NCBI GenBank assembly: GCA_022767345.1
Contig: JALEOD010000013.1
Location: forward strand, 1 to 47,297
DNA: 47,297 nucleotides
Origin: Emergencia sp.
Lineage (GTDB): Bacteria > Bacillota > Clostridia > Peptostreptococcales > Anaerovoracaceae
Reading direction: 5' to 3'
Numbering within the stretch: position 1 is the stretch's first letter; each line of letters begins with the position of its first letter. The notes beneath the pieces are model-generated. The model did no database searches and had not been told where the DNA came from. It worked only from the letters and a program-made list of their open reading frames with translations. This document shows positions 1-47,297 of the stretch, one piece after another. The position numbers and the translations under genes are program-made.

Positions 1-146
1 GATAAAACTGTGGCAATACACTCCTTCAAATAGTCAAAGCTATAAAAAGCGATAAAAAGTCCACAGTGTTACTAACGATTATATCAAAGTTGAGAAGAAA
101 GGAGCGTATTGATGTATTTGGACTAAAGACATCATACAAGAATGTG

Positions 147-1160
147 ATGAAAATACACTATTTTCAACGATATCATGCAAAAGAAAATGTGGCTACAGCA
201 AATACAATGCTGCTTTTATCAAGGCTGTATTCTTACTCTTCAAATAAGTTTTTCAGGCTGCTAAAATCGGAGTTTTTTGAGGATTCCTTTGAACCTGAAA
301 TAGTTTTTACTCTTCAGGAAAAGAGTGTGGATAGTGTGCCAGATGCTACGATTACACAGGATAGTTTTAAAATCGTTGTTGAGACAAAAATGTCGGATTG
401 GTTTCACTCCGAGCAATTGATGAAGCATCTGGAAGCCTTTAAGGATGAGCGTCATAAAGTACTTATGACATTAGCTCCAGAACACATGAAGAAAGTGAAA
501 AAAGAAGAATTTGAAAAACAGTTAAAAGCGTACAACAAAGAACATACTTATCCAATTATGCATATTAATACTACCTTTGAAAGACTGGCAAAAGCTATTG
601 AAGAGGTCCTTGATGACAGAGATTATGAGATGCAGGAGGTTTTAGAAGATTATTTGGATTATTGTTATGCGGATAACCTGGTATCAGGAGGCGATGCATG
701 GAACTATATGCGGATGCAGCTGGCGGGGGTAACAATGGACTTTAATATTAGCGAAGGCGTGTACTACGATGATGTGGCGAGGGGGTTCAGAGCACACGAT
801 TTTCTTGGATTATATAGTCAAAAAAGCGTACGGGCCATCGGAAAGGTATGCGCAAGAATAACGGCAATAGAGACAGATGTGGGAATGGAATATAATGTTG
901 AGTTTGGTGAGCTGACTGATGAGCGGAAAGCACAGATTCAACGAGCTATTGCAAATGGTGATGAGCACGGCTATGATTTACATTCGATAAAGCATAGATA
1001 CTTTTTTGTTGACAAGTTCTATGAAACGGATTTTAAGAAAACAACACCGGGTCCTTCGAGAGGCACTCGAATTTTTGATCTTACACAGGTACTGGGGGTC
1101 AATAAGCTGCCGGAGACAGCTGAGATTGCGGAAATGCTGAGAAATAAGACTTGGGGATAA
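147..1160 (+). CDS. PD-(D/E)XK nuclease-like protein
   Basis: Protein of 337 residues from the ATG at 147. The open frame extends upstream to 66, but the extra residues do not read like a protein start, and the stretch MKIHYFQRYHAKENVATANT looks like a family N-terminus. A PD-(D/E)XK-type core is visible as P-D66, then E79-T-K81 twelve residues on, in a predicted beta-hairpin, which suggests a Mg-dependent nuclease fold. No fused helicase, methylase or DNA-binding domain is recognisable, and the C-terminal half is unassigned. It is followed by a terminator and is separate from the ATPase/protease pair downstream. Location beside defence-type genes suggests an anti-invader role, which is inference. 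The start is uncertain because no strong Shine-Dalgarno site lies just before 147, and the 5' context is cut by the window edge. Confidence 0.6.
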   Translation: MKIHYFQRYHAKENVATANTMLLLSRLYSYSSNKFFRLLKSEFFEDSFEPEIVFTLQEKSVDSVPDATITQDSFKIVVETKMSDWFHSEQLMKHLEAFKDERHKVLMTLAPEHMKKVKKEEFEKQLKAYNKEHTYPIMHINTTFERLAKAIEEVLDDRDYEMQEVLEDYLDYCYADNLVSGGDAWNYMRMQLAGVTMDFNISEGVYYDDVARGFRAHDFLGLYSQKSVRAIGKVCARITAIETDVGMEYNVEFGELTDERKAQIQRAIANGDEHGYDLHSIKHRYFFVDKFYETDFKKTTPGPSRGTRIFDLTQVLGVNKLPETAEIAEMLRNKTWG

Positions 1161-1215
1161 AGTTATAGGTCTAAATTTTTCTTTAAGCGTTATAGCGTTA
1201 TTGGAGTATAATGAG

Positions 1216-1250
1216 CGAATCCTTCTAGAAGAAAGAGGTATTCGTTTTTT
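1216..1250 (+). terminator. Probable Rho-independent terminator after the nuclease-like gene
   Basis: CGAAT (1216-1220) pairs with ATTCG (1240-1244), extended by an imperfect CC/GG segment, and is followed directly by six T residues (1245-1250). It lies between the nuclease-like gene and the next promoter. Confidence 0.55.
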
Positions 1251-1280
1251 GTGTAATTTATAAATATGCGTCCCAAAAAC

Positions 1281-1309
1281 TTGACATGTGTCCCTGTTTG
1301 GAATATAAT
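1281..1309 (+). promoter_or_regulatory. Consensus sigma-A promoter of the ATPase/protease operon
   Basis: TTGACA at 1281-1286, a spacer of exactly 17 bases, and TATAAT at 1304-1309: both hexamers match consensus perfectly. Transcription should start near 1316. This decides the start of the downstream gene, because the ATG at 1286 lies inside the -35 element and cannot be in the transcript. A constitutive-strength promoter suggests the pair is expressed all the time unless a repressor acts here. Confidence 0.85.
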
Positions 1310-1327
1310 ATAACCGAGGTGAGATTT

Positions 1328-2365
1328 GTGAAAAAACAAAATTTGATTAATTTAGTCAAATACCATGTTGAAAAGAAAGATGATGCTTTTAGAAATGAGG
1401 TTGCAGTTATCGCACGCAGTTTTGATCAGAACGGTGATGAAGATTTCGCACAATATTTAATGGAGCTTATTTCTACAGCTAATTTTTATGTACCACAGAC
1501 TAATTATAGAAATTTAAATTATTTAAGAAGAATAGAATATTCAACAAATCCTTTGCTTTTGCCGGGAGTAATTGAGGAAGATATTATTGGCATCGCTAAA
1601 GCAATAAACAATAAGTCTGGTTTATCGAAATTCCTTTTTTATGGGGAACCCGGCACAGGAAAAACAGAATCCGCTTATCAAATTGCAAGAATACTAGGGA
1701 GAGACATCTTATCTGTGGATTTTGAACAGCTTATAGATAGTAGAATGGGAGAAACTGCAAAAAATGTTGCGAAACTATTTGATGAGATTAATCACTTGCC
1801 ATATAGGAAGGTAGTTGTTGTTTTTGATGAAATTGATTCCTTGGTTCTAGACCGTATAAATAGCAATGATTTGAGAGAAATGGGCAGAGTTACATCTGTA
1901 TTTCTTAGGGAACTTGACAAACTCAATGAAAACATTATACTGATTGCAACTACAAATCTTTTCAAGAATTTTGATAAAGCTATAATCCGTCGATTCGATG
2001 CAACGATATCATTTGACCGTTATGAGAAAGATGACTTGATTGAAATTGCTGATGAGATGTTGTCGGTAAATCTTAAAAGGACGGGGAATTCTCGAAAAGA
2101 TATAAGAATGTTTCACAAAATATTAAATGACCAGGAGAAATTGCCATATCCAGGAGATTTGAAACAGATAATTAGGACTGCGGTAGCGTTTAGTGATGAA
2201 AATAGTGAGTATGATTATTTGCGCAAGATTTATTTTGCTTTGAATACTGATGGAGAAGAAGTTGATATTCAGGCACTTAGCGGCAAAGGTTATACTATGA
2301 GAGAAATAGAAATTATTTCTAAAATACCAAAAAGCAGTGTTTCTAGAAAGCTAAAGGAGAAATAA
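1328..2365 (+). CDS. AAA+ ATPase paired with a subtilisin-like protease; C-terminal HTH-like tail
   Basis: Protein of 345 residues starting at GTG 1328, preceded by GAGGTGAG and placed downstream of the transcription start. Walker A GEPGTGKT is at 106-113 and Walker B has D167-E168 (VVVFDEIDSL). Sensor-1 (ATTNL) and an arginine-finger region (IIRRFD) follow, so this is a complete AAA+ module. The last 30 residues (GYTMREIEIISKIPKSS and on) resemble a resolvase/sigma-type helix-turn-helix, unusual in this family. The stop TAA abuts the ATG of the protease gene with no gap, and that gene's Shine-Dalgarno sits inside this one, implying coupled translation in fixed ratio. AAA ATPase/subtilase pairs are known (for example y4bM/y4bN of a Rhizobium symbiotic plasmid). 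Role here, possibly ATP-gated control of the protease or substrate unfolding, is inference. Confidence 0.85.
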   Translation: MKKQNLINLVKYHVEKKDDAFRNEVAVIARSFDQNGDEDFAQYLMELISTANFYVPQTNYRNLNYLRRIEYSTNPLLLPGVIEEDIIGIAKAINNKSGLSKFLFYGEPGTGKTESAYQIARILGRDILSVDFEQLIDSRMGETAKNVAKLFDEINHLPYRKVVVVFDEIDSLVLDRINSNDLREMGRVTSVFLRELDKLNENIILIATTNLFKNFDKAIIRRFDATISFDRYEKDDLIEIADEMLSVNLKRTGNSRKDIRMFHKILNDQEKLPYPGDLKQIIRTAVAFSDENSEYDYLRKIYFALNTDGEEVDIQALSGKGYTMREIEIISKIPKSSVSRKLKEK

Positions 2366-4615
2366 ATGAATCCAATTTTACAAGTTAAATTAAGATTTTC
2401 AAATGAACCAAATAGAAATCGTTTTGGGTCTAGAAATTTAAGAAAAAAAGCTGAGACAACGACTGAGAAAATTGATAATTTGTGTGATAATCTGAGAGCA
2501 ATATTGCGTTTTTACAAGAACTCCCCTCGCTTTGTAAAAGATATTTTGATAGATGTAAATTATAATGATATTATAGCGAAGTCAAATAGAATTCGTGAGT
2601 TGTTAAAACCGGAAGGAAAAGATATAAATGATATGGTTGTAGGAGCACGCTTTTCTGAGGCGCCTCTTGGAGAGGAAAACCATATAATTACATATTATGT
2701 AAATGAGAAAACAATTGAAAATACTATAAATCAGCTTGAAAAAACAAAGTGCTTCCTGGAAAAAGAGTTAGGAGGGAAGGCGACATCAAACAATTTTAAC
2801 AAACCAGAAAATGTATTAAACTATGAAGGTTATGAACTTAAGGAAAACAGAATTAGGGATATCATTATTGACTGTTCTGTGATTGACTCTTTTTCACGTC
2901 CGCACATAGCGAAAGCGCCAGATAAAGATTCTTTTTTGGTGACATTTTATAAGACTGAATTATCAATGGAAGAGTTGCTTGAAAAGCTCAAAATCGACGA
3001 TATTCGATATAAGTATAGCTTTTTTGGAAATGATACTATGTCTGCAGATAAGGAACTGTATGATATATTAGAATCGAATGTACCTTATTTGATCTCCATG
3101 GTATCTTCGGATTTGTCACAAATAACACTTGATGATATCACGCAAGATAAACAGGAGGATAATATTTATATTCCAGAGCCTTCAAATGAACCAGTAATTG
3201 GAGTAATAGATACTTTGTTTGATGAAAGTGCATATTTTGCCGATTGGGTTGAAAATGTGGACTATCTAGACGATATAGAAAGGATGATGTGCAGTGATAA
3301 ACCACGGGATCATGGAACACAAGTAACTTCTATTATTGTAGATGGACCAAGAATGAATCCGTGGCTTGATGATGGATGCGGGCGATTTAGAGTAAGACAT
3401 TTTGGTGTTTGTGCAGATAAAATTCCGACATCAAGGCTTGTTAAAAAAATTAAAGAAATTGTTGATAATAATTCTGACATTCATGTATGGAACTTGTCGC
3501 TTGGAACGGAAGATGAGGTCTCAAGGAATTTTGTTTCATATGATGCAGCTTTTTTAGATGAACTGCAGGCGAAAAAAAATATCGTGTTTGTTGTCTCTGG
3601 AACGAATGATAATAGGAATGAGAAACGAGGCGTTTTAAGAATTGGAGCTCCAGCTGATTCACTAAATTCAATCGTTGTAAATTCAGTAAGAAGAGATGGA
3701 ACTCCTGCTTCTTATTCAAGACAAGGAAATGTACTCTCTTTTTTTAATAAGCCAGATGTTTCTTATTATGGAGGCGATTATAACGAGAGAATAAAGGTAT
3801 ATTCATGTTTTGGAGAACAGGAAGAATATGGAACATCCTTGGCGGCACCGTGGATTAGTCGAAAAATGTGTTATTTAATTGATGTAATGGGTCTTCCTAG
3901 AGAAGTTGCAAAATCACTAATCATTGATTCGGCCGCTGGGTGGGAGTATAAAATAGATACATATAAAAATAAACATGTTATGGGCTATGGAATTGTTCCG
4001 ATTGATGTAGCGAAAATTTTGTCGACAGACAATGATGAAATTAAATTCGTTTTGTATGGAACATCGGAGTCTTATAAGACAGCGAACTATGCGATACCGG
4101 TTCCCAAAGATGAAGATAGCAAATATCCATATATTGCAAGGGCAACGATGTGCTATTTTCCGGAATGCAGAAGGGCACAAGGGGTCGATTATACGAATAG
4201 GGAGTTATCTTTAAAGTTTGGGCGAGTTAAAGAAGATGGCAAGATTGACGATATAAACGAAAATATTCAAGATGATGAAGGTTCACATGCAGATGAACGT
4301 CAATCTAGGAAAGAATTTAGGAAATGGGAAAATACAAAATTTATTTCCAAAGTACTCAAATCTAATCGGCCTGTTAAGTCTTATGGTGATAGACTGTGGG
4401 GCATAACTATAACTTCAAAGGAACGTTTGACTTCTAAAATGCAAGGTGAACTAAACTTTGGTGCAGTAATTACCTTAAGAGAAATAAATGGAATTAATCG
4501 AATCCGGGATTTTATTACGGCATGTAATTTGAGAGGGTGGATTGTAAATGAGCTTGATGTGCAGAATCAAGTAGAACTGCACAATGTGAATCAAGAAGAA
4601 ATCATGTTTGATTAG
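2366..4615 (+). CDS. Cytosolic subtilisin-like (S8) protease, partner of the AAA+ ATPase
   Basis: Protein of 749 residues with an S8 catalytic triad: Asp282 (GVIDT), His316 (DHGTQV), Ser491 (YGTSLAAP), and oxyanion Asn414 (SGTNDN). All four are intact, so it should be active. There is no signal peptide or membrane segment, unlike secreted subtilases, so it probably acts in the cytosol. About 275 residues precede the catalytic core and about 240 follow it; neither part is assigned. The family is the AAA-associated subtilase type (Y4bN-like). The start ATG follows the ATPase stop immediately, with GGAG just upstream. A cytosolic protease driven by a partner ATPase fits a gated, abortive-type defence effector or protein quality-control device. 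The sequence cannot choose between them. Confidence 0.85.
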   Translation: MNPILQVKLRFSNEPNRNRFGSRNLRKKAETTTEKIDNLCDNLRAILRFYKNSPRFVKDILIDVNYNDIIAKSNRIRELLKPEGKDINDMVVGARFSEAPLGEENHIITYYVNEKTIENTINQLEKTKCFLEKELGGKATSNNFNKPENVLNYEGYELKENRIRDIIIDCSVIDSFSRPHIAKAPDKDSFLVTFYKTELSMEELLEKLKIDDIRYKYSFFGNDTMSADKELYDILESNVPYLISMVSSDLSQITLDDITQDKQEDNIYIPEPSNEPVIGVIDTLFDESAYFADWVENVDYLDDIERMMCSDKPRDHGTQVTSIIVDGPRMNPWLDDGCGRFRVRHFGVCADKIPTSRLVKKIKEIVDNNSDIHVWNLSLGTEDEVSRNFVSYDAAFLDELQAKKNIVFVVSGTNDNRNEKRGVLRIGAPADSLNSIVVNSVRRDGTPASYSRQGNVLSFFNKPDVSYYGGDYNERIKVYSCFGEQEEYGTSLAAPWISRKMCYLIDVMGLPREVAKSLIIDSAAGWEYKIDTYKNKHVMGYGIVPIDVAKILSTDNDEIKFVLYGTSESYKTANYAIPVPKDEDSKYPYIARATMCYFPECRRAQGVDYTNRELSLKFGRVKEDGKIDDINENIQDDEGSHADERQSRKEFRKWENTKFISKVLKSNRPVKSYGDRLWGITITSKERLTSKMQGELNFGAVITLREINGINRIRDFITACNLRGWIVNELDVQNQVELHNVNQEEIMFD

Positions 4616-4647
4616 ATGACAACATCGATAATTTGAAAAAGAAAAGA

Positions 4648-4695
4648 GCACCGAGTTGGCGCTCGGTGCAGATACGACAGCAAAGCGAATTGCTG
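4648..4695 (+). other. Two adjacent hairpins downstream of the protease gene
   Basis: GCACCGAG (4648-4655) pairs perfectly with CTCGGTGC (4662-4669), and CAGCAA (4678-4683) with TTGCTG (4690-4695). Neither is followed by a T-run, so they may be a weak terminator or an RNA-stabilising structure. They fill the gap before the 58-residue gene. Confidence 0.45.
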
Positions 4696-4762
4696 CGTAA
4701 TGTTGTAAAATGATTGTACCATGGATGAAGCTGTGATGCAAGGGTCGTGTCGTTCTTTTCTT

Positions 4763-4787
4763 TTTCATGATTATAAAAATCATGAAA
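4763..4787 (+). promoter_or_regulatory. Hairpin touching the ribosome binding site of the 58-residue gene
   Basis: TTTCATGATT (4763-4772) and AATCATGAAA (4778-4787) form a perfect 10-bp stem with a five-base loop. It ends three bases before the AAGGAGG Shine-Dalgarno at 4790-4796. It could modulate translation or mRNA stability of the small gene; this is inference from position only. Confidence 0.4.
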
Positions 4788-4803
4788 GAAAGGAGGAAAT
4801 TCG

Positions 4804-4980
4804 ATGGCAAAGAATAAACCTTATGGTGACAACGCTAGAGTTGGTGCTGTGAAGGGAAGAAGTCAGGTGTATAATCCCAAAACGAATGCCTGGGTAAAGC
4901 GTGATACGACGACAGGCCGTTTTATGGATGTTAAAACATCTGATAGTTCCCCATTCAAAGGCGTGCGAAAAGAAAAATAA
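4804..4980 (+). CDS. 58-residue basic hypothetical protein
   Basis: ATG 4804 follows AAGGAGG by seven bases, a very strong Shine-Dalgarno. The 58-residue product begins MAKNKPYGDNARVGAVKGRS and ends FKGVRKEK. It is rich in Lys/Arg, Gly and Thr, has no Cys and no membrane segment, and looks like a small nucleic-acid- or ribosome-associated protein. Its composition and clean start argue that it is real, although it is below usual ORF cut-offs. It precedes the HAD gene by 150 bases, with a hairpin between them. My recollection is that similar short proteins occur beside phosphoserine-phosphatase-like HAD genes, so the two may be a unit. No function is assigned. Confidence 0.7.
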   Translation: MAKNKPYGDNARVGAVKGRSQVYNPKTNAWVKRDTTTGRFMDVKTSDSSPFKGVRKEK

Positions 4981-5017
4981 TTTAATACGTGTCAACATTC
5001 AGTTGTACAAACTTTTT

Positions 5018-5043
5018 CCTCTCTGGGCATAAGCCTGGGGAGG
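5018..5043 (+). terminator. Strong hairpin, possible terminator of the 58-residue gene
   Basis: An 11-bp stem, counting G-T pairs (5018-5028 with 5033-5043), with an ATAA loop is followed by ATCCTTT. The tail is short of T residues, so termination may be partial. Confidence 0.45.
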
Positions 5044-5063
5044 ATCCTTTAAAGAAAATCATC

Positions 5064-5093
5064 TTGACTGATGAATTTTTTAATAAAGATTAT
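5064..5093 (+). promoter_or_regulatory. Possible promoter of the HAD phosphatase gene
   Basis: TTGACT (5064-5069) and GATTAT (5088-5093) are separated by 18 bases; matches are 5/6 and 4/6. The position, about 40 bases before the ATG, is suitable. Confidence 0.35.
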
Positions 5094-5131
5094 TAGAGAA
5101 TATTAAAAATAATGATTTAGGAGACTTTATT

Positions 5132-6307
5132 ATGATTGATAAAGAGTATAAAAGAAAAAATAAAGGAAATTCTCCTGTTATTGCAATTTGCTATGACTTT
5201 GATAAGACACTATCACCGGATGATATGCAGGCTCAGGGCTATATTCAATCGGTTGGCTATAATATCGCCGATTTTTGGAAAAAGTCAAATTCTCGTGCTA
5301 CTGATAATGAAATGGATCAAAACCTTGCATATATGTATACAATGAAGGAGGAGTCACGAGGTAAAGTTTTGTTTACCAAAGAAAAATTGGTGGAATATGG
5401 TGCTTCTGTCCAACTGTTTCCTGGTGTCGAGCAGTGGTTTGAGCGCATTCGTGAATATGGGAGGACGAAGGGAGTTATCGTAGAACATTATATCATTTCT
5501 TCAGGCTTAAAAGAAATGATAGAAGGAACTTCAGTAGCTAAGGCCGGTGCATTTGAAAGAATTTACGCTAGTTCATTTTATTACGATAAAAATGGAGTAG
5601 CTGTATGGCCCGCTCAGGTTGTGAATTACACAAATAAAACGCAGTTTTTGTTCAGAATCGAAAAAGGCGTTCTGGATATTAACGATCCTGCCATTAATGA
5701 ACCCTTTTCTCCAGAAGAAATGAGGGTTCCTTTTCGTAATATGATTTACATTGGAGATAGCGATACTGATATTCCGTGTATGAAGCTTACTAATAGCTAT
5801 GGTGGGCATTCTATTGGTGTCTATAATGCAAAGACCATGGACAAGACTAAAGTTTATAAAATGATGCGCGATGGAAGAATTAAATATTTCGCTCCAGCTG
5901 ATTATAGAGAGGGTACTGAATTGGATCTTCTAGTTAAAGCCATTATAGATCGAACCGCAGCAAACGAAGCACTAGAAATGTTTCATTACAAATATAAATT
6001 AGAAAGAATCAAAGCAGACAAAGAAAGTAATGAGGAAGAACGCCAAAAAACAGATTTAATCATTGCTTTAGACAGCAGTAGGAGTTTTGCAAATACGCAT
6101 ACCCTTATTAGTAAATTGCAAGCGATTGACAATTGGTCCTTTGACGAAAAAGAAGTTTTATTTCAAATTGCCCTTAATAACAGTCAAGTGCGTTACATAT
6201 TACGGGATTTGGATGTGACAACCTTTTACAAAAAACTGTTAGAAAGTATGAAAACTATGACAATAGAGGCTCAAGAGGTTAAAGATATCATAGAAGGTGA
6301 TGATTGA
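5132..6307 (+). CDS. Cytosolic HAD-superfamily phosphatase (phosphoserine-phosphatase-like)
   Basis: Protein of 391 residues. HAD motif I is D22-F-D24-K-T-L (nucleophile D22, acid/base D24), motif II is the ISSG segment near residue 128, and motif IV is GDSDTD with D209. A cap region of roughly 80 residues lies between motifs I and II. The C-terminal 120 residues are charged, helical and unassigned, making it longer than ordinary SerB. There is no signal peptide. ATG 5132 follows TTAGGAG. It likely hydrolyses a small phosphate ester or phosphorylated protein; the substrate is unknown. Neighbours (58-residue protein upstream, Nudix/helicase operon downstream) suggest an accessory function rather than serine biosynthesis. 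Confidence 0.75.
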   Translation: MIDKEYKRKNKGNSPVIAICYDFDKTLSPDDMQAQGYIQSVGYNIADFWKKSNSRATDNEMDQNLAYMYTMKEESRGKVLFTKEKLVEYGASVQLFPGVEQWFERIREYGRTKGVIVEHYIISSGLKEMIEGTSVAKAGAFERIYASSFYYDKNGVAVWPAQVVNYTNKTQFLFRIEKGVLDINDPAINEPFSPEEMRVPFRNMIYIGDSDTDIPCMKLTNSYGGHSIGVYNAKTMDKTKVYKMMRDGRIKYFAPADYREGTELDLLVKAIIDRTAANEALEMFHYKYKLERIKADKESNEEERQKTDLIIALDSSRSFANTHTLISKLQAIDNWSFDEKEVLFQIALNNSQVRYILRDLDVTTFYKKLLESMKTMTIEAQEVKDIIEGDD

Positions 6308-6346
6308 GAAAGTGCGGTATGATGAGCTACGCTTTCCACTTTTTGT
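6303..6346 (+). terminator. Possible terminator after the HAD gene
   Basis: GAAAGTG and CACTTTTT frame an imperfect hairpin with a T-rich 3' side just after the HAD stop codon. An alternative pairing, GAAAG with CTTTC, is possible, so the exact structure is unsure. Confidence 0.35.
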
Positions 6347-6479
6347 GATTAATAAAATGATTATTGTAAAGTAAGTATTTTTTATTAAATATATTAGAAT
6401 TAAGTTGATGTTTTTTAATCCATATAGCTTAGATGAAATAAGTGAATCCAAACATAACTAGCAACCAAAGGAGACCAAC

Positions 6480-6884
6480 ATGAAACACTTAGAAGTATGC
6501 GGTGCGATTTTACTAAAAGGAAACAAAGTGCTCTGCGCACAGAGAGGAAAAAACAAGTACGATTACCTTTCATATAGATGGGAGTTTCCCGGCGGAAAGC
6601 TGGAAGCAGGGGAAACTGCGGCGCAGGCTTTGCACAGGGAACTGATTGAGGAGATGGACGTGTATGTTGATGCGGAGGATATGGAACCATTCTATGTAGT
6701 GGAACACCAATATCCGGATTTTGAGCTGCGCATGCACTGCTTTATTTGCAAAGTGAGCGATTGCGAGGTAAACTTAAAGGAGCACGCGGACGTGTGCTGG
6801 GCAACCGTTGACGAGATTGAAAAGTTAAAATGGCTGCCGGCTGATCGTCCAGTCGTTGACGCACTGGTAAAGAGAGGATTTTAA
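6480..6884 (+). CDS. Nudix hydrolase, MutT-like (deoxy)nucleoside triphosphate pyrophosphohydrolase
   Basis: Protein of 134 residues, the usual MutT length. The Nudix box is complete: G39-x5-E45-x7-R53-E54-L-x-E57-E58, the Mg-binding helix that hydrolyses nucleoside diphosphate-X bonds. The WEFPGGK lead-in is typical of the oxidised-nucleotide group. ATG 6480 follows AAAGGAG. The stop lies two bases before the helicase start, so the two are co-transcribed and probably translationally coupled. In the cell it would remove damaged or modified (d)NTPs. The tight pairing with a PLD-nuclease helicase instead hints at a joint role in DNA damage or invading-DNA handling, which is inference. Confidence 0.88.
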   Translation: MKHLEVCGAILLKGNKVLCAQRGKNKYDYLSYRWEFPGGKLEAGETAAQALHRELIEEMDVYVDAEDMEPFYVVEHQYPDFELRMHCFICKVSDCEVNLKEHADVCWATVDEIEKLKWLPADRPVVDALVKRGF

Positions 6885-6886
6885 CC

Positions 6887-9799
6887 ATGGATCGTGCAGC
6901 TGAAAAGATTGCGCAAGGGCTACATTATGGCTTCATCGATAGTGAAACCACGGCTTTGGAGCAGTATGCACCGAGGATCATTGTAAACAACTATAAAGAA
7001 GGGATAAAGGTTTTATCTACCATAGAGGCGGAACTGCGCGAATGCACGGAGTTCTACTTTTCTGTAGCCTTTATCACAAATAGCGGGGTGCAGTCCATCG
7101 TCAATTTGTTGGACATGCTGGAAGCTCAGGGTATAAAAGGTAAAATCATTACTTCCCAGTATCAGAATTTTACGCAGCCAAGGGCGCTGCGGAGACTTTT
7201 AAAATACAAGAATATTGACCTTCGGATTGTGACCGAAGGTAATTTTCATGCAAAAGGATACATTTTCCGAAAGAAAGATGGCACTTTTTCTTTCCTCATT
7301 GGCAGCAGTAATTTAACCCAGAATGCTTTGAGCGAGAATAAGGAATGGAATATTCGTTTGTCGGCCAGTGAGAATGGATTTGCGATGCGCAGCCTGGTTA
7401 AGGAGTTTAAAAACACCTTTAATGAAGCGGAAGTTGTTGACGAAGCGTGGATTCATCGGTATGAGAGAGAATACTACTATGTGAATCGGCTTAGACAAAC
7501 CGCAGACAAGAATCAGCAGCAGGGGCAGGTAATCAGGGTAAATCAAATTACGCCTAATAAAATGCAAAAGGAAGCTTTGGGCGAGTTAGAAAAGCTTCGT
7601 GTGGCGGGTAAGGACAAAGGCTTGCTAATTTCTGCAACCGGAACTGGAAAAACTTATTTGAGTGCTTTTGATGTGCAAAATTTTGCGCCGAAAAAGTTTT
7701 TATTTGTGGTGCACCGTGAAAATATCGCAAGAGCGGCAAGGCGGAGCTTTGAAAATGTGTTGGGGTACAACCTTAATGCCGGTTTTATGCTGGGTAGTAG
7801 TAAGGATTTTGAATGTGACTACATGTTCGCAACCATACAGACCATCTCAAAACCTGACATCATGGAACGCTTTGAGAGAGAGCATTTTGACTATATCGTC
7901 ATCGACGAAGTACACAAAGCTGGTGCCAGCTCTTATCAGAGAATGATTGAGTATTTTCAGCCGGCCTTTTTGCTGGGTATGACCGCAACCCCTGAGCGTA
8001 CCGACGGATTTGATATTTTCAAGACTTTTGATTATAACGTGGCATACGAAATCAGACTGGAGCGGGCGTTAGAAGAAAAAATGTTGACGCCGTTCCATTA
8101 TTTTGGGATTCGCGATTTGTTCATCGATGGTGAAATCATTGATGACTTTACAGAGTTCAATCGTTTAGTCTGTGATGAGCGTGTAGAGAAAATTTTGCAA
8201 GTCGCTGACCACTATGGACACGATGGAGATAGGGTGAAAGGACTAATCTTTTGCAGTAGAAATGAAGAAGCAAAGCGACTGTCGGAAAGCTTTAATTTGC
8301 GGGGCCTAAAGACCATTGCGCTCAGCGGTGCGAATAGTGAAATGGAGCGAGAACAGGCCATTGAGCGGCTGGAAAGCGATGATGATGCGAGTAGGCTGGA
8401 TTACATATTCACGGTTGATATTTTCAATGAAGGAATTGATATTCCTGCGGTCAATCAGATTATTATGTTGCGTCCGACGCAGTCGACGATCATTTTTGTG
8501 CAGCAGTTGGGTAGGGGCTTGCGGAAAGCGACTGGAAAAGAATATCTGACGGTGATTGATTTTATTGGAAATTACAGCAATAATTATCTGATTCCTATCG
8601 CCCTTTACGGTGATCGAACTTATAATAAAGACAACTTGAGAAAACTGATTAGCAATGGCAGCAGCATGATCCCGGGCGCTTCTACTGTGAATTTTGATGA
8701 AGTGACGAAGAAAAAGATTTACGAAGCCATTGATGCAGCTAACTTTAACGACATCAAGTTAATCAAAGAATGCTACCATAATTTGAAATATAAGCTTGGA
8801 AAAATTCCGGCGCTTTTGGATTTTGAACGCTATGGAACGCTGGACGTTTTGCGCATTTTTGACAGCAAATCCCTAGGCTCTTACTATATGTTCCTGAAAA
8901 AATATGAAAAAGATTTTGCGGTGCGGCTGAATGACGTGCAGGAGCAGATGTTGGAATACGTATCAAAGAAATTTGCTTCTGGCAAGCGTCCGCATGAGTT
9001 GGTACTACTCCAAGTGATTATGGAAAAGCGGCATGATGTTTGGGATGCCTTTACTGCCGAACTGCGTGAAAGCTTTGGTATTTCTCTAACCTCATACAGC
9101 AAAGATAATTTGTGGAACTTAATGACAAATCTTTTTGCTACAGGTAGCAATCGGAATACTTACAGCAAATGTGTTTTTCTGGAAGAAAAGGAAAATAAGT
9201 GGTGCATTTCTGCTGCCTTTGCAGAAGCTTTGAGCGATGAGGATTTTGCAAAGATGCTTGCCGAGGTGATTGACTTTGGCTTGCATCGCTGGAGACAAAA
9301 TTATCGGGACACTTATGGCAGCACCAATTTCTGCTTGTATCAAAAATACACCTATGAAGATGTTTGCAGGTTGCTTGAGTGGGATAAAGGTGAGGTTGCG
9401 CTGAATATCGGCGGCTATAAGTATCATGAGAAAACGAAGAGCTTTCCTGTGTTCATCAACTACCATAAAGATGACGCCATCAGCGATACCATTGCTTATG
9501 AGGATGAGTTTATCAGTCCGTCTCATTTGTCGGCGTATTCCAAATCCAAGCGTAAAGTCACCTCCGGCGACGTCGTGACAATTTATCAGGCAAAGGAGCT
9601 TGGCGTGAATATTGAGCTCTTTGTGCGCCGTGATAAGAATGACGCCATTTCGAAAGAGTTTTATTACTTGGGGCCGATTCATGCGGTCGGTGAGCCGGAG
9701 GGCATGGTGATGAAAAACAATGGCCTGGACATTGTCCGGATTCACTATGAGCTGGAAGTCCCTGTGCGAGATGATGTGTATCGGTATATTGTGATGTAA
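6887..9799 (+). CDS. PLD nuclease - superfamily 2 helicase - DUF3427 protein
   Basis: Protein of 970 residues. An N-terminal phospholipase-D-type nuclease domain carries H121-x-K123 and G139-S-S-N142. An SF2 helicase follows: motif I SATGTGKT 249-256, DEVH box 340-343, TAT motif at 366-368, motif VI QQLGRGLR 539-546. The C-terminal 350 residues correspond to the DUF3427 architecture seen with this helicase group. Most PLD enzymes need two HxK motifs, so a dimer is likely. Domain order resembles restriction-type ATP-dependent nucleases. It sits two bases after the Nudix gene and 20 before the small SWIM gene. Predicted to track on and cleave DNA, acting as a defence or repair enzyme; which one is not decidable here. 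Confidence 0.88.
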   Translation: MDRAAEKIAQGLHYGFIDSETTALEQYAPRIIVNNYKEGIKVLSTIEAELRECTEFYFSVAFITNSGVQSIVNLLDMLEAQGIKGKIITSQYQNFTQPRALRRLLKYKNIDLRIVTEGNFHAKGYIFRKKDGTFSFLIGSSNLTQNALSENKEWNIRLSASENGFAMRSLVKEFKNTFNEAEVVDEAWIHRYEREYYYVNRLRQTADKNQQQGQVIRVNQITPNKMQKEALGELEKLRVAGKDKGLLISATGTGKTYLSAFDVQNFAPKKFLFVVHRENIARAARRSFENVLGYNLNAGFMLGSSKDFECDYMFATIQTISKPDIMERFEREHFDYIVIDEVHKAGASSYQRMIEYFQPAFLLGMTATPERTDGFDIFKTFDYNVAYEIRLERALEEKMLTPFHYFGIRDLFIDGEIIDDFTEFNRLVCDERVEKILQVADHYGHDGDRVKGLIFCSRNEEAKRLSESFNLRGLKTIALSGANSEMEREQAIERLESDDDASRLDYIFTVDIFNEGIDIPAVNQIIMLRPTQSTIIFVQQLGRGLRKATGKEYLTVIDFIGNYSNNYLIPIALYGDRTYNKDNLRKLISNGSSMIPGASTVNFDEVTKKKIYEAIDAANFNDIKLIKECYHNLKYKLGKIPALLDFERYGTLDVLRIFDSKSLGSYYMFLKKYEKDFAVRLNDVQEQMLEYVSKKFASGKRPHELVLLQVIMEKRHDVWDAFTAELRESFGISLTSYSKDNLWNLMTNLFATGSNRNTYSKCVFLEEKENKWCISAAFAEALSDEDFAKMLAEVIDFGLHRWRQNYRDTYGSTNFCLYQKYTYEDVCRLLEWDKGEVALNIGGYKYHEKTKSFPVFINYHKDDAISDTIAYEDEFISPSHLSAYSKSKRKVTSGDVVTIYQAKELGVNIELFVRRDKNDAISKEFYYLGPIHAVGEPEGMVMKNNGLDIVRIHYELEVPVRDDVYRYIVM

Positions 9800-9819
9800 T
9801 TGGTAAAGTGAGGAGAAGA

Positions 9820-10260
9820 ATGGGACTGATTGAAACTGCAAGTGGCAATTCTGTTTGGAGAGGCCTGGAGTATTACGAGAAGAAAAAGGTAATTTCCTGG
9901 GAGAGTACAGGTGCGACTACCTATAGCGGAATTGTATCCGGTAGTAACGGAGAAAAATATACAGTTTGTATTGATAAAAAACATCCTAGAAAATCAACCT
10001 GCAATTGTGCGTTTGCAGAAGGACGGAGAGTTGTTTGTAAACATATGATCGCATTATATTTTACGGCAGAGCCGGAAGCTGCGGAGAATTTCCTGAAGCA
10101 GGTTGCTGAGTGGGAGGCAGAGGAAGAAGCTGAACAGAAGAAACATTATGATGATTTGAGAAAATACGTAAAAAGTCTTTCTAAAGTAGAGCTGCAGGAA
10201 CATTTATATAACGCTTTGGTGATGATTGAAGAGATGCAAGATAGGCGCTCGTGGTGGTAA
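9820..10260 (+). CDS. Small SWIM zinc-finger protein
   Basis: Protein of 146 residues from ATG 9820, chosen over the upstream GTG 9808 because AGGAG (9811-9815) lies just before this ATG. It has a SWIM zinc finger C61-x-C63-x9-C73-x-H75, a DNA- or protein-binding module common in bacterial SNF2 helicases. The remainder is Glu-rich and helical. It follows the helicase by 20 bases and is probably the third gene of that operon, perhaps as a targeting subunit. The end MIEEMQDRRSWW looks natural. A SWIM finger also occurs fused to the SNF2 helicase at 40.4 kb, whose first residues resemble this protein. Confidence 0.75.
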   Translation: MGLIETASGNSVWRGLEYYEKKKVISWESTGATTYSGIVSGSNGEKYTVCIDKKHPRKSTCNCAFAEGRRVVCKHMIALYFTAEPEAAENFLKQVAEWEAEEEAEQKKHYDDLRKYVKSLSKVELQEHLYNALVMIEEMQDRRSWW

Positions 10261-10302
10261 ATAGAGGATAACTTGTTTGCTATTTATGATGAATTAATAT
10301 AA

Positions 10303-10371
10303 CAGAAAGTTGTGGTTGCAGATACTAAACAGTTTACAGTAGAGCTAGAGCTATTTTTGAAAAGCATTTAA
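10303..10371 (+). pseudogene. Short orphan coding fragment
   Basis: The frame QKVVVADTKQFTVELELFLK ends at TAA 10371, looks protein-like, has no start codon and is closed upstream by a stop. It appears to be the 3' end of a lost gene. The parent family is not recognised. Confidence 0.3.
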
Positions 10372-10373
10372 CG

Positions 10374-10410
10374 GAGACCATTTTGCGCAGATGCACAAAA
10401 TGGTCTCTTT
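10374..10410 (+). terminator. Terminator of the Nudix/helicase/SWIM operon
   Basis: A perfect 12-bp stem, GAGACCATTTTG (10374-10385) with CAAAATGGTCTC (10396-10407), followed by TTT. It is strong and well placed. Confidence 0.7.
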
Positions 10411-10422
10411 GAGGATACTGCA

Positions 10423-10503
10423 ATGCGAATTGTGGACAAAGAAATTGCAGCAGAGCTAATGGAATTTTCCTTTTCGGACAGCCAAAGTCTAACGGAATGG
10501 TAG
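10423..10503 (+). pseudogene. 26-codon gene remnant
   Basis: An ATG-initiated frame (MRIVDKEIAAELMEFSFSDS...) ends at TAG 10503. It reads like an N-terminal fragment of a real protein but has no ribosome binding site of note and no continuation. With the fragment just upstream it shows that gene loss happened between the helicase operon and the kinase gene. Confidence 0.3.
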
Positions 10504-10551
10504 GAGACAGAACTTTAACGTATTGAACAGATAATCAAACCGGAGGTATGT

Positions 10552-11343
10552 ATGAAACGAAAACCGATCAAACCGGACATTGAGGTATATCCTGAAGCAG
10601 TGACAAATTACATGAAAGATGCTGCGCTTTACGACAGCAGCTGTTCGCCTCAGGCGAAAGTGATTTTTATCGATAGGGACGACGGCTATTTTCTGAAAGA
10701 GTCTGCGGCAGGAACGCTGAAGACGGAAGCGCAGATGACAGCGTATATGCACTCTTTGAAGCTGTCTGAAGAGGTGCTGTATTATGATACATTTCATGGA
10801 AAGGATTACCTATTGAGTCGGCGGGTGCAAGGCGAGGACTGCACCCATCCGGATTATTTGTCAGAGCCTGAAAAGCTTTGCGACACTATGGCGCTGCAGC
10901 TTCGAAGGCTGCATGAAACCGACGGGAAAGGCTGTCCGGTGCAGGATAGAATAACGACGTATACGGAGGCCGTAAAATGCGGATTTGCCGGAAAAAGTTT
11001 TGAGCCGGATTTGTTCAGGGGAATTTGGCAGTTCGACTCCTTTGAAGATGCAAGACGCACTGCAGAGGAGGGCATGCCCCTTTTAAAGAAAGAGGTTCTG
11101 ATTCACGGGGATTATTGCCTGCCTAATATTATCCTGAACAATTGGGAGTTTTCAGGGTATATTGACCTTGACTGCGGCGGCATTGGAGACCGGCACATTG
11201 ATGTGCTTTGGGGAATCTGGACTCTGAATTATAATCTTGGGACCGCCCGGTACACGGAACGCTTTATAGACGCTTACGGTAGGGATTTGATTGAGTCTGA
11301 AAAGTTGAGAATGATTGCTGCTATGGAAATGATTGGAGGATAA
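10552..11343 (+). CDS. Aminoglycoside phosphotransferase (APH)-family kinase
   Basis: Protein of 263 residues, the length of APH(3') enzymes. The Brenner motif HGDYCLPN has catalytic D187 and N192; the Mg-binding aspartate is D205 in YIDLDCGG, followed by GDRHID. This matches the APH(3') arrangement (HGD-x4-N and IDLG-x-x-GxADR). It uses ATP or GTP to phosphorylate a hydroxyl; aminoglycoside resistance is possible, but many such homologues act on other small molecules. ATG 10552 follows GGAGG by five bases. It lies in a patch of gene remnants and may have arrived by transfer. Resistance should not be assumed without a test. Confidence 0.78.
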   Translation: MKRKPIKPDIEVYPEAVTNYMKDAALYDSSCSPQAKVIFIDRDDGYFLKESAAGTLKTEAQMTAYMHSLKLSEEVLYYDTFHGKDYLLSRRVQGEDCTHPDYLSEPEKLCDTMALQLRRLHETDGKGCPVQDRITTYTEAVKCGFAGKSFEPDLFRGIWQFDSFEDARRTAEEGMPLLKKEVLIHGDYCLPNIILNNWEFSGYIDLDCGGIGDRHIDVLWGIWTLNYNLGTARYTERFIDAYGRDLIESEKLRMIAAMEMIGG

Positions 11344-11465
11344 CATCGAAAAAGTACACTTCATCAGATAAAAAGGCTGCTATAAAAGAGGTGTTTTTAC
11401 ACATTGCACAGCGGCATTTCGTGAAGTATAATAATATCAAATCAATTGGAAGGGAGGCGAACTGT

Positions 11466-12560
11466 TTGAAACCATTATCAGGTTACCTGATGTCAGAGGA
11501 CAGAAGAATCGCCACAATTGAAAATGGAGAGATTACCAGTGCTGAGGAGACTTTGTTACCGCTTTATTTAAAAAGGACGAAGGATGTAGAGGGCTGGCTG
11601 GCAAGCCGTGCAATCGACACGCATAGGGCAAATTCACGACTGCTGAAAAAAGTGCTTCGCCTGCGCACAGCTGATGATGCGGAGACAGCACTGTCTGTCA
11701 ACGGTGCGACTATCACGGATACCTATTGGATTTGTCCTGCGAATCAGCCTTTGAATTACGCGGATATTTGCTTTAAAGAAAATTATTTCGATGGACTTGC
11801 TCTCTGCGGTGATCCTGATAGCTTTTCGCTGAGACCTTCCAGAACGCCGGAGCTTACGAATATAGGCAGTTATGAAAAGTGCTGGCGGCAAAAGGATGGC
11901 GTTTGGTGGCTTTACAAAGCAGGTACAATTCAGGAATACTTTTCAGAGCTGTTCATCTGCAGGCTAGGCATAGCGATGGATTTTTCTATGGCGTATTATG
12001 AGATGGACGGAGATTATATCAGAACTAGAGACTTTACAGAGGGTGCTAAAGTGAACTTTGAAACGGCTGACGGTTTTATGGGTGATGATGACGATTACAG
12101 CAGATGTTATGACCAGTTGTGCGAGATGGGCTCGGATTTGAGAGCGGACTATCTGAAAATTCTTTGGCTGGACACCCTTTGCTTTAACATGGATCGCCAC
12201 ACAAAGAATTTTGGTCTGCTTCGGGAAAAAACGACTGGAAGAATTTTGAAAATGGCGCCGAACTATGACAACAATATTGCACTTGTTTCCAGAGGATACA
12301 GTAAGGATGTTACGCGCAGCACTGATGGACTGATTCGATTCTTCCGTGAGTTTGTAGATGAAAATCCGGGCACACGGAAACTGCTTGGCGAAATGGTTCG
12401 CAGTGGTGAAATTCCAATCGTGACAGAAGAGATGATTTTGCGGGTTCTTGCGGAAACGAACGCGCAGCTGCCTGCGGCAGGAGAGAGCAAAATTAATCAG
12501 AATTATGTACGGGAATTTGTTATGAATGGACAAAACCAGCTGCTGGCGATGCTGGAATGA
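11466..12560 (+). CDS. HipA-like serine/threonine kinase, orphan
   Basis: Protein of 364 residues from TTG 11466, chosen because GGGAGG (11452-11457) precedes it by eight bases; the in-frame ATG 11490 lacks such a site. Its C-terminal half carries the HipA kinase catalytic loop N-x-D243-R-H-x-x-N248 and the metal-binding D268 in APNYDNN. The N-terminal LPLYLKRTKDVEGWLASRAI segment is typical of the HipA-like group in Clostridia. No HipB-type HTH antitoxin gene is seen on either side, so it is an orphan or a different regulatory kinase. The open frame extends upstream to 11391 with protein-like sequence, possibly a degenerate 5' extension. It may phosphorylate a translation factor, but that is family inference only. 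Confidence 0.72.
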   Translation: MKPLSGYLMSEDRRIATIENGEITSAEETLLPLYLKRTKDVEGWLASRAIDTHRANSRLLKKVLRLRTADDAETALSVNGATITDTYWICPANQPLNYADICFKENYFDGLALCGDPDSFSLRPSRTPELTNIGSYEKCWRQKDGVWWLYKAGTIQEYFSELFICRLGIAMDFSMAYYEMDGDYIRTRDFTEGAKVNFETADGFMGDDDDYSRCYDQLCEMGSDLRADYLKILWLDTLCFNMDRHTKNFGLLREKTTGRILKMAPNYDNNIALVSRGYSKDVTRSTDGLIRFFREFVDENPGTRKLLGEMVRSGEIPIVTEEMILRVLAETNAQLPAAGESKINQNYVREFVMNGQNQLLAMLE

Positions 12561-13065
12561 TAGCCTGGTAATTTTCTAAGTAAAGTGTAGATTGCGATAT
12601 TAAAAAAGAGACGGAAGCTCTCTGAAAAGACAGCAAAGAGTTTTGCTACAATGCAGCTGCATTTTGAATAAGAAATGAATGAGTGTTTATGCGAAAAGGT
12701 GCAGTAAGACTGGCCATGAAAATATGGAAATCGTTAGCAAGATGTGTTAACATAGAAAAGCAAAGATAAAAACACAAACGCAGAAATCCTTTGCGGGATT
12801 CCTGCAGAGCCGGTAGGTAGTCCGGCCGCACTCCTGCAGAGCGCAGGCAGCAAAGTCGGGCTCAGAAGGAAGCTGAGAAAAAGCGGCAGTTCGCATTGAA
12901 ACTGCAAAAAAAGAAAGAAAGGCATAGAGGCAGGTGACTGTCTCTATGTTTTTATTGTAAGAGAAAATGAAAACCGCAAAAAATGTTAGGCTTTTATTAC
13001 GGAACTTTGATATCCTTAAAACAGATGATAAAACAACCTAGAGCGAAAGGAGGCAACGATAGAAA
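12561..13065. other. 505-bp intergenic stretch with gene debris
   Basis: No intact gene. It contains a remnant at 12842-12937 (listed separately) and other short broken frames such as one starting ATG 12688. A good AAAGGAGG (about 13047-13054) precedes the AraC-HD gene. No clear promoter hexamers were found. Confidence 0.5.
12842..12937 (+). pseudogene. 3' remnant of a YjdF (DUF2992)-like gene
   Basis: The frame ending at TGA 12937 encodes a Lys/Gln/Arg-rich tail, with FALKLQKKKERHRGR as its last residues. This strongly resembles the conserved C-terminus of YjdF-family proteins. The upstream part is interrupted by stops (for example 12818-12820), so only the tail survives. Assignment is from memory of the family's ending, without an alignment. 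Confidence 0.42.
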
Positions 13066-13977
13066 ATGAACCGGAAGACGTTAAACTGCTGTCTGCAATA
13101 CATCGAAAGAAATTTAAAAGAACCGCTAAGTCTGGCGGCAATTGCAGAACACGCAGGTTATTCCGCATATCACTTTTCCAGACTGTTTCAGGAAGAAATG
13201 CGATGTACCGTTATGGAATATGTACGGAAAAGGCGCCTGTATAAAGCGGCAGAGGAAATTCTTAATGGAAAGAAAATTATTGATGCTGCTTATGAGTATG
13301 ACTGGGAATCGCCAAACAGTTTTGCGAGAGCATTTAAGCAAGAATATGGTTTCGCGCCATCGTTTTTAAAGGCAATAAAACTAGGTTTGGTGTTAGAAAA
13401 AGGAAAAGGAGAAACGAAAATGATTACATGTAAGAACATAAGTGAAACCGTAACAAAAGAGCAGTTAATAGAAATTTTAACAGAAACGATGAATGAAAAA
13501 GAAATTGATTATAGTTCCAAAGAACTGGAGAAAATGTTTATGCTGAGTTGTCGGTCTTATGACGGCATGAAAAGATATTCCGGTGTCGAGTACATTACCC
13601 ATCCGCTGCATGTGGCGATTTTACTGGCAGACTTAGAAGCAGAAGAGAAGCTGATTTATGGAGGCATGTTCTGTGATGTATTGAAAAAGGCAGCGGACAA
13701 GGAGCAGTACCTAAAAAACGAACTTCCAAAAGATGTATGGAACTTAGTGAGAAGGGTCAACGACTGTGAAAACATATGCGATGAAACAGACACGGATGTG
13801 CTGCTGATAAAATTGGCAGAGCGGCTTCATAATATGAGAACCATTGAATTTTTACCACAGAACCAAATTGAAAAGAGAGCGCAAGAAACGCTTAACCTTT
13901 TTATGCCTATGGTAAGAAAATTAGGAAATCAAAAGCTTGTTTCTGAACTGAATGATTTGGTGATGAAATATATGTAG
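13066..13977 (+). CDS. AraC-type regulator fused to a RelA/SpoT-like HD domain
   Basis: Protein of 303 residues. Residues 1-105 are a two-HTH AraC/XylS DNA-binding domain. Residues 125-303 resemble the (p)ppGpp-hydrolase HD domain of RelA/SpoT: YITHPLHVA with H179, F-C203-D204 where RelA has HD, and KLAE252-RLHNMRT where RelA has KLADRLHNMRT, then ETLNLFMPM...ELNDL. Of four metal ligands, one His is Cys and one Asp is Glu, so hydrolysis may be impaired and the domain may sense rather than cleave. No synthetase domain is present. ATG 13066 lies twelve bases after AGGAGG, a rather long spacing. The likely role is a transcription factor tied to alarmone or nucleotide status, which is inference. 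Confidence 0.8.
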   Translation: MNRKTLNCCLQYIERNLKEPLSLAAIAEHAGYSAYHFSRLFQEEMRCTVMEYVRKRRLYKAAEEILNGKKIIDAAYEYDWESPNSFARAFKQEYGFAPSFLKAIKLGLVLEKGKGETKMITCKNISETVTKEQLIEILTETMNEKEIDYSSKELEKMFMLSCRSYDGMKRYSGVEYITHPLHVAILLADLEAEEKLIYGGMFCDVLKKAADKEQYLKNELPKDVWNLVRRVNDCENICDETDTDVLLIKLAERLHNMRTIEFLPQNQIEKRAQETLNLFMPMVRKLGNQKLVSELNDLVMKYM

Positions 13978-14051
13978 CGGGCTTTCGGTTATGCTGCATT
14001 TAAAGAGCCATTGGAAATTTTCCGACTTGAGAGTTAAAAGCACTTTAAATA

Positions 14052-14295
14052 GTGAAGCGGCATGAACTTTTTGGCTGGATAAATGGCGTTAAGTGCGGTA
14101 AAATGAAATCAGAAAATTATTTGTCGGCAGTATTAAGGCGGAAAGACAGCAGAAACCTTATAACGGAGCCTGCGATGGTAATTGTGCTAATTGCCGCCTT
14201 ATTACGGCTATCGGTATGGAATGTGGTACGATGGAGGCGGATATCACTACGGCTGTGAATTTGGCGGAAACAAGGATGATGGAAGTAACTGGTGA
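14052..14295 (+). pseudogene. Frameshifted Cys/Gly/Tyr-rich small protein gene
   Basis: Three frames in succession give one sensible protein. From GTG 14052 the frame reads KRHELFGWINGVKCGKMKSE. From about 14145 a second frame reads QKPYNGACDGNCANC. From 14200 a third reads YYGYRYGMWYDGGGYHYGCE and ends at TGA 14295. The second break is explained by loss of one C in the run near 14195 (TGCCGCCT for TGCCCGCCT). Small proteins with a CDGxCxxC...YGYRYGxWYY...GCEFGGN pattern are known in Clostridia as hypotheticals. This copy is disrupted, unless the assembly is wrong. Confidence 0.55.
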
Positions 14296-14319
14296 ATGTT
14301 GGTAAGGAGATACAAGACT

Positions 14320-14973
14320 ATGTTGAGATATTTCAATAAAACTTGCGGCGCGTATATAGAAACTATAGCCGGGCAGGAAAGATTGGCTTACGCAAATCTG
14401 GACGAAATAGATTTTTATGATTTGATTGAAATCTGTAAGAAGGGAGTCTGCCCGGGATCAGAAATCCGGTTTTACGATTTTGAAAACGGGAATGTCTATG
14501 TGCCTTTTGAGAAAAAAAGAAATACTATTTACGGAGTTCCTGTGTATGTAGGCGGCTTTTACTATTTTCTGCAGGGGGATTACGACAAAAAGAAGATTAC
14601 CTTGTATCGTTATCTGCCGGAAGAGGAGCCGGAGGTTGTGACAGTACTAAGCATGAGGGAAGTGCCGCTTTACAATTTGCAGATTATCGGAAGTCCGGTA
14701 CATATTATCAGTGAGGATGAGCGTTTTACGTGTTTCTTTCCGCAAAAATTTTCTTTTCCGAAAAAATCCAATGAGAGTGGGGCTTTCATAGCAGACGGCA
14801 GAGTTTATTTTGATGCTTGGGTTGAGGAAGATTGGGATGAGGAACGAAATCAGCCCGGTGACAGGTATAAATATTATAACATGGTGATTGTCAGGGACTA
14901 TGAAGGAAACATAATTTCTGAAGAAGTGGGCAGTCTGCATCAGGCGGCGGACGGCACATGGTGGATTGCGTAG
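14320..14973 (+). CDS. Hypothetical protein of 217 residues
   Basis: ATG 14320 is preceded by TAAGGAG at ten bases, preferred over the upstream in-frame start at 14296. The product has no signal peptide, membrane segment or motif I recognise. It is rich in Tyr, Phe, Trp and acidic residues, with repeated beta-type segments (VYVPFEKK, VYVGGFYYFLQGDYDK, YYNMVIVRDYEGN), so a beta-propeller or sandwich-like fold is plausible. It ends AADGTWWIA. Neighbours are a broken gene upstream and an orphan coding fragment downstream, so it may be a survivor of a lost island. No function is proposed. Confidence 0.6.
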   Translation: MLRYFNKTCGAYIETIAGQERLAYANLDEIDFYDLIEICKKGVCPGSEIRFYDFENGNVYVPFEKKRNTIYGVPVYVGGFYYFLQGDYDKKKITLYRYLPEEEPEVVTVLSMREVPLYNLQIIGSPVHIISEDERFTCFFPQKFSFPKKSNESGAFIADGRVYFDAWVEEDWDEERNQPGDRYKYYNMVIVRDYEGNIISEEVGSLHQAADGTWWIA

Positions 14974-14974
14974 T

Positions 14975-15097
14975 GGAGAAAACGGTGCGCAGTTTTGGAA
15001 AAATAAGGAGCGGTATCGATTGCAGTTTGAAGATGTGCGTAAATGGTCAAATCTGGTTATGACAAAATCAGGGCACCTCAGTATTTATGGATTTTAG
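14975..15097 (+). pseudogene. Orphan 3' coding fragment
   Basis: The frame GENGAQFWKNKERYRLQFED and on to TAG 15097 reads like a genuine protein end but lacks a start and upstream domain. It begins at the stop of the preceding gene in another frame. The family is not recognised. Confidence 0.35.
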
Positions 15098-15151
15098 AAT
15101 CATTTTGATGAAATAGAGATGTGAAAAACATTTGATGGAAAGGGGTTTTCT

Positions 15152-15643
15152 ATGGCAACCAAAATCGGCATCATTTCAGACACTCACGGACTGCTTAGAC
15201 CAGAGGTGACTGCGGTCTTGCAGGAATGCGGCTGTATCATCCACGGCGGCGACATCAATAAACCTGAAATTATAGAGGAACTGAAGGCCATTGCGCCTCT
15301 TTACGTGGTGCGGGGAAATAATGACAAGGAATGGGCGGAACATCTGCCGGCGTATCTGACTTTTCAAATCGAGGACTTAAACTTTTATCTGGTACACAAC
15401 AAGAAAGATATTGCTAAGTCGCCGGAGGCGCTGGCGGGTATTGATGTTGTCATCTACGGGCACTCTCACAAATATGCCGAAGAAATAAAAGACGGCAGGC
15501 TTTGGCTTAATCCCGGCAGCTGCGGCAGGCGGCGCTTCGATCAGGAGATTACCTTTGCCGTGATGGAAGTGGACGGAAAGGAAACAAAAGTGAAAAAAAT
15601 CACCATCGTCCCAGAGACTGCCGGTAAGAACGGCGCCAGGTAA
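15152..15643 (+). CDS. YfcE/MJ0936-type metallophosphoesterase
   Basis: Protein of 163 residues, the full length of the YfcE family of calcineurin-like phosphodiesterases. Metal-binding motifs are in order: D10-T-H12, GGD34, G55-N-N-D58 and G-H104-S-H106. It probably cleaves phosphodiesters such as cyclic or bis-p-nitrophenyl-type substrates; the natural substrate is unknown. ATG 15152 follows GGAAAGGGG. Its stop lies 16 bases before the sensor-kinase start, so it may share a transcript with the two-component system, though a functional link is not evident. Confidence 0.85.
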   Translation: MATKIGIISDTHGLLRPEVTAVLQECGCIIHGGDINKPEIIEELKAIAPLYVVRGNNDKEWAEHLPAYLTFQIEDLNFYLVHNKKDIAKSPEALAGIDVVIYGHSHKYAEEIKDGRLWLNPGSCGRRRFDQEITFAVMEVDGKETKVKKITIVPETAGKNGAR

Positions 15644-15659
15644 AAGCAGCAGGTATTTT

Positions 15660-17627
15660 ATGAAAAAAAGCATTTCTTTGACATTGGCTGCAATTGCGCT
15701 GATTATCTGGTTCGGCGCTTGCATTAATATGATGATTCGATACAATATGGACTGGCTTGATTATATCAAATACAGTTTTGACCTGACGACCTCGCAGAAG
15801 GAGTATTTCAGCAAGGCCCATATTACCTGCGGGGTAAAATACAACAGTCTGCCCCTGTCCTTTGTCAATGAGGCCAATCAAAACGATGGAATTTTCATCG
15901 ATTTTATCGATCAGTTGTCTATTGAGTTGGAAAACGATATGGATATCAAACTGAATCAGGAAAAGGATTTGGCACGGGACTTTGAGAACGGGGATATTCA
16001 GGCTGCCATTGTGGACAAGAGCCAGCTGCCTGCAGAGAATTACCTCTTTACTGAGCCCCTTTATATCATGCATGGAAAGATGCTGGTTAAGGAGAATTCG
16101 GATTTGGACAATATGAACCAGCTGAAAGATGTAAAGGTTGCGGTGGAGGAAGGCGAGGAAGCCATGGCGGCCCGAATCGAAGAACTGTATGGCAGCAAAG
16201 GGGTGTCCGTGGTCTACGCAAAGGATTTTCAGCAGTCTCTGGACATGCTGGAAAACAATATAGTGGCTGCAGTTGCAGGGGATGAGACAAAGCTTTCCTA
16301 TCTGATTAACCAGCATAGAAGCAATCGCTATTATAAATTTTTACAGTATTCTTTTTCCAGAACGGAAATCTGTATAGCGCTGGATAAATCCAACGAGGGA
16401 CTTTTGAACGCTTTTAACAAGGCGGTCCTTTCCATGAAAAAGAAGAATCTGATTACGAAGACCCAGAGCAAATGGTTTGGCGCCATGGAACCGGAAATCA
16501 CCGATATGTCGGAAGTGGATCTGATTTACAACATTGCTTTTTTCTTCATGATCTGCGGCGCGGCCTTTACAGTGTGGAATCTGTCGACGGCGAAGAAAGT
16601 TACGGAAAAGACCCGGGAGCTGTTTCACAGCAAGGAGCAGCTGCGGCTGATTATCGATACTTTGGACAAGGGACTTCTGATCGCTTCCGGAAACGGAAAG
16701 ATTTTGGAAGTTAACGATGAAATTTGCAGGATTGCCGGCTGCAGCAAAAAGGAGCTGCTGGGCGCGAACCTTTATGAGAATCAGTGGGTTATGCCCTTTC
16801 TTTCCGCAGATGACGAAAAAGTCTACAAGCTGAAAGAACACTATTACATGAAAAACACCATGGACTTGAGCGGAGAAGATAAAAAACTCTACATCGTGGA
16901 GGAATGGACCCAGCGGTATATCAATCAGCAGCGCAATATTCAGGAGGAAAAGATGATTGCTGTAGGACAGCTTTCCGCGGGGCTTGCTCATGAAATCAGA
17001 AATCCTTTAGGCCTGATTAAAAGCTATATGTTCCTCATACAGGATTTTTGCAAAGGGGAAGACGGCCGTCACGCAGTGAATGTGATTGACGACTCTATCA
17101 AACGAATTAACCGGCTTATCGATAGTCTCCTGAAATTTTCAAGGCTTTCCGGAGAGGAGAGTAAGGACGTGGATGTGGGAGAACTGATTAACAACATACT
17201 CATTTTGGAAAAGAAACAGATGGACAGCAAAAATATAGAAGTGGTATTTTCCATGACGGGCAGACGAACGAAACCGGTACTGCTCAATGAAGACTTGCTG
17301 AAAATCACCATCATCAACCTGTTGAACAACAGTATTGACGCCCTTGAGAATGCGCCGGGGCAGCGAAAAATTGAAATTGGTGTGACGGTTCTGGAAAAGG
17401 CGGTCAATATTGTCTTTCGCGATAACGGCTGCGGGATTGACAGCGGAAAGCTTCTGGAGATTTTTAATCCGTTTTATACCAGCAAAGAACAGGGAACCGG
17501 ACTGGGACTTTATCTGGTTCACTCTCAGCTGGAGCAGGCCGGCGGTCACATTCGGGCGGAAAGCGCTTTAGGCGAGGGAACGACTTTTTATGTGGAAATT
17601 CCCATGTCTGGCGGAACGCACATTTAG
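15660..17627 (+). CDS. Sensor histidine kinase with an amino-acid-binding extracellular domain
   Basis: Protein of 655 residues. Membrane segments at about 5-24 and 289-308 flank a periplasmic-binding-protein type 2 domain (SBP_bac_3, about 50-275), the fold that binds polar amino acids. A PAS domain follows (about 325-420), then a HisKA domain with phospho-acceptor H444 (LAHEIRNPLG) and a HATPase with N box NN at 556-557, G1 DNGCGID and G2 GTGLGL. The order is that of NtrB/AtoS-like kinases working with sigma-54 response regulators, and such a regulator follows 38 bases later. An amino-acid-like ligand outside the cell is the probable signal, fitting the transporter and catabolic genes downstream. 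Confidence 0.9.
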   Translation: MKKSISLTLAAIALIIWFGACINMMIRYNMDWLDYIKYSFDLTTSQKEYFSKAHITCGVKYNSLPLSFVNEANQNDGIFIDFIDQLSIELENDMDIKLNQEKDLARDFENGDIQAAIVDKSQLPAENYLFTEPLYIMHGKMLVKENSDLDNMNQLKDVKVAVEEGEEAMAARIEELYGSKGVSVVYAKDFQQSLDMLENNIVAAVAGDETKLSYLINQHRSNRYYKFLQYSFSRTEICIALDKSNEGLLNAFNKAVLSMKKKNLITKTQSKWFGAMEPEITDMSEVDLIYNIAFFFMICGAAFTVWNLSTAKKVTEKTRELFHSKEQLRLIIDTLDKGLLIASGNGKILEVNDEICRIAGCSKKELLGANLYENQWVMPFLSADDEKVYKLKEHYYMKNTMDLSGEDKKLYIVEEWTQRYINQQRNIQEEKMIAVGQLSAGLAHEIRNPLGLIKSYMFLIQDFCKGEDGRHAVNVIDDSIKRINRLIDSLLKFSRLSGEESKDVDVGELINNILILEKKQMDSKNIEVVFSMTGRRTKPVLLNEDLLKITIINLLNNSIDALENAPGQRKIEIGVTVLEKAVNIVFRDNGCGIDSGKLLEIFNPFYTSKEQGTGLGLYLVHSQLEQAGGHIRAESALGEGTTFYVEIPMSGGTHI

Positions 17628-17665
17628 AGCAGAGGAAAGAGCAGATTAAGGAAAGGCGGCAGAAT

Positions 17666-19045
17666 ATGAAAACAGGATATAATATTTTAATTGTAGATGA
17701 TGAGCCGGAATATCAGAAAGTCGTCTCTATGATATTGAGCAGGAAGGGTTATCAGACCAGCACGTGTTCCAACGGCAGGCAGGCGCTGGCCTATATACAG
17801 GAACATGAGGTCAATCTGGTAATTACGGATTTGCGTATGCCGGAACTTTCCGGAGAGGAGCTGATTCGTGCGCTGACTTCCGAAAACGAGGATATCGATA
17901 TCATCGTCATGACGGCTTACGGTTCCATCGAGAGCGCGGTGGATTCCATCAAGTACGGCGCTAAGGATTATTTTGTCAAGAGCAGCGATTTGGAGGAGTT
18001 GATTATGAAGGTGGAGAGGCTGGCGCAGCTGAAACGCCTTGCGGAAAAAAGCGATATTCTCCTTCGCAACCAGCATGAAGAAAATGTATTTCTGGAGTCG
18101 AAAAATCCGCAGTATCTGCGGCTTTTGGAGCTTTGCGACAAGACGGCGGATACCAACATCAACGTCCTTTTGCTGGGCGAGTCCGGCGTAGGCAAGGAAG
18201 TTTTTGCCAACTATATCCATAACAAAGGCGCGCGGGCCAGAGAACCTTTTGTTCCTATCAACTGTCAGAGTCTGCCGGAAAGCGTCATCGAGTCGGAACT
18301 GTTCGGTCATGAAAAGGGCAGCTTTACAGGCGCCGTGACAAAGCGAATCGGAAAATTTGAAGAGGCGAATTTCGGCACGCTGTTTCTCGATGAAATTGGC
18401 GATTTGCCCATTCGTATGCAGGGAAAGCTGCTGCGAGTTTTGGAAAATCGTAAAATTGAGCGAATCGGAAGCAATAAATCCATCGACTTGGATGTGCGGC
18501 TTATCTGCGCTACCAATAAATCTTTGGAAGAAGAAATTGCTGCCGGGAGATTTCGGGAAGATTTGCTCTATCGCATCAATACGCTGACTTTATCCATTCC
18601 GCCTATTAGACAGCGGAAAGAGGATTTAGAAGGGCTCATTGCATTTTTCCTCAGAAAGACTGAAGCGGAGCAGAAGAAAAAAATCACCCATGTCGACGGG
18701 CAGGTGATGACGATGCTGCTGGAATACGATTATCCCGGCAATGTGCGGGAACTGAAGAATATCATTGAACGAATGGTTGCCTTAAGCGACGGCGGAAAAA
18801 TTACCATCAACGATTTGCAGCAGCCTCTGTGCGGCGGACGCAGTTTTGCGGCAGAGTCAGAATTTTATGGTGAGGGCGCTACGCTGAAAGAGGCGCGGGC
18901 GGGCTTTGAAAAGCATTACATTGAAAGAGCTTTGAAGGCTGCAGGCGGCAACGTGACAAAGTGTGCAGAGGCTCTTGGGATTACGGCGCGGCAGCTTTGG
19001 AATAAACTGGGTGAATATGGGATTGACCCTAAGACTGTGAAATAA
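17666..19045 (+). CDS. NtrC-family sigma-54 response regulator
   Basis: Protein of 459 residues. The receiver domain (1-120) has phospho-acceptor D55 in ITDLRMPE. The AAA+ domain has Walker A GESGVGKE 171-178, the sigma-54 contact loop as GSFTGA (218-223) in place of GAFTGA, and Walker B FLDEIGDLP. A Fis-type HTH ends the protein (NVTKCAEALGITARQLWNKL). It is paired with the kinase just upstream. Its predicted targets are the two palindromes at 19039-19083 and the -24/-12 promoter at 19149, which control the NhaC gene. The Ala-to-Ser change in the loop is conservative and occurs in other active members. Confidence 0.92.
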   Translation: MKTGYNILIVDDEPEYQKVVSMILSRKGYQTSTCSNGRQALAYIQEHEVNLVITDLRMPELSGEELIRALTSENEDIDIIVMTAYGSIESAVDSIKYGAKDYFVKSSDLEELIMKVERLAQLKRLAEKSDILLRNQHEENVFLESKNPQYLRLLELCDKTADTNINVLLLGESGVGKEVFANYIHNKGARAREPFVPINCQSLPESVIESELFGHEKGSFTGAVTKRIGKFEEANFGTLFLDEIGDLPIRMQGKLLRVLENRKIERIGSNKSIDLDVRLICATNKSLEEEIAAGRFREDLLYRINTLTLSIPPIRQRKEDLEGLIAFFLRKTEAEQKKKITHVDGQVMTMLLEYDYPGNVRELKNIIERMVALSDGGKITINDLQQPLCGGRSFAAESEFYGEGATLKEARAGFEKHYIERALKAAGGNVTKCAEALGITARQLWNKLGEYGIDPKTVK

Positions 19046-19083
19046 ATTTCGCGATTGCGCAGGCGAAATGTGAAATTTATTTC
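19039..19083. promoter_or_regulatory. Paired palindromic upstream activator sites
   Basis: GAAATAAATTTC (19039-19050) and GAAATTTATTTC (19072-19083) are exact reverse complements of each other, and each is itself a GAAAT/ATTTC dyad. Centres are 33 bp apart, about three helical turns. They lie roughly 90-135 bp upstream of the predicted start of the sigma-54 promoter, the normal enhancer distance. The first overlaps the stop codon of the regulator gene. They could also form a hairpin in the transcript end. Confidence 0.6.
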
Positions 19084-19148
19084 CCTGTCCCCATGGCGCA
19101 GACCTTTTAGGAGCAAGAAAAACGTTGAAAAATGGGGATTTTTGTCTA

Positions 19149-19164
19149 TGGCATAGTTCTTGCT
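19149..19164 (+). promoter_or_regulatory. Sigma-54 (-24/-12) promoter of the first NhaC gene
   Basis: TGGCATAGTTCTTGCT matches TGGCACRNNNNTTGCW with one change (C to T). The GG and GC doublets have correct spacing (19150-19151 and 19162-19163). It lies 44 bases before the ATG. Confidence 0.82.
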
Positions 19165-19207
19165 CTTAAATGTACTTGAAATATCTAATTCAAGGAGGAA
19201 TTTTTCT

Positions 19208-20665
19208 ATGGGTAAGAAACGAACCCCGAGACTTCCTAAGGTTTGGGAAGCGCTCATTCCAATCGTCTTTATGATGGTCATTATTATTTTAAGTACTGTA
19301 AAATGGGGTCTGGATCCGCATATGCCGATTATCGCGTCCTGTATCGTAGCGTCTTTAGTAGCAGTGAAATGCGGATATACCTGGGAGGACATCGCCGCGG
19401 GCGCCTATGACAGCATTCGCAGAACGGTTGAAGCATTCCTGATTATCATGTGCGTAGGTATGCTGATTGGTTCCTGGGTTTGGTCCGGCACGATGCCGGC
19501 TATGGTTTACTATGGACTGGAAATTATCTCTCCGGGTGCATTTTTGGTAGTAGGCGCAATCTTAACTGCTATCGTAGGTCTTGCAACAGGCTCTTCCTGG
19601 ACTGCGTCCGGTACAGTAGGTGTTGCGTTGATGGGTATTGCAATGGGCCTTGGCATCAATCCTGCCCTGGCAGCTGGTATGGTTATCTCCGGCGCATACA
19701 CAGGCGACAAATTATCTCCGCTGTCTGACAGTACAAACGTTGCGGCAGCCGGTGCAGAAACACCGCTGTACGACCACGTTTCTGCTATGATGACAACCAC
19801 AATTCCATCATTTTTGATTTCTCTGGTGCTGTACGGCATTGTAGGCGCTATCGTTATTGACGAATCCGGTTACGATGCTTCCCTGGCGCTGGACATTCAG
19901 AATGCAATTGCGGATAATTTCTACCTGTCACCGTGGATTATGCTGCCTGTATTGGTTGTTGTATTCGGCGCAGTAAAGAGAATTCCTGCGATTCCGTCAC
20001 TGCTTCTTGCTGCGATTTGCGGCGGCATCGTGGCTATGATTGCGCAGGGCGCAAGTTTTCCTGAGGTCTTCGGCGGCATGCAGACCGGCTTCAGCATTGA
20101 ATCCGGCAACGAAGTAACTGACAGCCTGCTCAACAGAGGCGGTATTGACTCTATGATGTGGACGATTTCTTTGATTATGTTCGCTCTGTTCTTCGGCGGC
20201 GTCCTTGAAAAGTGCGGCTTCATCGAAGTGCTTTTGGGCGGTCTTGTAAGGAGAGTAAAGAGTGTCGGAGGCTTGGTACTTTGCACTATCGTGACCGGTA
20301 TCATCTGTGACGTAGTGCTGACTGACCAGTATTTGGCAATTTTAGTACCGGGCAGAATGTACATGAAGGCCTTCGATGAAAGAGGACTGAGCAGAAGTTT
20401 TCTGTCCAGAACTACAGAAGATGGTGCGACCCTCTGGTCTCCGATGATTCCGTGGAACGGCTGCGGCGCTTATCAGTCCGCGACTTTAGGCGTATCCAAC
20501 TGGGCGTTTATGCCGTACGCATTTATGAATCTGATCAATCCTGTTCTGGCAATTACAATTTCCTACCTGGGCATTGGCATCAAGTACAAGGAATATGAAG
20601 GAAAAACCAGAGCAGAAGTGAAAGAATTGAAAGCAAAGAGAAAGGCAGAAAGACGCAATGGATAA
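19208..20665 (+). CDS. NhaC-family Na+/H+ or metabolite antiporter (first copy)
   Basis: Polytopic membrane protein of 485 residues from ATG 19208, chosen because AAGGAGG lies just upstream and the longer frame begins inside the sigma-54 promoter. It has about eleven hydrophobic segments and the NhaC signature TGSSWTASGTVG...SGAYTGDKLSPLSDSTN. Members include Na+/H+ antiporters and the malate-Na+/lactate antiporter MleN, so in amino-acid catabolic clusters they may well exchange metabolites. Expression should depend on the upstream two-component system through the -24/-12 promoter. It overlaps the next gene by eight bases, so the two are co-translated. Confidence 0.88.
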   Translation: MGKKRTPRLPKVWEALIPIVFMMVIIILSTVKWGLDPHMPIIASCIVASLVAVKCGYTWEDIAAGAYDSIRRTVEAFLIIMCVGMLIGSWVWSGTMPAMVYYGLEIISPGAFLVVGAILTAIVGLATGSSWTASGTVGVALMGIAMGLGINPALAAGMVISGAYTGDKLSPLSDSTNVAAAGAETPLYDHVSAMMTTTIPSFLISLVLYGIVGAIVIDESGYDASLALDIQNAIADNFYLSPWIMLPVLVVVFGAVKRIPAIPSLLLAAICGGIVAMIAQGASFPEVFGGMQTGFSIESGNEVTDSLLNRGGIDSMMWTISLIMFALFFGGVLEKCGFIEVLLGGLVRRVKSVGGLVLCTIVTGIICDVVLTDQYLAILVPGRMYMKAFDERGLSRSFLSRTTEDGATLWSPMIPWNGCGAYQSATLGVSNWAFMPYAFMNLINPVLAITISYLGIGIKYKEYEGKTRAEVKELKAKRKAERRNG

Positions 20666-21071
20666 GATAAAGGCATATGACGACAGAGCGATGCGAAAGT
20701 CCACAAAGTTTGCAGCCATTGTATTCGGCACGGGGCTTATTGTATTCAGCTTTTACTCTACCGTAAAATACTCTGCAATCATCGGTGTGGTACTGCTCCT
20801 TGCGGTAATTTTCCAAAAGGAAACCTACGTCAGCAGGGAGGGCGTGGTTCTGGCCTATGACTTTATCGTGCGCAAGCACAAAATTGTGTGGTCTTTTGAA
20901 GAAATTACAGATATTCACATTGAGTATGTGGCGGATCCAGGTTATGTGGTGCTCCATTTTCTGCGGGATGTCATGTCAAGAAGACTGGTTTTTCGAAAGC
21001 AGGAGCTGGAACAGGTCCTGGAACTGGCAAAAAGTGTGAAGCCGGATATCCATATTGAAAATGTGAAGTGA
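20658..21071 (+). CDS. Small membrane protein with a PH-like domain
   Basis: Protein of 137 residues with two hydrophobic segments (about 18-33 and 38-55). A soluble part follows, beginning KETYVSREGVVL and running WSFEEITDIHIEY, VVLHFLRD, RRLVFRKQELEQVLELAK. That pattern resembles bacterial PH-like (DUF304-type) domains. Its ATG lies inside the end of the NhaC gene (8-base overlap), so it may be an accessory subunit of that transporter. The family call is tentative. A terminator follows. Confidence 0.6.
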   Translation: MDKIKAYDDRAMRKSTKFAAIVFGTGLIVFSFYSTVKYSAIIGVVLLLAVIFQKETYVSREGVVLAYDFIVRKHKIVWSFEEITDIHIEYVADPGYVVLHFLRDVMSRRLVFRKQELEQVLELAKSVKPDIHIENVK

Positions 21072-21092
21072 TTTTGTGAAGTGTAAATTTAA

Positions 21093-21124
21093 AAAACAGC
21101 GGCTCTCTAAAAGGTCGCTGTTTT
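21093..21124 (+). terminator. Terminator of the NhaC/PH-like operon
   Basis: AAAACAGCG (21093-21101) pairs with CGCTGTTTT (21116-21124), a 9-bp stem with A-run before and T-run within the 3' arm. Confidence 0.75.
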
Positions 21125-21177
21125 CGATATTTTGGGGAAGTTCTGGAGAAAAGGATTAGGTTATGGAAGGGGTGATA

Positions 21178-21287
21178 GTAAAAATGTGTAAAAGTGCTGA
21201 GAAAAATAGCGTAAAAATGTGCAAAAAAGTAATATAAATGCAGTAAAAATGTGCGAAAATGGATTGATAATATGCGTAAAAAGTGGC
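21178..21287 (+). repeat. Four 12-bp direct repeats with 32-33 bp phasing
   Basis: GTAAAAATGTGT (21178), GTAAAAATGTGC (21211), GTAAAAATGTGC (21243) and a diverged GTAAAAAGTGGC (21276) start 33, 32 and 33 bases apart. They therefore fall on the same face of the helix. The last lies between the -35 and -10 of the promoter that follows. They look like operators for a DNA-binding protein. Confidence 0.65.
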
Positions 21288-21292
21288 ATAAT
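21264..21292 (+). promoter_or_regulatory. Promoter of the DUF4143 ATPase gene
   Basis: TTGATA (21264-21269), 17-base spacer, CATAAT (21287-21292): 5/6 matches in each hexamer. It lies about 28 bases before the start codon and overlaps the fourth direct repeat. Confidence 0.65.
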
Positions 21293-21319
21293 ATATAAAG
21301 GACAGGAGGTGGACTGAGT

Positions 21320-22612
21320 ATGGAACGGACTGTAATACGAAAAATGATTGAATGGAAAAATAGTGATTGCAGAAAGCCAATGATTCTAAAAGGCGCACGT
21401 CAGGTAGGAAAAACCTGGATTATGAAGGAATTTGGCAGAAAGTATTATGAGAATTATACTTACTTTAACTTTGACGAAGAAGATTCGCTTGCTTCTATTT
21501 TTGAAGAAAATAAAAATCCTCATCGGATTGTTGAACTGCTGTCGCTGATTTGCGGAGAAAGGATTGTACCGGGAGAAACTTTAATTATTCTTGATGAAAT
21601 TCAGGAATGTCCACAGGCATTAAACAGCTTAAAGTATTTTCGTGAAAACGCAAACGAGTACCATGTAATTGCTGCAGGAAGTCTTTTAGGAACACTGCTT
21701 GCACAGCCGAAATCATATCCCGTAGGCCAGGTGAATCTATTGGAATTGGGGCCTTTAAATTTTGAAGAGTTCCTGCTGGCCACAGACGAAGTTTTATATC
21801 GCTATTATCAGACAATAAAAAAAGGGCAGACGATAGAAGAAATTTTTCACCGGCGGCTGCTTGGCAGCTACCATTACTATCTGATTATTGGGGGAATGCC
21901 TGAGTGTGTGGCGTCCTGGATTGACAGCAAAGATCCAAAGATGATTCAGCAAATTCAGCGTGAACTCATAGAAATTTATGAAAATGATTTTTCTAAGCAT
22001 AATGGAAAAGTAAACAGTGGAAGACTTTTGATGGTTTTCCGAAGCATTGTGTCGCAGCTTGCAAAAGAAAACGAAAAATTTATATATGGGGCGGTTCGCA
22101 CCGGTGGGCGTGCAAGAGATTTTGAAGAAGCGATAGAATGGCTGGTGTCGGCAGGTATGTTAAATAGAGTCTATAACGTATCAAAAGCAGAACATCCTTT
22201 GCCGGCTTTTGATAAACTGGATTGCTTTAAACTGTATCTCTTTGATACAGGATTATTAAAATGTATGGCGGGGATTGATAATAGTGCTATTTTGCTGAAA
22301 TCGGATTATCAGTTCAAGGGGGCGCTGACAGAGAATTTTGTTCTGCAGCAGTTGAAAGGACAGTATGAACTGGCTCCAAGGTATTATGGAACTCGTTATG
22401 GAGAAATCGATTTTCTGCTGCAAGACGGGCAGAATATTATTCCGGTAGAAGTGAAAGGTGGAAAGGATAAAAGTGCACCAACTTTTAAGAAATATATTTC
22501 AGAGGCAGAGTCGATTTCAGCAGTTCGGTTTTCAGAAATGGGTTATTTGGTAAATGGGAAAATTACCAACGTTCCGTTGTATCTGGCAGCGGATTTGAAA
22601 AGAATGTTGTAA
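21320..22612 (+). CDS. AAA_14 ATPase with DUF4143 (PD-(D/E)XK-like) C-terminus
   Basis: Protein of 430 residues. The P-loop is GARQVGKT (25-32) and Walker B is ILDEIQECP. The C-terminal DUF4143 region contains D364...E377-V-K379, a nuclease-like arrangement typical of this family. ATG 21320 follows AGGAGG. Such ATPases are abundant in gut anaerobes and archaea, often in many copies per genome, and their function is largely unknown; mobile or defence roles have been proposed. It is monocistronic, with its own promoter and a terminator, inside an otherwise catabolic region, suggesting insertion there. Confidence 0.88.
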   Translation: MERTVIRKMIEWKNSDCRKPMILKGARQVGKTWIMKEFGRKYYENYTYFNFDEEDSLASIFEENKNPHRIVELLSLICGERIVPGETLIILDEIQECPQALNSLKYFRENANEYHVIAAGSLLGTLLAQPKSYPVGQVNLLELGPLNFEEFLLATDEVLYRYYQTIKKGQTIEEIFHRRLLGSYHYYLIIGGMPECVASWIDSKDPKMIQQIQRELIEIYENDFSKHNGKVNSGRLLMVFRSIVSQLAKENEKFIYGAVRTGGRARDFEEAIEWLVSAGMLNRVYNVSKAEHPLPAFDKLDCFKLYLFDTGLLKCMAGIDNSAILLKSDYQFKGALTENFVLQQLKGQYELAPRYYGTRYGEIDFLLQDGQNIIPVEVKGGKDKSAPTFKKYISEAESISAVRFSEMGYLVNGKITNVPLYLAADLKRML

Positions 22613-22649
22613 AATAGCAGAAAAACAACTGCAATACCCAAAAGCAACA

Positions 22650-22729
22650 GGGGCTGCGCCCTAACGGTTATTTTCCGTTAATGCGACAGCCCCTTTCAGT
22701 TGCAAGGGCTTCCCCCGAAGGGGGAAGCC
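22650..22729. terminator. Double hairpin between convergent genes
   Basis: GGGGCTG (22650-22656) pairs with CAGCCCC (22687-22693) around an inner AACGG/CCGTT stem. A second hairpin has GGCTTCCCCC (22707-22716) pairing with G 22720 plus GGGGAAGCC (22721-22729). They serve the rightward ATPase gene and the leftward DegT-type gene. Confidence 0.7.
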
Positions 22730-22767
22730 TGAAAGAAAGTATTATGTAAATGAACCTGACTGCTTCA

Positions 22768-23994
22768 TTATTTCTGCCGAAAGTAATCCTCTATGACATC
22801 AGCAACCTGTTTCATTTCGAAGATGCCGTATCGCTGGTCGCACTGGAGCATCAGGTTGTGATCCGACATATACTTTGCGTCTTCGCCCGGCGTGTAGTAC
22901 TCCGTCGGCAGAATCCACTGAATTTCAGGGATAATATTGTGCTGCACCAGATGGCGATAAAGGTCTTCACGGTCGTCTGCTAAAATGATAAGGCCGAATG
23001 GCACGAAGTCGCCGTCAGGGCCGATATCTTTATTTAAGACGGTAATTTGTGGTATTTGCCTGAGTCTGTCATAGAGATATCGAAAGTTTTCAATGCGCCG
23101 GCAGATGAGTGTTTCTGCATCTGTATCAAAGAAAATCTGCCTGGAGGCCTCCGTCATTTCCCGCGGCGTCAAATCGACGTAGCGGCTGGCATTGGCTCTT
23201 TTTTCGTAAGTCAGATAAGCTTCCTTTTCCATTTCCGGATTCTCTGCGTATAAAGGCCTCATGACGGATATCAGCAGCTCCTTATAGACGCTTTCGTCGT
23301 AGGCCTCTGCTAAAGGATAAGCAAAATCACAGCCTTTTTCTTCAAAGACATCATTTCTGATTGCGCAAATGCCGCCGTCTGTCATCGGAAACCATTTTCT
23401 GGTGCTGCCGACGATGTAGTGGCCGAAGCCCATGGTGCGAAAATCTGCGCCGGCAGGCGTTCTGGAAAAGAGCGCCTGGGTGATGTCCTCCATAATCAAA
23501 AGATTATAGGATTTTGCCAGCTGGCAAAGGGCCTTTACCGTTTCTGCAGGGTGGGGCACTGTGAAGTAGTCGATGACATAAATCATGCCCACTGTGTCGT
23601 CCAGCCTGGATTCCAAGTCGGCAAGGTCGATTTCCAGATTCCGTGTGACTCTGTAAAAGTCATAGGAAACACCGGCCCATTCTATGGCGCTGATAACGGA
23701 AAGACACAGATAATCGGGCAGCAGCACTTTTTTTTCTGCCATTTTCTCTGCGCAGTGCTTCATCGCATAAACAGAGGCAGTGCGGCCGTTGTTTGTATAA
23801 ATCTTATGTCCATACCGCCCGGAACTCTGCACCTTTAGCATATCCTGCATGTCCTGCATGTCCTGCGAGGCTTGTGTCCCGGGCACGGTCTGTACAGGCT
23901 GTCCGTGCGTATCAAGGCGCAGCACAAAATCATTATGGACGGGGTCTTTTGCAAGAATCGCCCCGTCTACACTGTAAAATCCTCCGATTAGCAT
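22768..23994 (-). CDS. DegT/DnrJ/EryC1/StrS-type PLP-dependent protein
   Basis: Protein of 408 residues, last gene of the leftward operon, starting three bases after the upstream stop. Fold-type I PLP features are visible: NNGRTASVYA for phosphate binding, EDITQALF with the ring-binding Asp, and STRK200WFPMTDGG with the Schiff-base Lys. Length and order fit the DegT/StrS sugar-aminotransferase superfamily, although co-location with guanidino enzymes suggests an amino-acid-like substrate. The first 60 residues are atypical and include a QDMQDMQDM repeat encoded by a 9-bp tandem repeat. Reaction unknown: transamination, lyase or beta/gamma-elimination are all possible. Confidence 0.72.
   Translation of the reverse strand: MLIGGFYSVDGAILAKDPVHNDFVLRLDTHGQPVQTVPGTQASQDMQDMQDMLKVQSSGRYGHKIYTNNGRTASVYAMKHCAEKMAEKKVLLPDYLCLSVISAIEWAGVSYDFYRVTRNLEIDLADLESRLDDTVGMIYVIDYFTVPHPAETVKALCQLAKSYNLLIMEDITQALFSRTPAGADFRTMGFGHYIVGSTRKWFPMTDGGICAIRNDVFEEKGCDFAYPLAEAYDESVYKELLISVMRPLYAENPEMEKEAYLTYEKRANASRYVDLTPREMTEASRQIFFDTDAETLICRRIENFRYLYDRLRQIPQITVLNKDIGPDGDFVPFGLIILADDREDLYRHLVQHNIIPEIQWILPTEYYTPGEDAKYMSDHNLMLQCDQRYGIFEMKQVADVIEDYFRQK
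23843..23866 (-). repeat. 9-bp tandem repeat inside the DegT-type gene
   Basis: TCCTGCATG is repeated at 23843-23851 and 23852-23860, followed by TCCTGC. Being a multiple of three it keeps the frame and lengthens a QDM run. It is a slippage-prone site that can vary protein length between strains. Confidence 0.7.
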
Positions 23995-23997
23995 GGC

Positions 23998-24927
23998 TTA
24001 GTCCTCGCAAATCGGATAAACAGGAATATCATCTCTCTTTAAGAATGCGGTCAGGCAGTGGACAGAGCCGCCGCCCTTTTTGATTTCGTCAAGGTCAAGC
24101 TCGATGACTTCGATTCCCTTTTTATTCAAAAGCTCTACTGTGCGCGGAGAACCCTTTGGCATGATGATTTTGCCCGGCTCCAAAGCCACAGAATTTGCAG
24201 CGAAGTTGATTTTTTCTTCAAAAGTAGGAATTTCAACAAATTCAAAACCTCTTTTTTCCAGTTCCTCATAGATGACATCCGGTGTGATGTACGGATAAGT
24301 CACCGCAACGTTGGCATCTACGATGGAAAGGAATCCGTCTAAGTGGTTCTGGTTTCTGGCAATGCTCAGGGTGATGACGTTCTTTACGCCCATGTGGTGG
24401 AAAGTATCTGTAACCTGTGCAAGACCTTCCTTGTTGCAGCGGCTTCCGGTGCCGACAAATACGGTTTCACGGTCGACCCATGTAGCGCATGCGCCGTCAA
24501 AGATGCCGTTTCCGTGAATGGTTTTAACAATAGGAACACCGTGCTTTGCAACTTCCTGGGCTGCATATTTTACTTCGTTGTGGCGGATTTTAATGCCGGG
24601 TCTTGTTACGATAACCCCTTCAGGCGTACCAAGAACCAGGTCGTGGCAGTACATCGCATTAGGGCAGCCGGGATCGGTTTCGTCGACGTTATAAACGGTA
24701 ATGCCGTGATCACGATAGACCTGCACCAGCTGGTCGTGTTCCCATCTGGCTTTTTCCACATCGATAAAGTCACGGAAGTAGATTGCAGACGGATCTTTAA
24801 TATTTTCAATTTCTTTGCCGGGACGGTGTACTAAAACTGTGCGCAGCTTGCCGATTTCGGAAGTAACGCTGTAATTGTCGCCCCAAACAGAAGGCATATC
24901 TTCATAAAATGTATTGAACTTTTCCAT
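23998..24927 (-). CDS. Guanidine-modifying enzyme superfamily protein A (ADI/DDAH-like)
   Basis: Protein of 309 residues. It has the catalytic Cys291 in GGGSVHCLTA, the catalytic His195 in NHLDGF, and the YCHDLVLGTPEGVIVTRP strand seen in arginine deiminase and dimethylarginine dimethylaminohydrolase. The usual FEGGD acidic motif reads FDGACATWVD here, a notable change in the guanidine-binding region. Expected chemistry is hydrolysis (or amidino transfer) at a guanidino group through a Cys-linked amidino intermediate. It lies 18 bases after its paralogue and three before the DegT gene. Length fits DDAH-like enzymes better than full-size arginine deiminase. The substrate is probably not plain arginine, as inferred from the altered motif and pathway context. 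Confidence 0.82.
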   Translation of the reverse strand: MEKFNTFYEDMPSVWGDNYSVTSEIGKLRTVLVHRPGKEIENIKDPSAIYFRDFIDVEKARWEHDQLVQVYRDHGITVYNVDETDPGCPNAMYCHDLVLGTPEGVIVTRPGIKIRHNEVKYAAQEVAKHGVPIVKTIHGNGIFDGACATWVDRETVFVGTGSRCNKEGLAQVTDTFHHMGVKNVITLSIARNQNHLDGFLSIVDANVAVTYPYITPDVIYEELEKRGFEFVEIPTFEEKINFAANSVALEPGKIIMPKGSPRTVELLNKKGIEVIELDLDEIKKGGGSVHCLTAFLKRDDIPVYPICED

Positions 24928-24945
24928 AATTTTGTATCTCCTTTT

Positions 24946-25878
24946 TTAACCTCTTGCCAGCGTTGCGCTGCAGCAGTGAACAGAACCCCAGCCCTTCAGC
25001 ACTTCGTCGAAGTCAAGGCTGATCACCTCAACGCCGTTTTTCTCAAGGGCTTCTTTGGTCTTTGGATTTCCCTGTGCCTGAATGACAACGCCGGGACGCA
25101 GGGCAACGATATTCAGTCCCAGAGAAAATCTGGCTTCGTCCTGATCCGGTGCGTCGATAATGTGATAACCGTGGTTCATCAGGTACTCCACAACGTCGTA
25201 AGGCACCTGACGAGTGTTGATAATCGCTTTGTCTACGTCAACAAAATTCATAATGCCGTCAAGGTGGGCATTGGTGTAAGGAATCGGTACAGTCAGAATT
25301 GTTTCTACACCCTGCTCACGAAGGACATGTGCAACCTGATTGTAGCCGGATTCGTTGGTGCGGGAGCTTCTTGCCAGAATGGCAGTTTTTCTGTCTACCC
25401 ACAGACAATCAGCGCCCTCAAAAGTCCCCGTGCCGGTGATGGTTTTGACAATAGGAACATGAATGGCTGATAAAGCCTTTGCCATAGCAACTTCTTCGCC
25501 GCGGCGGCATGGAAGGGCTGGTCTGCAGATGATAGCACCCTCCGGTGTCATGAACATCAGGTCACGGCAGTAAACTGCATTGGGACGATCCAGTCGCTGT
25601 TCTTCCAGAAAATGGACTTTTACGCCCTGACTTTCGTAAAGGTCAACAAGTCTTTGGTGTGCTTCTCTGAATTTATCCGGGTCAATTCCTTCACGAAATC
25701 TTGCTTCTTCCCATGAGAAGTCGTCGATTTCAGCGCCGGGACGTCTGAGCAGCACGCTTTTTAACGGCGCAACCTGAGAAGAAATGCCAAAGTCGCCCCA
25801 GTATTCGGTCAGTTGTTCTTCAAAAGGCGTTTCGTCACGCCGCAAATTTTTGTCTTTGCTGAGTTCTAAAAATGCCAT
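24946..25878 (-). CDS. Guanidine-modifying enzyme superfamily protein B (ADI/DDAH-like)
   Basis: Protein of 310 residues from ATG 25878, chosen because GGAGG precedes it closely; the longer open frame runs back through the hairpin at 25905-25957 and is not coding. Catalytic Cys302 is in WGSVHCCS, His205 in NAHLDGI, and the acidic motif reads TFEGADCLWVD, closer to canonical FEGGD than in protein A. It is clearly paralogous to protein A (shared YCRDLMFMTPEGAIICRP and IVALRPGVVI segments). Two adjacent copies suggest a heteromeric enzyme or two successive steps on one substrate. Cys303 beside Cys302 is unusual and could confuse nucleophile assignment. Confidence 0.82.
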   Translation of the reverse strand: MAFLELSKDKNLRRDETPFEEQLTEYWGDFGISSQVAPLKSVLLRRPGAEIDDFSWEEARFREGIDPDKFREAHQRLVDLYESQGVKVHFLEEQRLDRPNAVYCRDLMFMTPEGAIICRPALPCRRGEEVAMAKALSAIHVPIVKTITGTGTFEGADCLWVDRKTAILARSSRTNESGYNQVAHVLREQGVETILTVPIPYTNAHLDGIMNFVDVDKAIINTRQVPYDVVEYLMNHGYHIIDAPDQDEARFSLGLNIVALRPGVVIQAQGNPKTKEALEKNGVEVISLDFDEVLKGWGSVHCCSATLARG

Positions 25879-25904
25879 ACTTAAACCTCCGAGATTTAAA
25901 ATAG

Positions 25905-25957
25905 GGCGAAGCCCTCCCGCCTGTAAATTGGGGGAAGGCGGGAAACAGGGCTTCGCC
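25905..25957 (-). terminator. Long hairpin between the second NhaC gene and protein B
   Basis: GGCGAAGCCC (25905-25914) pairs with GGGCTTCGCC (25948-25957), and inside it CCCGCCT (25916-25922) with AGGCGGG (25936-25942). On the minus strand it ends in CCCTATTTT. It interrupts the operon, so it probably acts as a partial terminator or mRNA stabiliser setting transporter-to-enzyme ratio. Confidence 0.65.
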
Positions 25958-25962
25958 GGGTT

Positions 25963-25978
25963 TAAACGATATCGTTTA
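25963..25978. repeat. 16-bp perfect palindrome at the 3' end of the second NhaC gene
   Basis: TAAACGATATCGTTTA equals its own reverse complement and includes the NhaC stop codon. It may be a protein-binding site or part of the 3' structure. Confidence 0.5.
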
Positions 25979-27481
25979 TGCTTCAACTTTCTTTCCGTAA
26001 AGGTTGGAAAGGACAAGTACTGTAACAACCAGCAATGCGATTCCGACAGGAAGTGCAATGATACTGCCTGTAAGACCTGCAACTGCGTAGGTTACGATGG
26101 ATACACCGCCGACCATCAGTGCGTAAGGAAGCTGAGTCTTTACGTGAGCCAGAAGGTCGCAGCGAGCACCGTTAGCGGATAAGATTGTAGTATCGGAAAT
26201 CGGTGAGCAGTGGTCGCCGAAGAGACCGCCTGACAGCACAGAAGCAATTGCTACATGCATTGGTGCGTTCAGAGCCATAGCAGCAGGAACTGCGATTGTC
26301 ATCATGATGGAGAAGGTTCCCCAGGAAGAACCGGTAGAGAAAGAGATAACTGCACTGGCAATAAAGATGATAACCGGCAGTACCCATGCAGGTACGTTAT
26401 CCTGCAGCAGATTTACAACGAATTCCGGTCCGCCCATTGTCTTAGTTACGCTGCTCAGTACCCATGCCAGAAGCAGGGTAATGAATACGCTTGCGATACT
26501 TTCAAGACCGGATACGTAGTCGTGGCAAATGCTTTTGAAGGATTTGATTTTCAGCACAACAACCAAAATGATATTGGCAACAGAACCGAATACGAAACCT
26601 GCAATCAGTGCACCACGGAGCGCGTCGCCGTCAACGGATTTGAACGGGAAGCCCTGCGGGCAAAGCATGAAGCACAGTGTGCCAATCATGATGATAAGCG
26701 GAATTAACATGACCATTGGACGGCTGTTTTCCAGTTTTGCGTCGGTGTCAATTTTTACAGCTTCAGCAACCTGACCGCCAGGGGAAACTTGACCGGAAAG
26801 GGCACGAATTTCAGCTTTGTGCATCGGTCCGAATTCTTTTCTGGTAAAAGCAATCAGCGGAACCATCAGCAGGGAAAGCAGTGCGTAGAACTGGAACGGC
26901 CAGGCCTTCAGCAGCATATCCCATTCGGTGGAAGCATAGCCTGCTGCCTGGAATTCAGTGCCCATCAGTCCCATGATGTAAGCGCCCCAGCCAAGGAACG
27001 GAACAAGAATGGAAAGTGGAGAAGCGGTGGTATCTAAAATCCACGCCAGCTTTTCTCTGGAAACATTCATCTTGTCAGTCAAAGGCTGTACAATCGGGCC
27101 TGCGATAATCGGGCTTCCGATATCAGAGAAGAATACCATGATACCTGCAACCCAGCCTGCCATCTGTGCTTTTGCACGGCTGTTTACGAATTTTGTAACG
27201 CTGGACGCAAAAGCGTGAGCGCCGCCGGATACCTCCAGCAGTTTTACAAAGCCACCGATAAAAATCAGCAGTACCAGTACCTCTGCGCAATAGGAGTCTG
27301 TCATGTTTGGAACTAAGTGGTCCACAACGTATGACATCATTGCGTCAAATGGATTTCCTTTGAAGATGACTAAAAGTCCAGCAAAGGCACCGGCGAAAAG
27401 TGCGATAGAAATGTTTTTGAGCCACATTGCGATGACGATGGTCAGCGCGATGGGAAATAGTGATAGAATACCATAATCCAT
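25976..27481 (-). CDS. NhaC-family Na+/H+ or metabolite antiporter (second copy)
   Basis: Polytopic membrane protein of 501 residues with roughly twelve hydrophobic segments and NhaC hallmarks SVFITLLLAW, STGSSWGTFSIMM and GGLFGDHCSPISDTTILS. It is only distantly similar to the first NhaC at 19.2 kb, so the two probably carry different compounds. It leads the leftward operon containing the two guanidine-modifying enzymes and is preceded by AAAGGAG. It most likely imports the substrate or exchanges it with a product, with Na+ or H+ as counter-ion; the specificity is inference. Expression is predicted from the sigma-54 promoter at 27526-27541. Confidence 0.88.
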   Translation of the reverse strand: MDYGILSLFPIALTIVIAMWLKNISIALFAGAFAGLLVIFKGNPFDAMMSYVVDHLVPNMTDSYCAEVLVLLIFIGGFVKLLEVSGGAHAFASSVTKFVNSRAKAQMAGWVAGIMVFFSDIGSPIIAGPIVQPLTDKMNVSREKLAWILDTTASPLSILVPFLGWGAYIMGLMGTEFQAAGYASTEWDMLLKAWPFQFYALLSLLMVPLIAFTRKEFGPMHKAEIRALSGQVSPGGQVAEAVKIDTDAKLENSRPMVMLIPLIIMIGTLCFMLCPQGFPFKSVDGDALRGALIAGFVFGSVANIILVVVLKIKSFKSICHDYVSGLESIASVFITLLLAWVLSSVTKTMGGPEFVVNLLQDNVPAWVLPVIIFIASAVISFSTGSSWGTFSIMMTIAVPAAMALNAPMHVAIASVLSGGLFGDHCSPISDTTILSANGARCDLLAHVKTQLPYALMVGGVSIVTYAVAGLTGSIIALPVGIALLVVTVLVLSNLYGKKVEA

Positions 27482-27525
27482 AGTTAGTCTCCTTTCTGCT
27501 ATGTTAATCTACGCCACAGATATAG

Positions 27526-27541
27526 AGCAAAAATTATGCCA
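27526..27541 (-). promoter_or_regulatory. Sigma-54 (-24/-12) promoter of the leftward operon
   Basis: On the minus strand the site reads TGGCATAATTTTTGCT, the same one-base deviation (C to T) from consensus as the promoter at 19149. It lies about 45 bases before the NhaC start codon. Confidence 0.82.
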
Positions 27542-27585
27542 TGTGGATTTTTTATGAAAATTGCAGAAAAAGGCTGATAGGAAAG

Positions 27586-27638
27586 TGATAATCTTTATCA
27601 AAAATGATAACTTTTATTAATTATGATAATCTTTGAGA
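27586..27638. promoter_or_regulatory. Three TGATAA repeats, likely enhancer sites
   Basis: TGATAATCTTTATCA (27586), TGATAACTTTTATTA (27605) and TGATAATCTTTGAGA (27624) start exactly 19 bp apart. The first contains GATAA/TTATC inverted arms. They lie about 70-125 bp upstream of the predicted start of the leftward sigma-54 promoter. The second and third overlap the 3' end of the activator gene. They are probable binding sites for the PAS-type activator. Confidence 0.62.
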
Positions 27639-29434
27639 ATGCGATATAGGGTCGCAATTCCGATTCCAAGACTGGCTGCAGCATTTTTTTTGCCTTTGGT
27701 ATCCCAGCCGTATTTGTCCAGAGCTTTTAAGACTTCGTCGATTTCTGATTTTCGTCTGGAATCCCGAAGTTTTGAGGCGGCAGGCGGCGCAGCCTGTGAA
27801 AATGTCTCAGTTTCTGCTCTGAGAAGCTCTGCGGAATAAGAGGCAGCCTCCTGTTTTGGAGTTTTGATTCTTGCCGGAATACTAAAGCTTGTCAGGATTT
27901 CCTGACTTTCTACGTTAAGGGCGCATTCGATGGTGTTTTCAAGCTCTCTGATATTGCCGGGCCATGGGTAATCGGTGAGGATTTTTGCGGCCTGAGGCGT
28001 CATATCGTGAACGTGCTTGCGCAGATGTTTTGAGTATTTCTCCATAAAGTGGCGGGAAATCACTAAAATATCTTCGCTGCGCTCCCGCAGCGGCGGAATA
28101 AATATTGGAATTACATTGAGTCTGTAGTAAAGATCGCTTCGGAATTCTCCGTCTTCAATCATGGTTTCAAGGTTGCGGTTAGTGGCGGCGATTACCCTTA
28201 TATCGATTGGAATATCTTTGCTTCCGCCTACCTTTTCAATGGTGCGCTCCTGAAGCATGCGCAGGAATTTGACCTGCAGGAAAATAGGAATATCTCCGAC
28301 TTCATCAAGGAATAGAGTGCCGCCGTTTGCCAGCTGGCATTTACCGATTTTGCCGCCTTTTTTCGCGCCGGTAAATGCGCCGTCTTCGTAGCCGAAAAGC
28401 TCACTTTCCAGCAAGGTTTCGGGGATAGCGCCGCAGTTGATTGCGACAAAAGGACCGTCTTTTCTGCTGCTGTGATTGTGAATGGCTCTGGCAAAGAGCT
28501 CCTTGCCGGTGCCGCTTTCGCCGCGAATCAGAACTGTCGAGTCGCTGCCGGCGATTTTATGGGAAAAGTCGATGACCTCGCAAATCGCCTTGGATTCGCC
28601 GACGATATCACTGAATTCCACTTTATAATCTGATTTGTGAAGAATGCTGGATGCGATGTTGCTGGCTTCTGAAAAGCTTTTCATATTGAGAATTGTGCCG
28701 TGCTTGGTGCCGCTTGTTTCAATCCGCTTGGCGGTCAGAAGTACGTTGATATCTCCCTGCTCGCTGCGGATTGTCACTTCGTTATCGATGTAGGAAGATG
28801 TCTTCTGAATATCGGCGATGACCTGATTCGGCAGAATTGCGCTGACATGCGCTCCAATGAGTTTATCTGTAATGCCGAAATTTCTGGTGGCGGACTCGTT
28901 GATTCGGTAGATGATGGAGTTGCTGTCTACAGCGATAACGCCGTCGTGAACGGAGTTTAAAATGGCAAGGGTTTCGTTAAGATTCACCCTGAGCCGGTCG
29001 GCGTATTCTACCGTCTCAATTCTGCTGGAAATCAGCTCGGAGAGCTTTTCTGTAAAGCTGACGAAGACATCCTGGTCGAAAAGACCGCTGTTTTTCTGTT
29101 CGTCAGTAAAGGCGATAAAGCCGATGGCACCGCGGATTTCGCCGTTGACGTGAAGCGGCGCATAGACTGCAGCTTTTTCTTTACAGTTCTCCTTATTTTC
29201 GCAGTTGGTGCAGGCCGGTTCTTCGCCGGGACTGCTGATGATAATCTTTTGATTGTTTTCTATAACGCTCTTGAAAACGTTGGAATTTTCCACTTTACTC
29301 CCGATTTCAGCCTTGTAAAGGCCGGTGCCTGTGGTTCTGATAAAGTCTTTATCGATGGTGGTAATGACTACGTTAAAAAGCTCAGAAACGGTCTCGCAGG
29401 TTTCCTGAATGAAGCTGTAATTTTTATTTAGCAT
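27617..29434 (-). CDS. PAS-containing sigma-54-dependent transcriptional activator
   Basis: Protein of 605 residues from ATG 29434, chosen because GGAAGGGG precedes it. An N-terminal sensory region of about 150 residues carries a CTNCENKENC cysteine cluster, then a PAS domain (about 165-260). An AAA+ domain follows with GESGTGKE 305-312, canonical GAFTGA 352-357 and FLDEVGDIP, and a Fis-type HTH ends the protein (GKKNAAASLGIGIATLYRIL). There is no receiver domain, so it senses a ligand or redox state directly. It lies between the two sigma-54 operons, divergent from the aminotransferase operon, and probably controls both. The Cys cluster could bind metal or respond to redox, but this is untested. 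Confidence 0.9.
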   Translation of the reverse strand: MLNKNYSFIQETCETVSELFNVVITTIDKDFIRTTGTGLYKAEIGSKVENSNVFKSVIENNQKIIISSPGEEPACTNCENKENCKEKAAVYAPLHVNGEIRGAIGFIAFTDEQKNSGLFDQDVFVSFTEKLSELISSRIETVEYADRLRVNLNETLAILNSVHDGVIAVDSNSIIYRINESATRNFGITDKLIGAHVSAILPNQVIADIQKTSSYIDNEVTIRSEQGDINVLLTAKRIETSGTKHGTILNMKSFSEASNIASSILHKSDYKVEFSDIVGESKAICEVIDFSHKIAGSDSTVLIRGESGTGKELFARAIHNHSSRKDGPFVAINCGAIPETLLESELFGYEDGAFTGAKKGGKIGKCQLANGGTLFLDEVGDIPIFLQVKFLRMLQERTIEKVGGSKDIPIDIRVIAATNRNLETMIEDGEFRSDLYYRLNVIPIFIPPLRERSEDILVISRHFMEKYSKHLRKHVHDMTPQAAKILTDYPWPGNIRELENTIECALNVESQEILTSFSIPARIKTPKQEAASYSAELLRAETETFSQAAPPAASKLRDSRRKSEIDEVLKALDKYGWDTKGKKNAAASLGIGIATLYRILKDYHN

Positions 29435-29517
29435 AGAGTATCCCCTTCCTCTTGTTAGCGTGTACATAGTTTAAGAAGATTATATCTGCCCATAGAAATT
29501 TGTCAACTTTTTTTCTT

Positions 29518-29533
29518 TGGCACAAAACTTGCG
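29518..29533 (+). promoter_or_regulatory. Perfect sigma-54 (-24/-12) promoter of the aminotransferase operon
   Basis: TGGCACAAAACTTGCG carries a full TGGCAC and TTGC with five bases between. It is 73 bases before the ATG of the aminotransferase. Confidence 0.88.
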
Positions 29534-29545
29534 ATTGAGTTATGG

Positions 29546-29569
29546 TATCACGAATCGTATCACGAATCG
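29546..29569 (+). repeat. 12-bp tandem repeat at the predicted transcription start
   Basis: TATCACGAATCG occurs twice without a gap (29546-29557 and 29558-29569), followed by a partial third unit. It begins about where transcription should start, 13 bases after the -12 element. It may be an operator or an RNA element in the leader. Confidence 0.55.
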
Positions 29570-29605
29570 CATGACGAGAAATTCACAGAACAAGGGAGGT
29601 CAATC

Positions 29606-30796
29606 ATGACAAATAAAATGAAACAGAGTGTGAAAATGGATACTATTCCATTTTCCGGAATCAGAAAGGTTTTTGAAGCAGCAGGTAAGCTGGAGAAGGA
29701 AGGAAAGGAAATTATCAATTTAGGAATCGGCCGTCCGAACTTTGATACGCCGGAGTTCATCAGAGACGCAGCAAAGAAAGCGCTGGACGACGGATATACC
29801 TACTATACTTCCAATTACGGAACAGAAGGATTGCGTCAGGCTGCAGCCGATAAGTTTAAAAGAGACAACGGTCTTGATATGACAATGGACGATATCATTG
29901 TAACGGTAGGCGCAAATCAGGCAGTTTCCATCGCAATGACAGGACTTCTTGATCCGGGCGATGAGGTGCTTGTTCCAAATCCATCATGGCTGCACTATTT
30001 CTACTGTGCAGAGCTGGCAGGCGCAAAGACTGTGTCCTATCCGCTTCTGGAAGAAAATGATTTCAACGTACAGATCGAGGATATTGAAAAGCTGGTTTCT
30101 CCAAAGACCAAGATGATTATCGTCAACACGCCAAACAACCCGACAGGCTCCGTACTCAGCAGAGAAAGTCTGGAGAAGATTGCCAAAATCGCAAAAGACA
30201 ATGACTTAATTGTGCTTTCCGATGAAATTTATGAAAAACTGTTATATGATGAAAGTACCCATACCAGCATCGCATCTCTTCCGGGTATGGCAGAGAGAAC
30301 CATTATCATCAACGGCGTCTCAAAGGCTTACGCCATGACGGGCTGGAGAATCGGTTTTGCGGCTTCCAAGAATCCTGCCTTCATCAGCGCAATGATTCGT
30401 GTGCTGCAGTACACCGTAACCTGCGCAACTTCCGTATCCCAGTATGCAGCTGAAGCAGCCCTTTCCGGTCCACAGGAATGTATCGAAGAAATGCGCGTAC
30501 AGTTTGACAGAAGAAGAAAGCTGGTTTATGATTCCATTAATAAGATAGAAGGCCTTAGCTGCAACTGCCCGAAAGGCGCATTCTACTGCTTTATGAATAT
30601 CAAAGGTCTCGGTATTACAGATGAGGAAGCTTCCGATTACTACCTGAACGAAGCAGGGGTTGCGATGATTCCGGGATCTGCTTTTGGTGAATACGGAACC
30701 GGCTATCTGCGTATTGCTTTCTCTAATTCCTATGAAAATATTGAAAAGGCTATGGGAAAAATCAAGGAAGCAACTGAAAGGCTGTTAAACAAATAA
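29606..30796 (+). CDS. Class I/II PLP-dependent aminotransferase
   Basis: Protein of 396 residues, the usual aspartate-aminotransferase (AT-I) length. It has the NTPNNPTGSV segment, SDEIYEKLLY with the ring-binding Asp, the Schiff-base Lys240 in SKAYAMTGWRIGF, and the substrate-carboxylate Arg in YLRIAFSNS. It should convert an alpha-amino acid to its 2-oxo acid with 2-oxoglutarate or pyruvate as acceptor. ATG 29606 follows GGGAGG. It is the first gene of a five-gene operon under a perfect sigma-54 promoter. Substrate specificity cannot be read from sequence. Confidence 0.9.
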   Translation: MTNKMKQSVKMDTIPFSGIRKVFEAAGKLEKEGKEIINLGIGRPNFDTPEFIRDAAKKALDDGYTYYTSNYGTEGLRQAAADKFKRDNGLDMTMDDIIVTVGANQAVSIAMTGLLDPGDEVLVPNPSWLHYFYCAELAGAKTVSYPLLEENDFNVQIEDIEKLVSPKTKMIIVNTPNNPTGSVLSRESLEKIAKIAKDNDLIVLSDEIYEKLLYDESTHTSIASLPGMAERTIIINGVSKAYAMTGWRIGFAASKNPAFISAMIRVLQYTVTCATSVSQYAAEAALSGPQECIEEMRVQFDRRRKLVYDSINKIEGLSCNCPKGAFYCFMNIKGLGITDEEASDYYLNEAGVAMIPGSAFGEYGTGYLRIAFSNSYENIEKAMGKIKEATERLLNK

Positions 30797-30815
30797 TTGA
30801 TTTGGAGGAATTTCC

Positions 30816-31793
30816 ATGTTGAACATATTGAACTATGAAATCAAAAAAGGTGATAAATTCATGGTAGACGTTCCGGTCTCTGATGGAGAAGGGCGCAAAA
30901 CCCATTTTCCTTTTTACGCAATCTGCGGAGAAAAGGACGGACCGGTTCTCTGCATTACTTCCGGCGTGCACGGTACAGAATATCCGGGAATCGGCGCAAA
31001 CCTTGCTCTTTATCATGAAATCAAGCCGGAGGAACTTGCAGGCACGATTATCGGTGTGCCGCAGTGCAACTTCGCGTCTTTTCAGGCGAAAGTACCTTTT
31101 GTAAATCCTCTGGACGGAAAGAATCTCAACGACACCTTCCCAGGTGCTGCTGAGGGAACTATTACAGAACGCTTATGCTATACCCTGGTTCATGAAGTGG
31201 CGGCAAAGGCCGATTATCACATCGATATGCACAGCGGCGACAGCATTGAATGGCTGTATCCTTACGCATTTTATCACATCAGTGAAAAAGACAAAAAGGT
31301 AACTGAAACAGCGCAGGCTTTAGCGAAGGTTTACGGACTGGATTATGTTTCCTATACAGAAACAGCCGGAGCAGGTGCAACAGATAAGGGCAACTTCTAT
31401 GCAGCGGTCAGCGAACTGGGGATCCCAAGTATTCAGCCGGAAATCGGCGGCATTGGCCTCATCGAAGAGGAAACGAAAATGCTTCACTATGAAGGCGCAA
31501 AGAATGTGATGAAACATCTGGGTATGCTCTGCGGAGAGGCAGAGGAAAATCCGCGTCAGAAAGAGCTTTTCAGATTTTACCGTCTGAAAGCGCCGAAGAG
31601 CGGTATTTACCATTGCCGTGTGACGCCGGGCGAAAAGGTGAAAAAAGGCCAGCTTTTAGCGGTACTGACAGATTATCACGGAGATGAAGTATACCGCGAA
31701 TTTTATGCGGAAGAAGACGCAGTGATTCTGTGGGTAATGTCCACTTTTGCAGCATGCGAGGGTGACAATCTCATGGCAATCGGTGTGATTTAA
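30816..31793 (+). CDS. Succinylglutamate desuccinylase / aspartoacylase-family deacylase
   Basis: Protein of 325 residues in the M14-like AstE/AspA family. Zinc ligands are H52-x-x-E55 (VHGTEYPG) and H139 (HIDMHSGD), with catalytic Glu209 in QPEIGG. A C-terminal beta domain follows (PKSGIYHCRVTPGEKVKKGQ). It resembles the DoeB/AstE subgroup that removes an acyl group from an N-acylated amino acid. ATG 30816 follows TTGGAGG, 19 bases after the aminotransferase stop. Its presence suggests that a pathway intermediate is N-acylated, or that the enzyme cleaves another amide. Lack of a signal peptide puts it in the cytosol. Confidence 0.85.
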   Translation: MLNILNYEIKKGDKFMVDVPVSDGEGRKTHFPFYAICGEKDGPVLCITSGVHGTEYPGIGANLALYHEIKPEELAGTIIGVPQCNFASFQAKVPFVNPLDGKNLNDTFPGAAEGTITERLCYTLVHEVAAKADYHIDMHSGDSIEWLYPYAFYHISEKDKKVTETAQALAKVYGLDYVSYTETAGAGATDKGNFYAAVSELGIPSIQPEIGGIGLIEEETKMLHYEGAKNVMKHLGMLCGEAEENPRQKELFRFYRLKAPKSGIYHCRVTPGEKVKKGQLLAVLTDYHGDEVYREFYAEEDAVILWVMSTFAACEGDNLMAIGVI

Positions 31794-31807
31794 AGGAGGA
31801 ACGAAGT

Positions 31808-32839
31808 TTGAACATAGGAATCATTGGTTATGGCGGCGTAGGGAAAGCGCTGGTCAGACTTTTGAACATGCAGAAAGAAATTCTGGAAGGAGAGGGGCTT
31901 TCTATTAAGGTCAGCTATGTGGTTGATTACTACGGCGGTATCCACGCTGCGGAAGGGATTGATCTGGCGGCGTTGGAAGCTTTTACGGAAAAAGAGAAAG
32001 ATATTACTAAATTTTCCGGCGGCAGTGCGGAGATTACTGTAGCAGATATGGTTTCAGATTCTGCTGTGGATTTGGCGGTTATCATGACGCCGACCAATAA
32101 AGAAACCGGACAGCCGGGACTTTCTTATGCGGAAAGTCTGTTAGAAGTAGGAAAGCATGTGGTAATTTCTGACAAAGGGCCGATTATGCTTGCATATCAC
32201 AAATTGGCAGCTCTGGCGAAATCCTGCGGCGTTCAGCTGGGCATCGGCTGTACGACAGGCGGTGCTCTTCCGTCGGTCAACGCTGGTATGATTGACATGG
32301 CGGGCAGCAGTATTTCTTCTATTGAAGGGGTACTCAACGGAACGACCAATTTCATTTTGAAATACATGGAAGACCATCACTGCGAATATGCGCAGGCGCT
32401 GAAAATTGCACAGGAGTGCGGCATTGCCGAGACCAATCCGACTTTAGATGTGGAAGGCTGGGACACTGCAGGAAAGCTGCTGATTTTAACCAACGTGCTG
32501 ATGGGTGAGGAAAAAACGCTGGCGGATATTAAGGTAAGCGGTATTACCTCACTGACTGCGGCAGACATCGAAAGTGCGGCGGCAGCGGGCCTGAAGTACA
32601 AGCTGGTGGGAAAAACCGTAAATAAGGACGGACAGCTTCAAATGTCTGTAGGTCTTGAGCGACTGCCGGCAGAGCACCTTCTTTACAGCGTAGAGGGAAA
32701 GAACAAGGCGGTGCGCTATGTTTCTGATACCCTGGGAGAACTTGCTGTTATCGGCGGTGCGTCCGGCGTAATTCCGGCAGCGGCATCTATTCTGCGTGAT
32801 ATCGTTAATATTCACAGAGAGTATCAGTTTATCAGATAG
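31808..32839 (+). CDS. Homoserine-dehydrogenase-like oxidoreductase
   Basis: Protein of 343 residues starting at TTG 31808 behind AAAGGAGG. A Rossmann nucleotide-binding motif (GIIGYGGVGKAL) opens it, followed by the homoserine-dehydrogenase catalytic domain: K123 (ISDKGP), E208, D219 and K223 (GWDTAGKLLIL). The active-site residues are therefore intact, and there is no ACT regulatory domain. Placement inside a sigma-54 catabolic operon, not with threonine/methionine genes, indicates a degradative dehydrogenase for homoserine or a related hydroxy amino acid. Confidence 0.85.
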   Translation: MNIGIIGYGGVGKALVRLLNMQKEILEGEGLSIKVSYVVDYYGGIHAAEGIDLAALEAFTEKEKDITKFSGGSAEITVADMVSDSAVDLAVIMTPTNKETGQPGLSYAESLLEVGKHVVISDKGPIMLAYHKLAALAKSCGVQLGIGCTTGGALPSVNAGMIDMAGSSISSIEGVLNGTTNFILKYMEDHHCEYAQALKIAQECGIAETNPTLDVEGWDTAGKLLILTNVLMGEEKTLADIKVSGITSLTAADIESAAAAGLKYKLVGKTVNKDGQLQMSVGLERLPAEHLLYSVEGKNKAVRYVSDTLGELAVIGGASGVIPAAASILRDIVNIHREYQFIR

Positions 32840-32848
32840 GAGAAAGAC

Positions 32849-33739
32849 ATGCGTTTAGCAACAATTAAAATAAAAGGCGGAGAATTTGCGGGAATTGTGA
32901 CTGAACATGGCATTGTTCCGGTTGAGACAGTCAATGCTGTCTGCGGCACATCCTGGGAAACTCTGATGTATGATTTGATTTGCACCGGGCAGCTGGAAAC
33001 GCTGACCGTATGGTATAACGACGGCGGAAAAGAAAAACTTGCAGAAATGGACTGCGTTCCTTTTGAAAAGGTCGAATACGCGCCGCTTTACAGAAATCCC
33101 CAGAGAATTTTCGGAATCGGATTAAACTATGTAGACCATGCAGGAGATTTGGGCGAAGGCGCACCGAAAGGCTTTCCGGGAAGCTTCTATAAACCGGCTT
33201 CCTGCATCGTAGGCCCCGGAGATGACATCTGCATTCCGGCCCTTCCTGAAGCGCAGAAAACCACCGGAGAAGCTGAGCTTGGCATTATCATGGGAAAGAA
33301 GTGTAAGTTTATTGAAGAAGAGCAGTGGCAGGATTATATCGCCGGCTATACGACCATTCTGGATATGACAGAAGAATCCATCCTGCGGCAGAATCCGAGA
33401 TTCCTGACTATCGTAAAAGGCTTTGATACTTTCTTCAGCTTCGGACCGCAGCTGATTACGCCGGACGAAGTAGAAGATGTATCGGCGCTGGAAGTGCAGA
33501 CTGTGCATAACGGACAGATTCATGCGAAAAACACAGTGTCCAACATGACCCACAGCCCATCAAGACTGGTATCCCTGATTTCTCACATGCAGGGCTGGCT
33601 GCCGGGAGATATTCTCTCCACCGGAACGCCAAGAGCTGTGCATATTCAGGACGGAGATACAGTAGAGTGCCGCATTTTCGGGCCAAATGGCTTTGAAATG
33701 GAGCCCCTTGTAAATCCGGTTGTAGATTTGAAATTGTAG
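32849..33739 (+). CDS. Fumarylacetoacetate hydrolase (FAH)-family protein
   Basis: Protein of 296 residues. The FAH fold signature is present: GIGLNYVDHAGD, FYKPASCIVGPGD, metal-binding E141-x-E143 (GEAELG) and D172 (LDMTEES), and DILSTGTPRAV near the end. Family members cleave C-C bonds of acylpyruvates, decarboxylate, hydrate or tautomerise 2-oxo acids. In this operon it would act on a 2-oxo acid produced by the aminotransferase or dehydrogenase. ATG 32849 follows TAGGAG, nine bases after the previous stop. Confidence 0.88.
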   Translation: MRLATIKIKGGEFAGIVTEHGIVPVETVNAVCGTSWETLMYDLICTGQLETLTVWYNDGGKEKLAEMDCVPFEKVEYAPLYRNPQRIFGIGLNYVDHAGDLGEGAPKGFPGSFYKPASCIVGPGDDICIPALPEAQKTTGEAELGIIMGKKCKFIEEEQWQDYIAGYTTILDMTEESILRQNPRFLTIVKGFDTFFSFGPQLITPDEVEDVSALEVQTVHNGQIHAKNTVSNMTHSPSRLVSLISHMQGWLPGDILSTGTPRAVHIQDGDTVECRIFGPNGFEMEPLVNPVVDLKL

Positions 33740-33755
33740 AAAGAGGTGAAATAAT

Positions 33756-34550
33756 ATGGATTTAGGTTTAAAAGATAAATGTGCTCTGGTACTTGCGTCA
33801 AGTTCCGGTCTTGGTAAAGCAGTTGCAAAAGAACTGGCAGCAGAAGGCGCAAAGGTAATGCTGTTCAGTCCGTTTTTAGAGCAGCTGCAGGAGGCAAAGG
33901 AAGAGTTAATCCGCGAAACGGGAAATGAAAATGTAGAATTTTTCTGCGGCGATATGACAAAGCCGGAAGATATCAAAGAACTGGTTTCCGCTACCTGTGA
34001 AAAATTCGGGCCGATTTATGCGCTGTTCAACAACGCAGGAGGACCACCGGCAGGACCGCTTAATTCCTTTGATGATGAAGCGTGGTACAAGGCTTTTGAT
34101 CTGACGCTTTTGTCCTATCAGAGAGTTGTCCGTGAGGTAGCGCCGATTATGATGGAAAACGGCGGTGGAAGAATTGTCAACTCCACATCTTCTTCAATCA
34201 AAGCGGTTCTCGACAATCTGGGACTTTCCAATACCATGCGTGCAGGGGTGGTAGGCTGGTCAAAGACTGTGTCACAGGAGCTTGGTAAGTACAATATTTT
34301 AGTCAATGTCATCGGACCCGGCCGCATCGGTACGGCCAGAATCGATCATCTGGACAAAATGCGTGCCGAAAAACAGGGGATTTCTGTGGAGCAGCTGCAG
34401 GAAAATACCTGGAAAACCATTCCTCTCGGCAGATACGGAAAGCCGGAAGAATACGGCAAGCTGGCAGCATTCCTGTTGTCGTCTACTGCAAATACCTATA
34501 TCACCGGACAGACCATTCTGGTTGACGGCGGGCTGGTGAAGGCACTGTGA
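33756..34550 (+). CDS. Atypical SDR-family oxidoreductase (FabG-like)
   Basis: Protein of 264 residues with an SDR Rossmann fold: SSSGLGKAVAKEL for dinucleotide binding, NNAGGPPAG, and PGRIGTARI after the active site. The usual Ser...YxxxK catalytic set is not intact. Where Tyr-x-x-x-Lys is expected the sequence reads LSNTMR (S158, N159, R162), with S143-S147 upstream. This SNxxR pattern marks a distinct SDR subgroup with non-standard chemistry or acid/base. Last gene of the operon, ATG 33756 behind AAGAGGTG. Probably reduces or oxidises an operon intermediate. Confidence 0.82.
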   Translation: MDLGLKDKCALVLASSSGLGKAVAKELAAEGAKVMLFSPFLEQLQEAKEELIRETGNENVEFFCGDMTKPEDIKELVSATCEKFGPIYALFNNAGGPPAGPLNSFDDEAWYKAFDLTLLSYQRVVREVAPIMMENGGGRIVNSTSSSIKAVLDNLGLSNTMRAGVVGWSKTVSQELGKYNILVNVIGPGRIGTARIDHLDKMRAEKQGISVEQLQENTWKTIPLGRYGKPEEYGKLAAFLLSSTANTYITGQTILVDGGLVKAL

Positions 34551-34582
34551 TGAGGGGAACCCTGCTTCATGCCTGGGTCCGT

Positions 34583-34805
34583 GTGCATAAATTTTAAAAT
34601 AACTCTCAAAATATGCACACGGACGTGCATATATTTAAGCAAAATGGCTGAAATATGTAGAAACGGCGAGTTTTTTCGGGGATATCCCGGAAATCCTCGC
34701 CTGTTTTTTGCAGAAATCTGCATAGAATACGAATTTTTATTGAAAATATGCACGGATTTCTGAAAAAATGTGCATATTTTTGAGAAAACCTTCGATTATA
34801 TGCAC
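34583..34805. mobile_element. Candidate 223-bp MITE-like element
   Basis: GTGCATA or its complement TATGCAC occurs six times in strict alternation at 34583, 34612, 34625, 34747, 34770 and 34799. The outer pairs have identical 29-bp spacing. The left end and the reverse complement of the right end both run GTGCATA...CTCAAAA(A)TATGCAC, so the element has imperfect 36-bp terminal inverted repeats around a central hairpin. It codes for nothing convincing. Mobility is inferred; no target duplication is obvious. Confidence 0.5.
34665..34709 (+). terminator. Hairpin terminator inside the inverted-repeat element
   Basis: GGCGAG (34665-34670) pairs with CTCGCC (34696-34701) around the inner palindrome GGGATATCCC (34679-34688), followed by TGTTTTTTG. 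It probably ends the SDR operon. Confidence 0.6.
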
Positions 34806-34866
34806 AACGGGAAATGGCCGATGTAAGCGACGAGAGCCAGCCGATGCAAGGGACCGCAAACCATTG

Positions 34867-35553
34867 CTACTCCATAAATGTTATCTTTCCCTGATATAAA
34901 TCGGCAATGTTGATCTTTACCACCTTATCTTTCAGGCTCAGCGCAAAATAGCTTTGGTCTGTGATATGAGTTTTGTTGCCGAAGGAATCATAAATGGTAT
35001 CTTTGTCGATGAAGGTGTAGCCAAAATAAGCTTTATTGCGGATAGCTTTTTTAAATGGATTTTTGTGGTAAGCTTCCAGCTGTACATAATCGACCTCTTC
35101 TTCGCCGGCGCTTTCGTGGTAGCCGCCGACATAGCTGTTTAATACCACATTCTGCGATTTTGATGTAAAGGTAATATCTACCATACCATCGAAATTTTCA
35201 CAGGTAATGGCGATGTCGTTGATGTCAGGGCTAAAGCCGTGAGAAAAATAGTAAGTACCGCCGCCGAAAATCAGCAGCAGGGTAAGGACTGTAATTCCCA
35301 CCGCTCTGCGGGTACGCTTTCTCAGTTTGAGAAAGGGCTTGATATCGTGGTCGGCGTCTGCTGCGGCGTTTTCTTTTTCTGAAGGCAGCTGCGGCGTTTC
35401 GATTTCCGCTTCCATGTCTTCCGCATATTGCGCGCAGGAAGCGCATGTCTGCAGATGGTTCTCAATGGCTTCGGTACTGGCGGGACTTGTGAGTCCTTCC
35501 AGATAACTTGGCAGCAAGTCTCTGATTAATTCACATACGATTTCGTTTCTCAT
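34867..35553 (-). CDS. Zinc-finger anti-sigma factor
   Basis: Protein of 228 residues. The N-terminal ZAS-type finger has C7, H33-x3-C37-x2-C40, followed by a charged linker, one membrane segment (about 84-103) and an extracytoplasmic domain of about 120 residues with no known motif. It follows the ECF sigma gene by 12 bases, the standard arrangement in which the anti-sigma factor holds its sigma at the membrane until a signal is sensed outside. The nature of the signal is not shown. Confidence 0.85.
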   Translation of the reverse strand: MRNEIVCELIRDLLPSYLEGLTSPASTEAIENHLQTCASCAQYAEDMEAEIETPQLPSEKENAAADADHDIKPFLKLRKRTRRAVGITVLTLLLIFGGGTYYFSHGFSPDINDIAITCENFDGMVDITFTSKSQNVVLNSYVGGYHESAGEEEVDYVQLEAYHKNPFKKAIRNKAYFGYTFIDKDTIYDSFGNKTHITDQSYFALSLKDKVVKINIADLYQGKITFME

Positions 35554-35565
35554 TCCTGTTACCTC

Positions 35566-36054
35566 TTACTCTTTCGATATTTTCTGCTTGGCACGATAGA
35601 AAGTGACCCGCGCCCAGTTTTCTGTTTTTTCGACGATGTCGCCGATTTCCTTAAAAGAAAAGGCGCCGGTCAGCCGCAGAAGAACGACCTCTTTTTCGAT
35701 GTCAGAAAGCAGATGGACCCTGCGGAACAGCACCATCTTTTCATTCTTGATGGAAAGTGCCTGTTCAGGAGTAGGCCCATCAGATGGAAAGGATTCCGCT
35801 GCGGTCAGTTCGGACAGAGGCTCTGCCTGTTTTTTGTTTCTGCGGTCAAGTTCCTGATACCAAAGGTGTTTGGCAATCTGGCAAAGCCAGGTGGAAATTT
35901 TACAGGAACCGTCATATTTGTTTGCCGTGCGCACAGCCTGATAGAAAGTTTCCTGGGTCAGCTCTTCTGCTGTGTGTTCCTCCATACAAAAGGTCATTAA
36001 AAATTTGAACACGTAGTTGGCGTAGTCCTTGTATGCGGCATCCATATCTAACAT
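35566..36054 (-). CDS. ECF-family RNA polymerase sigma factor
   Basis: Protein of 162 residues. Region 2 is visible as AEELTQETFYQAVRTANKYDGS and STWLCQIAKHLWYQELDRR; region 4 as LLSDIEKEVVLLRLTGAFSFKEIGDI with its HTH. Group IV (ECF) length, lacking regions 1 and 3. ATG is preceded by GAGAGGTG. It is probably autoregulated from the ECF-type promoter at 36076-36104. Confidence 0.9.
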   Translation of the reverse strand: MLDMDAAYKDYANYVFKFLMTFCMEEHTAEELTQETFYQAVRTANKYDGSCKISTWLCQIAKHLWYQELDRRNKKQAEPLSELTAAESFPSDGPTPEQALSIKNEKMVLFRRVHLLSDIEKEVVLLRLTGAFSFKEIGDIVEKTENWARVTFYRAKQKISKE

Positions 36055-36075
36055 CTTATCACCTCTCTTTGTCCA

Positions 36076-36104
36076 TATATCGGAAAAAGCCGGATTTCGT
36101 TACA
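36076..36104 (-). promoter_or_regulatory. Likely ECF sigma autoregulatory promoter
   Basis: Minus strand TGTAAC (36104-36099), 16-base spacer, CGATATA (36082-36076). It resembles ECF promoters with an AAC-containing -35 and CG-starting -10, and lies just upstream of the sigma gene. Confidence 0.6.
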
Positions 36105-36132
36105 GGATTTTCAAAAAAAATTTCGCAAGCAT

Positions 36133-36750
36133 TTATCGCAGACTTGCCTCTGCGTCGTCAATGGTTTCATAGCCATAGAGGTGCACCATGGTGTCCTGAA
36201 TCATGATGGCAAGGGATTTTCCCTGGGCTTTCAGCGCCTTCAAATAATCGGCGTAAAGCTCTAAAAGGTCAGTCGGATAGGTTGCCAGTTCGCCTCTTGC
36301 ATAGGTTTCCTGAGAGGTAAACCCAGTGGCATCGCCATCTGCGGTAATCGGTCTTCCCGCTCCGGAAAGTTTCGGATACGCCTTTGCAAAATCCTTTTCC
36401 CATGCAATCATGGTCTCCACGATTTCGTTGATGAGACGGTAATTTTTCACCGGGACGAAAGGCATATGGGGCGCGACATACTTGTTATAGTAGTGTAAAT
36501 CGGTGTACTCCATCATGCGGCCGTACTTCTCGGTGACCAGATTTCTGCCTTCTTCCTCGCAGACACAGGCGTATTCGTAATAGCGGGTGAGCATTTCATC
36601 TGACCAGTTCTCGTACTGGCTGCGGCGCATGATATAAAAGGTTTCAAAGTCGTCCTGACAGCTGGCTCTGCCGCCGATGTTTTCAACACGCTGAAACATG
36701 TTCCATTCTAAATCGATGATATTTTCGATGAGTTTGATGTCTTTTTCCAT
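36133..36750 (-). CDS. DUF4125-family protein
   Basis: Protein of 205 residues, soluble and mainly helical, rich in Tyr and acidic residues. The stretches FQRVENIGGRASCQDDFETF and YNKYVAPHMPFVP are the kind of conserved segments seen in DUF4125 proteins. No catalytic motif is recognised. It is the last gene of the TPR-DUF4037-DUF4125 operon, 23 bases after the nucleotidyltransferase-like gene, and preceded by AAGGAAG. Function unknown. Repeated co-occurrence with DUF4037 suggests a complex with it. Confidence 0.7.
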   Translation of the reverse strand: MEKDIKLIENIIDLEWNMFQRVENIGGRASCQDDFETFYIMRRSQYENWSDEMLTRYYEYACVCEEEGRNLVTEKYGRMMEYTDLHYYNKYVAPHMPFVPVKNYRLINEIVETMIAWEKDFAKAYPKLSGAGRPITADGDATGFTSQETYARGELATYPTDLLELYADYLKALKAQGKSLAIMIQDTMVHLYGYETIDDAEASLR

Positions 36751-36773
36751 ATGAAATTTCCTTCCTTATATAA

Positions 36774-37733
36774 TCAGTTTGGGCAGTCAGCCATAGGATG
36801 CATGCGCTGAAGCTGCGGATCCTTGATTCCCGCCATGATGTCTGCCAGGTGACTTTGCAGGAAGTTGTCCTGCACTTGGGATAAGCCCTGGGCACGGAGC
36901 TCTTTTGCCGTGATAACACAAATTTCCTCTGTCAGATGAAATGCGGTATCGTGAAATCTGGCAGCAGGTTCTTTTCCTGCGAGAGCCGGAACTTCCACCA
37001 GCGAGGCAAGGAGCGGCGCAACAGTTTCGCCCAGCTTTGGCAGGGTTTTCATGCTGTAAAATCCCCACTTATAAAAAGGTGTGTACCGTTTATTCAAAAG
37101 ATGCACCATAGAGATAGCCGCTTCTGTGAAACGGGCGAGGGCAAGGTTTGCCGCCACTTTATCTTCCCGCTTGATGAGACGAAGCAGATTATACTGTCCC
37201 GCCTGCGCCATGATAGCAGCTCGGGCGGCGATTTTCTTGCGGCGCACATCTTCCGGATAAAAGTCAAGGAGTTTTTCCCGTACTGCGGAAAAGTCTTTGT
37301 TCTTATTGTGAAACAGCTGACCGTTTGTAGCGATGGAAAGCTGTGCTTCCGGGGTCATGAGCCAGTCTAAGTTTTCTTGAGGACCGGCAGGATTTCCTGT
37401 GAATCGCTGGTAAAAGCTGCCGCTTGTCATGACGCCCAGTCTGTCATCTGCGATGATGTTTTCTCTGGAAAATCCGCAAAAGCTGTGGGGCAGCCCATCA
37501 TAAGCCTTTTGCAGCGCCTGTCCATAGCGGGCAAAGTCTTCATCACTGAGCCAGATACAAAAGCCCGGCGCAAAGTCGTGATCCTGAGAAATCTCATCGT
37601 CAAATCCAAAGCACTGGGAACCCTCTCCGCAAAGTCCGATGGAAACCCGCTCAAAGAGAGACGGCTCTACACTATTAATCAGTTCGCTTCCATAGGTTTC
37701 GTAATATTTTTTCGCTAGTTCTAGTCCGTTCAT
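36774..37733 (-). CDS. DUF4037 nucleotidyltransferase-fold protein
   Basis: Protein of 319 residues. A DNA-polymerase-beta-like nucleotidyltransferase motif is visible as G36-E-G-S39 followed by D51-H-D53, the usual GxGS...DxD with a longer insert. The C-terminal 200 residues are helical. Its ATG overlaps the TPR gene stop by four bases (ATGA), so the two are translationally coupled. DUF4037 proteins are widespread in gut Firmicutes and have no established substrate; nucleotidylation of a partner protein or small molecule is a reasonable guess. Confidence 0.75.
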   Translation of the reverse strand: MNGLELAKKYYETYGSELINSVEPSLFERVSIGLCGEGSQCFGFDDEISQDHDFAPGFCIWLSDEDFARYGQALQKAYDGLPHSFCGFSRENIIADDRLGVMTSGSFYQRFTGNPAGPQENLDWLMTPEAQLSIATNGQLFHNKNKDFSAVREKLLDFYPEDVRRKKIAARAAIMAQAGQYNLLRLIKREDKVAANLALARFTEAAISMVHLLNKRYTPFYKWGFYSMKTLPKLGETVAPLLASLVEVPALAGKEPAARFHDTAFHLTEEICVITAKELRAQGLSQVQDNFLQSHLADIMAGIKDPQLQRMHPMADCPN

Positions 37734-38593
37734 CTTCCAATCCTTTCATGAATTGCGGCAGCTTTATCTACGAAGGATTTTGCGAGGTCTGCATTTCCCA
37801 GTTCCTTGTAGCAGCGGGCGATATTACCGCAGAGGACGGCGTAGCTTGCGTTATCGTCGCCGAAATCTCTTTCCGTCAGTTCCATGGCTTTTTTAAACTG
37901 ATTGACTGCTGCGGCAAATTCGCCCTTTGCATAGCGAATTTCGCCAAGGACATTGACTCCTGCGGCATAGTGGACATCACTGTCGCCGCCGGCTTTTTCA
38001 AAGGAAGCAAAGGCCTGCTGTACCTTTTCTTCGGCGCATTCCAGGCGTGTTGTGGCAAGACAGAGCTGCGCCCAGTTGGTATAGGTGATGGCAGTTTCTG
38101 CTTCAGTTTCCGTCAGATTTTCTAAAACGGAAAGGGCCAGCTGCAGATGTTTTTCTGCATTTTCAAAGTCTTCAAGATCCTGATATAGTGAACTGATGTT
38201 GTTGTATAAAGTCGCCATACGGTAGTCTGCGGTCAGACCCTTTGCGGTAAAAATCTCAGCAGCTTCCTGATAAAATGCGAGGGCTTTTTCCTTTTCGCCG
38301 GTCAATGTGCAGGTGGTAGCGTAATTCATCAGGGTGGTGGCGTGGTGCTCGCTGCCGGAAAGCCCCAGCTGCTTCAAATAGCCCAGCGCCTTTTCGTAAA
38401 GAGCGCTGCCTTCATCATAGCGGGAAAGCATGCGATAGTAGCCGCCAAGCTCGCTGCAGATTGCGATGGCAGAGCCGAGATCGCCGGTGCTTTCTGCGGT
38501 CTGCAGACTTTCTTTCATATATATTTCTGCCTGCTGCATTTCCTTGTTTGCAAAGAGTGCGTCAAGCCTTGTAAAAAACTGGTTAATATCCAT
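37730..38593 (-). CDS. Tetratricopeptide-repeat protein
   Basis: Protein of 287 residues made almost wholly of TPR units of about 40 residues. Examples are GGYYRMLSRYDEGSALYEKA, YATTCTLTGEKEKALAFYQE, YNNISSLYQDLEDFENAEKH and CGNIARCYKELGNADLAKSF, six to seven in all. No signal peptide. It is the first gene of the operon and overlaps the DUF4037 gene by four bases. TPR proteins are protein-binding scaffolds, so it probably presents a target to, or regulates, the nucleotidyltransferase-like enzyme. ATG 38593 is preceded by AAAGGAG. Confidence 0.85.
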   Translation of the reverse strand: MDINQFFTRLDALFANKEMQQAEIYMKESLQTAESTGDLGSAIAICSELGGYYRMLSRYDEGSALYEKALGYLKQLGLSGSEHHATTLMNYATTCTLTGEKEKALAFYQEAAEIFTAKGLTADYRMATLYNNISSLYQDLEDFENAEKHLQLALSVLENLTETEAETAITYTNWAQLCLATTRLECAEEKVQQAFASFEKAGGDSDVHYAAGVNVLGEIRYAKGEFAAAVNQFKKAMELTERDFGDDNASYAVLCGNIARCYKELGNADLAKSFVDKAAAIHERIGR

Positions 38594-39171
38594 GTTCGGT
38601 CTCCTTTCGGTTGATACCTAATAGTATACCACAAAATTCCATAAGTGAAACCGGAGGATTTGGAAGGGCAGGGTTTACGCTTTTGCAAAGAAAGCGGCTG
38701 AGAAAAAGCGCACATATGAAAGTCCTGTGCTTCTGGAAATTCTTAACCTAAATTGCGATTTTCTTAAAAAAGTGTATAAGAGATTGCGCGCGAGGTTGAG
38801 CACAGATAAGCACAAGTTGATTTGTTGCTTGCATGCCGCGTAAGATTTTAGAAATATACGTAAATAACTTACGTGCCGTGCAAGATTTACGACTGAATCC
38901 GGCTATAAAGAGCTGTCGCATGATGTCAGAAAATCGCATCGTGGGGTGCGCTTATACATTTTTTTCGTATTTTTTTATTTTAAGTTAAGATTTCGGGATC
39001 TTCTTATACATTTTTTTCAAAAATGCGTCAAATGGGTTAAGCACACAGGGGAAAGAGAAAAGTAGGAGAAACGAAGGTAGAAACCAAGAGACAGCAGAGG
39101 CGCAAAGATGATTGTAATAACTGCGAAATCATGATAAAATATAACAGAACAACACATCATAAGGAGGACAG
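38594..39171. other. 578-bp structured intergenic region
   Basis: No gene. It contains CTTGCATGCCGCGTAAG (38828-38844), which matches the reverse complement of 38868-38884 at 14 of 17 positions. TGCGATTTTC (38754-38763) is repeated inverted at 38929-38938. CTTATACATTTTTTTC occurs at 38951 and 39003, with a near-inverted copy at about 38763-38780. It could be an RNA gene, a decayed mobile element or a promoter cluster between the divergent operons. Confidence 0.55.
39112..39140 (+). promoter_or_regulatory. Promoter of the HAD/DUF4352/SNF2 gene group
   Basis: TTGTAA (39112-39117), 17-base spacer, TAAAAT (39135-39140), matching 4/6 and 5/6. It lies 32 bases before the ATG. Confidence 0.5.
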
Positions 39172-39825
39172 ATGATAAGAGGTTTTGTCTTTGATATGGA
39201 CGGGCTTCTCTTTGACTCGGAGCGGATTGTGCAGCGCAGCTGGAACGCGGCGGGCGGTGAACTGGGCTACGGGACTGTCGGGGAGCAAATTTATCATACC
39301 CTTGGATTCAACAGATCGCGGCGGGCGGCATATTTTAAAAGCATTTACGGCGACGACTTTCCTACTGAAGTATTTCAGGAAAGGGCTGCAGAACATTTTG
39401 TGCGGATTGTAGACGAGGAAGGCATGACTATGAAAGAAGGCGTGGAAGAGATTTTGCAGTTTGCGAAGGAAAAAGGTCTGGCTGTAGGGCTTGCCACATC
39501 TTCATCAGAAGGCTATGCCCGCGGCAATTTGCAGAGAGCCGGGATTGAATCGTATTTTGATGGAATAATTTGCGGGAACATGGTGGAGAAGAGCAAGCCG
39601 GACCCGGAGATTTATGTAAAAGCCTGCGCGGTCATCGGTGTGGCGCCGGCGGAGGCAATCGCCTTTGAGGATGCGGCAGCAGGCATTTTGTCTGCCAGAA
39701 AAGCAGGACTTAAGACAGTCATGGTGCCGGATTTGGTGCAGCCTGCAGAAGATATTCTGGAAAATATATGGTTACTGAAGTCCTCCTTGATAGAGGTGCT
39801 GGAAGAGTTAAAGAAAGTTTTGTGA
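39172..39825 (+). CDS. HAD hydrolase, beta-phosphoglucomutase / phosphatase-like
   Basis: Protein of 217 residues, the usual length for subfamily IA. Motif I is D8-M-D10-G-L-L-F-D-S-E, the DxDGxxxDSE form of beta-phosphoglucomutase-like enzymes. Motif II is ATSSS, motif III Lys is in EKSKPDPEIY, and motif IV is AFEDAAAGI. It acts on small phosphorylated metabolites in the cytosol. ATG 39172 follows AAGGAGG. It is ten bases upstream of the lipoprotein gene, so probably co-transcribed, though no functional link is clear. Confidence 0.85.
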   Translation: MIRGFVFDMDGLLFDSERIVQRSWNAAGGELGYGTVGEQIYHTLGFNRSRRAAYFKSIYGDDFPTEVFQERAAEHFVRIVDEEGMTMKEGVEEILQFAKEKGLAVGLATSSSEGYARGNLQRAGIESYFDGIICGNMVEKSKPDPEIYVKACAVIGVAPAEAIAFEDAAAGILSARKAGLKTVMVPDLVQPAEDILENIWLLKSSLIEVLEELKKVL

Positions 39826-39835
39826 GGAAAGTAAA

Positions 39836-40378
39836 ATGAGAAACAGAAAGTATATAATCGTAAGTTTGTGTTTGGTTCTGGTACTGGCATTGACCGCATG
39901 CGGCAGCAAGGAGCAGTCCTATGGACCGCTTCTGGAGCAGGCGAAAGAGGCGCAGCTTTATGTCGGAAATCTGACGACGGGACTGAAAGGTGACACTTTG
40001 TCCAACAGCTTTTTCGAGTGGACGGTTTCGGGAGTACGCACCGAAAAGGAAATCTATGGAAAGACTGCGATGGATGGGAAAAAATTTGTGATTGTGGATA
40101 TTTCTGTCACCAATACAACCGATGAGGAATATGAAATCGGCAATTACGATTTCGTTGCTTATGCAGCGCCGGATATGGATAGTGGTTTGGTAGAAACCAT
40201 GGACAGTTTCCATGCTAATATGTATCCTGATGAGGAGATGTTAGCAGCAGGAAAGACAAGAACAGGGGAACTGATTTTTGAGGTGGATGAATCGGTGGAG
40301 GAACTGATTGTAGATTACATTGAGTTTTTCAGTGATTCAGATACAGGAAACACCAATTGGTTTGACCTATTTGTGTAG
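39836..40378 (+). CDS. DUF4352-type lipoprotein
   Basis: Protein of 180 residues. A lipoprotein signal peptide (KYIIVSLCLVLVLALTAC) ends in lipobox LTAC with Cys22. The mature part has the DUF4352 beta-sandwich pattern (FEWTVSGVRTEKEI, KKFVIVDISVTNTTDEEYEI, GELIFEVDESVEELIVDY). It is anchored to the outer face of the membrane; these domains are thought to bind proteins or ligands. It is preceded by GAGGAAAG and sits between a phosphatase and a helicase gene. No role is evident. Confidence 0.8.
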   Translation: MRNRKYIIVSLCLVLVLALTACGSKEQSYGPLLEQAKEAQLYVGNLTTGLKGDTLSNSFFEWTVSGVRTEKEIYGKTAMDGKKFVIVDISVTNTTDEEYEIGNYDFVAYAAPDMDSGLVETMDSFHANMYPDEEMLAAGKTRTGELIFEVDESVEELIVDYIEFFSDSDTGNTNWFDLFV

Positions 40379-40398
40379 AAATCGTAAGGGGAGTGTAA

Positions 40399-43300
40399 AT
40401 GCTGAAACGCAGCGATATTAAAGGGATGGCAGGCAACTTGACCTATGGTCGGGGGATAGAACTGTACCAAAAGAGAAAGGTTTTGCAATATCATGTTGAG
40501 ACGGATATGCTGGATCCGGATTTGGAAAATGTCATTGCAAAGGTGAAGGGAAGCGGGCGCAGCGCTTATACTGTAGAAATCGCTTATGATACTGCCAGAG
40601 ATGAAGTTGAGTCAACTTATTGTGACTGTCCGGCATTTGAAAGCTATCGCGGAATCTGCAAGCACTGCGTTGCGGTGCTTCTCGAATATATGGAGTACCA
40701 GCAGGAGCAGGGAGAAGGCTATAAAGCGGCAACGTTGAAATCACCGAAATATTCCGGCGGGGCATCTTTTAGCAGGACGGATACAGATGATTGCAAAATG
40801 CAAGGGCGTGACACGACTGCAGCATTCAAGGCTTTGATGGAAAAAGAAATTGCAAGAAGGACAGCGCCTGCTCTGCAGCCGCAGCTCCAGGGCCAGATCA
40901 GACTGCTGCCGTATCTTGAAATGTCCGAAGACGCAGATATGCAGGTTTCCTTCAAAGTAGGGAATGAGCATTTATACGTTTTGAAAGATATCTTTCAGTT
41001 TGTGGAGCATATGCGCAGGCAGGAGGAGTATGCTTACGGAAAAAAGCTTTCCTTTATACATACGCTGGAGGCCTTTGAGGAAGAGTCGCGGGGCTATGTT
41101 GCCTTTCTCATGGACTGGGTTCGTGAAAACAAGAAAAGCTACATGAAATCAAAGGGCTATTACAGCTTCTATTATGATACCGCCCCTGCAATGCGGTATA
41201 TGGCCCTTACAAGCAGCACTTTGGAGAGACTTTTGGAAGAGGCTTTGGGGCAGCGCATTGAAGCCTCTATTCCTGCTGCCAGTGCAGGAAACTGGGAGGT
41301 CTGTCAGGGAAAGCCTGCGTTGTCTTTAACCATTACGGGGCAGGAAACAGGTGTGGACATGCATCTTAATTGTCCCACCGTTTATGAAGGCAGCCGGTAT
41401 CTGATTTTTTTCAAGCAGGGTGTAATTTATCTGCATCAGGATGAGGGAAACGCAGAATTGATGGAACTGATTCGCAGTTTTGCAGCGTCTGGAAAGACTG
41501 TTTATGTAAAGAAGGAGGATTTACCTGCATTCTGCAGTCAGCTTCTGCCTAAGATACAAAAATGGATGACGGTACAGTGTGAGAATTTTGAGCCTAAGGA
41601 TTATGCTGCCGAGGAGGCGCTCTTTGCCTTCTATTTGGACGCGCCGGTAAAAGATGTGATTTGCTGTCAGGCAAAGGCAGTTTATGGAACGGAATCCTAT
41701 AATCTTTTGGAGCCCTCTGTCGATGTAACCCGCAGAGATTTAGTAAAAGAGGCAGACGTGCTCAGAGAAGTTCGTCCGTTTTTTGAGTCGGCGGCGGAAA
41801 GAAAAGACTGCCTTGCCATAGAGAAAGATGAGGAACTGACTTTTGCTCTTTTGACAGAAGGTATCGATTATTTGCGGCAGCTGGGTGATGTTTACGTATC
41901 TGACGCGTTGAAAAAAATCAACGTGCGTCCTGCTCCAAAGGTATCTGTGCAGGTGTCTGTGTCGGGAAGTCTGTTGGATTTATCCCTGCTTTGCGGGGAC
42001 ATGTCAAGAGAAGACCTTGCGGATATTCTGAACCGTTACGATAAAAAGAAGAAGTATCATCGTCTGAAGAATGGGGATTTTATCAATATCGACGACGATG
42101 GAATTGATATGCTGGCGGAGCTGAAAGAAAGTCTCCATTTGTCGGCAAAGGAACTTTTAGGAGATAAAATTTTACTTCCGAAATACAGGGCTATGTATCT
42201 GGATCAGGCGTTAAAGGAAAAAACTTCCCTTGCTTTTGACAGAGACAGGGAGTTTCGCGCGCTGATTCGGAATATGCGCACCACAGAGGATAATGATTAT
42301 GAACTGCCTTCTGGTATTTGTGCAGTTCTGCGTGAATACCAGAAGCGGGGATTTCTGTGGATGAAAACCTTATCGGGCTATGGCTTTGGCGGAATTCTGG
42401 CAGATGATATGGGACTGGGAAAGACGCTGCAGGTGATTACCTATCTCCAGTCCGAGTGGGAGGAGAAAGGGCGCGGGCAGAGACCGCACCTGATTGTCTG
42501 TCCAGCATCCCTTGTCTATAACTGGGAAAGTGAACTGGAGAGATTTGCGCCGGAACTTCCTGTGAGAGTCATTGCCGGAAGCGCTGCAGAGAGAAAAAGA
42601 GAAATTTCTGCTATCGAAAATGGGGATGTCTGTATCACGTCCTATGAACTTCTGCGGAGGGATATTACAGCGTATGAGGCACAGATCTTTGGATGTCAGG
42701 TCATCGATGAGGCACAGTACATTAAGAATCACGGAACCCAGAGTTCAAAGGCCGTGAAACTGATTCGCGCATCCTTTCGTCTGGCGCTGACGGGCACTCC
42801 CATCGAAAACCGGCTCAGTGAGCTTTGGAGTATCTTCGATTACCTGATGCCGGGCTTTTTGTTCGGATATGAAAGGTTTCGCAAAGAATTAGAAATTCCG
42901 GTTGTGCAGGTTGGCGATGATGCTGTGATACAAAGGCTTCGGAAAATGATTCAGCCTTTCGTTCTCCGCAGGCTGAAAGCCGATGTCCTTCGGGATTTAC
43001 CGGATAAAATTGAAAAGAATACTTTTATCAGACTGACAGGCGAGCAGCAGGAACTCTATGACGCGGAAGTAAAGAAACTGCAGCTTATGCTGACCCGGCA
43101 GAGCGACGCGGAATTTAATACGTCTAAGATAAAGGTGCTGGCGGAATTGACCAGACTGCGGCAGATTTGCTGTGATCCGGGACTTTTTCTGGAAGGGTAC
43201 AAAGGCAGTGCCGCGAAGATGGACCTTGCCATGGAACTGATTGAAAATGCTGCTGCCGGCGGACACAAAGTATTACTGTTTTCTCAATTTACATCGCTGT

Positions 43301-43719
43301 TTCCGCAGCTTATGCGAAAGCTGGAAGCAGCGGAACATACCTGCTATATGTTGACTGGCGCAACTCCAAAAGAAGAAAGAACCCGGCTGGTAAACGCTTT
43401 TAATCAGGACGATACCCAGGTATTTCTGATTTCATTGAAAGCCGGGGGCACGGGGCTGAATCTGACCGGCGCCGATGTGGTCATTCACTTTGACCCTTGG
43501 TGGAATCTGGCTGTGCAGGATCAGGCAACTGACAGGGCGCACCGAATCGGGCAGAAGAGCGTTGTCAACGTGTATAAGCTCGTCGCAAAGGACACCATAG
43601 AGGAAAGAATTTTAGAGATGCAGGAGAAAAAGAGGCAGCTTTCGGATCAGCTTCTTTCAGGCGGCGATATGAGCGGCGCAATGCTTACCAGAGAGGAACT
43701 TATGGAACTCCTCGGCTGA
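40399..43719 (+). CDS. SWIM zinc-finger SNF2/RapA-type helicase
   Basis: Protein of 1106 residues. An N-terminal SWIM finger has C75-x-C77...C87-x-H89. A middle region of about 500 residues is the SNF2-associated type seen in bacterial homologues. The C-terminal Swi2/Snf2 ATPase carries DDMGLGKT 669-676, CPASLVYNW, a DEAQ box, LTGTPIENRL, and QATDRAHRIGQ as motif VI. These proteins translocate on double-stranded DNA and remodel protein-DNA or polymerase complexes. ATG 40399 follows GGGGAG. The opening KGMAGNLTYGRGIELYQKRK resembles the start of the small SWIM protein at 9.8 kb. A housekeeping role is likely, though related proteins also occur in defence loci. Confidence 0.9.
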   Translation: MLKRSDIKGMAGNLTYGRGIELYQKRKVLQYHVETDMLDPDLENVIAKVKGSGRSAYTVEIAYDTARDEVESTYCDCPAFESYRGICKHCVAVLLEYMEYQQEQGEGYKAATLKSPKYSGGASFSRTDTDDCKMQGRDTTAAFKALMEKEIARRTAPALQPQLQGQIRLLPYLEMSEDADMQVSFKVGNEHLYVLKDIFQFVEHMRRQEEYAYGKKLSFIHTLEAFEEESRGYVAFLMDWVRENKKSYMKSKGYYSFYYDTAPAMRYMALTSSTLERLLEEALGQRIEASIPAASAGNWEVCQGKPALSLTITGQETGVDMHLNCPTVYEGSRYLIFFKQGVIYLHQDEGNAELMELIRSFAASGKTVYVKKEDLPAFCSQLLPKIQKWMTVQCENFEPKDYAAEEALFAFYLDAPVKDVICCQAKAVYGTESYNLLEPSVDVTRRDLVKEADVLREVRPFFESAAERKDCLAIEKDEELTFALLTEGIDYLRQLGDVYVSDALKKINVRPAPKVSVQVSVSGSLLDLSLLCGDMSREDLADILNRYDKKKKYHRLKNGDFINIDDDGIDMLAELKESLHLSAKELLGDKILLPKYRAMYLDQALKEKTSLAFDRDREFRALIRNMRTTEDNDYELPSGICAVLREYQKRGFLWMKTLSGYGFGGILADDMGLGKTLQVITYLQSEWEEKGRGQRPHLIVCPASLVYNWESELERFAPELPVRVIAGSAAERKREISAIENGDVCITSYELLRRDITAYEAQIFGCQVIDEAQYIKNHGTQSSKAVKLIRASFRLALTGTPIENRLSELWSIFDYLMPGFLFGYERFRKELEIPVVQVGDDAVIQRLRKMIQPFVLRRLKADVLRDLPDKIEKNTFIRLTGEQQELYDAEVKKLQLMLTRQSDAEFNTSKIKVLAELTRLRQICCDPGLFLEGYKGSAAKMDLAMELIENAAAGGHKVLLFSQFTSLFPQLMRKLEAAEHTCYMLTGATPKEERTRLVNAFNQDDTQVFLISLKAGGTGLNLTGADVVIHFDPWWNLAVQDQATDRAHRIGQKSVVNVYKLVAKDTIEERILEMQEKKRQLSDQLLSGGDMSGAMLTREELMELLG

Positions 43720-43752
43720 GAAAACCTTGTGAAAAAAATATTTAGCAAAAAA

Positions 43753-43842
43753 GGCTGAAAAGGTTCAAATTTACCCTTGAAAAAGACTGCCAAATGGTAT
43801 AAAATTATTGGCAACACTTTACGGCAGGAGACCTTTTCAGCC
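43753..43842. promoter_or_regulatory. Nested inverted repeats around the IMP dehydrogenase promoter
   Basis: GGCTGAAAAGGT (43753-43764) and ACCTTTTCAGCC (43831-43842) are perfect 12-bp inverted arms. TGCCAA (43788-43793) and TTGGCA (43808-43813) form a second pair with nearly the same centre. The -35/-10 lies inside, so this may be an operator for a purine-responsive regulator or a looping site. Confidence 0.55.
43777..43805 (+). promoter_or_regulatory. Promoter of IMP dehydrogenase
   Basis: TTGAAA (43777-43782), 17-base spacer, TAAAAT (43800-43805), 5/6 for the -10. The ATG-like frame starting at 43777 is inside this promoter and is not the gene start. Confidence 0.6.
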
Positions 43843-43902
43843 GTTCATTTTATAAGTAATTTGTTTAACATATTTTATTATTTTAGGAGAGGAGAACCAT
43901 AC

Positions 43903-45411
43903 ATGGCACACTATTTCAATGAACCTTCAAGAACTTTCAACGAATACCTGCTGGTACCAGGCTATTCTTCCAAGGAATGCAGAGTTGAAAATGTCAGCTT
44001 GAAGACCCCGATTGTTAAATTTAAGAAAGGTGAGGAACCTTCAATTACCGCAAATATTCCACTGGTTTCCGCTGTAATGCAGGCCGTTTCTGACGATAAG
44101 ATGGCAGTTGCACTGGCAAAGGAGGGTGGAATTTCTTTTATATTTGGATCTCAGTCCATCGAAAGTCAGGCAGAGATGGTTCGCAAAGTAAAATCCTACA
44201 AGGCAGGTTTTGTAAAGAGCGATACCAATCTGAGACCGGATCAGACCTTAGAGGATGTATTGGAACTGAAAGCCAGAACCGGTCATTCCACCATTGCAAT
44301 CACTGAGGACGGAACTGCTGAGGGTAAGATTGTCGGACTTGTTACCAGCAGAGACTACCGTGTCAGCAGAATGTCCACTGATACCAAAATCAGCGAGTTT
44401 ATGACACCGTTTGAAAAGCTGATTTACGCAAAGGACGGCTGCACATTAAGCGAAGCTAACGATATTCTTTGGGACAACAAGCTGAATGCAGTGCCTGTCA
44501 TTGACGATAAGCAGAGACTGACACACTTTGTATTCAGAAAGGATTACGATAATCATAAATCCAATCCAAACGAGCTTCTGGACGCGCACAAGAGATACGT
44601 AGTAGGCGCAGGGGTAAATACCCGTGACTATGAGGAAAGAATTCCGGCTCTGGTTGACGCAGGCGTGGACGTGCTCTGTATCGACTCCTCTGAAGGTTAT
44701 TCCGAGTGGCAGCTTGACACCATCAAATGGGTTAGAGAAAAATATGGAGACACTGTCAAAATCGGTGCCGGCAATGTAGTTGACCGTGACGGCTTTAACT
44801 TCCTGGCAGACGCTGGCGCAGACTTTGTTAAAATCGGTATCGGCGGCGGCTCTATCTGTATCACCAGAGAACAGAAAGGTATCGGCCGCGGACAGGCTTC
44901 CGCAGTAATCGAAGTTGCTGCCGCAAGAGACGAGTATTTTAAGAAAACAGGCGTATACGTGCCAATCTGCTCCGACGGCGGTATTGTATACGATTACCAT
45001 ATGACTTTAGCGCTGGCGATGGGTTCTGACTTTATCATGCTGGGCAGATACTTTGCAAGATTTGACGAATCCCCTACCAACAAGCTGAACATCAACGGCA
45101 ACTATGTAAAAGAGTACTGGGGAGAAGGTTCCAACCGTGCCCGCAACTGGCAGAGATACGACCTTGGCGGCGATCCCAGAATGAAGTTTGAAGAGGGCGT
45201 AGACTCCTACGTACCTTATGCGGGACCACTTCACGACAATGTGACCCTGTCCCTGAATAAAGTAAAATCCACCATGTGCAACTGTGGTGTTCTGACTATT
45301 CCTGAACTGCAGAAAAATGCCAAGCTGACGCTGGTATCCGCGACTTCTATCGTAGAGGGCGGCGCCCATGATGTTATTCTGCGTGACAGTTCTCAGAATG
45401 CGATCAGATAG
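43903..45411 (+). CDS. guaB: IMP dehydrogenase
   Basis: Protein of 502 residues from ATG 43903, chosen because GGAGAGGAG precedes it and the longer frame lies in the promoter. It oxidises IMP to XMP with NAD+, the first step to GMP. The (beta/alpha)8 barrel has catalytic Cys319 in GGGSICIT and the mobile flap; a CBS pair sits between about residues 95 and 220. The sequence ([20 protein letters not shown]) is of the divergent Clostridial type, differing from the standard GIGPGSICTTR. The next gene is GMP synthase, the following enzyme, so purine nucleotide synthesis is grouped here. Confidence 0.9.
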
Positions 45412-45635
45412 CACTCAAAGTCGCCTGTAACTTTGTTGACTGCAGCATTTCGCTCCTTGAAGCCCTGGTCCGGATTTTGAAAAAATCCGATGGCAGGTCT
45501 CATGGGAGAAACGCCTGAATTTTAATTCAGTGTGTTTTACCGCCACATACGCTTAGTATGCTCCGGGGCTCAATGCTTTGCCGCCTCGTTACAAACGATT
45601 TATGAGTACTATCTTAGTATTGAAGGAGCAAATGA
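45412..45635. other. Hairpin-rich spacer between IMP dehydrogenase and GMP synthase
   Basis: CGGATTTT (45471-45478) pairs with AAAATCCG (45482-45489). CTGAATT/AATTCAG (45515-45530) and CATAC/GTATG (about 45546-45560) follow. No classic guanine-riboswitch core was recognised. It may contain a terminator and a separate promoter for guaA. Confidence 0.4.
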
Positions 45636-47177
45636 ATGAACGAAGAACTGATTATTGTTTTGGACTTCGGCGGGCAGTACAATCAGCTGATTGCCCGCAG
45701 AGTCCGTGAAGCAGGGGTTTACTGCGAGGTACACCCTTATACAATGCCTTTGGACGAGCTGAAGGCGAAAAATCCTAAAGGGATTATTTTGACGGGAGGT
45801 CCCAACAGTGTCTACGACATGGAGTCTCCTCACTATGATAAAGCACTGTTTCGCGCGGGCATTCCGATTCTGGGTATCTGCTACGGTGCGCAGCTGATTG
45901 CATGGGCTCTTGACGGCAAAGTGGAAACTGCGCCGGTCAGCGAGTATGGAAAAACGGAGATTACGGTCTGCAATAAAGACGGCATTCTGCGTGATGTGGA
46001 CGATACCACCATCATGTGGATGAGTCATACCGATTATATTGCAGAAGCACCGGAAGGCTTTACGGTAACTGCAAGCACGCCGGTGTGTCCGGTAGCTGCC
46101 ATGGAAAACGCGCAGGCGAAGATTTATGGGGTGCAGTTCCACCCGGAAGTAACTCATTCGGTGCAGGGCACTGAGGTGCTCTCAGCTTTCGTATACGGCC
46201 CTTGCGGCTGCAAAGGCGACTGGAAAATGGACGCTTTTGTGGAAAAGACCATTGCGGAAATCCGCGAAAAAGTAGGAGACGGCAAGGTGCTGTGCGCGCT
46301 GTCCGGCGGTGTGGATTCTTCCGTTGCGGCGGTTATGATGTCCAAAGCCATCGGCAGGCAGTTAACCTGCGTCTTTGTGGATCACGGCCTTTTGCGTAAA
46401 AATGAAGGCGATGAAGTGGAAGCAGTATTTGGCCCTGACGGTCCGTATGATTTGAATTTTATCAGAGTTAATGCGCAGCAGCGTTTTTACGTTAAGCTGG
46501 CAGGCGTGACCGAGCCTGAGGAAAAAAGAAAGATTCTCGGCGAAGAATTTATCCGGGTCTTTGAAGAGGAAGCGAAAAAAATCGGCGCCGTGGATTTCCT
46601 GGTGCAGGGCACGATTTACCCGGATATTATTGAATCGGGATTAGGCGATTCCGCAGTGATCAAGAGCCATCACAATGTAGGAGGGCTGCCTGATTATGTG
46701 GACTTTAAGGAAATCATCGAGCCTCTTCGCATGTTGTTTAAGGACGAAGTCCGCCGTGCGGGCCTGGAACTGGGCATTCCGGAATATCTGGTGTTCCGCC
46801 AGCCGTTCCCGGGGCCGGGACTGGGCATTCGTATCGTTGGCGATGTAACTGCCGATAAAGTAAAGATGGTACAGGATGCAGACGCGATTTACAGAGAAGA
46901 AATTGCAGCAGCCGGTCTGGATAAAGAAATTAACCAGTACTTTGCAGCACTGACCAACATGCGCTCCGTCGGCGTTATGGGAGATTTCCGTACATATGAT
47001 TATGCTGTAGCACTTCGCGCGGTTACCACCAGCGACTTTATGACAGCTGAGGCAGCAAAACTGCCTTGGGAACTCATCGAAAAGGTGACCACGAGAATTA
47101 TCAATGAAGTGGAACACGTGAACAGAGTGTTCTATGATTGTACAGGGAAACCGCCTGGAACGATTGAGTTTGAATAA
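45636..47177 (+). CDS. guaA: GMP synthase (glutamine-hydrolysing)
   Basis: Protein of 513 residues, full length. It converts XMP to GMP using glutamine and ATP. The class I glutamine amidotransferase domain comes first (Cys82 in GICYGAQ, the His-Glu pair in QFHPEVTHS). The ATP pyrophosphatase domain follows with PP-loop SGGVDSS 223-229, and the C-terminal dimerisation domain ends [15 protein letters not shown] 45636 follows AAGGAG. Its 3' end is a known attachment site for integrative elements in many bacteria. The coding end is intact here. Confidence 0.95.
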
Positions 47178-47297
47178 ATTGAGAATCCGAAAAAGCCTAG
47201 TGTTTATGCGGGTTTGCGGCATTTCAAGAGGCCTTTTGATAACAAATTGATAACAGTCATATAAATGCGATTATTCTCACTATCAAGTGGTTTGCAG
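47178..47297. other. Sequence downstream of guaA to the window end
   Basis: No gene. AAAAAGCC and GGCCTTTT (about 47189-47229) bracket a possible terminator, followed by repeated TTGATAACA near 47237-47260. It may flank an integration site; too little is present to decide. Confidence 0.3.

Follow-up and report, generated by a model that had tools for sequence, protein, structure and literature searches.

A conserved divergent pair of sigma-54-type operons in Emergencia sp., a candidate regulon for catabolism of a guanidino-bearing amino acid

The window, a 47,297-nucleotide stretch of Emergencia sp. DNA analysed here as a whole, carries at 22768–34550 a divergent pair of sigma-54-type operons flanking the gene of a sigma-54 activator, s54R, and this arrangement is conserved. 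With a probability of roughly one half (0.48) we propose that it is a regulon for the breakdown of an amino acid with a guanidino group, degraded via a gamma-oxo or gamma-hydroxy amino acid by reactions that we infer from protein families. A preliminary description of this DNA, which had interpreted the genes as degrading a guanidino- or ureido-bearing amino acid, is partly supported. New in comparison with it is the replacement of FAH and SDR elsewhere by a 4-hydroxy-2-oxo-acid-aldolase-like gene, which points to a gamma-hydroxy or gamma-oxo amino acid. For a guanidino or ureido group on the putative substrate, the two ADI-superfamily proteins are the sole evidence.

Results

Every family named in the preliminary description, including two sigma-54 activators and a sensor kinase with an amino-acid-binding domain, was found at its place by a Pfam/NCBIfam profile scan of 20 open reading frames of the window (Table 1). 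Two probable starts differ from the list of open reading frames, those of NhaC1 (19208) and ADI2 (25878). The HK/RR/NhaC1 block is treated as a linked neighbour, whose membership in the cluster is unproven. It adjoins the cluster in Emergencia sp. 1XD21-10, such adjacency being seen within the genus only, and was unmatched in the Bacilliculturomica massiliensis stretch reaching 4.6 kb past PLP2; in genome G409 and in a metagenome-assembled genome (MAG) the contigs end short of its position.

Table 1. Features of the divergent cluster and of the linked block
Feature	Positions	Strand	Basis
HK, sensor kinase with SBP_bac_3 domain (linked block)	15660–17627	+	SBP_bac_3 E 2.7e-13
RR, NtrC/AtoC-type response regulator (linked block)	17666–19045	+	profile matches
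-24/-12 promoter-like site of NhaC1 (linked block)	19149–19164	+	motif match
NhaC1, NhaC antiporter (linked block)	19208–20665	+	TIGR00931 453.8 bits, cut-off 370
PLP2, divergent DegT-like PLP enzyme	22768–23994	-	Pfam DegT 28.2 bits
ADI1, short ADI/DDAH-superfamily hydrolase	23998–24927	-	Pfam ADI E 2.8e-24
ADI2, second ADI/DDAH-superfamily hydrolase	24946–25878	-	Pfam ADI E 1.2e-24
NhaC2, NhaC-superfamily transporter	25976–27481	-	Pfam PF03553 E 1e-50; under NCBIfam cut-offs
-24/-12 (sigma-54) promoter-like site, leftward operon	27526–27541	-	motif match
s54R, PrdR-like sigma-54 activator	27617–29467	-	profile matches
sigma-70 consensus site ahead of s54R, 12/12	29479–29506	-	motif scan
-24/-12 (sigma-54) promoter-like site, rightward operon	29518–29533	+	motif match
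AT, class I/II aminotransferase	29606–30796	+	Pfam E 3.6e-78
AstE, AstE/AspA-family zinc deacylase	30816–31793	+	Pfam PF24827 (AstE_AspA_cat) E 2.6e-23
HSD, homoserine-dehydrogenase-like oxidoreductase	31808–32839	+	Pfam PF00742 (Homoserine_dh) E 3.1e-49
FAH, FAH-family hydrolase	32849–33739	+	Pfam FAA_hydrolase E 4.8e-43
SDR, short-chain dehydrogenase family	33756–34550	+	profile match; no usual YxxxK

An ADI1 homologue of at least 74% was registered in four of 247 sampled family genomes (own included), and in all four, belonging to three genera, ADI1–PLP2, the activator, the transaminase and AstE are linked on one contig. Linkage of the leftward and rightward operons, set beforehand as a refutation test, is conserved in this set. 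Synteny of the cluster extends to Emergencia sp. 1XD21-10; B. massiliensis and G409 have a reduced form, FAH, SDR, ADI2 and NhaC2 being unmatched in their cluster stretches, so that of the expected co-occurrence of ten genes the linked core stood, but the ten-gene unit varies among genomes. A cut-off MAG contig carries NhaC2-s54R-AT-AstE-HSD. The best conserved core genes are AT and ADI1 (97% in 1XD21-10; beyond it 78% for AT, in B. massiliensis and G409, and 74–79% for ADI1). A search of 398 phylum genomes for close ADI1 homologues gave six others at 45–51% in different settings, and when plasmids were searched by tblastn with ADI1 and the aldolase, all matches were below 60%.

The three -24/-12 promoters of the preliminary description do not exceed chance by count (3 matches in the window against a shuffle mean of 2.13, with at least 3 in 35 of 100 shuffles). 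The presence of such sites before both divergent arms was reproduced in all five loci (the window and four relatives). The three sites of the window start 59, 60 and 88 nt ahead of the NhaC1, NhaC2 and AT starts, respectively. Using an 11-position match score for 15 regions (one of 70 nt, others of 260 nt), 10–11 matches were found in 12, and when the bases of each region preceding an arm were shuffled 500 times, an equally good site appeared no more than twice. The region of the G409 aldolase operon gave 9 of 11 matches (19 of 500 shuffles equally good), and two internal gene starts, one of them being the 70-nt region, merely 7 of 11. The s54R gene itself is preceded by a perfect sigma-70 consensus, although single matches of this kind carry little weight, because the scan gave 34 sites versus 22.2 in shuffles. 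Its product is closest to the PrdR model (404.4 bits, cut-off 795) and has SpoVT_C-like and PAS-like sensor regions, both under Pfam cut-offs. A guanidine riboswitch was considered and ruled out, since the Rfam scan of the window at the gathering threshold gave zero matches.

In the ADI superfamily Cys and His are catalytic and Asp residues bind the guanidinium; both ADI-superfamily proteins of the window have these Cys, His and Asp residues. The profile of ADI1 matches arginine deiminases and DDAH, and its Asp96, His195, Asp197 and Cys291, which align to ADI, are unchanged across all 17 aligned proteins. With the arcA model it scores 106.4 against a cut-off of 489.1, and in the EGGD/EGAD motif the Glu of arginine deiminases and ADI2 is replaced by Asp. 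ADI2 is 95% identical in Emergencia sp. 1XD21-10. The own genome gives 11 ADI-superfamily matches, of which six are close and two appear to be pieces of a single 442-codon frame; those on contigs C46 and C35 adjoin NhaC-like and sigma-54-activator genes. Elsewhere, related ADIs adjoin genes named by eye as Opp-like or amino-acid ABC-like. PLP2 has its Lys in a STRKW motif and weak PDB matches to sugar aminotransferases. In B. massiliensis and G409 the gene right after ADI1 encodes a PLP2 homologue (47–53%), and distant homologues (24–29%) occur in seven other genomes of 391, mostly beside genes of surface-polysaccharide type, as judged by eye.

In the right arm AT, with its Lys in SKAYAMTGW, was considered as a GntC-type cyclase, but its score with the GntC model (361.8, cut-off 415) does not discriminate, general aminotransferase models scoring about equally. 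AT also matches the Cys/Met-family PLP model below cut-off (25.2 bits). AstE keeps the motifs HGTE and IDMHSG; its sole NCBIfam match is DoeB (104.6 bits, cut-off 402.7), and N-acetyl-diaminobutyrate deacetylases are among its five PDB matches. Homologues of AstE at E 1e-20 or better were found in 22 other genomes of 297 from the order, at 26–37% identity only, and in 29 short stretches read around them the sole other cluster-like gene was one activator-like neighbour. An HSD orthologue (62–100%) is present in all four cluster genomes, each of which also has other HSD-family genes at 28–35%. Tree and alignment place the cluster HSDs in a separate clade with an altered loop GCTTGGALP; the HSD of the window stays below the cut-offs of those NCBIfam HSD models that it matches. 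It keeps Glu, Asp, Asp and Lys of the homoserine site, and shares 36–37% identity with rhizobial HSDs, one of them from a locus with a B3/4 gene.

The end of the right arm varies, being FAH plus SDR in Emergencia and an aldolase-like gene between AstE and HSD in B. massiliensis. This aldolase (100% in B. massiliensis itself) is 73% identical in G409, where the aldolase–HSD pair lies on a different contig from the cluster core, and its best relative in both Emergencia genomes is at 33%. FAH, 100% in its own genome and 91% in 1XD21-10, is unmatched in G409 and matches B. massiliensis only in part (32%, 53 bits), so that inside the cluster the endings are complementary in two versus two genomes. 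By PDB ranking the aldolase is closest to 4-hydroxy-2-oxoglutarate aldolase (human HOGA1, E 2.7e-72; next other protein, 4.8e-51). It keeps GSNGE, the Schiff-base Lys, Tyr168 and Asn173, has Thr in place of Ser198 and Asn in place of DHDPS Arg138. According to the HOGA study (PMC3188589), which assigns roles to these HOGA residues, Asn of GSNGE meets the distal carboxylate and the S198T variant retains kcat with a 7-fold higher KM. Since the above-cut-off NCBIfam match is dapA (220 versus 206.15), the name of the aldolase rests on the PDB ranking and residues. Among the PDB matches of FAH, the HpaG isomerase/decarboxylase (1e-33) and not a diketo-acid hydrolase ranks first; diketo-deoxyrhamnonate hydrolase (1.6e-27), maleylpyruvate hydrolase and acylpyruvase rank lower. 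SDR has SNTMR (SNTFR in the Priestia homologue) at the position of the usual YxxxK, the lack of which makes its being a dehydrogenase uncertain.

The same swap recurs outside the cluster, each time with a related AT. A Priestia plasmid has the order FadR-FAH-SDR-SDF symporter-AT (FAH 54%, SDR 48%, AT 48%), and G578 the order GntR/FCD regulator-s54R-AT-aldolase-SDF symporter (AT 50%). For FAH homologues in five of ten family genomes the stretch examined matched neither AT nor SDR, one of these homologues lying near a contig end. Among 12 genomes examined of the 14 in the class sample with an aldolase match, an HSD-like gene was adjacent in two, AT in one and neither in nine, some of these neighbourhoods lying on short contigs. 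Both endings, the aldolase and FAH plus SDR, are compatible with the splitting of a 4-hydroxy-2-oxo acid to give pyruvate, which would imply a gamma-hydroxy or gamma-oxo amino acid.

Discussion

In the proposed route s54R, a sensor-activator probably transcribed from a sigma-70 promoter, would turn on both divergent operons. NhaC2 would import the compound, ADI1 (and ADI2) would hydrolyse its guanidino carbon, and PLP2 and AstE may take off whatever amino or acyl/carbamoyl group remains. HSD would interconvert carbonyl and hydroxyl at C4 of the amino acid and AT would produce the 4-hydroxy-2-oxo acid, which SDR could oxidise at C4 to a 2,4-dioxo acid for hydrolysis by FAH to pyruvate and a carboxylate; in Bacilliculturomica and G409 the 4-hydroxy-2-oxoglutarate-aldolase-like enzyme would instead give pyruvate and an aldehyde. 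Alternative endings of this kind are known for L-2-keto-3-deoxyrhamnonate breakdown, where either an aldolase or an SDR 4-dehydrogenase plus an FAH hydrolase operates. The logic is the same, in that a 4-hydroxy-2-oxo acid undergoes either aldol cleavage or oxidation followed by hydrolysis, and a diketo-deoxyrhamnonate hydrolase is among the matches of FAH, but that pathway is fed by a sugar acid and the cluster by a transaminase, hence from an amino acid. Gamma-hydroxyarginine is our leading guess for the substrate, though a doubtful one.

The canavanine gamma-lyase pathway of Pseudomonas canavaninivorans and rhizobia resembles the cluster in that a guanidino amino acid, a PLP enzyme and a homoserine-dehydrogenase-family enzyme meet in one locus. 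We take the M. huakuii locus to be of canavanine type from its B3/4 gene, and the lyase, judged from this locus, presumably belongs to the Cys/Met family. The PLP enzymes of M. huakuii and R. acidisoli are PF01053 proteins, which the AT of the window matches at E 0.004 over short pieces only. The Cys/Met-family lyase, B3/4 gene, aldehyde dehydrogenase and aspartase are absent from the 20 open reading frames, which have ADI, AstE, FAH and SDR instead, and the gamma-lyase route was ruled out by the missing lyase and B3/4 gene. The latter (CtdA) lies directly ahead of the canavanine operon according to PMC10018355; it is present in the M. huakuii locus. With the AST pathway the cluster shares an enzyme that modifies a guanidino group, a PLP enzyme and a deacylase of the AstE family, but HSD, FAH and SDR are extra and AstE has the DoeB match described above. 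The complete AST route (AstA, AstB, AstC, AstD and AstE together) was rejected, as AstA and AstD were not found among the 20 frames; in gene content the cluster thus agrees with neither AST nor canavanine breakdown, as had been supposed. On the same frames the arginine deiminase route (no ornithine carbamoyltransferase or carbamate kinase) and ectoine degradation by DoeA with DoeB (no DoeA; DoeB model far under cut-off) were discarded. Hydroxyproline breakdown has a 4-hydroxy-2-oxoglutarate aldolase step, whose enzyme the B. massiliensis aldolase resembles most closely and in its signature residues, whereas no hydroxyproline enzyme was recognised among the 20 frames.

It is possible, if rather improbable, that one regulator governs two supplies, the right arm degrading an acidic gamma-hydroxy amino acid (e.g. 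4-hydroxyglutamate, to pyruvate and glyoxylate or oxalate) and the ADI arm separately salvaging nitrogen from arginine-like compounds or peptides. The dicarboxylate-type SDF symporters beside AT in Priestia and G578, in stretches having no ADI gene, suggest such an acidic substrate, in which case the formation of pyruvate may not lie on one linear path with the guanidino chemistry; the retained GSNGE Asn and an Asp_DH_C gene upstream of aldolase–HSD in G789 also favour it. Joint retention of ADI1–PLP2 and AT–AstE in the four cluster genomes, the leading conservation of AT together with ADI1, and the NhaC type of the window transporter argue for a single pathway. Breakdown of canavanine by a new route, ADI1 giving O-ureidohomoserine, a PLP enzyme freeing homoserine, and HSD and AT using it, seems unlikely to us. 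The homoserine-dehydrogenase-like character of HSD, its retained site and its similarity to the rhizobial enzymes would suit this route, but not the absence of B3/4 and of an above-cut-off Cys/Met-family enzyme from the 20 frames, the short AT alignments, or the separate clade and altered loop of the cluster HSDs; moreover, an aldolase acting on the keto acid of homoserine would yield formaldehyde.

Ordinary fermentation of arginine or its peptides with redundant hydrolases, to which the many ADI-superfamily matches of the own genome with their NhaC-like and activator neighbours, as well as the Opp-like or ABC-like surroundings of related ADIs, might be ascribed, is a quite improbable explanation, because it does not need the HSD-like, aldolase, SDR and FAH steps and lacks its two further enzymes in the frames scanned. 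Least of all do we expect a cyclic amidine such as ectoine, with ADI1 opening the ring, AstE deacetylating, PLP2 giving aspartate semialdehyde and HSD and AT leading to pyruvate. That AstE comes nearest to N-acetyl-diaminobutyrate deacetylases in the NCBIfam comparison, and has such enzymes among its PDB matches, speaks for it; the low DoeB score, the lack of DoeA among the 20 frames and the pair of Asp residues kept in ADI1, which in ADI holds the guanidinium, speak against.

A search for this gene combination in open-licence literature, with broad searches covered in part, met no description of it. Tentatively, the cluster may represent an undescribed anaerobic pathway taking a dietary guanidino amino acid, e.g. 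gamma-hydroxyarginine, through a 4-hydroxy-2-oxo acid to pyruvate, with two endings that can replace each other, an aldolase or a dehydrogenase with a diketo-acid hydrolase, and with a new HSD-like clade whose substrates would be substituted gamma-hydroxy amino acids. If this is true, a guanidino amino-acid route would be added to amino-acid fermentation in the gut, the aminotransferase, the HSD-like clade and the FAH–SDR pair, now named by family alone, would obtain functions, and one intermediate would be seen to allow a swap between aldol cleavage and oxidation plus hydrolysis.

Gene content and conservation of the cluster

Twenty ORFs were scanned with Pfam and NCBIfam models, and all the protein families named in the preliminary description were present. 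Contig C24, which carries the window, belongs to a 2.6 Mb genome. In the left part of the window, genes for a YfcE phosphodiesterase, a sensor kinase with a family-3 solute-binding domain, an NtrC/AtoC-type regulator, the transporter NhaC1, a bacterial PH-domain protein and a DUF4143 ATPase precede the leftward operon, composed of PLP2 (DegT-like), the ADI/DDAH-superfamily hydrolases ADI1 and ADI2 and the transporter NhaC2, with gaps of 3, 18 and 97 bases. The sigma-54 activator gene s54R separates it from the rightward operon, where aminotransferase AT (class I/II), AstE, homoserine-dehydrogenase-like HSD, FAH and SDR genes follow one another with gaps of 9–19 bases. The genome as a whole contains 11 ADI-superfamily matches; ADI-like genes on contigs C56, C46 and C35 (stretches L056, L057, L058) have neighbours resembling Opp, NhaC, M28 peptidase (PF04389) or sigma-54 activators.

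Coordinates of individual features
Feature	Stretch and positions	Remarks
AraC-type DNA-binding region (HTH_18) and HD_4 domain in a single protein	window, 13066-13977	E 1.7e-17 and 8.8e-18; HD_4 also matches a RelA/SpoT model below cut-off; looks an unusual combination
DUF4143/AAA_14 ATPase	window, 21320-22612	between the two blocks; corresponding 1XD21-10 stretch without match
ECF-type sigma factor gene adjoining zf-HC2 (anti-sigma-like) gene	window, 34867-36054	directly downstream of the cluster, opposite strand
DHDPS-family gene, B. massiliensis	L063, 10999-11880	293 codons, between AstE and HSD
Large protein, G409	L101, 12889-16401	1170 aa, inside the cluster
Its counterpart, B. massiliensis	L063, 15983-19801	near the cluster, by eye
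Two ADI-like genes, G837	L122, 8814-12356	argininosuccinate lyase and AT-like genes directly follow; FAH-family gene nearby

Scanning genome contigs with AstE gave three loci: Emergencia sp. 1XD21-10, where the block is syntenic with the window, a MAG contig and Bacilliculturomica massiliensis. ADI1 homologues with at least 74% identity occur in four of 247 sampled family genomes (the window's own, 1XD21-10, B. massiliensis and G409), and in all four both arms share one contig, so that the proposed linkage of the two operons holds in relatives. In G409 an Opp-like transporter (by eye) and the 1170-aa protein lie between the ADI1-like gene and ADI1, and HSD is found on a different contig from the core. 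In the large protein of G409 and B. massiliensis the C-terminal part resembles M14 (E 2.6e-4, narrowly under cut-off), and a long region matches nothing in Pfam. The sensor kinase–regulator–NhaC1 block adjoins the core in 1XD21-10 and had no match within 4.6 kb in the B. massiliensis stretch.

Identity (%) of cluster proteins to those of the window
Protein	1XD21-10	B. massiliensis	G409
PLP2	73	47	52
ADI1	97	75	79
ADI1-like			50
ADI2	95
NhaC2	95
s54R	89	59	56
AT	97	78	78
AstE	87	56	53
HSD	89	67	62
FAH	91
SDR	95

Conserved promoter-like sites of both arms

Over the whole window the −24/−12 pattern is not in excess over chance (3 found versus a mean of 2.13), and the case for these sites rests on position and conservation rather than number. 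In all five loci compared (window, 1XD21-10, an uncultured Eubacterium MAG, B. massiliensis and G409), AT and the gene that opens the other arm (NhaC2, ADI1 or ADI1-like) are each preceded by a site matching at 10 or 11 of 11 positions, while two internal gene starts taken through the same test lack them. The detached aldolase–HSD operon of G409 has a weaker site (9/11), equalled in 19 of 500 shuffles. Since a 12/12 sigma-70 consensus was found at the s54R gene, beside the AT site, s54R is probably expressed constitutively and the genes it controls only under certain conditions.

Two predicted endings of the proposed pathway

In B. massiliensis the place between AstE and HSD is occupied by a DHDPS-family gene, whose top PDB match is human 4-hydroxy-2-oxoglutarate aldolase, HOGA (E 2.7e-72; next other protein 4.8e-51). 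Its product also exceeds the NCBIfam dapA cut-off (220 versus 206.15), so that the name aldolase relies on PDB ranking and residues. The Schiff-base lysine, GSNGE loop and catalytic tyrosine of HOGA are kept, asparagine stands at the position of the DHDPS semialdehyde-binding arginine, and Ser198 is replaced by Thr. According to PMC3188589, Asn78 and Ser198 tell HOGA from DHDPS, and the S198T variant of HOGA retains kcat while its KM rises 7-fold. The B. massiliensis gene recurs in G409 (73%), immediately ahead of HSD. FAH searches gave no match in G409 and only a 32% partial match in B. massiliensis, whereas both Emergencia genomes have FAH and SDR after HSD and no close aldolase copy (best 33%). 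Thus, the cluster is predicted to have two alternative endings, and either could in principle convert a 4-hydroxy-2-oxo acid to pyruvate. The best PDB match of FAH is HpaG isomerase/decarboxylase, diketo-deoxyrhamnonate hydrolase ranking fourth. Oxidation is the weakest assigned step, because SDR, like its Priestia homologue, lacks the usual YxxxK.

Relatives of AT occur with one or the other ending, depending on the setting. In Priestia aryabhattai, the best-ranked plasmid match of AT (48%), the locus reads FadR/GntR–FAH–SDR–SDF symporter–AT (FAH 54%, SDR 48% identical); AT–FAH–SDR stands beside a gene of LysR type by eye in three family genomes (G416, G384, G435); and G578 combines a GntR/FCD regulator, a related sigma-54 activator (39%), AT (50%), aldolase (69%) and an SDF symporter. 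Between settings the pairwise identity of these ATs is 43–50%, so a common substrate need not be assumed. Against the pairing count five of ten family genomes with FAH, having neither AT nor SDR in the fetched stretch, and nine of 12 aldolase neighbourhoods read (from 14 genomes with a match among 391), having neither AT nor HSD. An HSD-like gene comes after the aldolase in G571 and G789; in G789 it is split by masked bases, and an Asp_DH_C gene lies upstream of the aldolase.

HSD-like enzyme and candidate substrate

HSD keeps the Glu, Asp, Asp and Lys residues of the homoserine site. In a 12-row tree, which carried a long-branch warning, one clade (100/99) unites the HSDs from the window, 1XD21-10, B. 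massiliensis, G409 and G571; outside it fall three rhizobial HSDs and, for each of four genomes, one further HSD gene. The loop reads GCT(T/S)GGALP in all five clade members and in the N-terminal piece of G789 HSD, and contains Glu in the others. All four cluster genomes carry additional HSD-family genes. These findings are consistent with a gamma-hydroxy amino acid that either differs from homoserine or is used in addition to it.

Of the known routes, none of the AST, arginine deiminase and ectoine gene sets is complete among the 20 window ORFs. Rhizobial loci with HSD were taken from annotated plasmids. That of Mesorhizobium huakuii contains a B3/4 gene, then ABC transporter genes, a Cys/Met-family PLP enzyme, HSD, ALDH, a DHDPS-family gene and aspartase. 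We infer from its B3/4 gene that it is of canavanine type: PMC10018355 places such a gene ahead of the canavanine operon of P. canavaninivorans and close to that of an 'R.' species. The R. acidisoli ORF tested at this position is not B3/4. The 20 window ORFs include no B3/4 gene, and AT has no useful similarity to the rhizobial PLP enzymes, so the canavanine gamma-lyase route was rejected on the gene content of the window.

The guanidino or ureido amino acid suggested earlier as substrate remains plausible as a class, though unproven. A guanidino amino acid would lose its guanidino group to give a gamma-oxo or gamma-hydroxy amino acid, which may be transaminated and then cleaved to pyruvate by one of the two endings. 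If gamma-hydroxyarginine were the substrate, the ending would release guanidinoacetate or the corresponding aldehyde, which could in turn serve ADI2 and AstE as substrates. Such chemistry has precedent: according to PMC10367076, Fgm3, a PLP enzyme of a fungal pathway, performs retro-aldol cleavage of the linear GntC substrate, named gamma-hydroxy-L-arginine in the NCBIfam GntC model. 4-Hydroxyglutamate, taken instead, would account for the SDF symporters but leaves the ADI arm unexplained.

The cluster is real, conserved and without match among the routes tested; what is new is its predicted interchangeable pyruvate-yielding ending.
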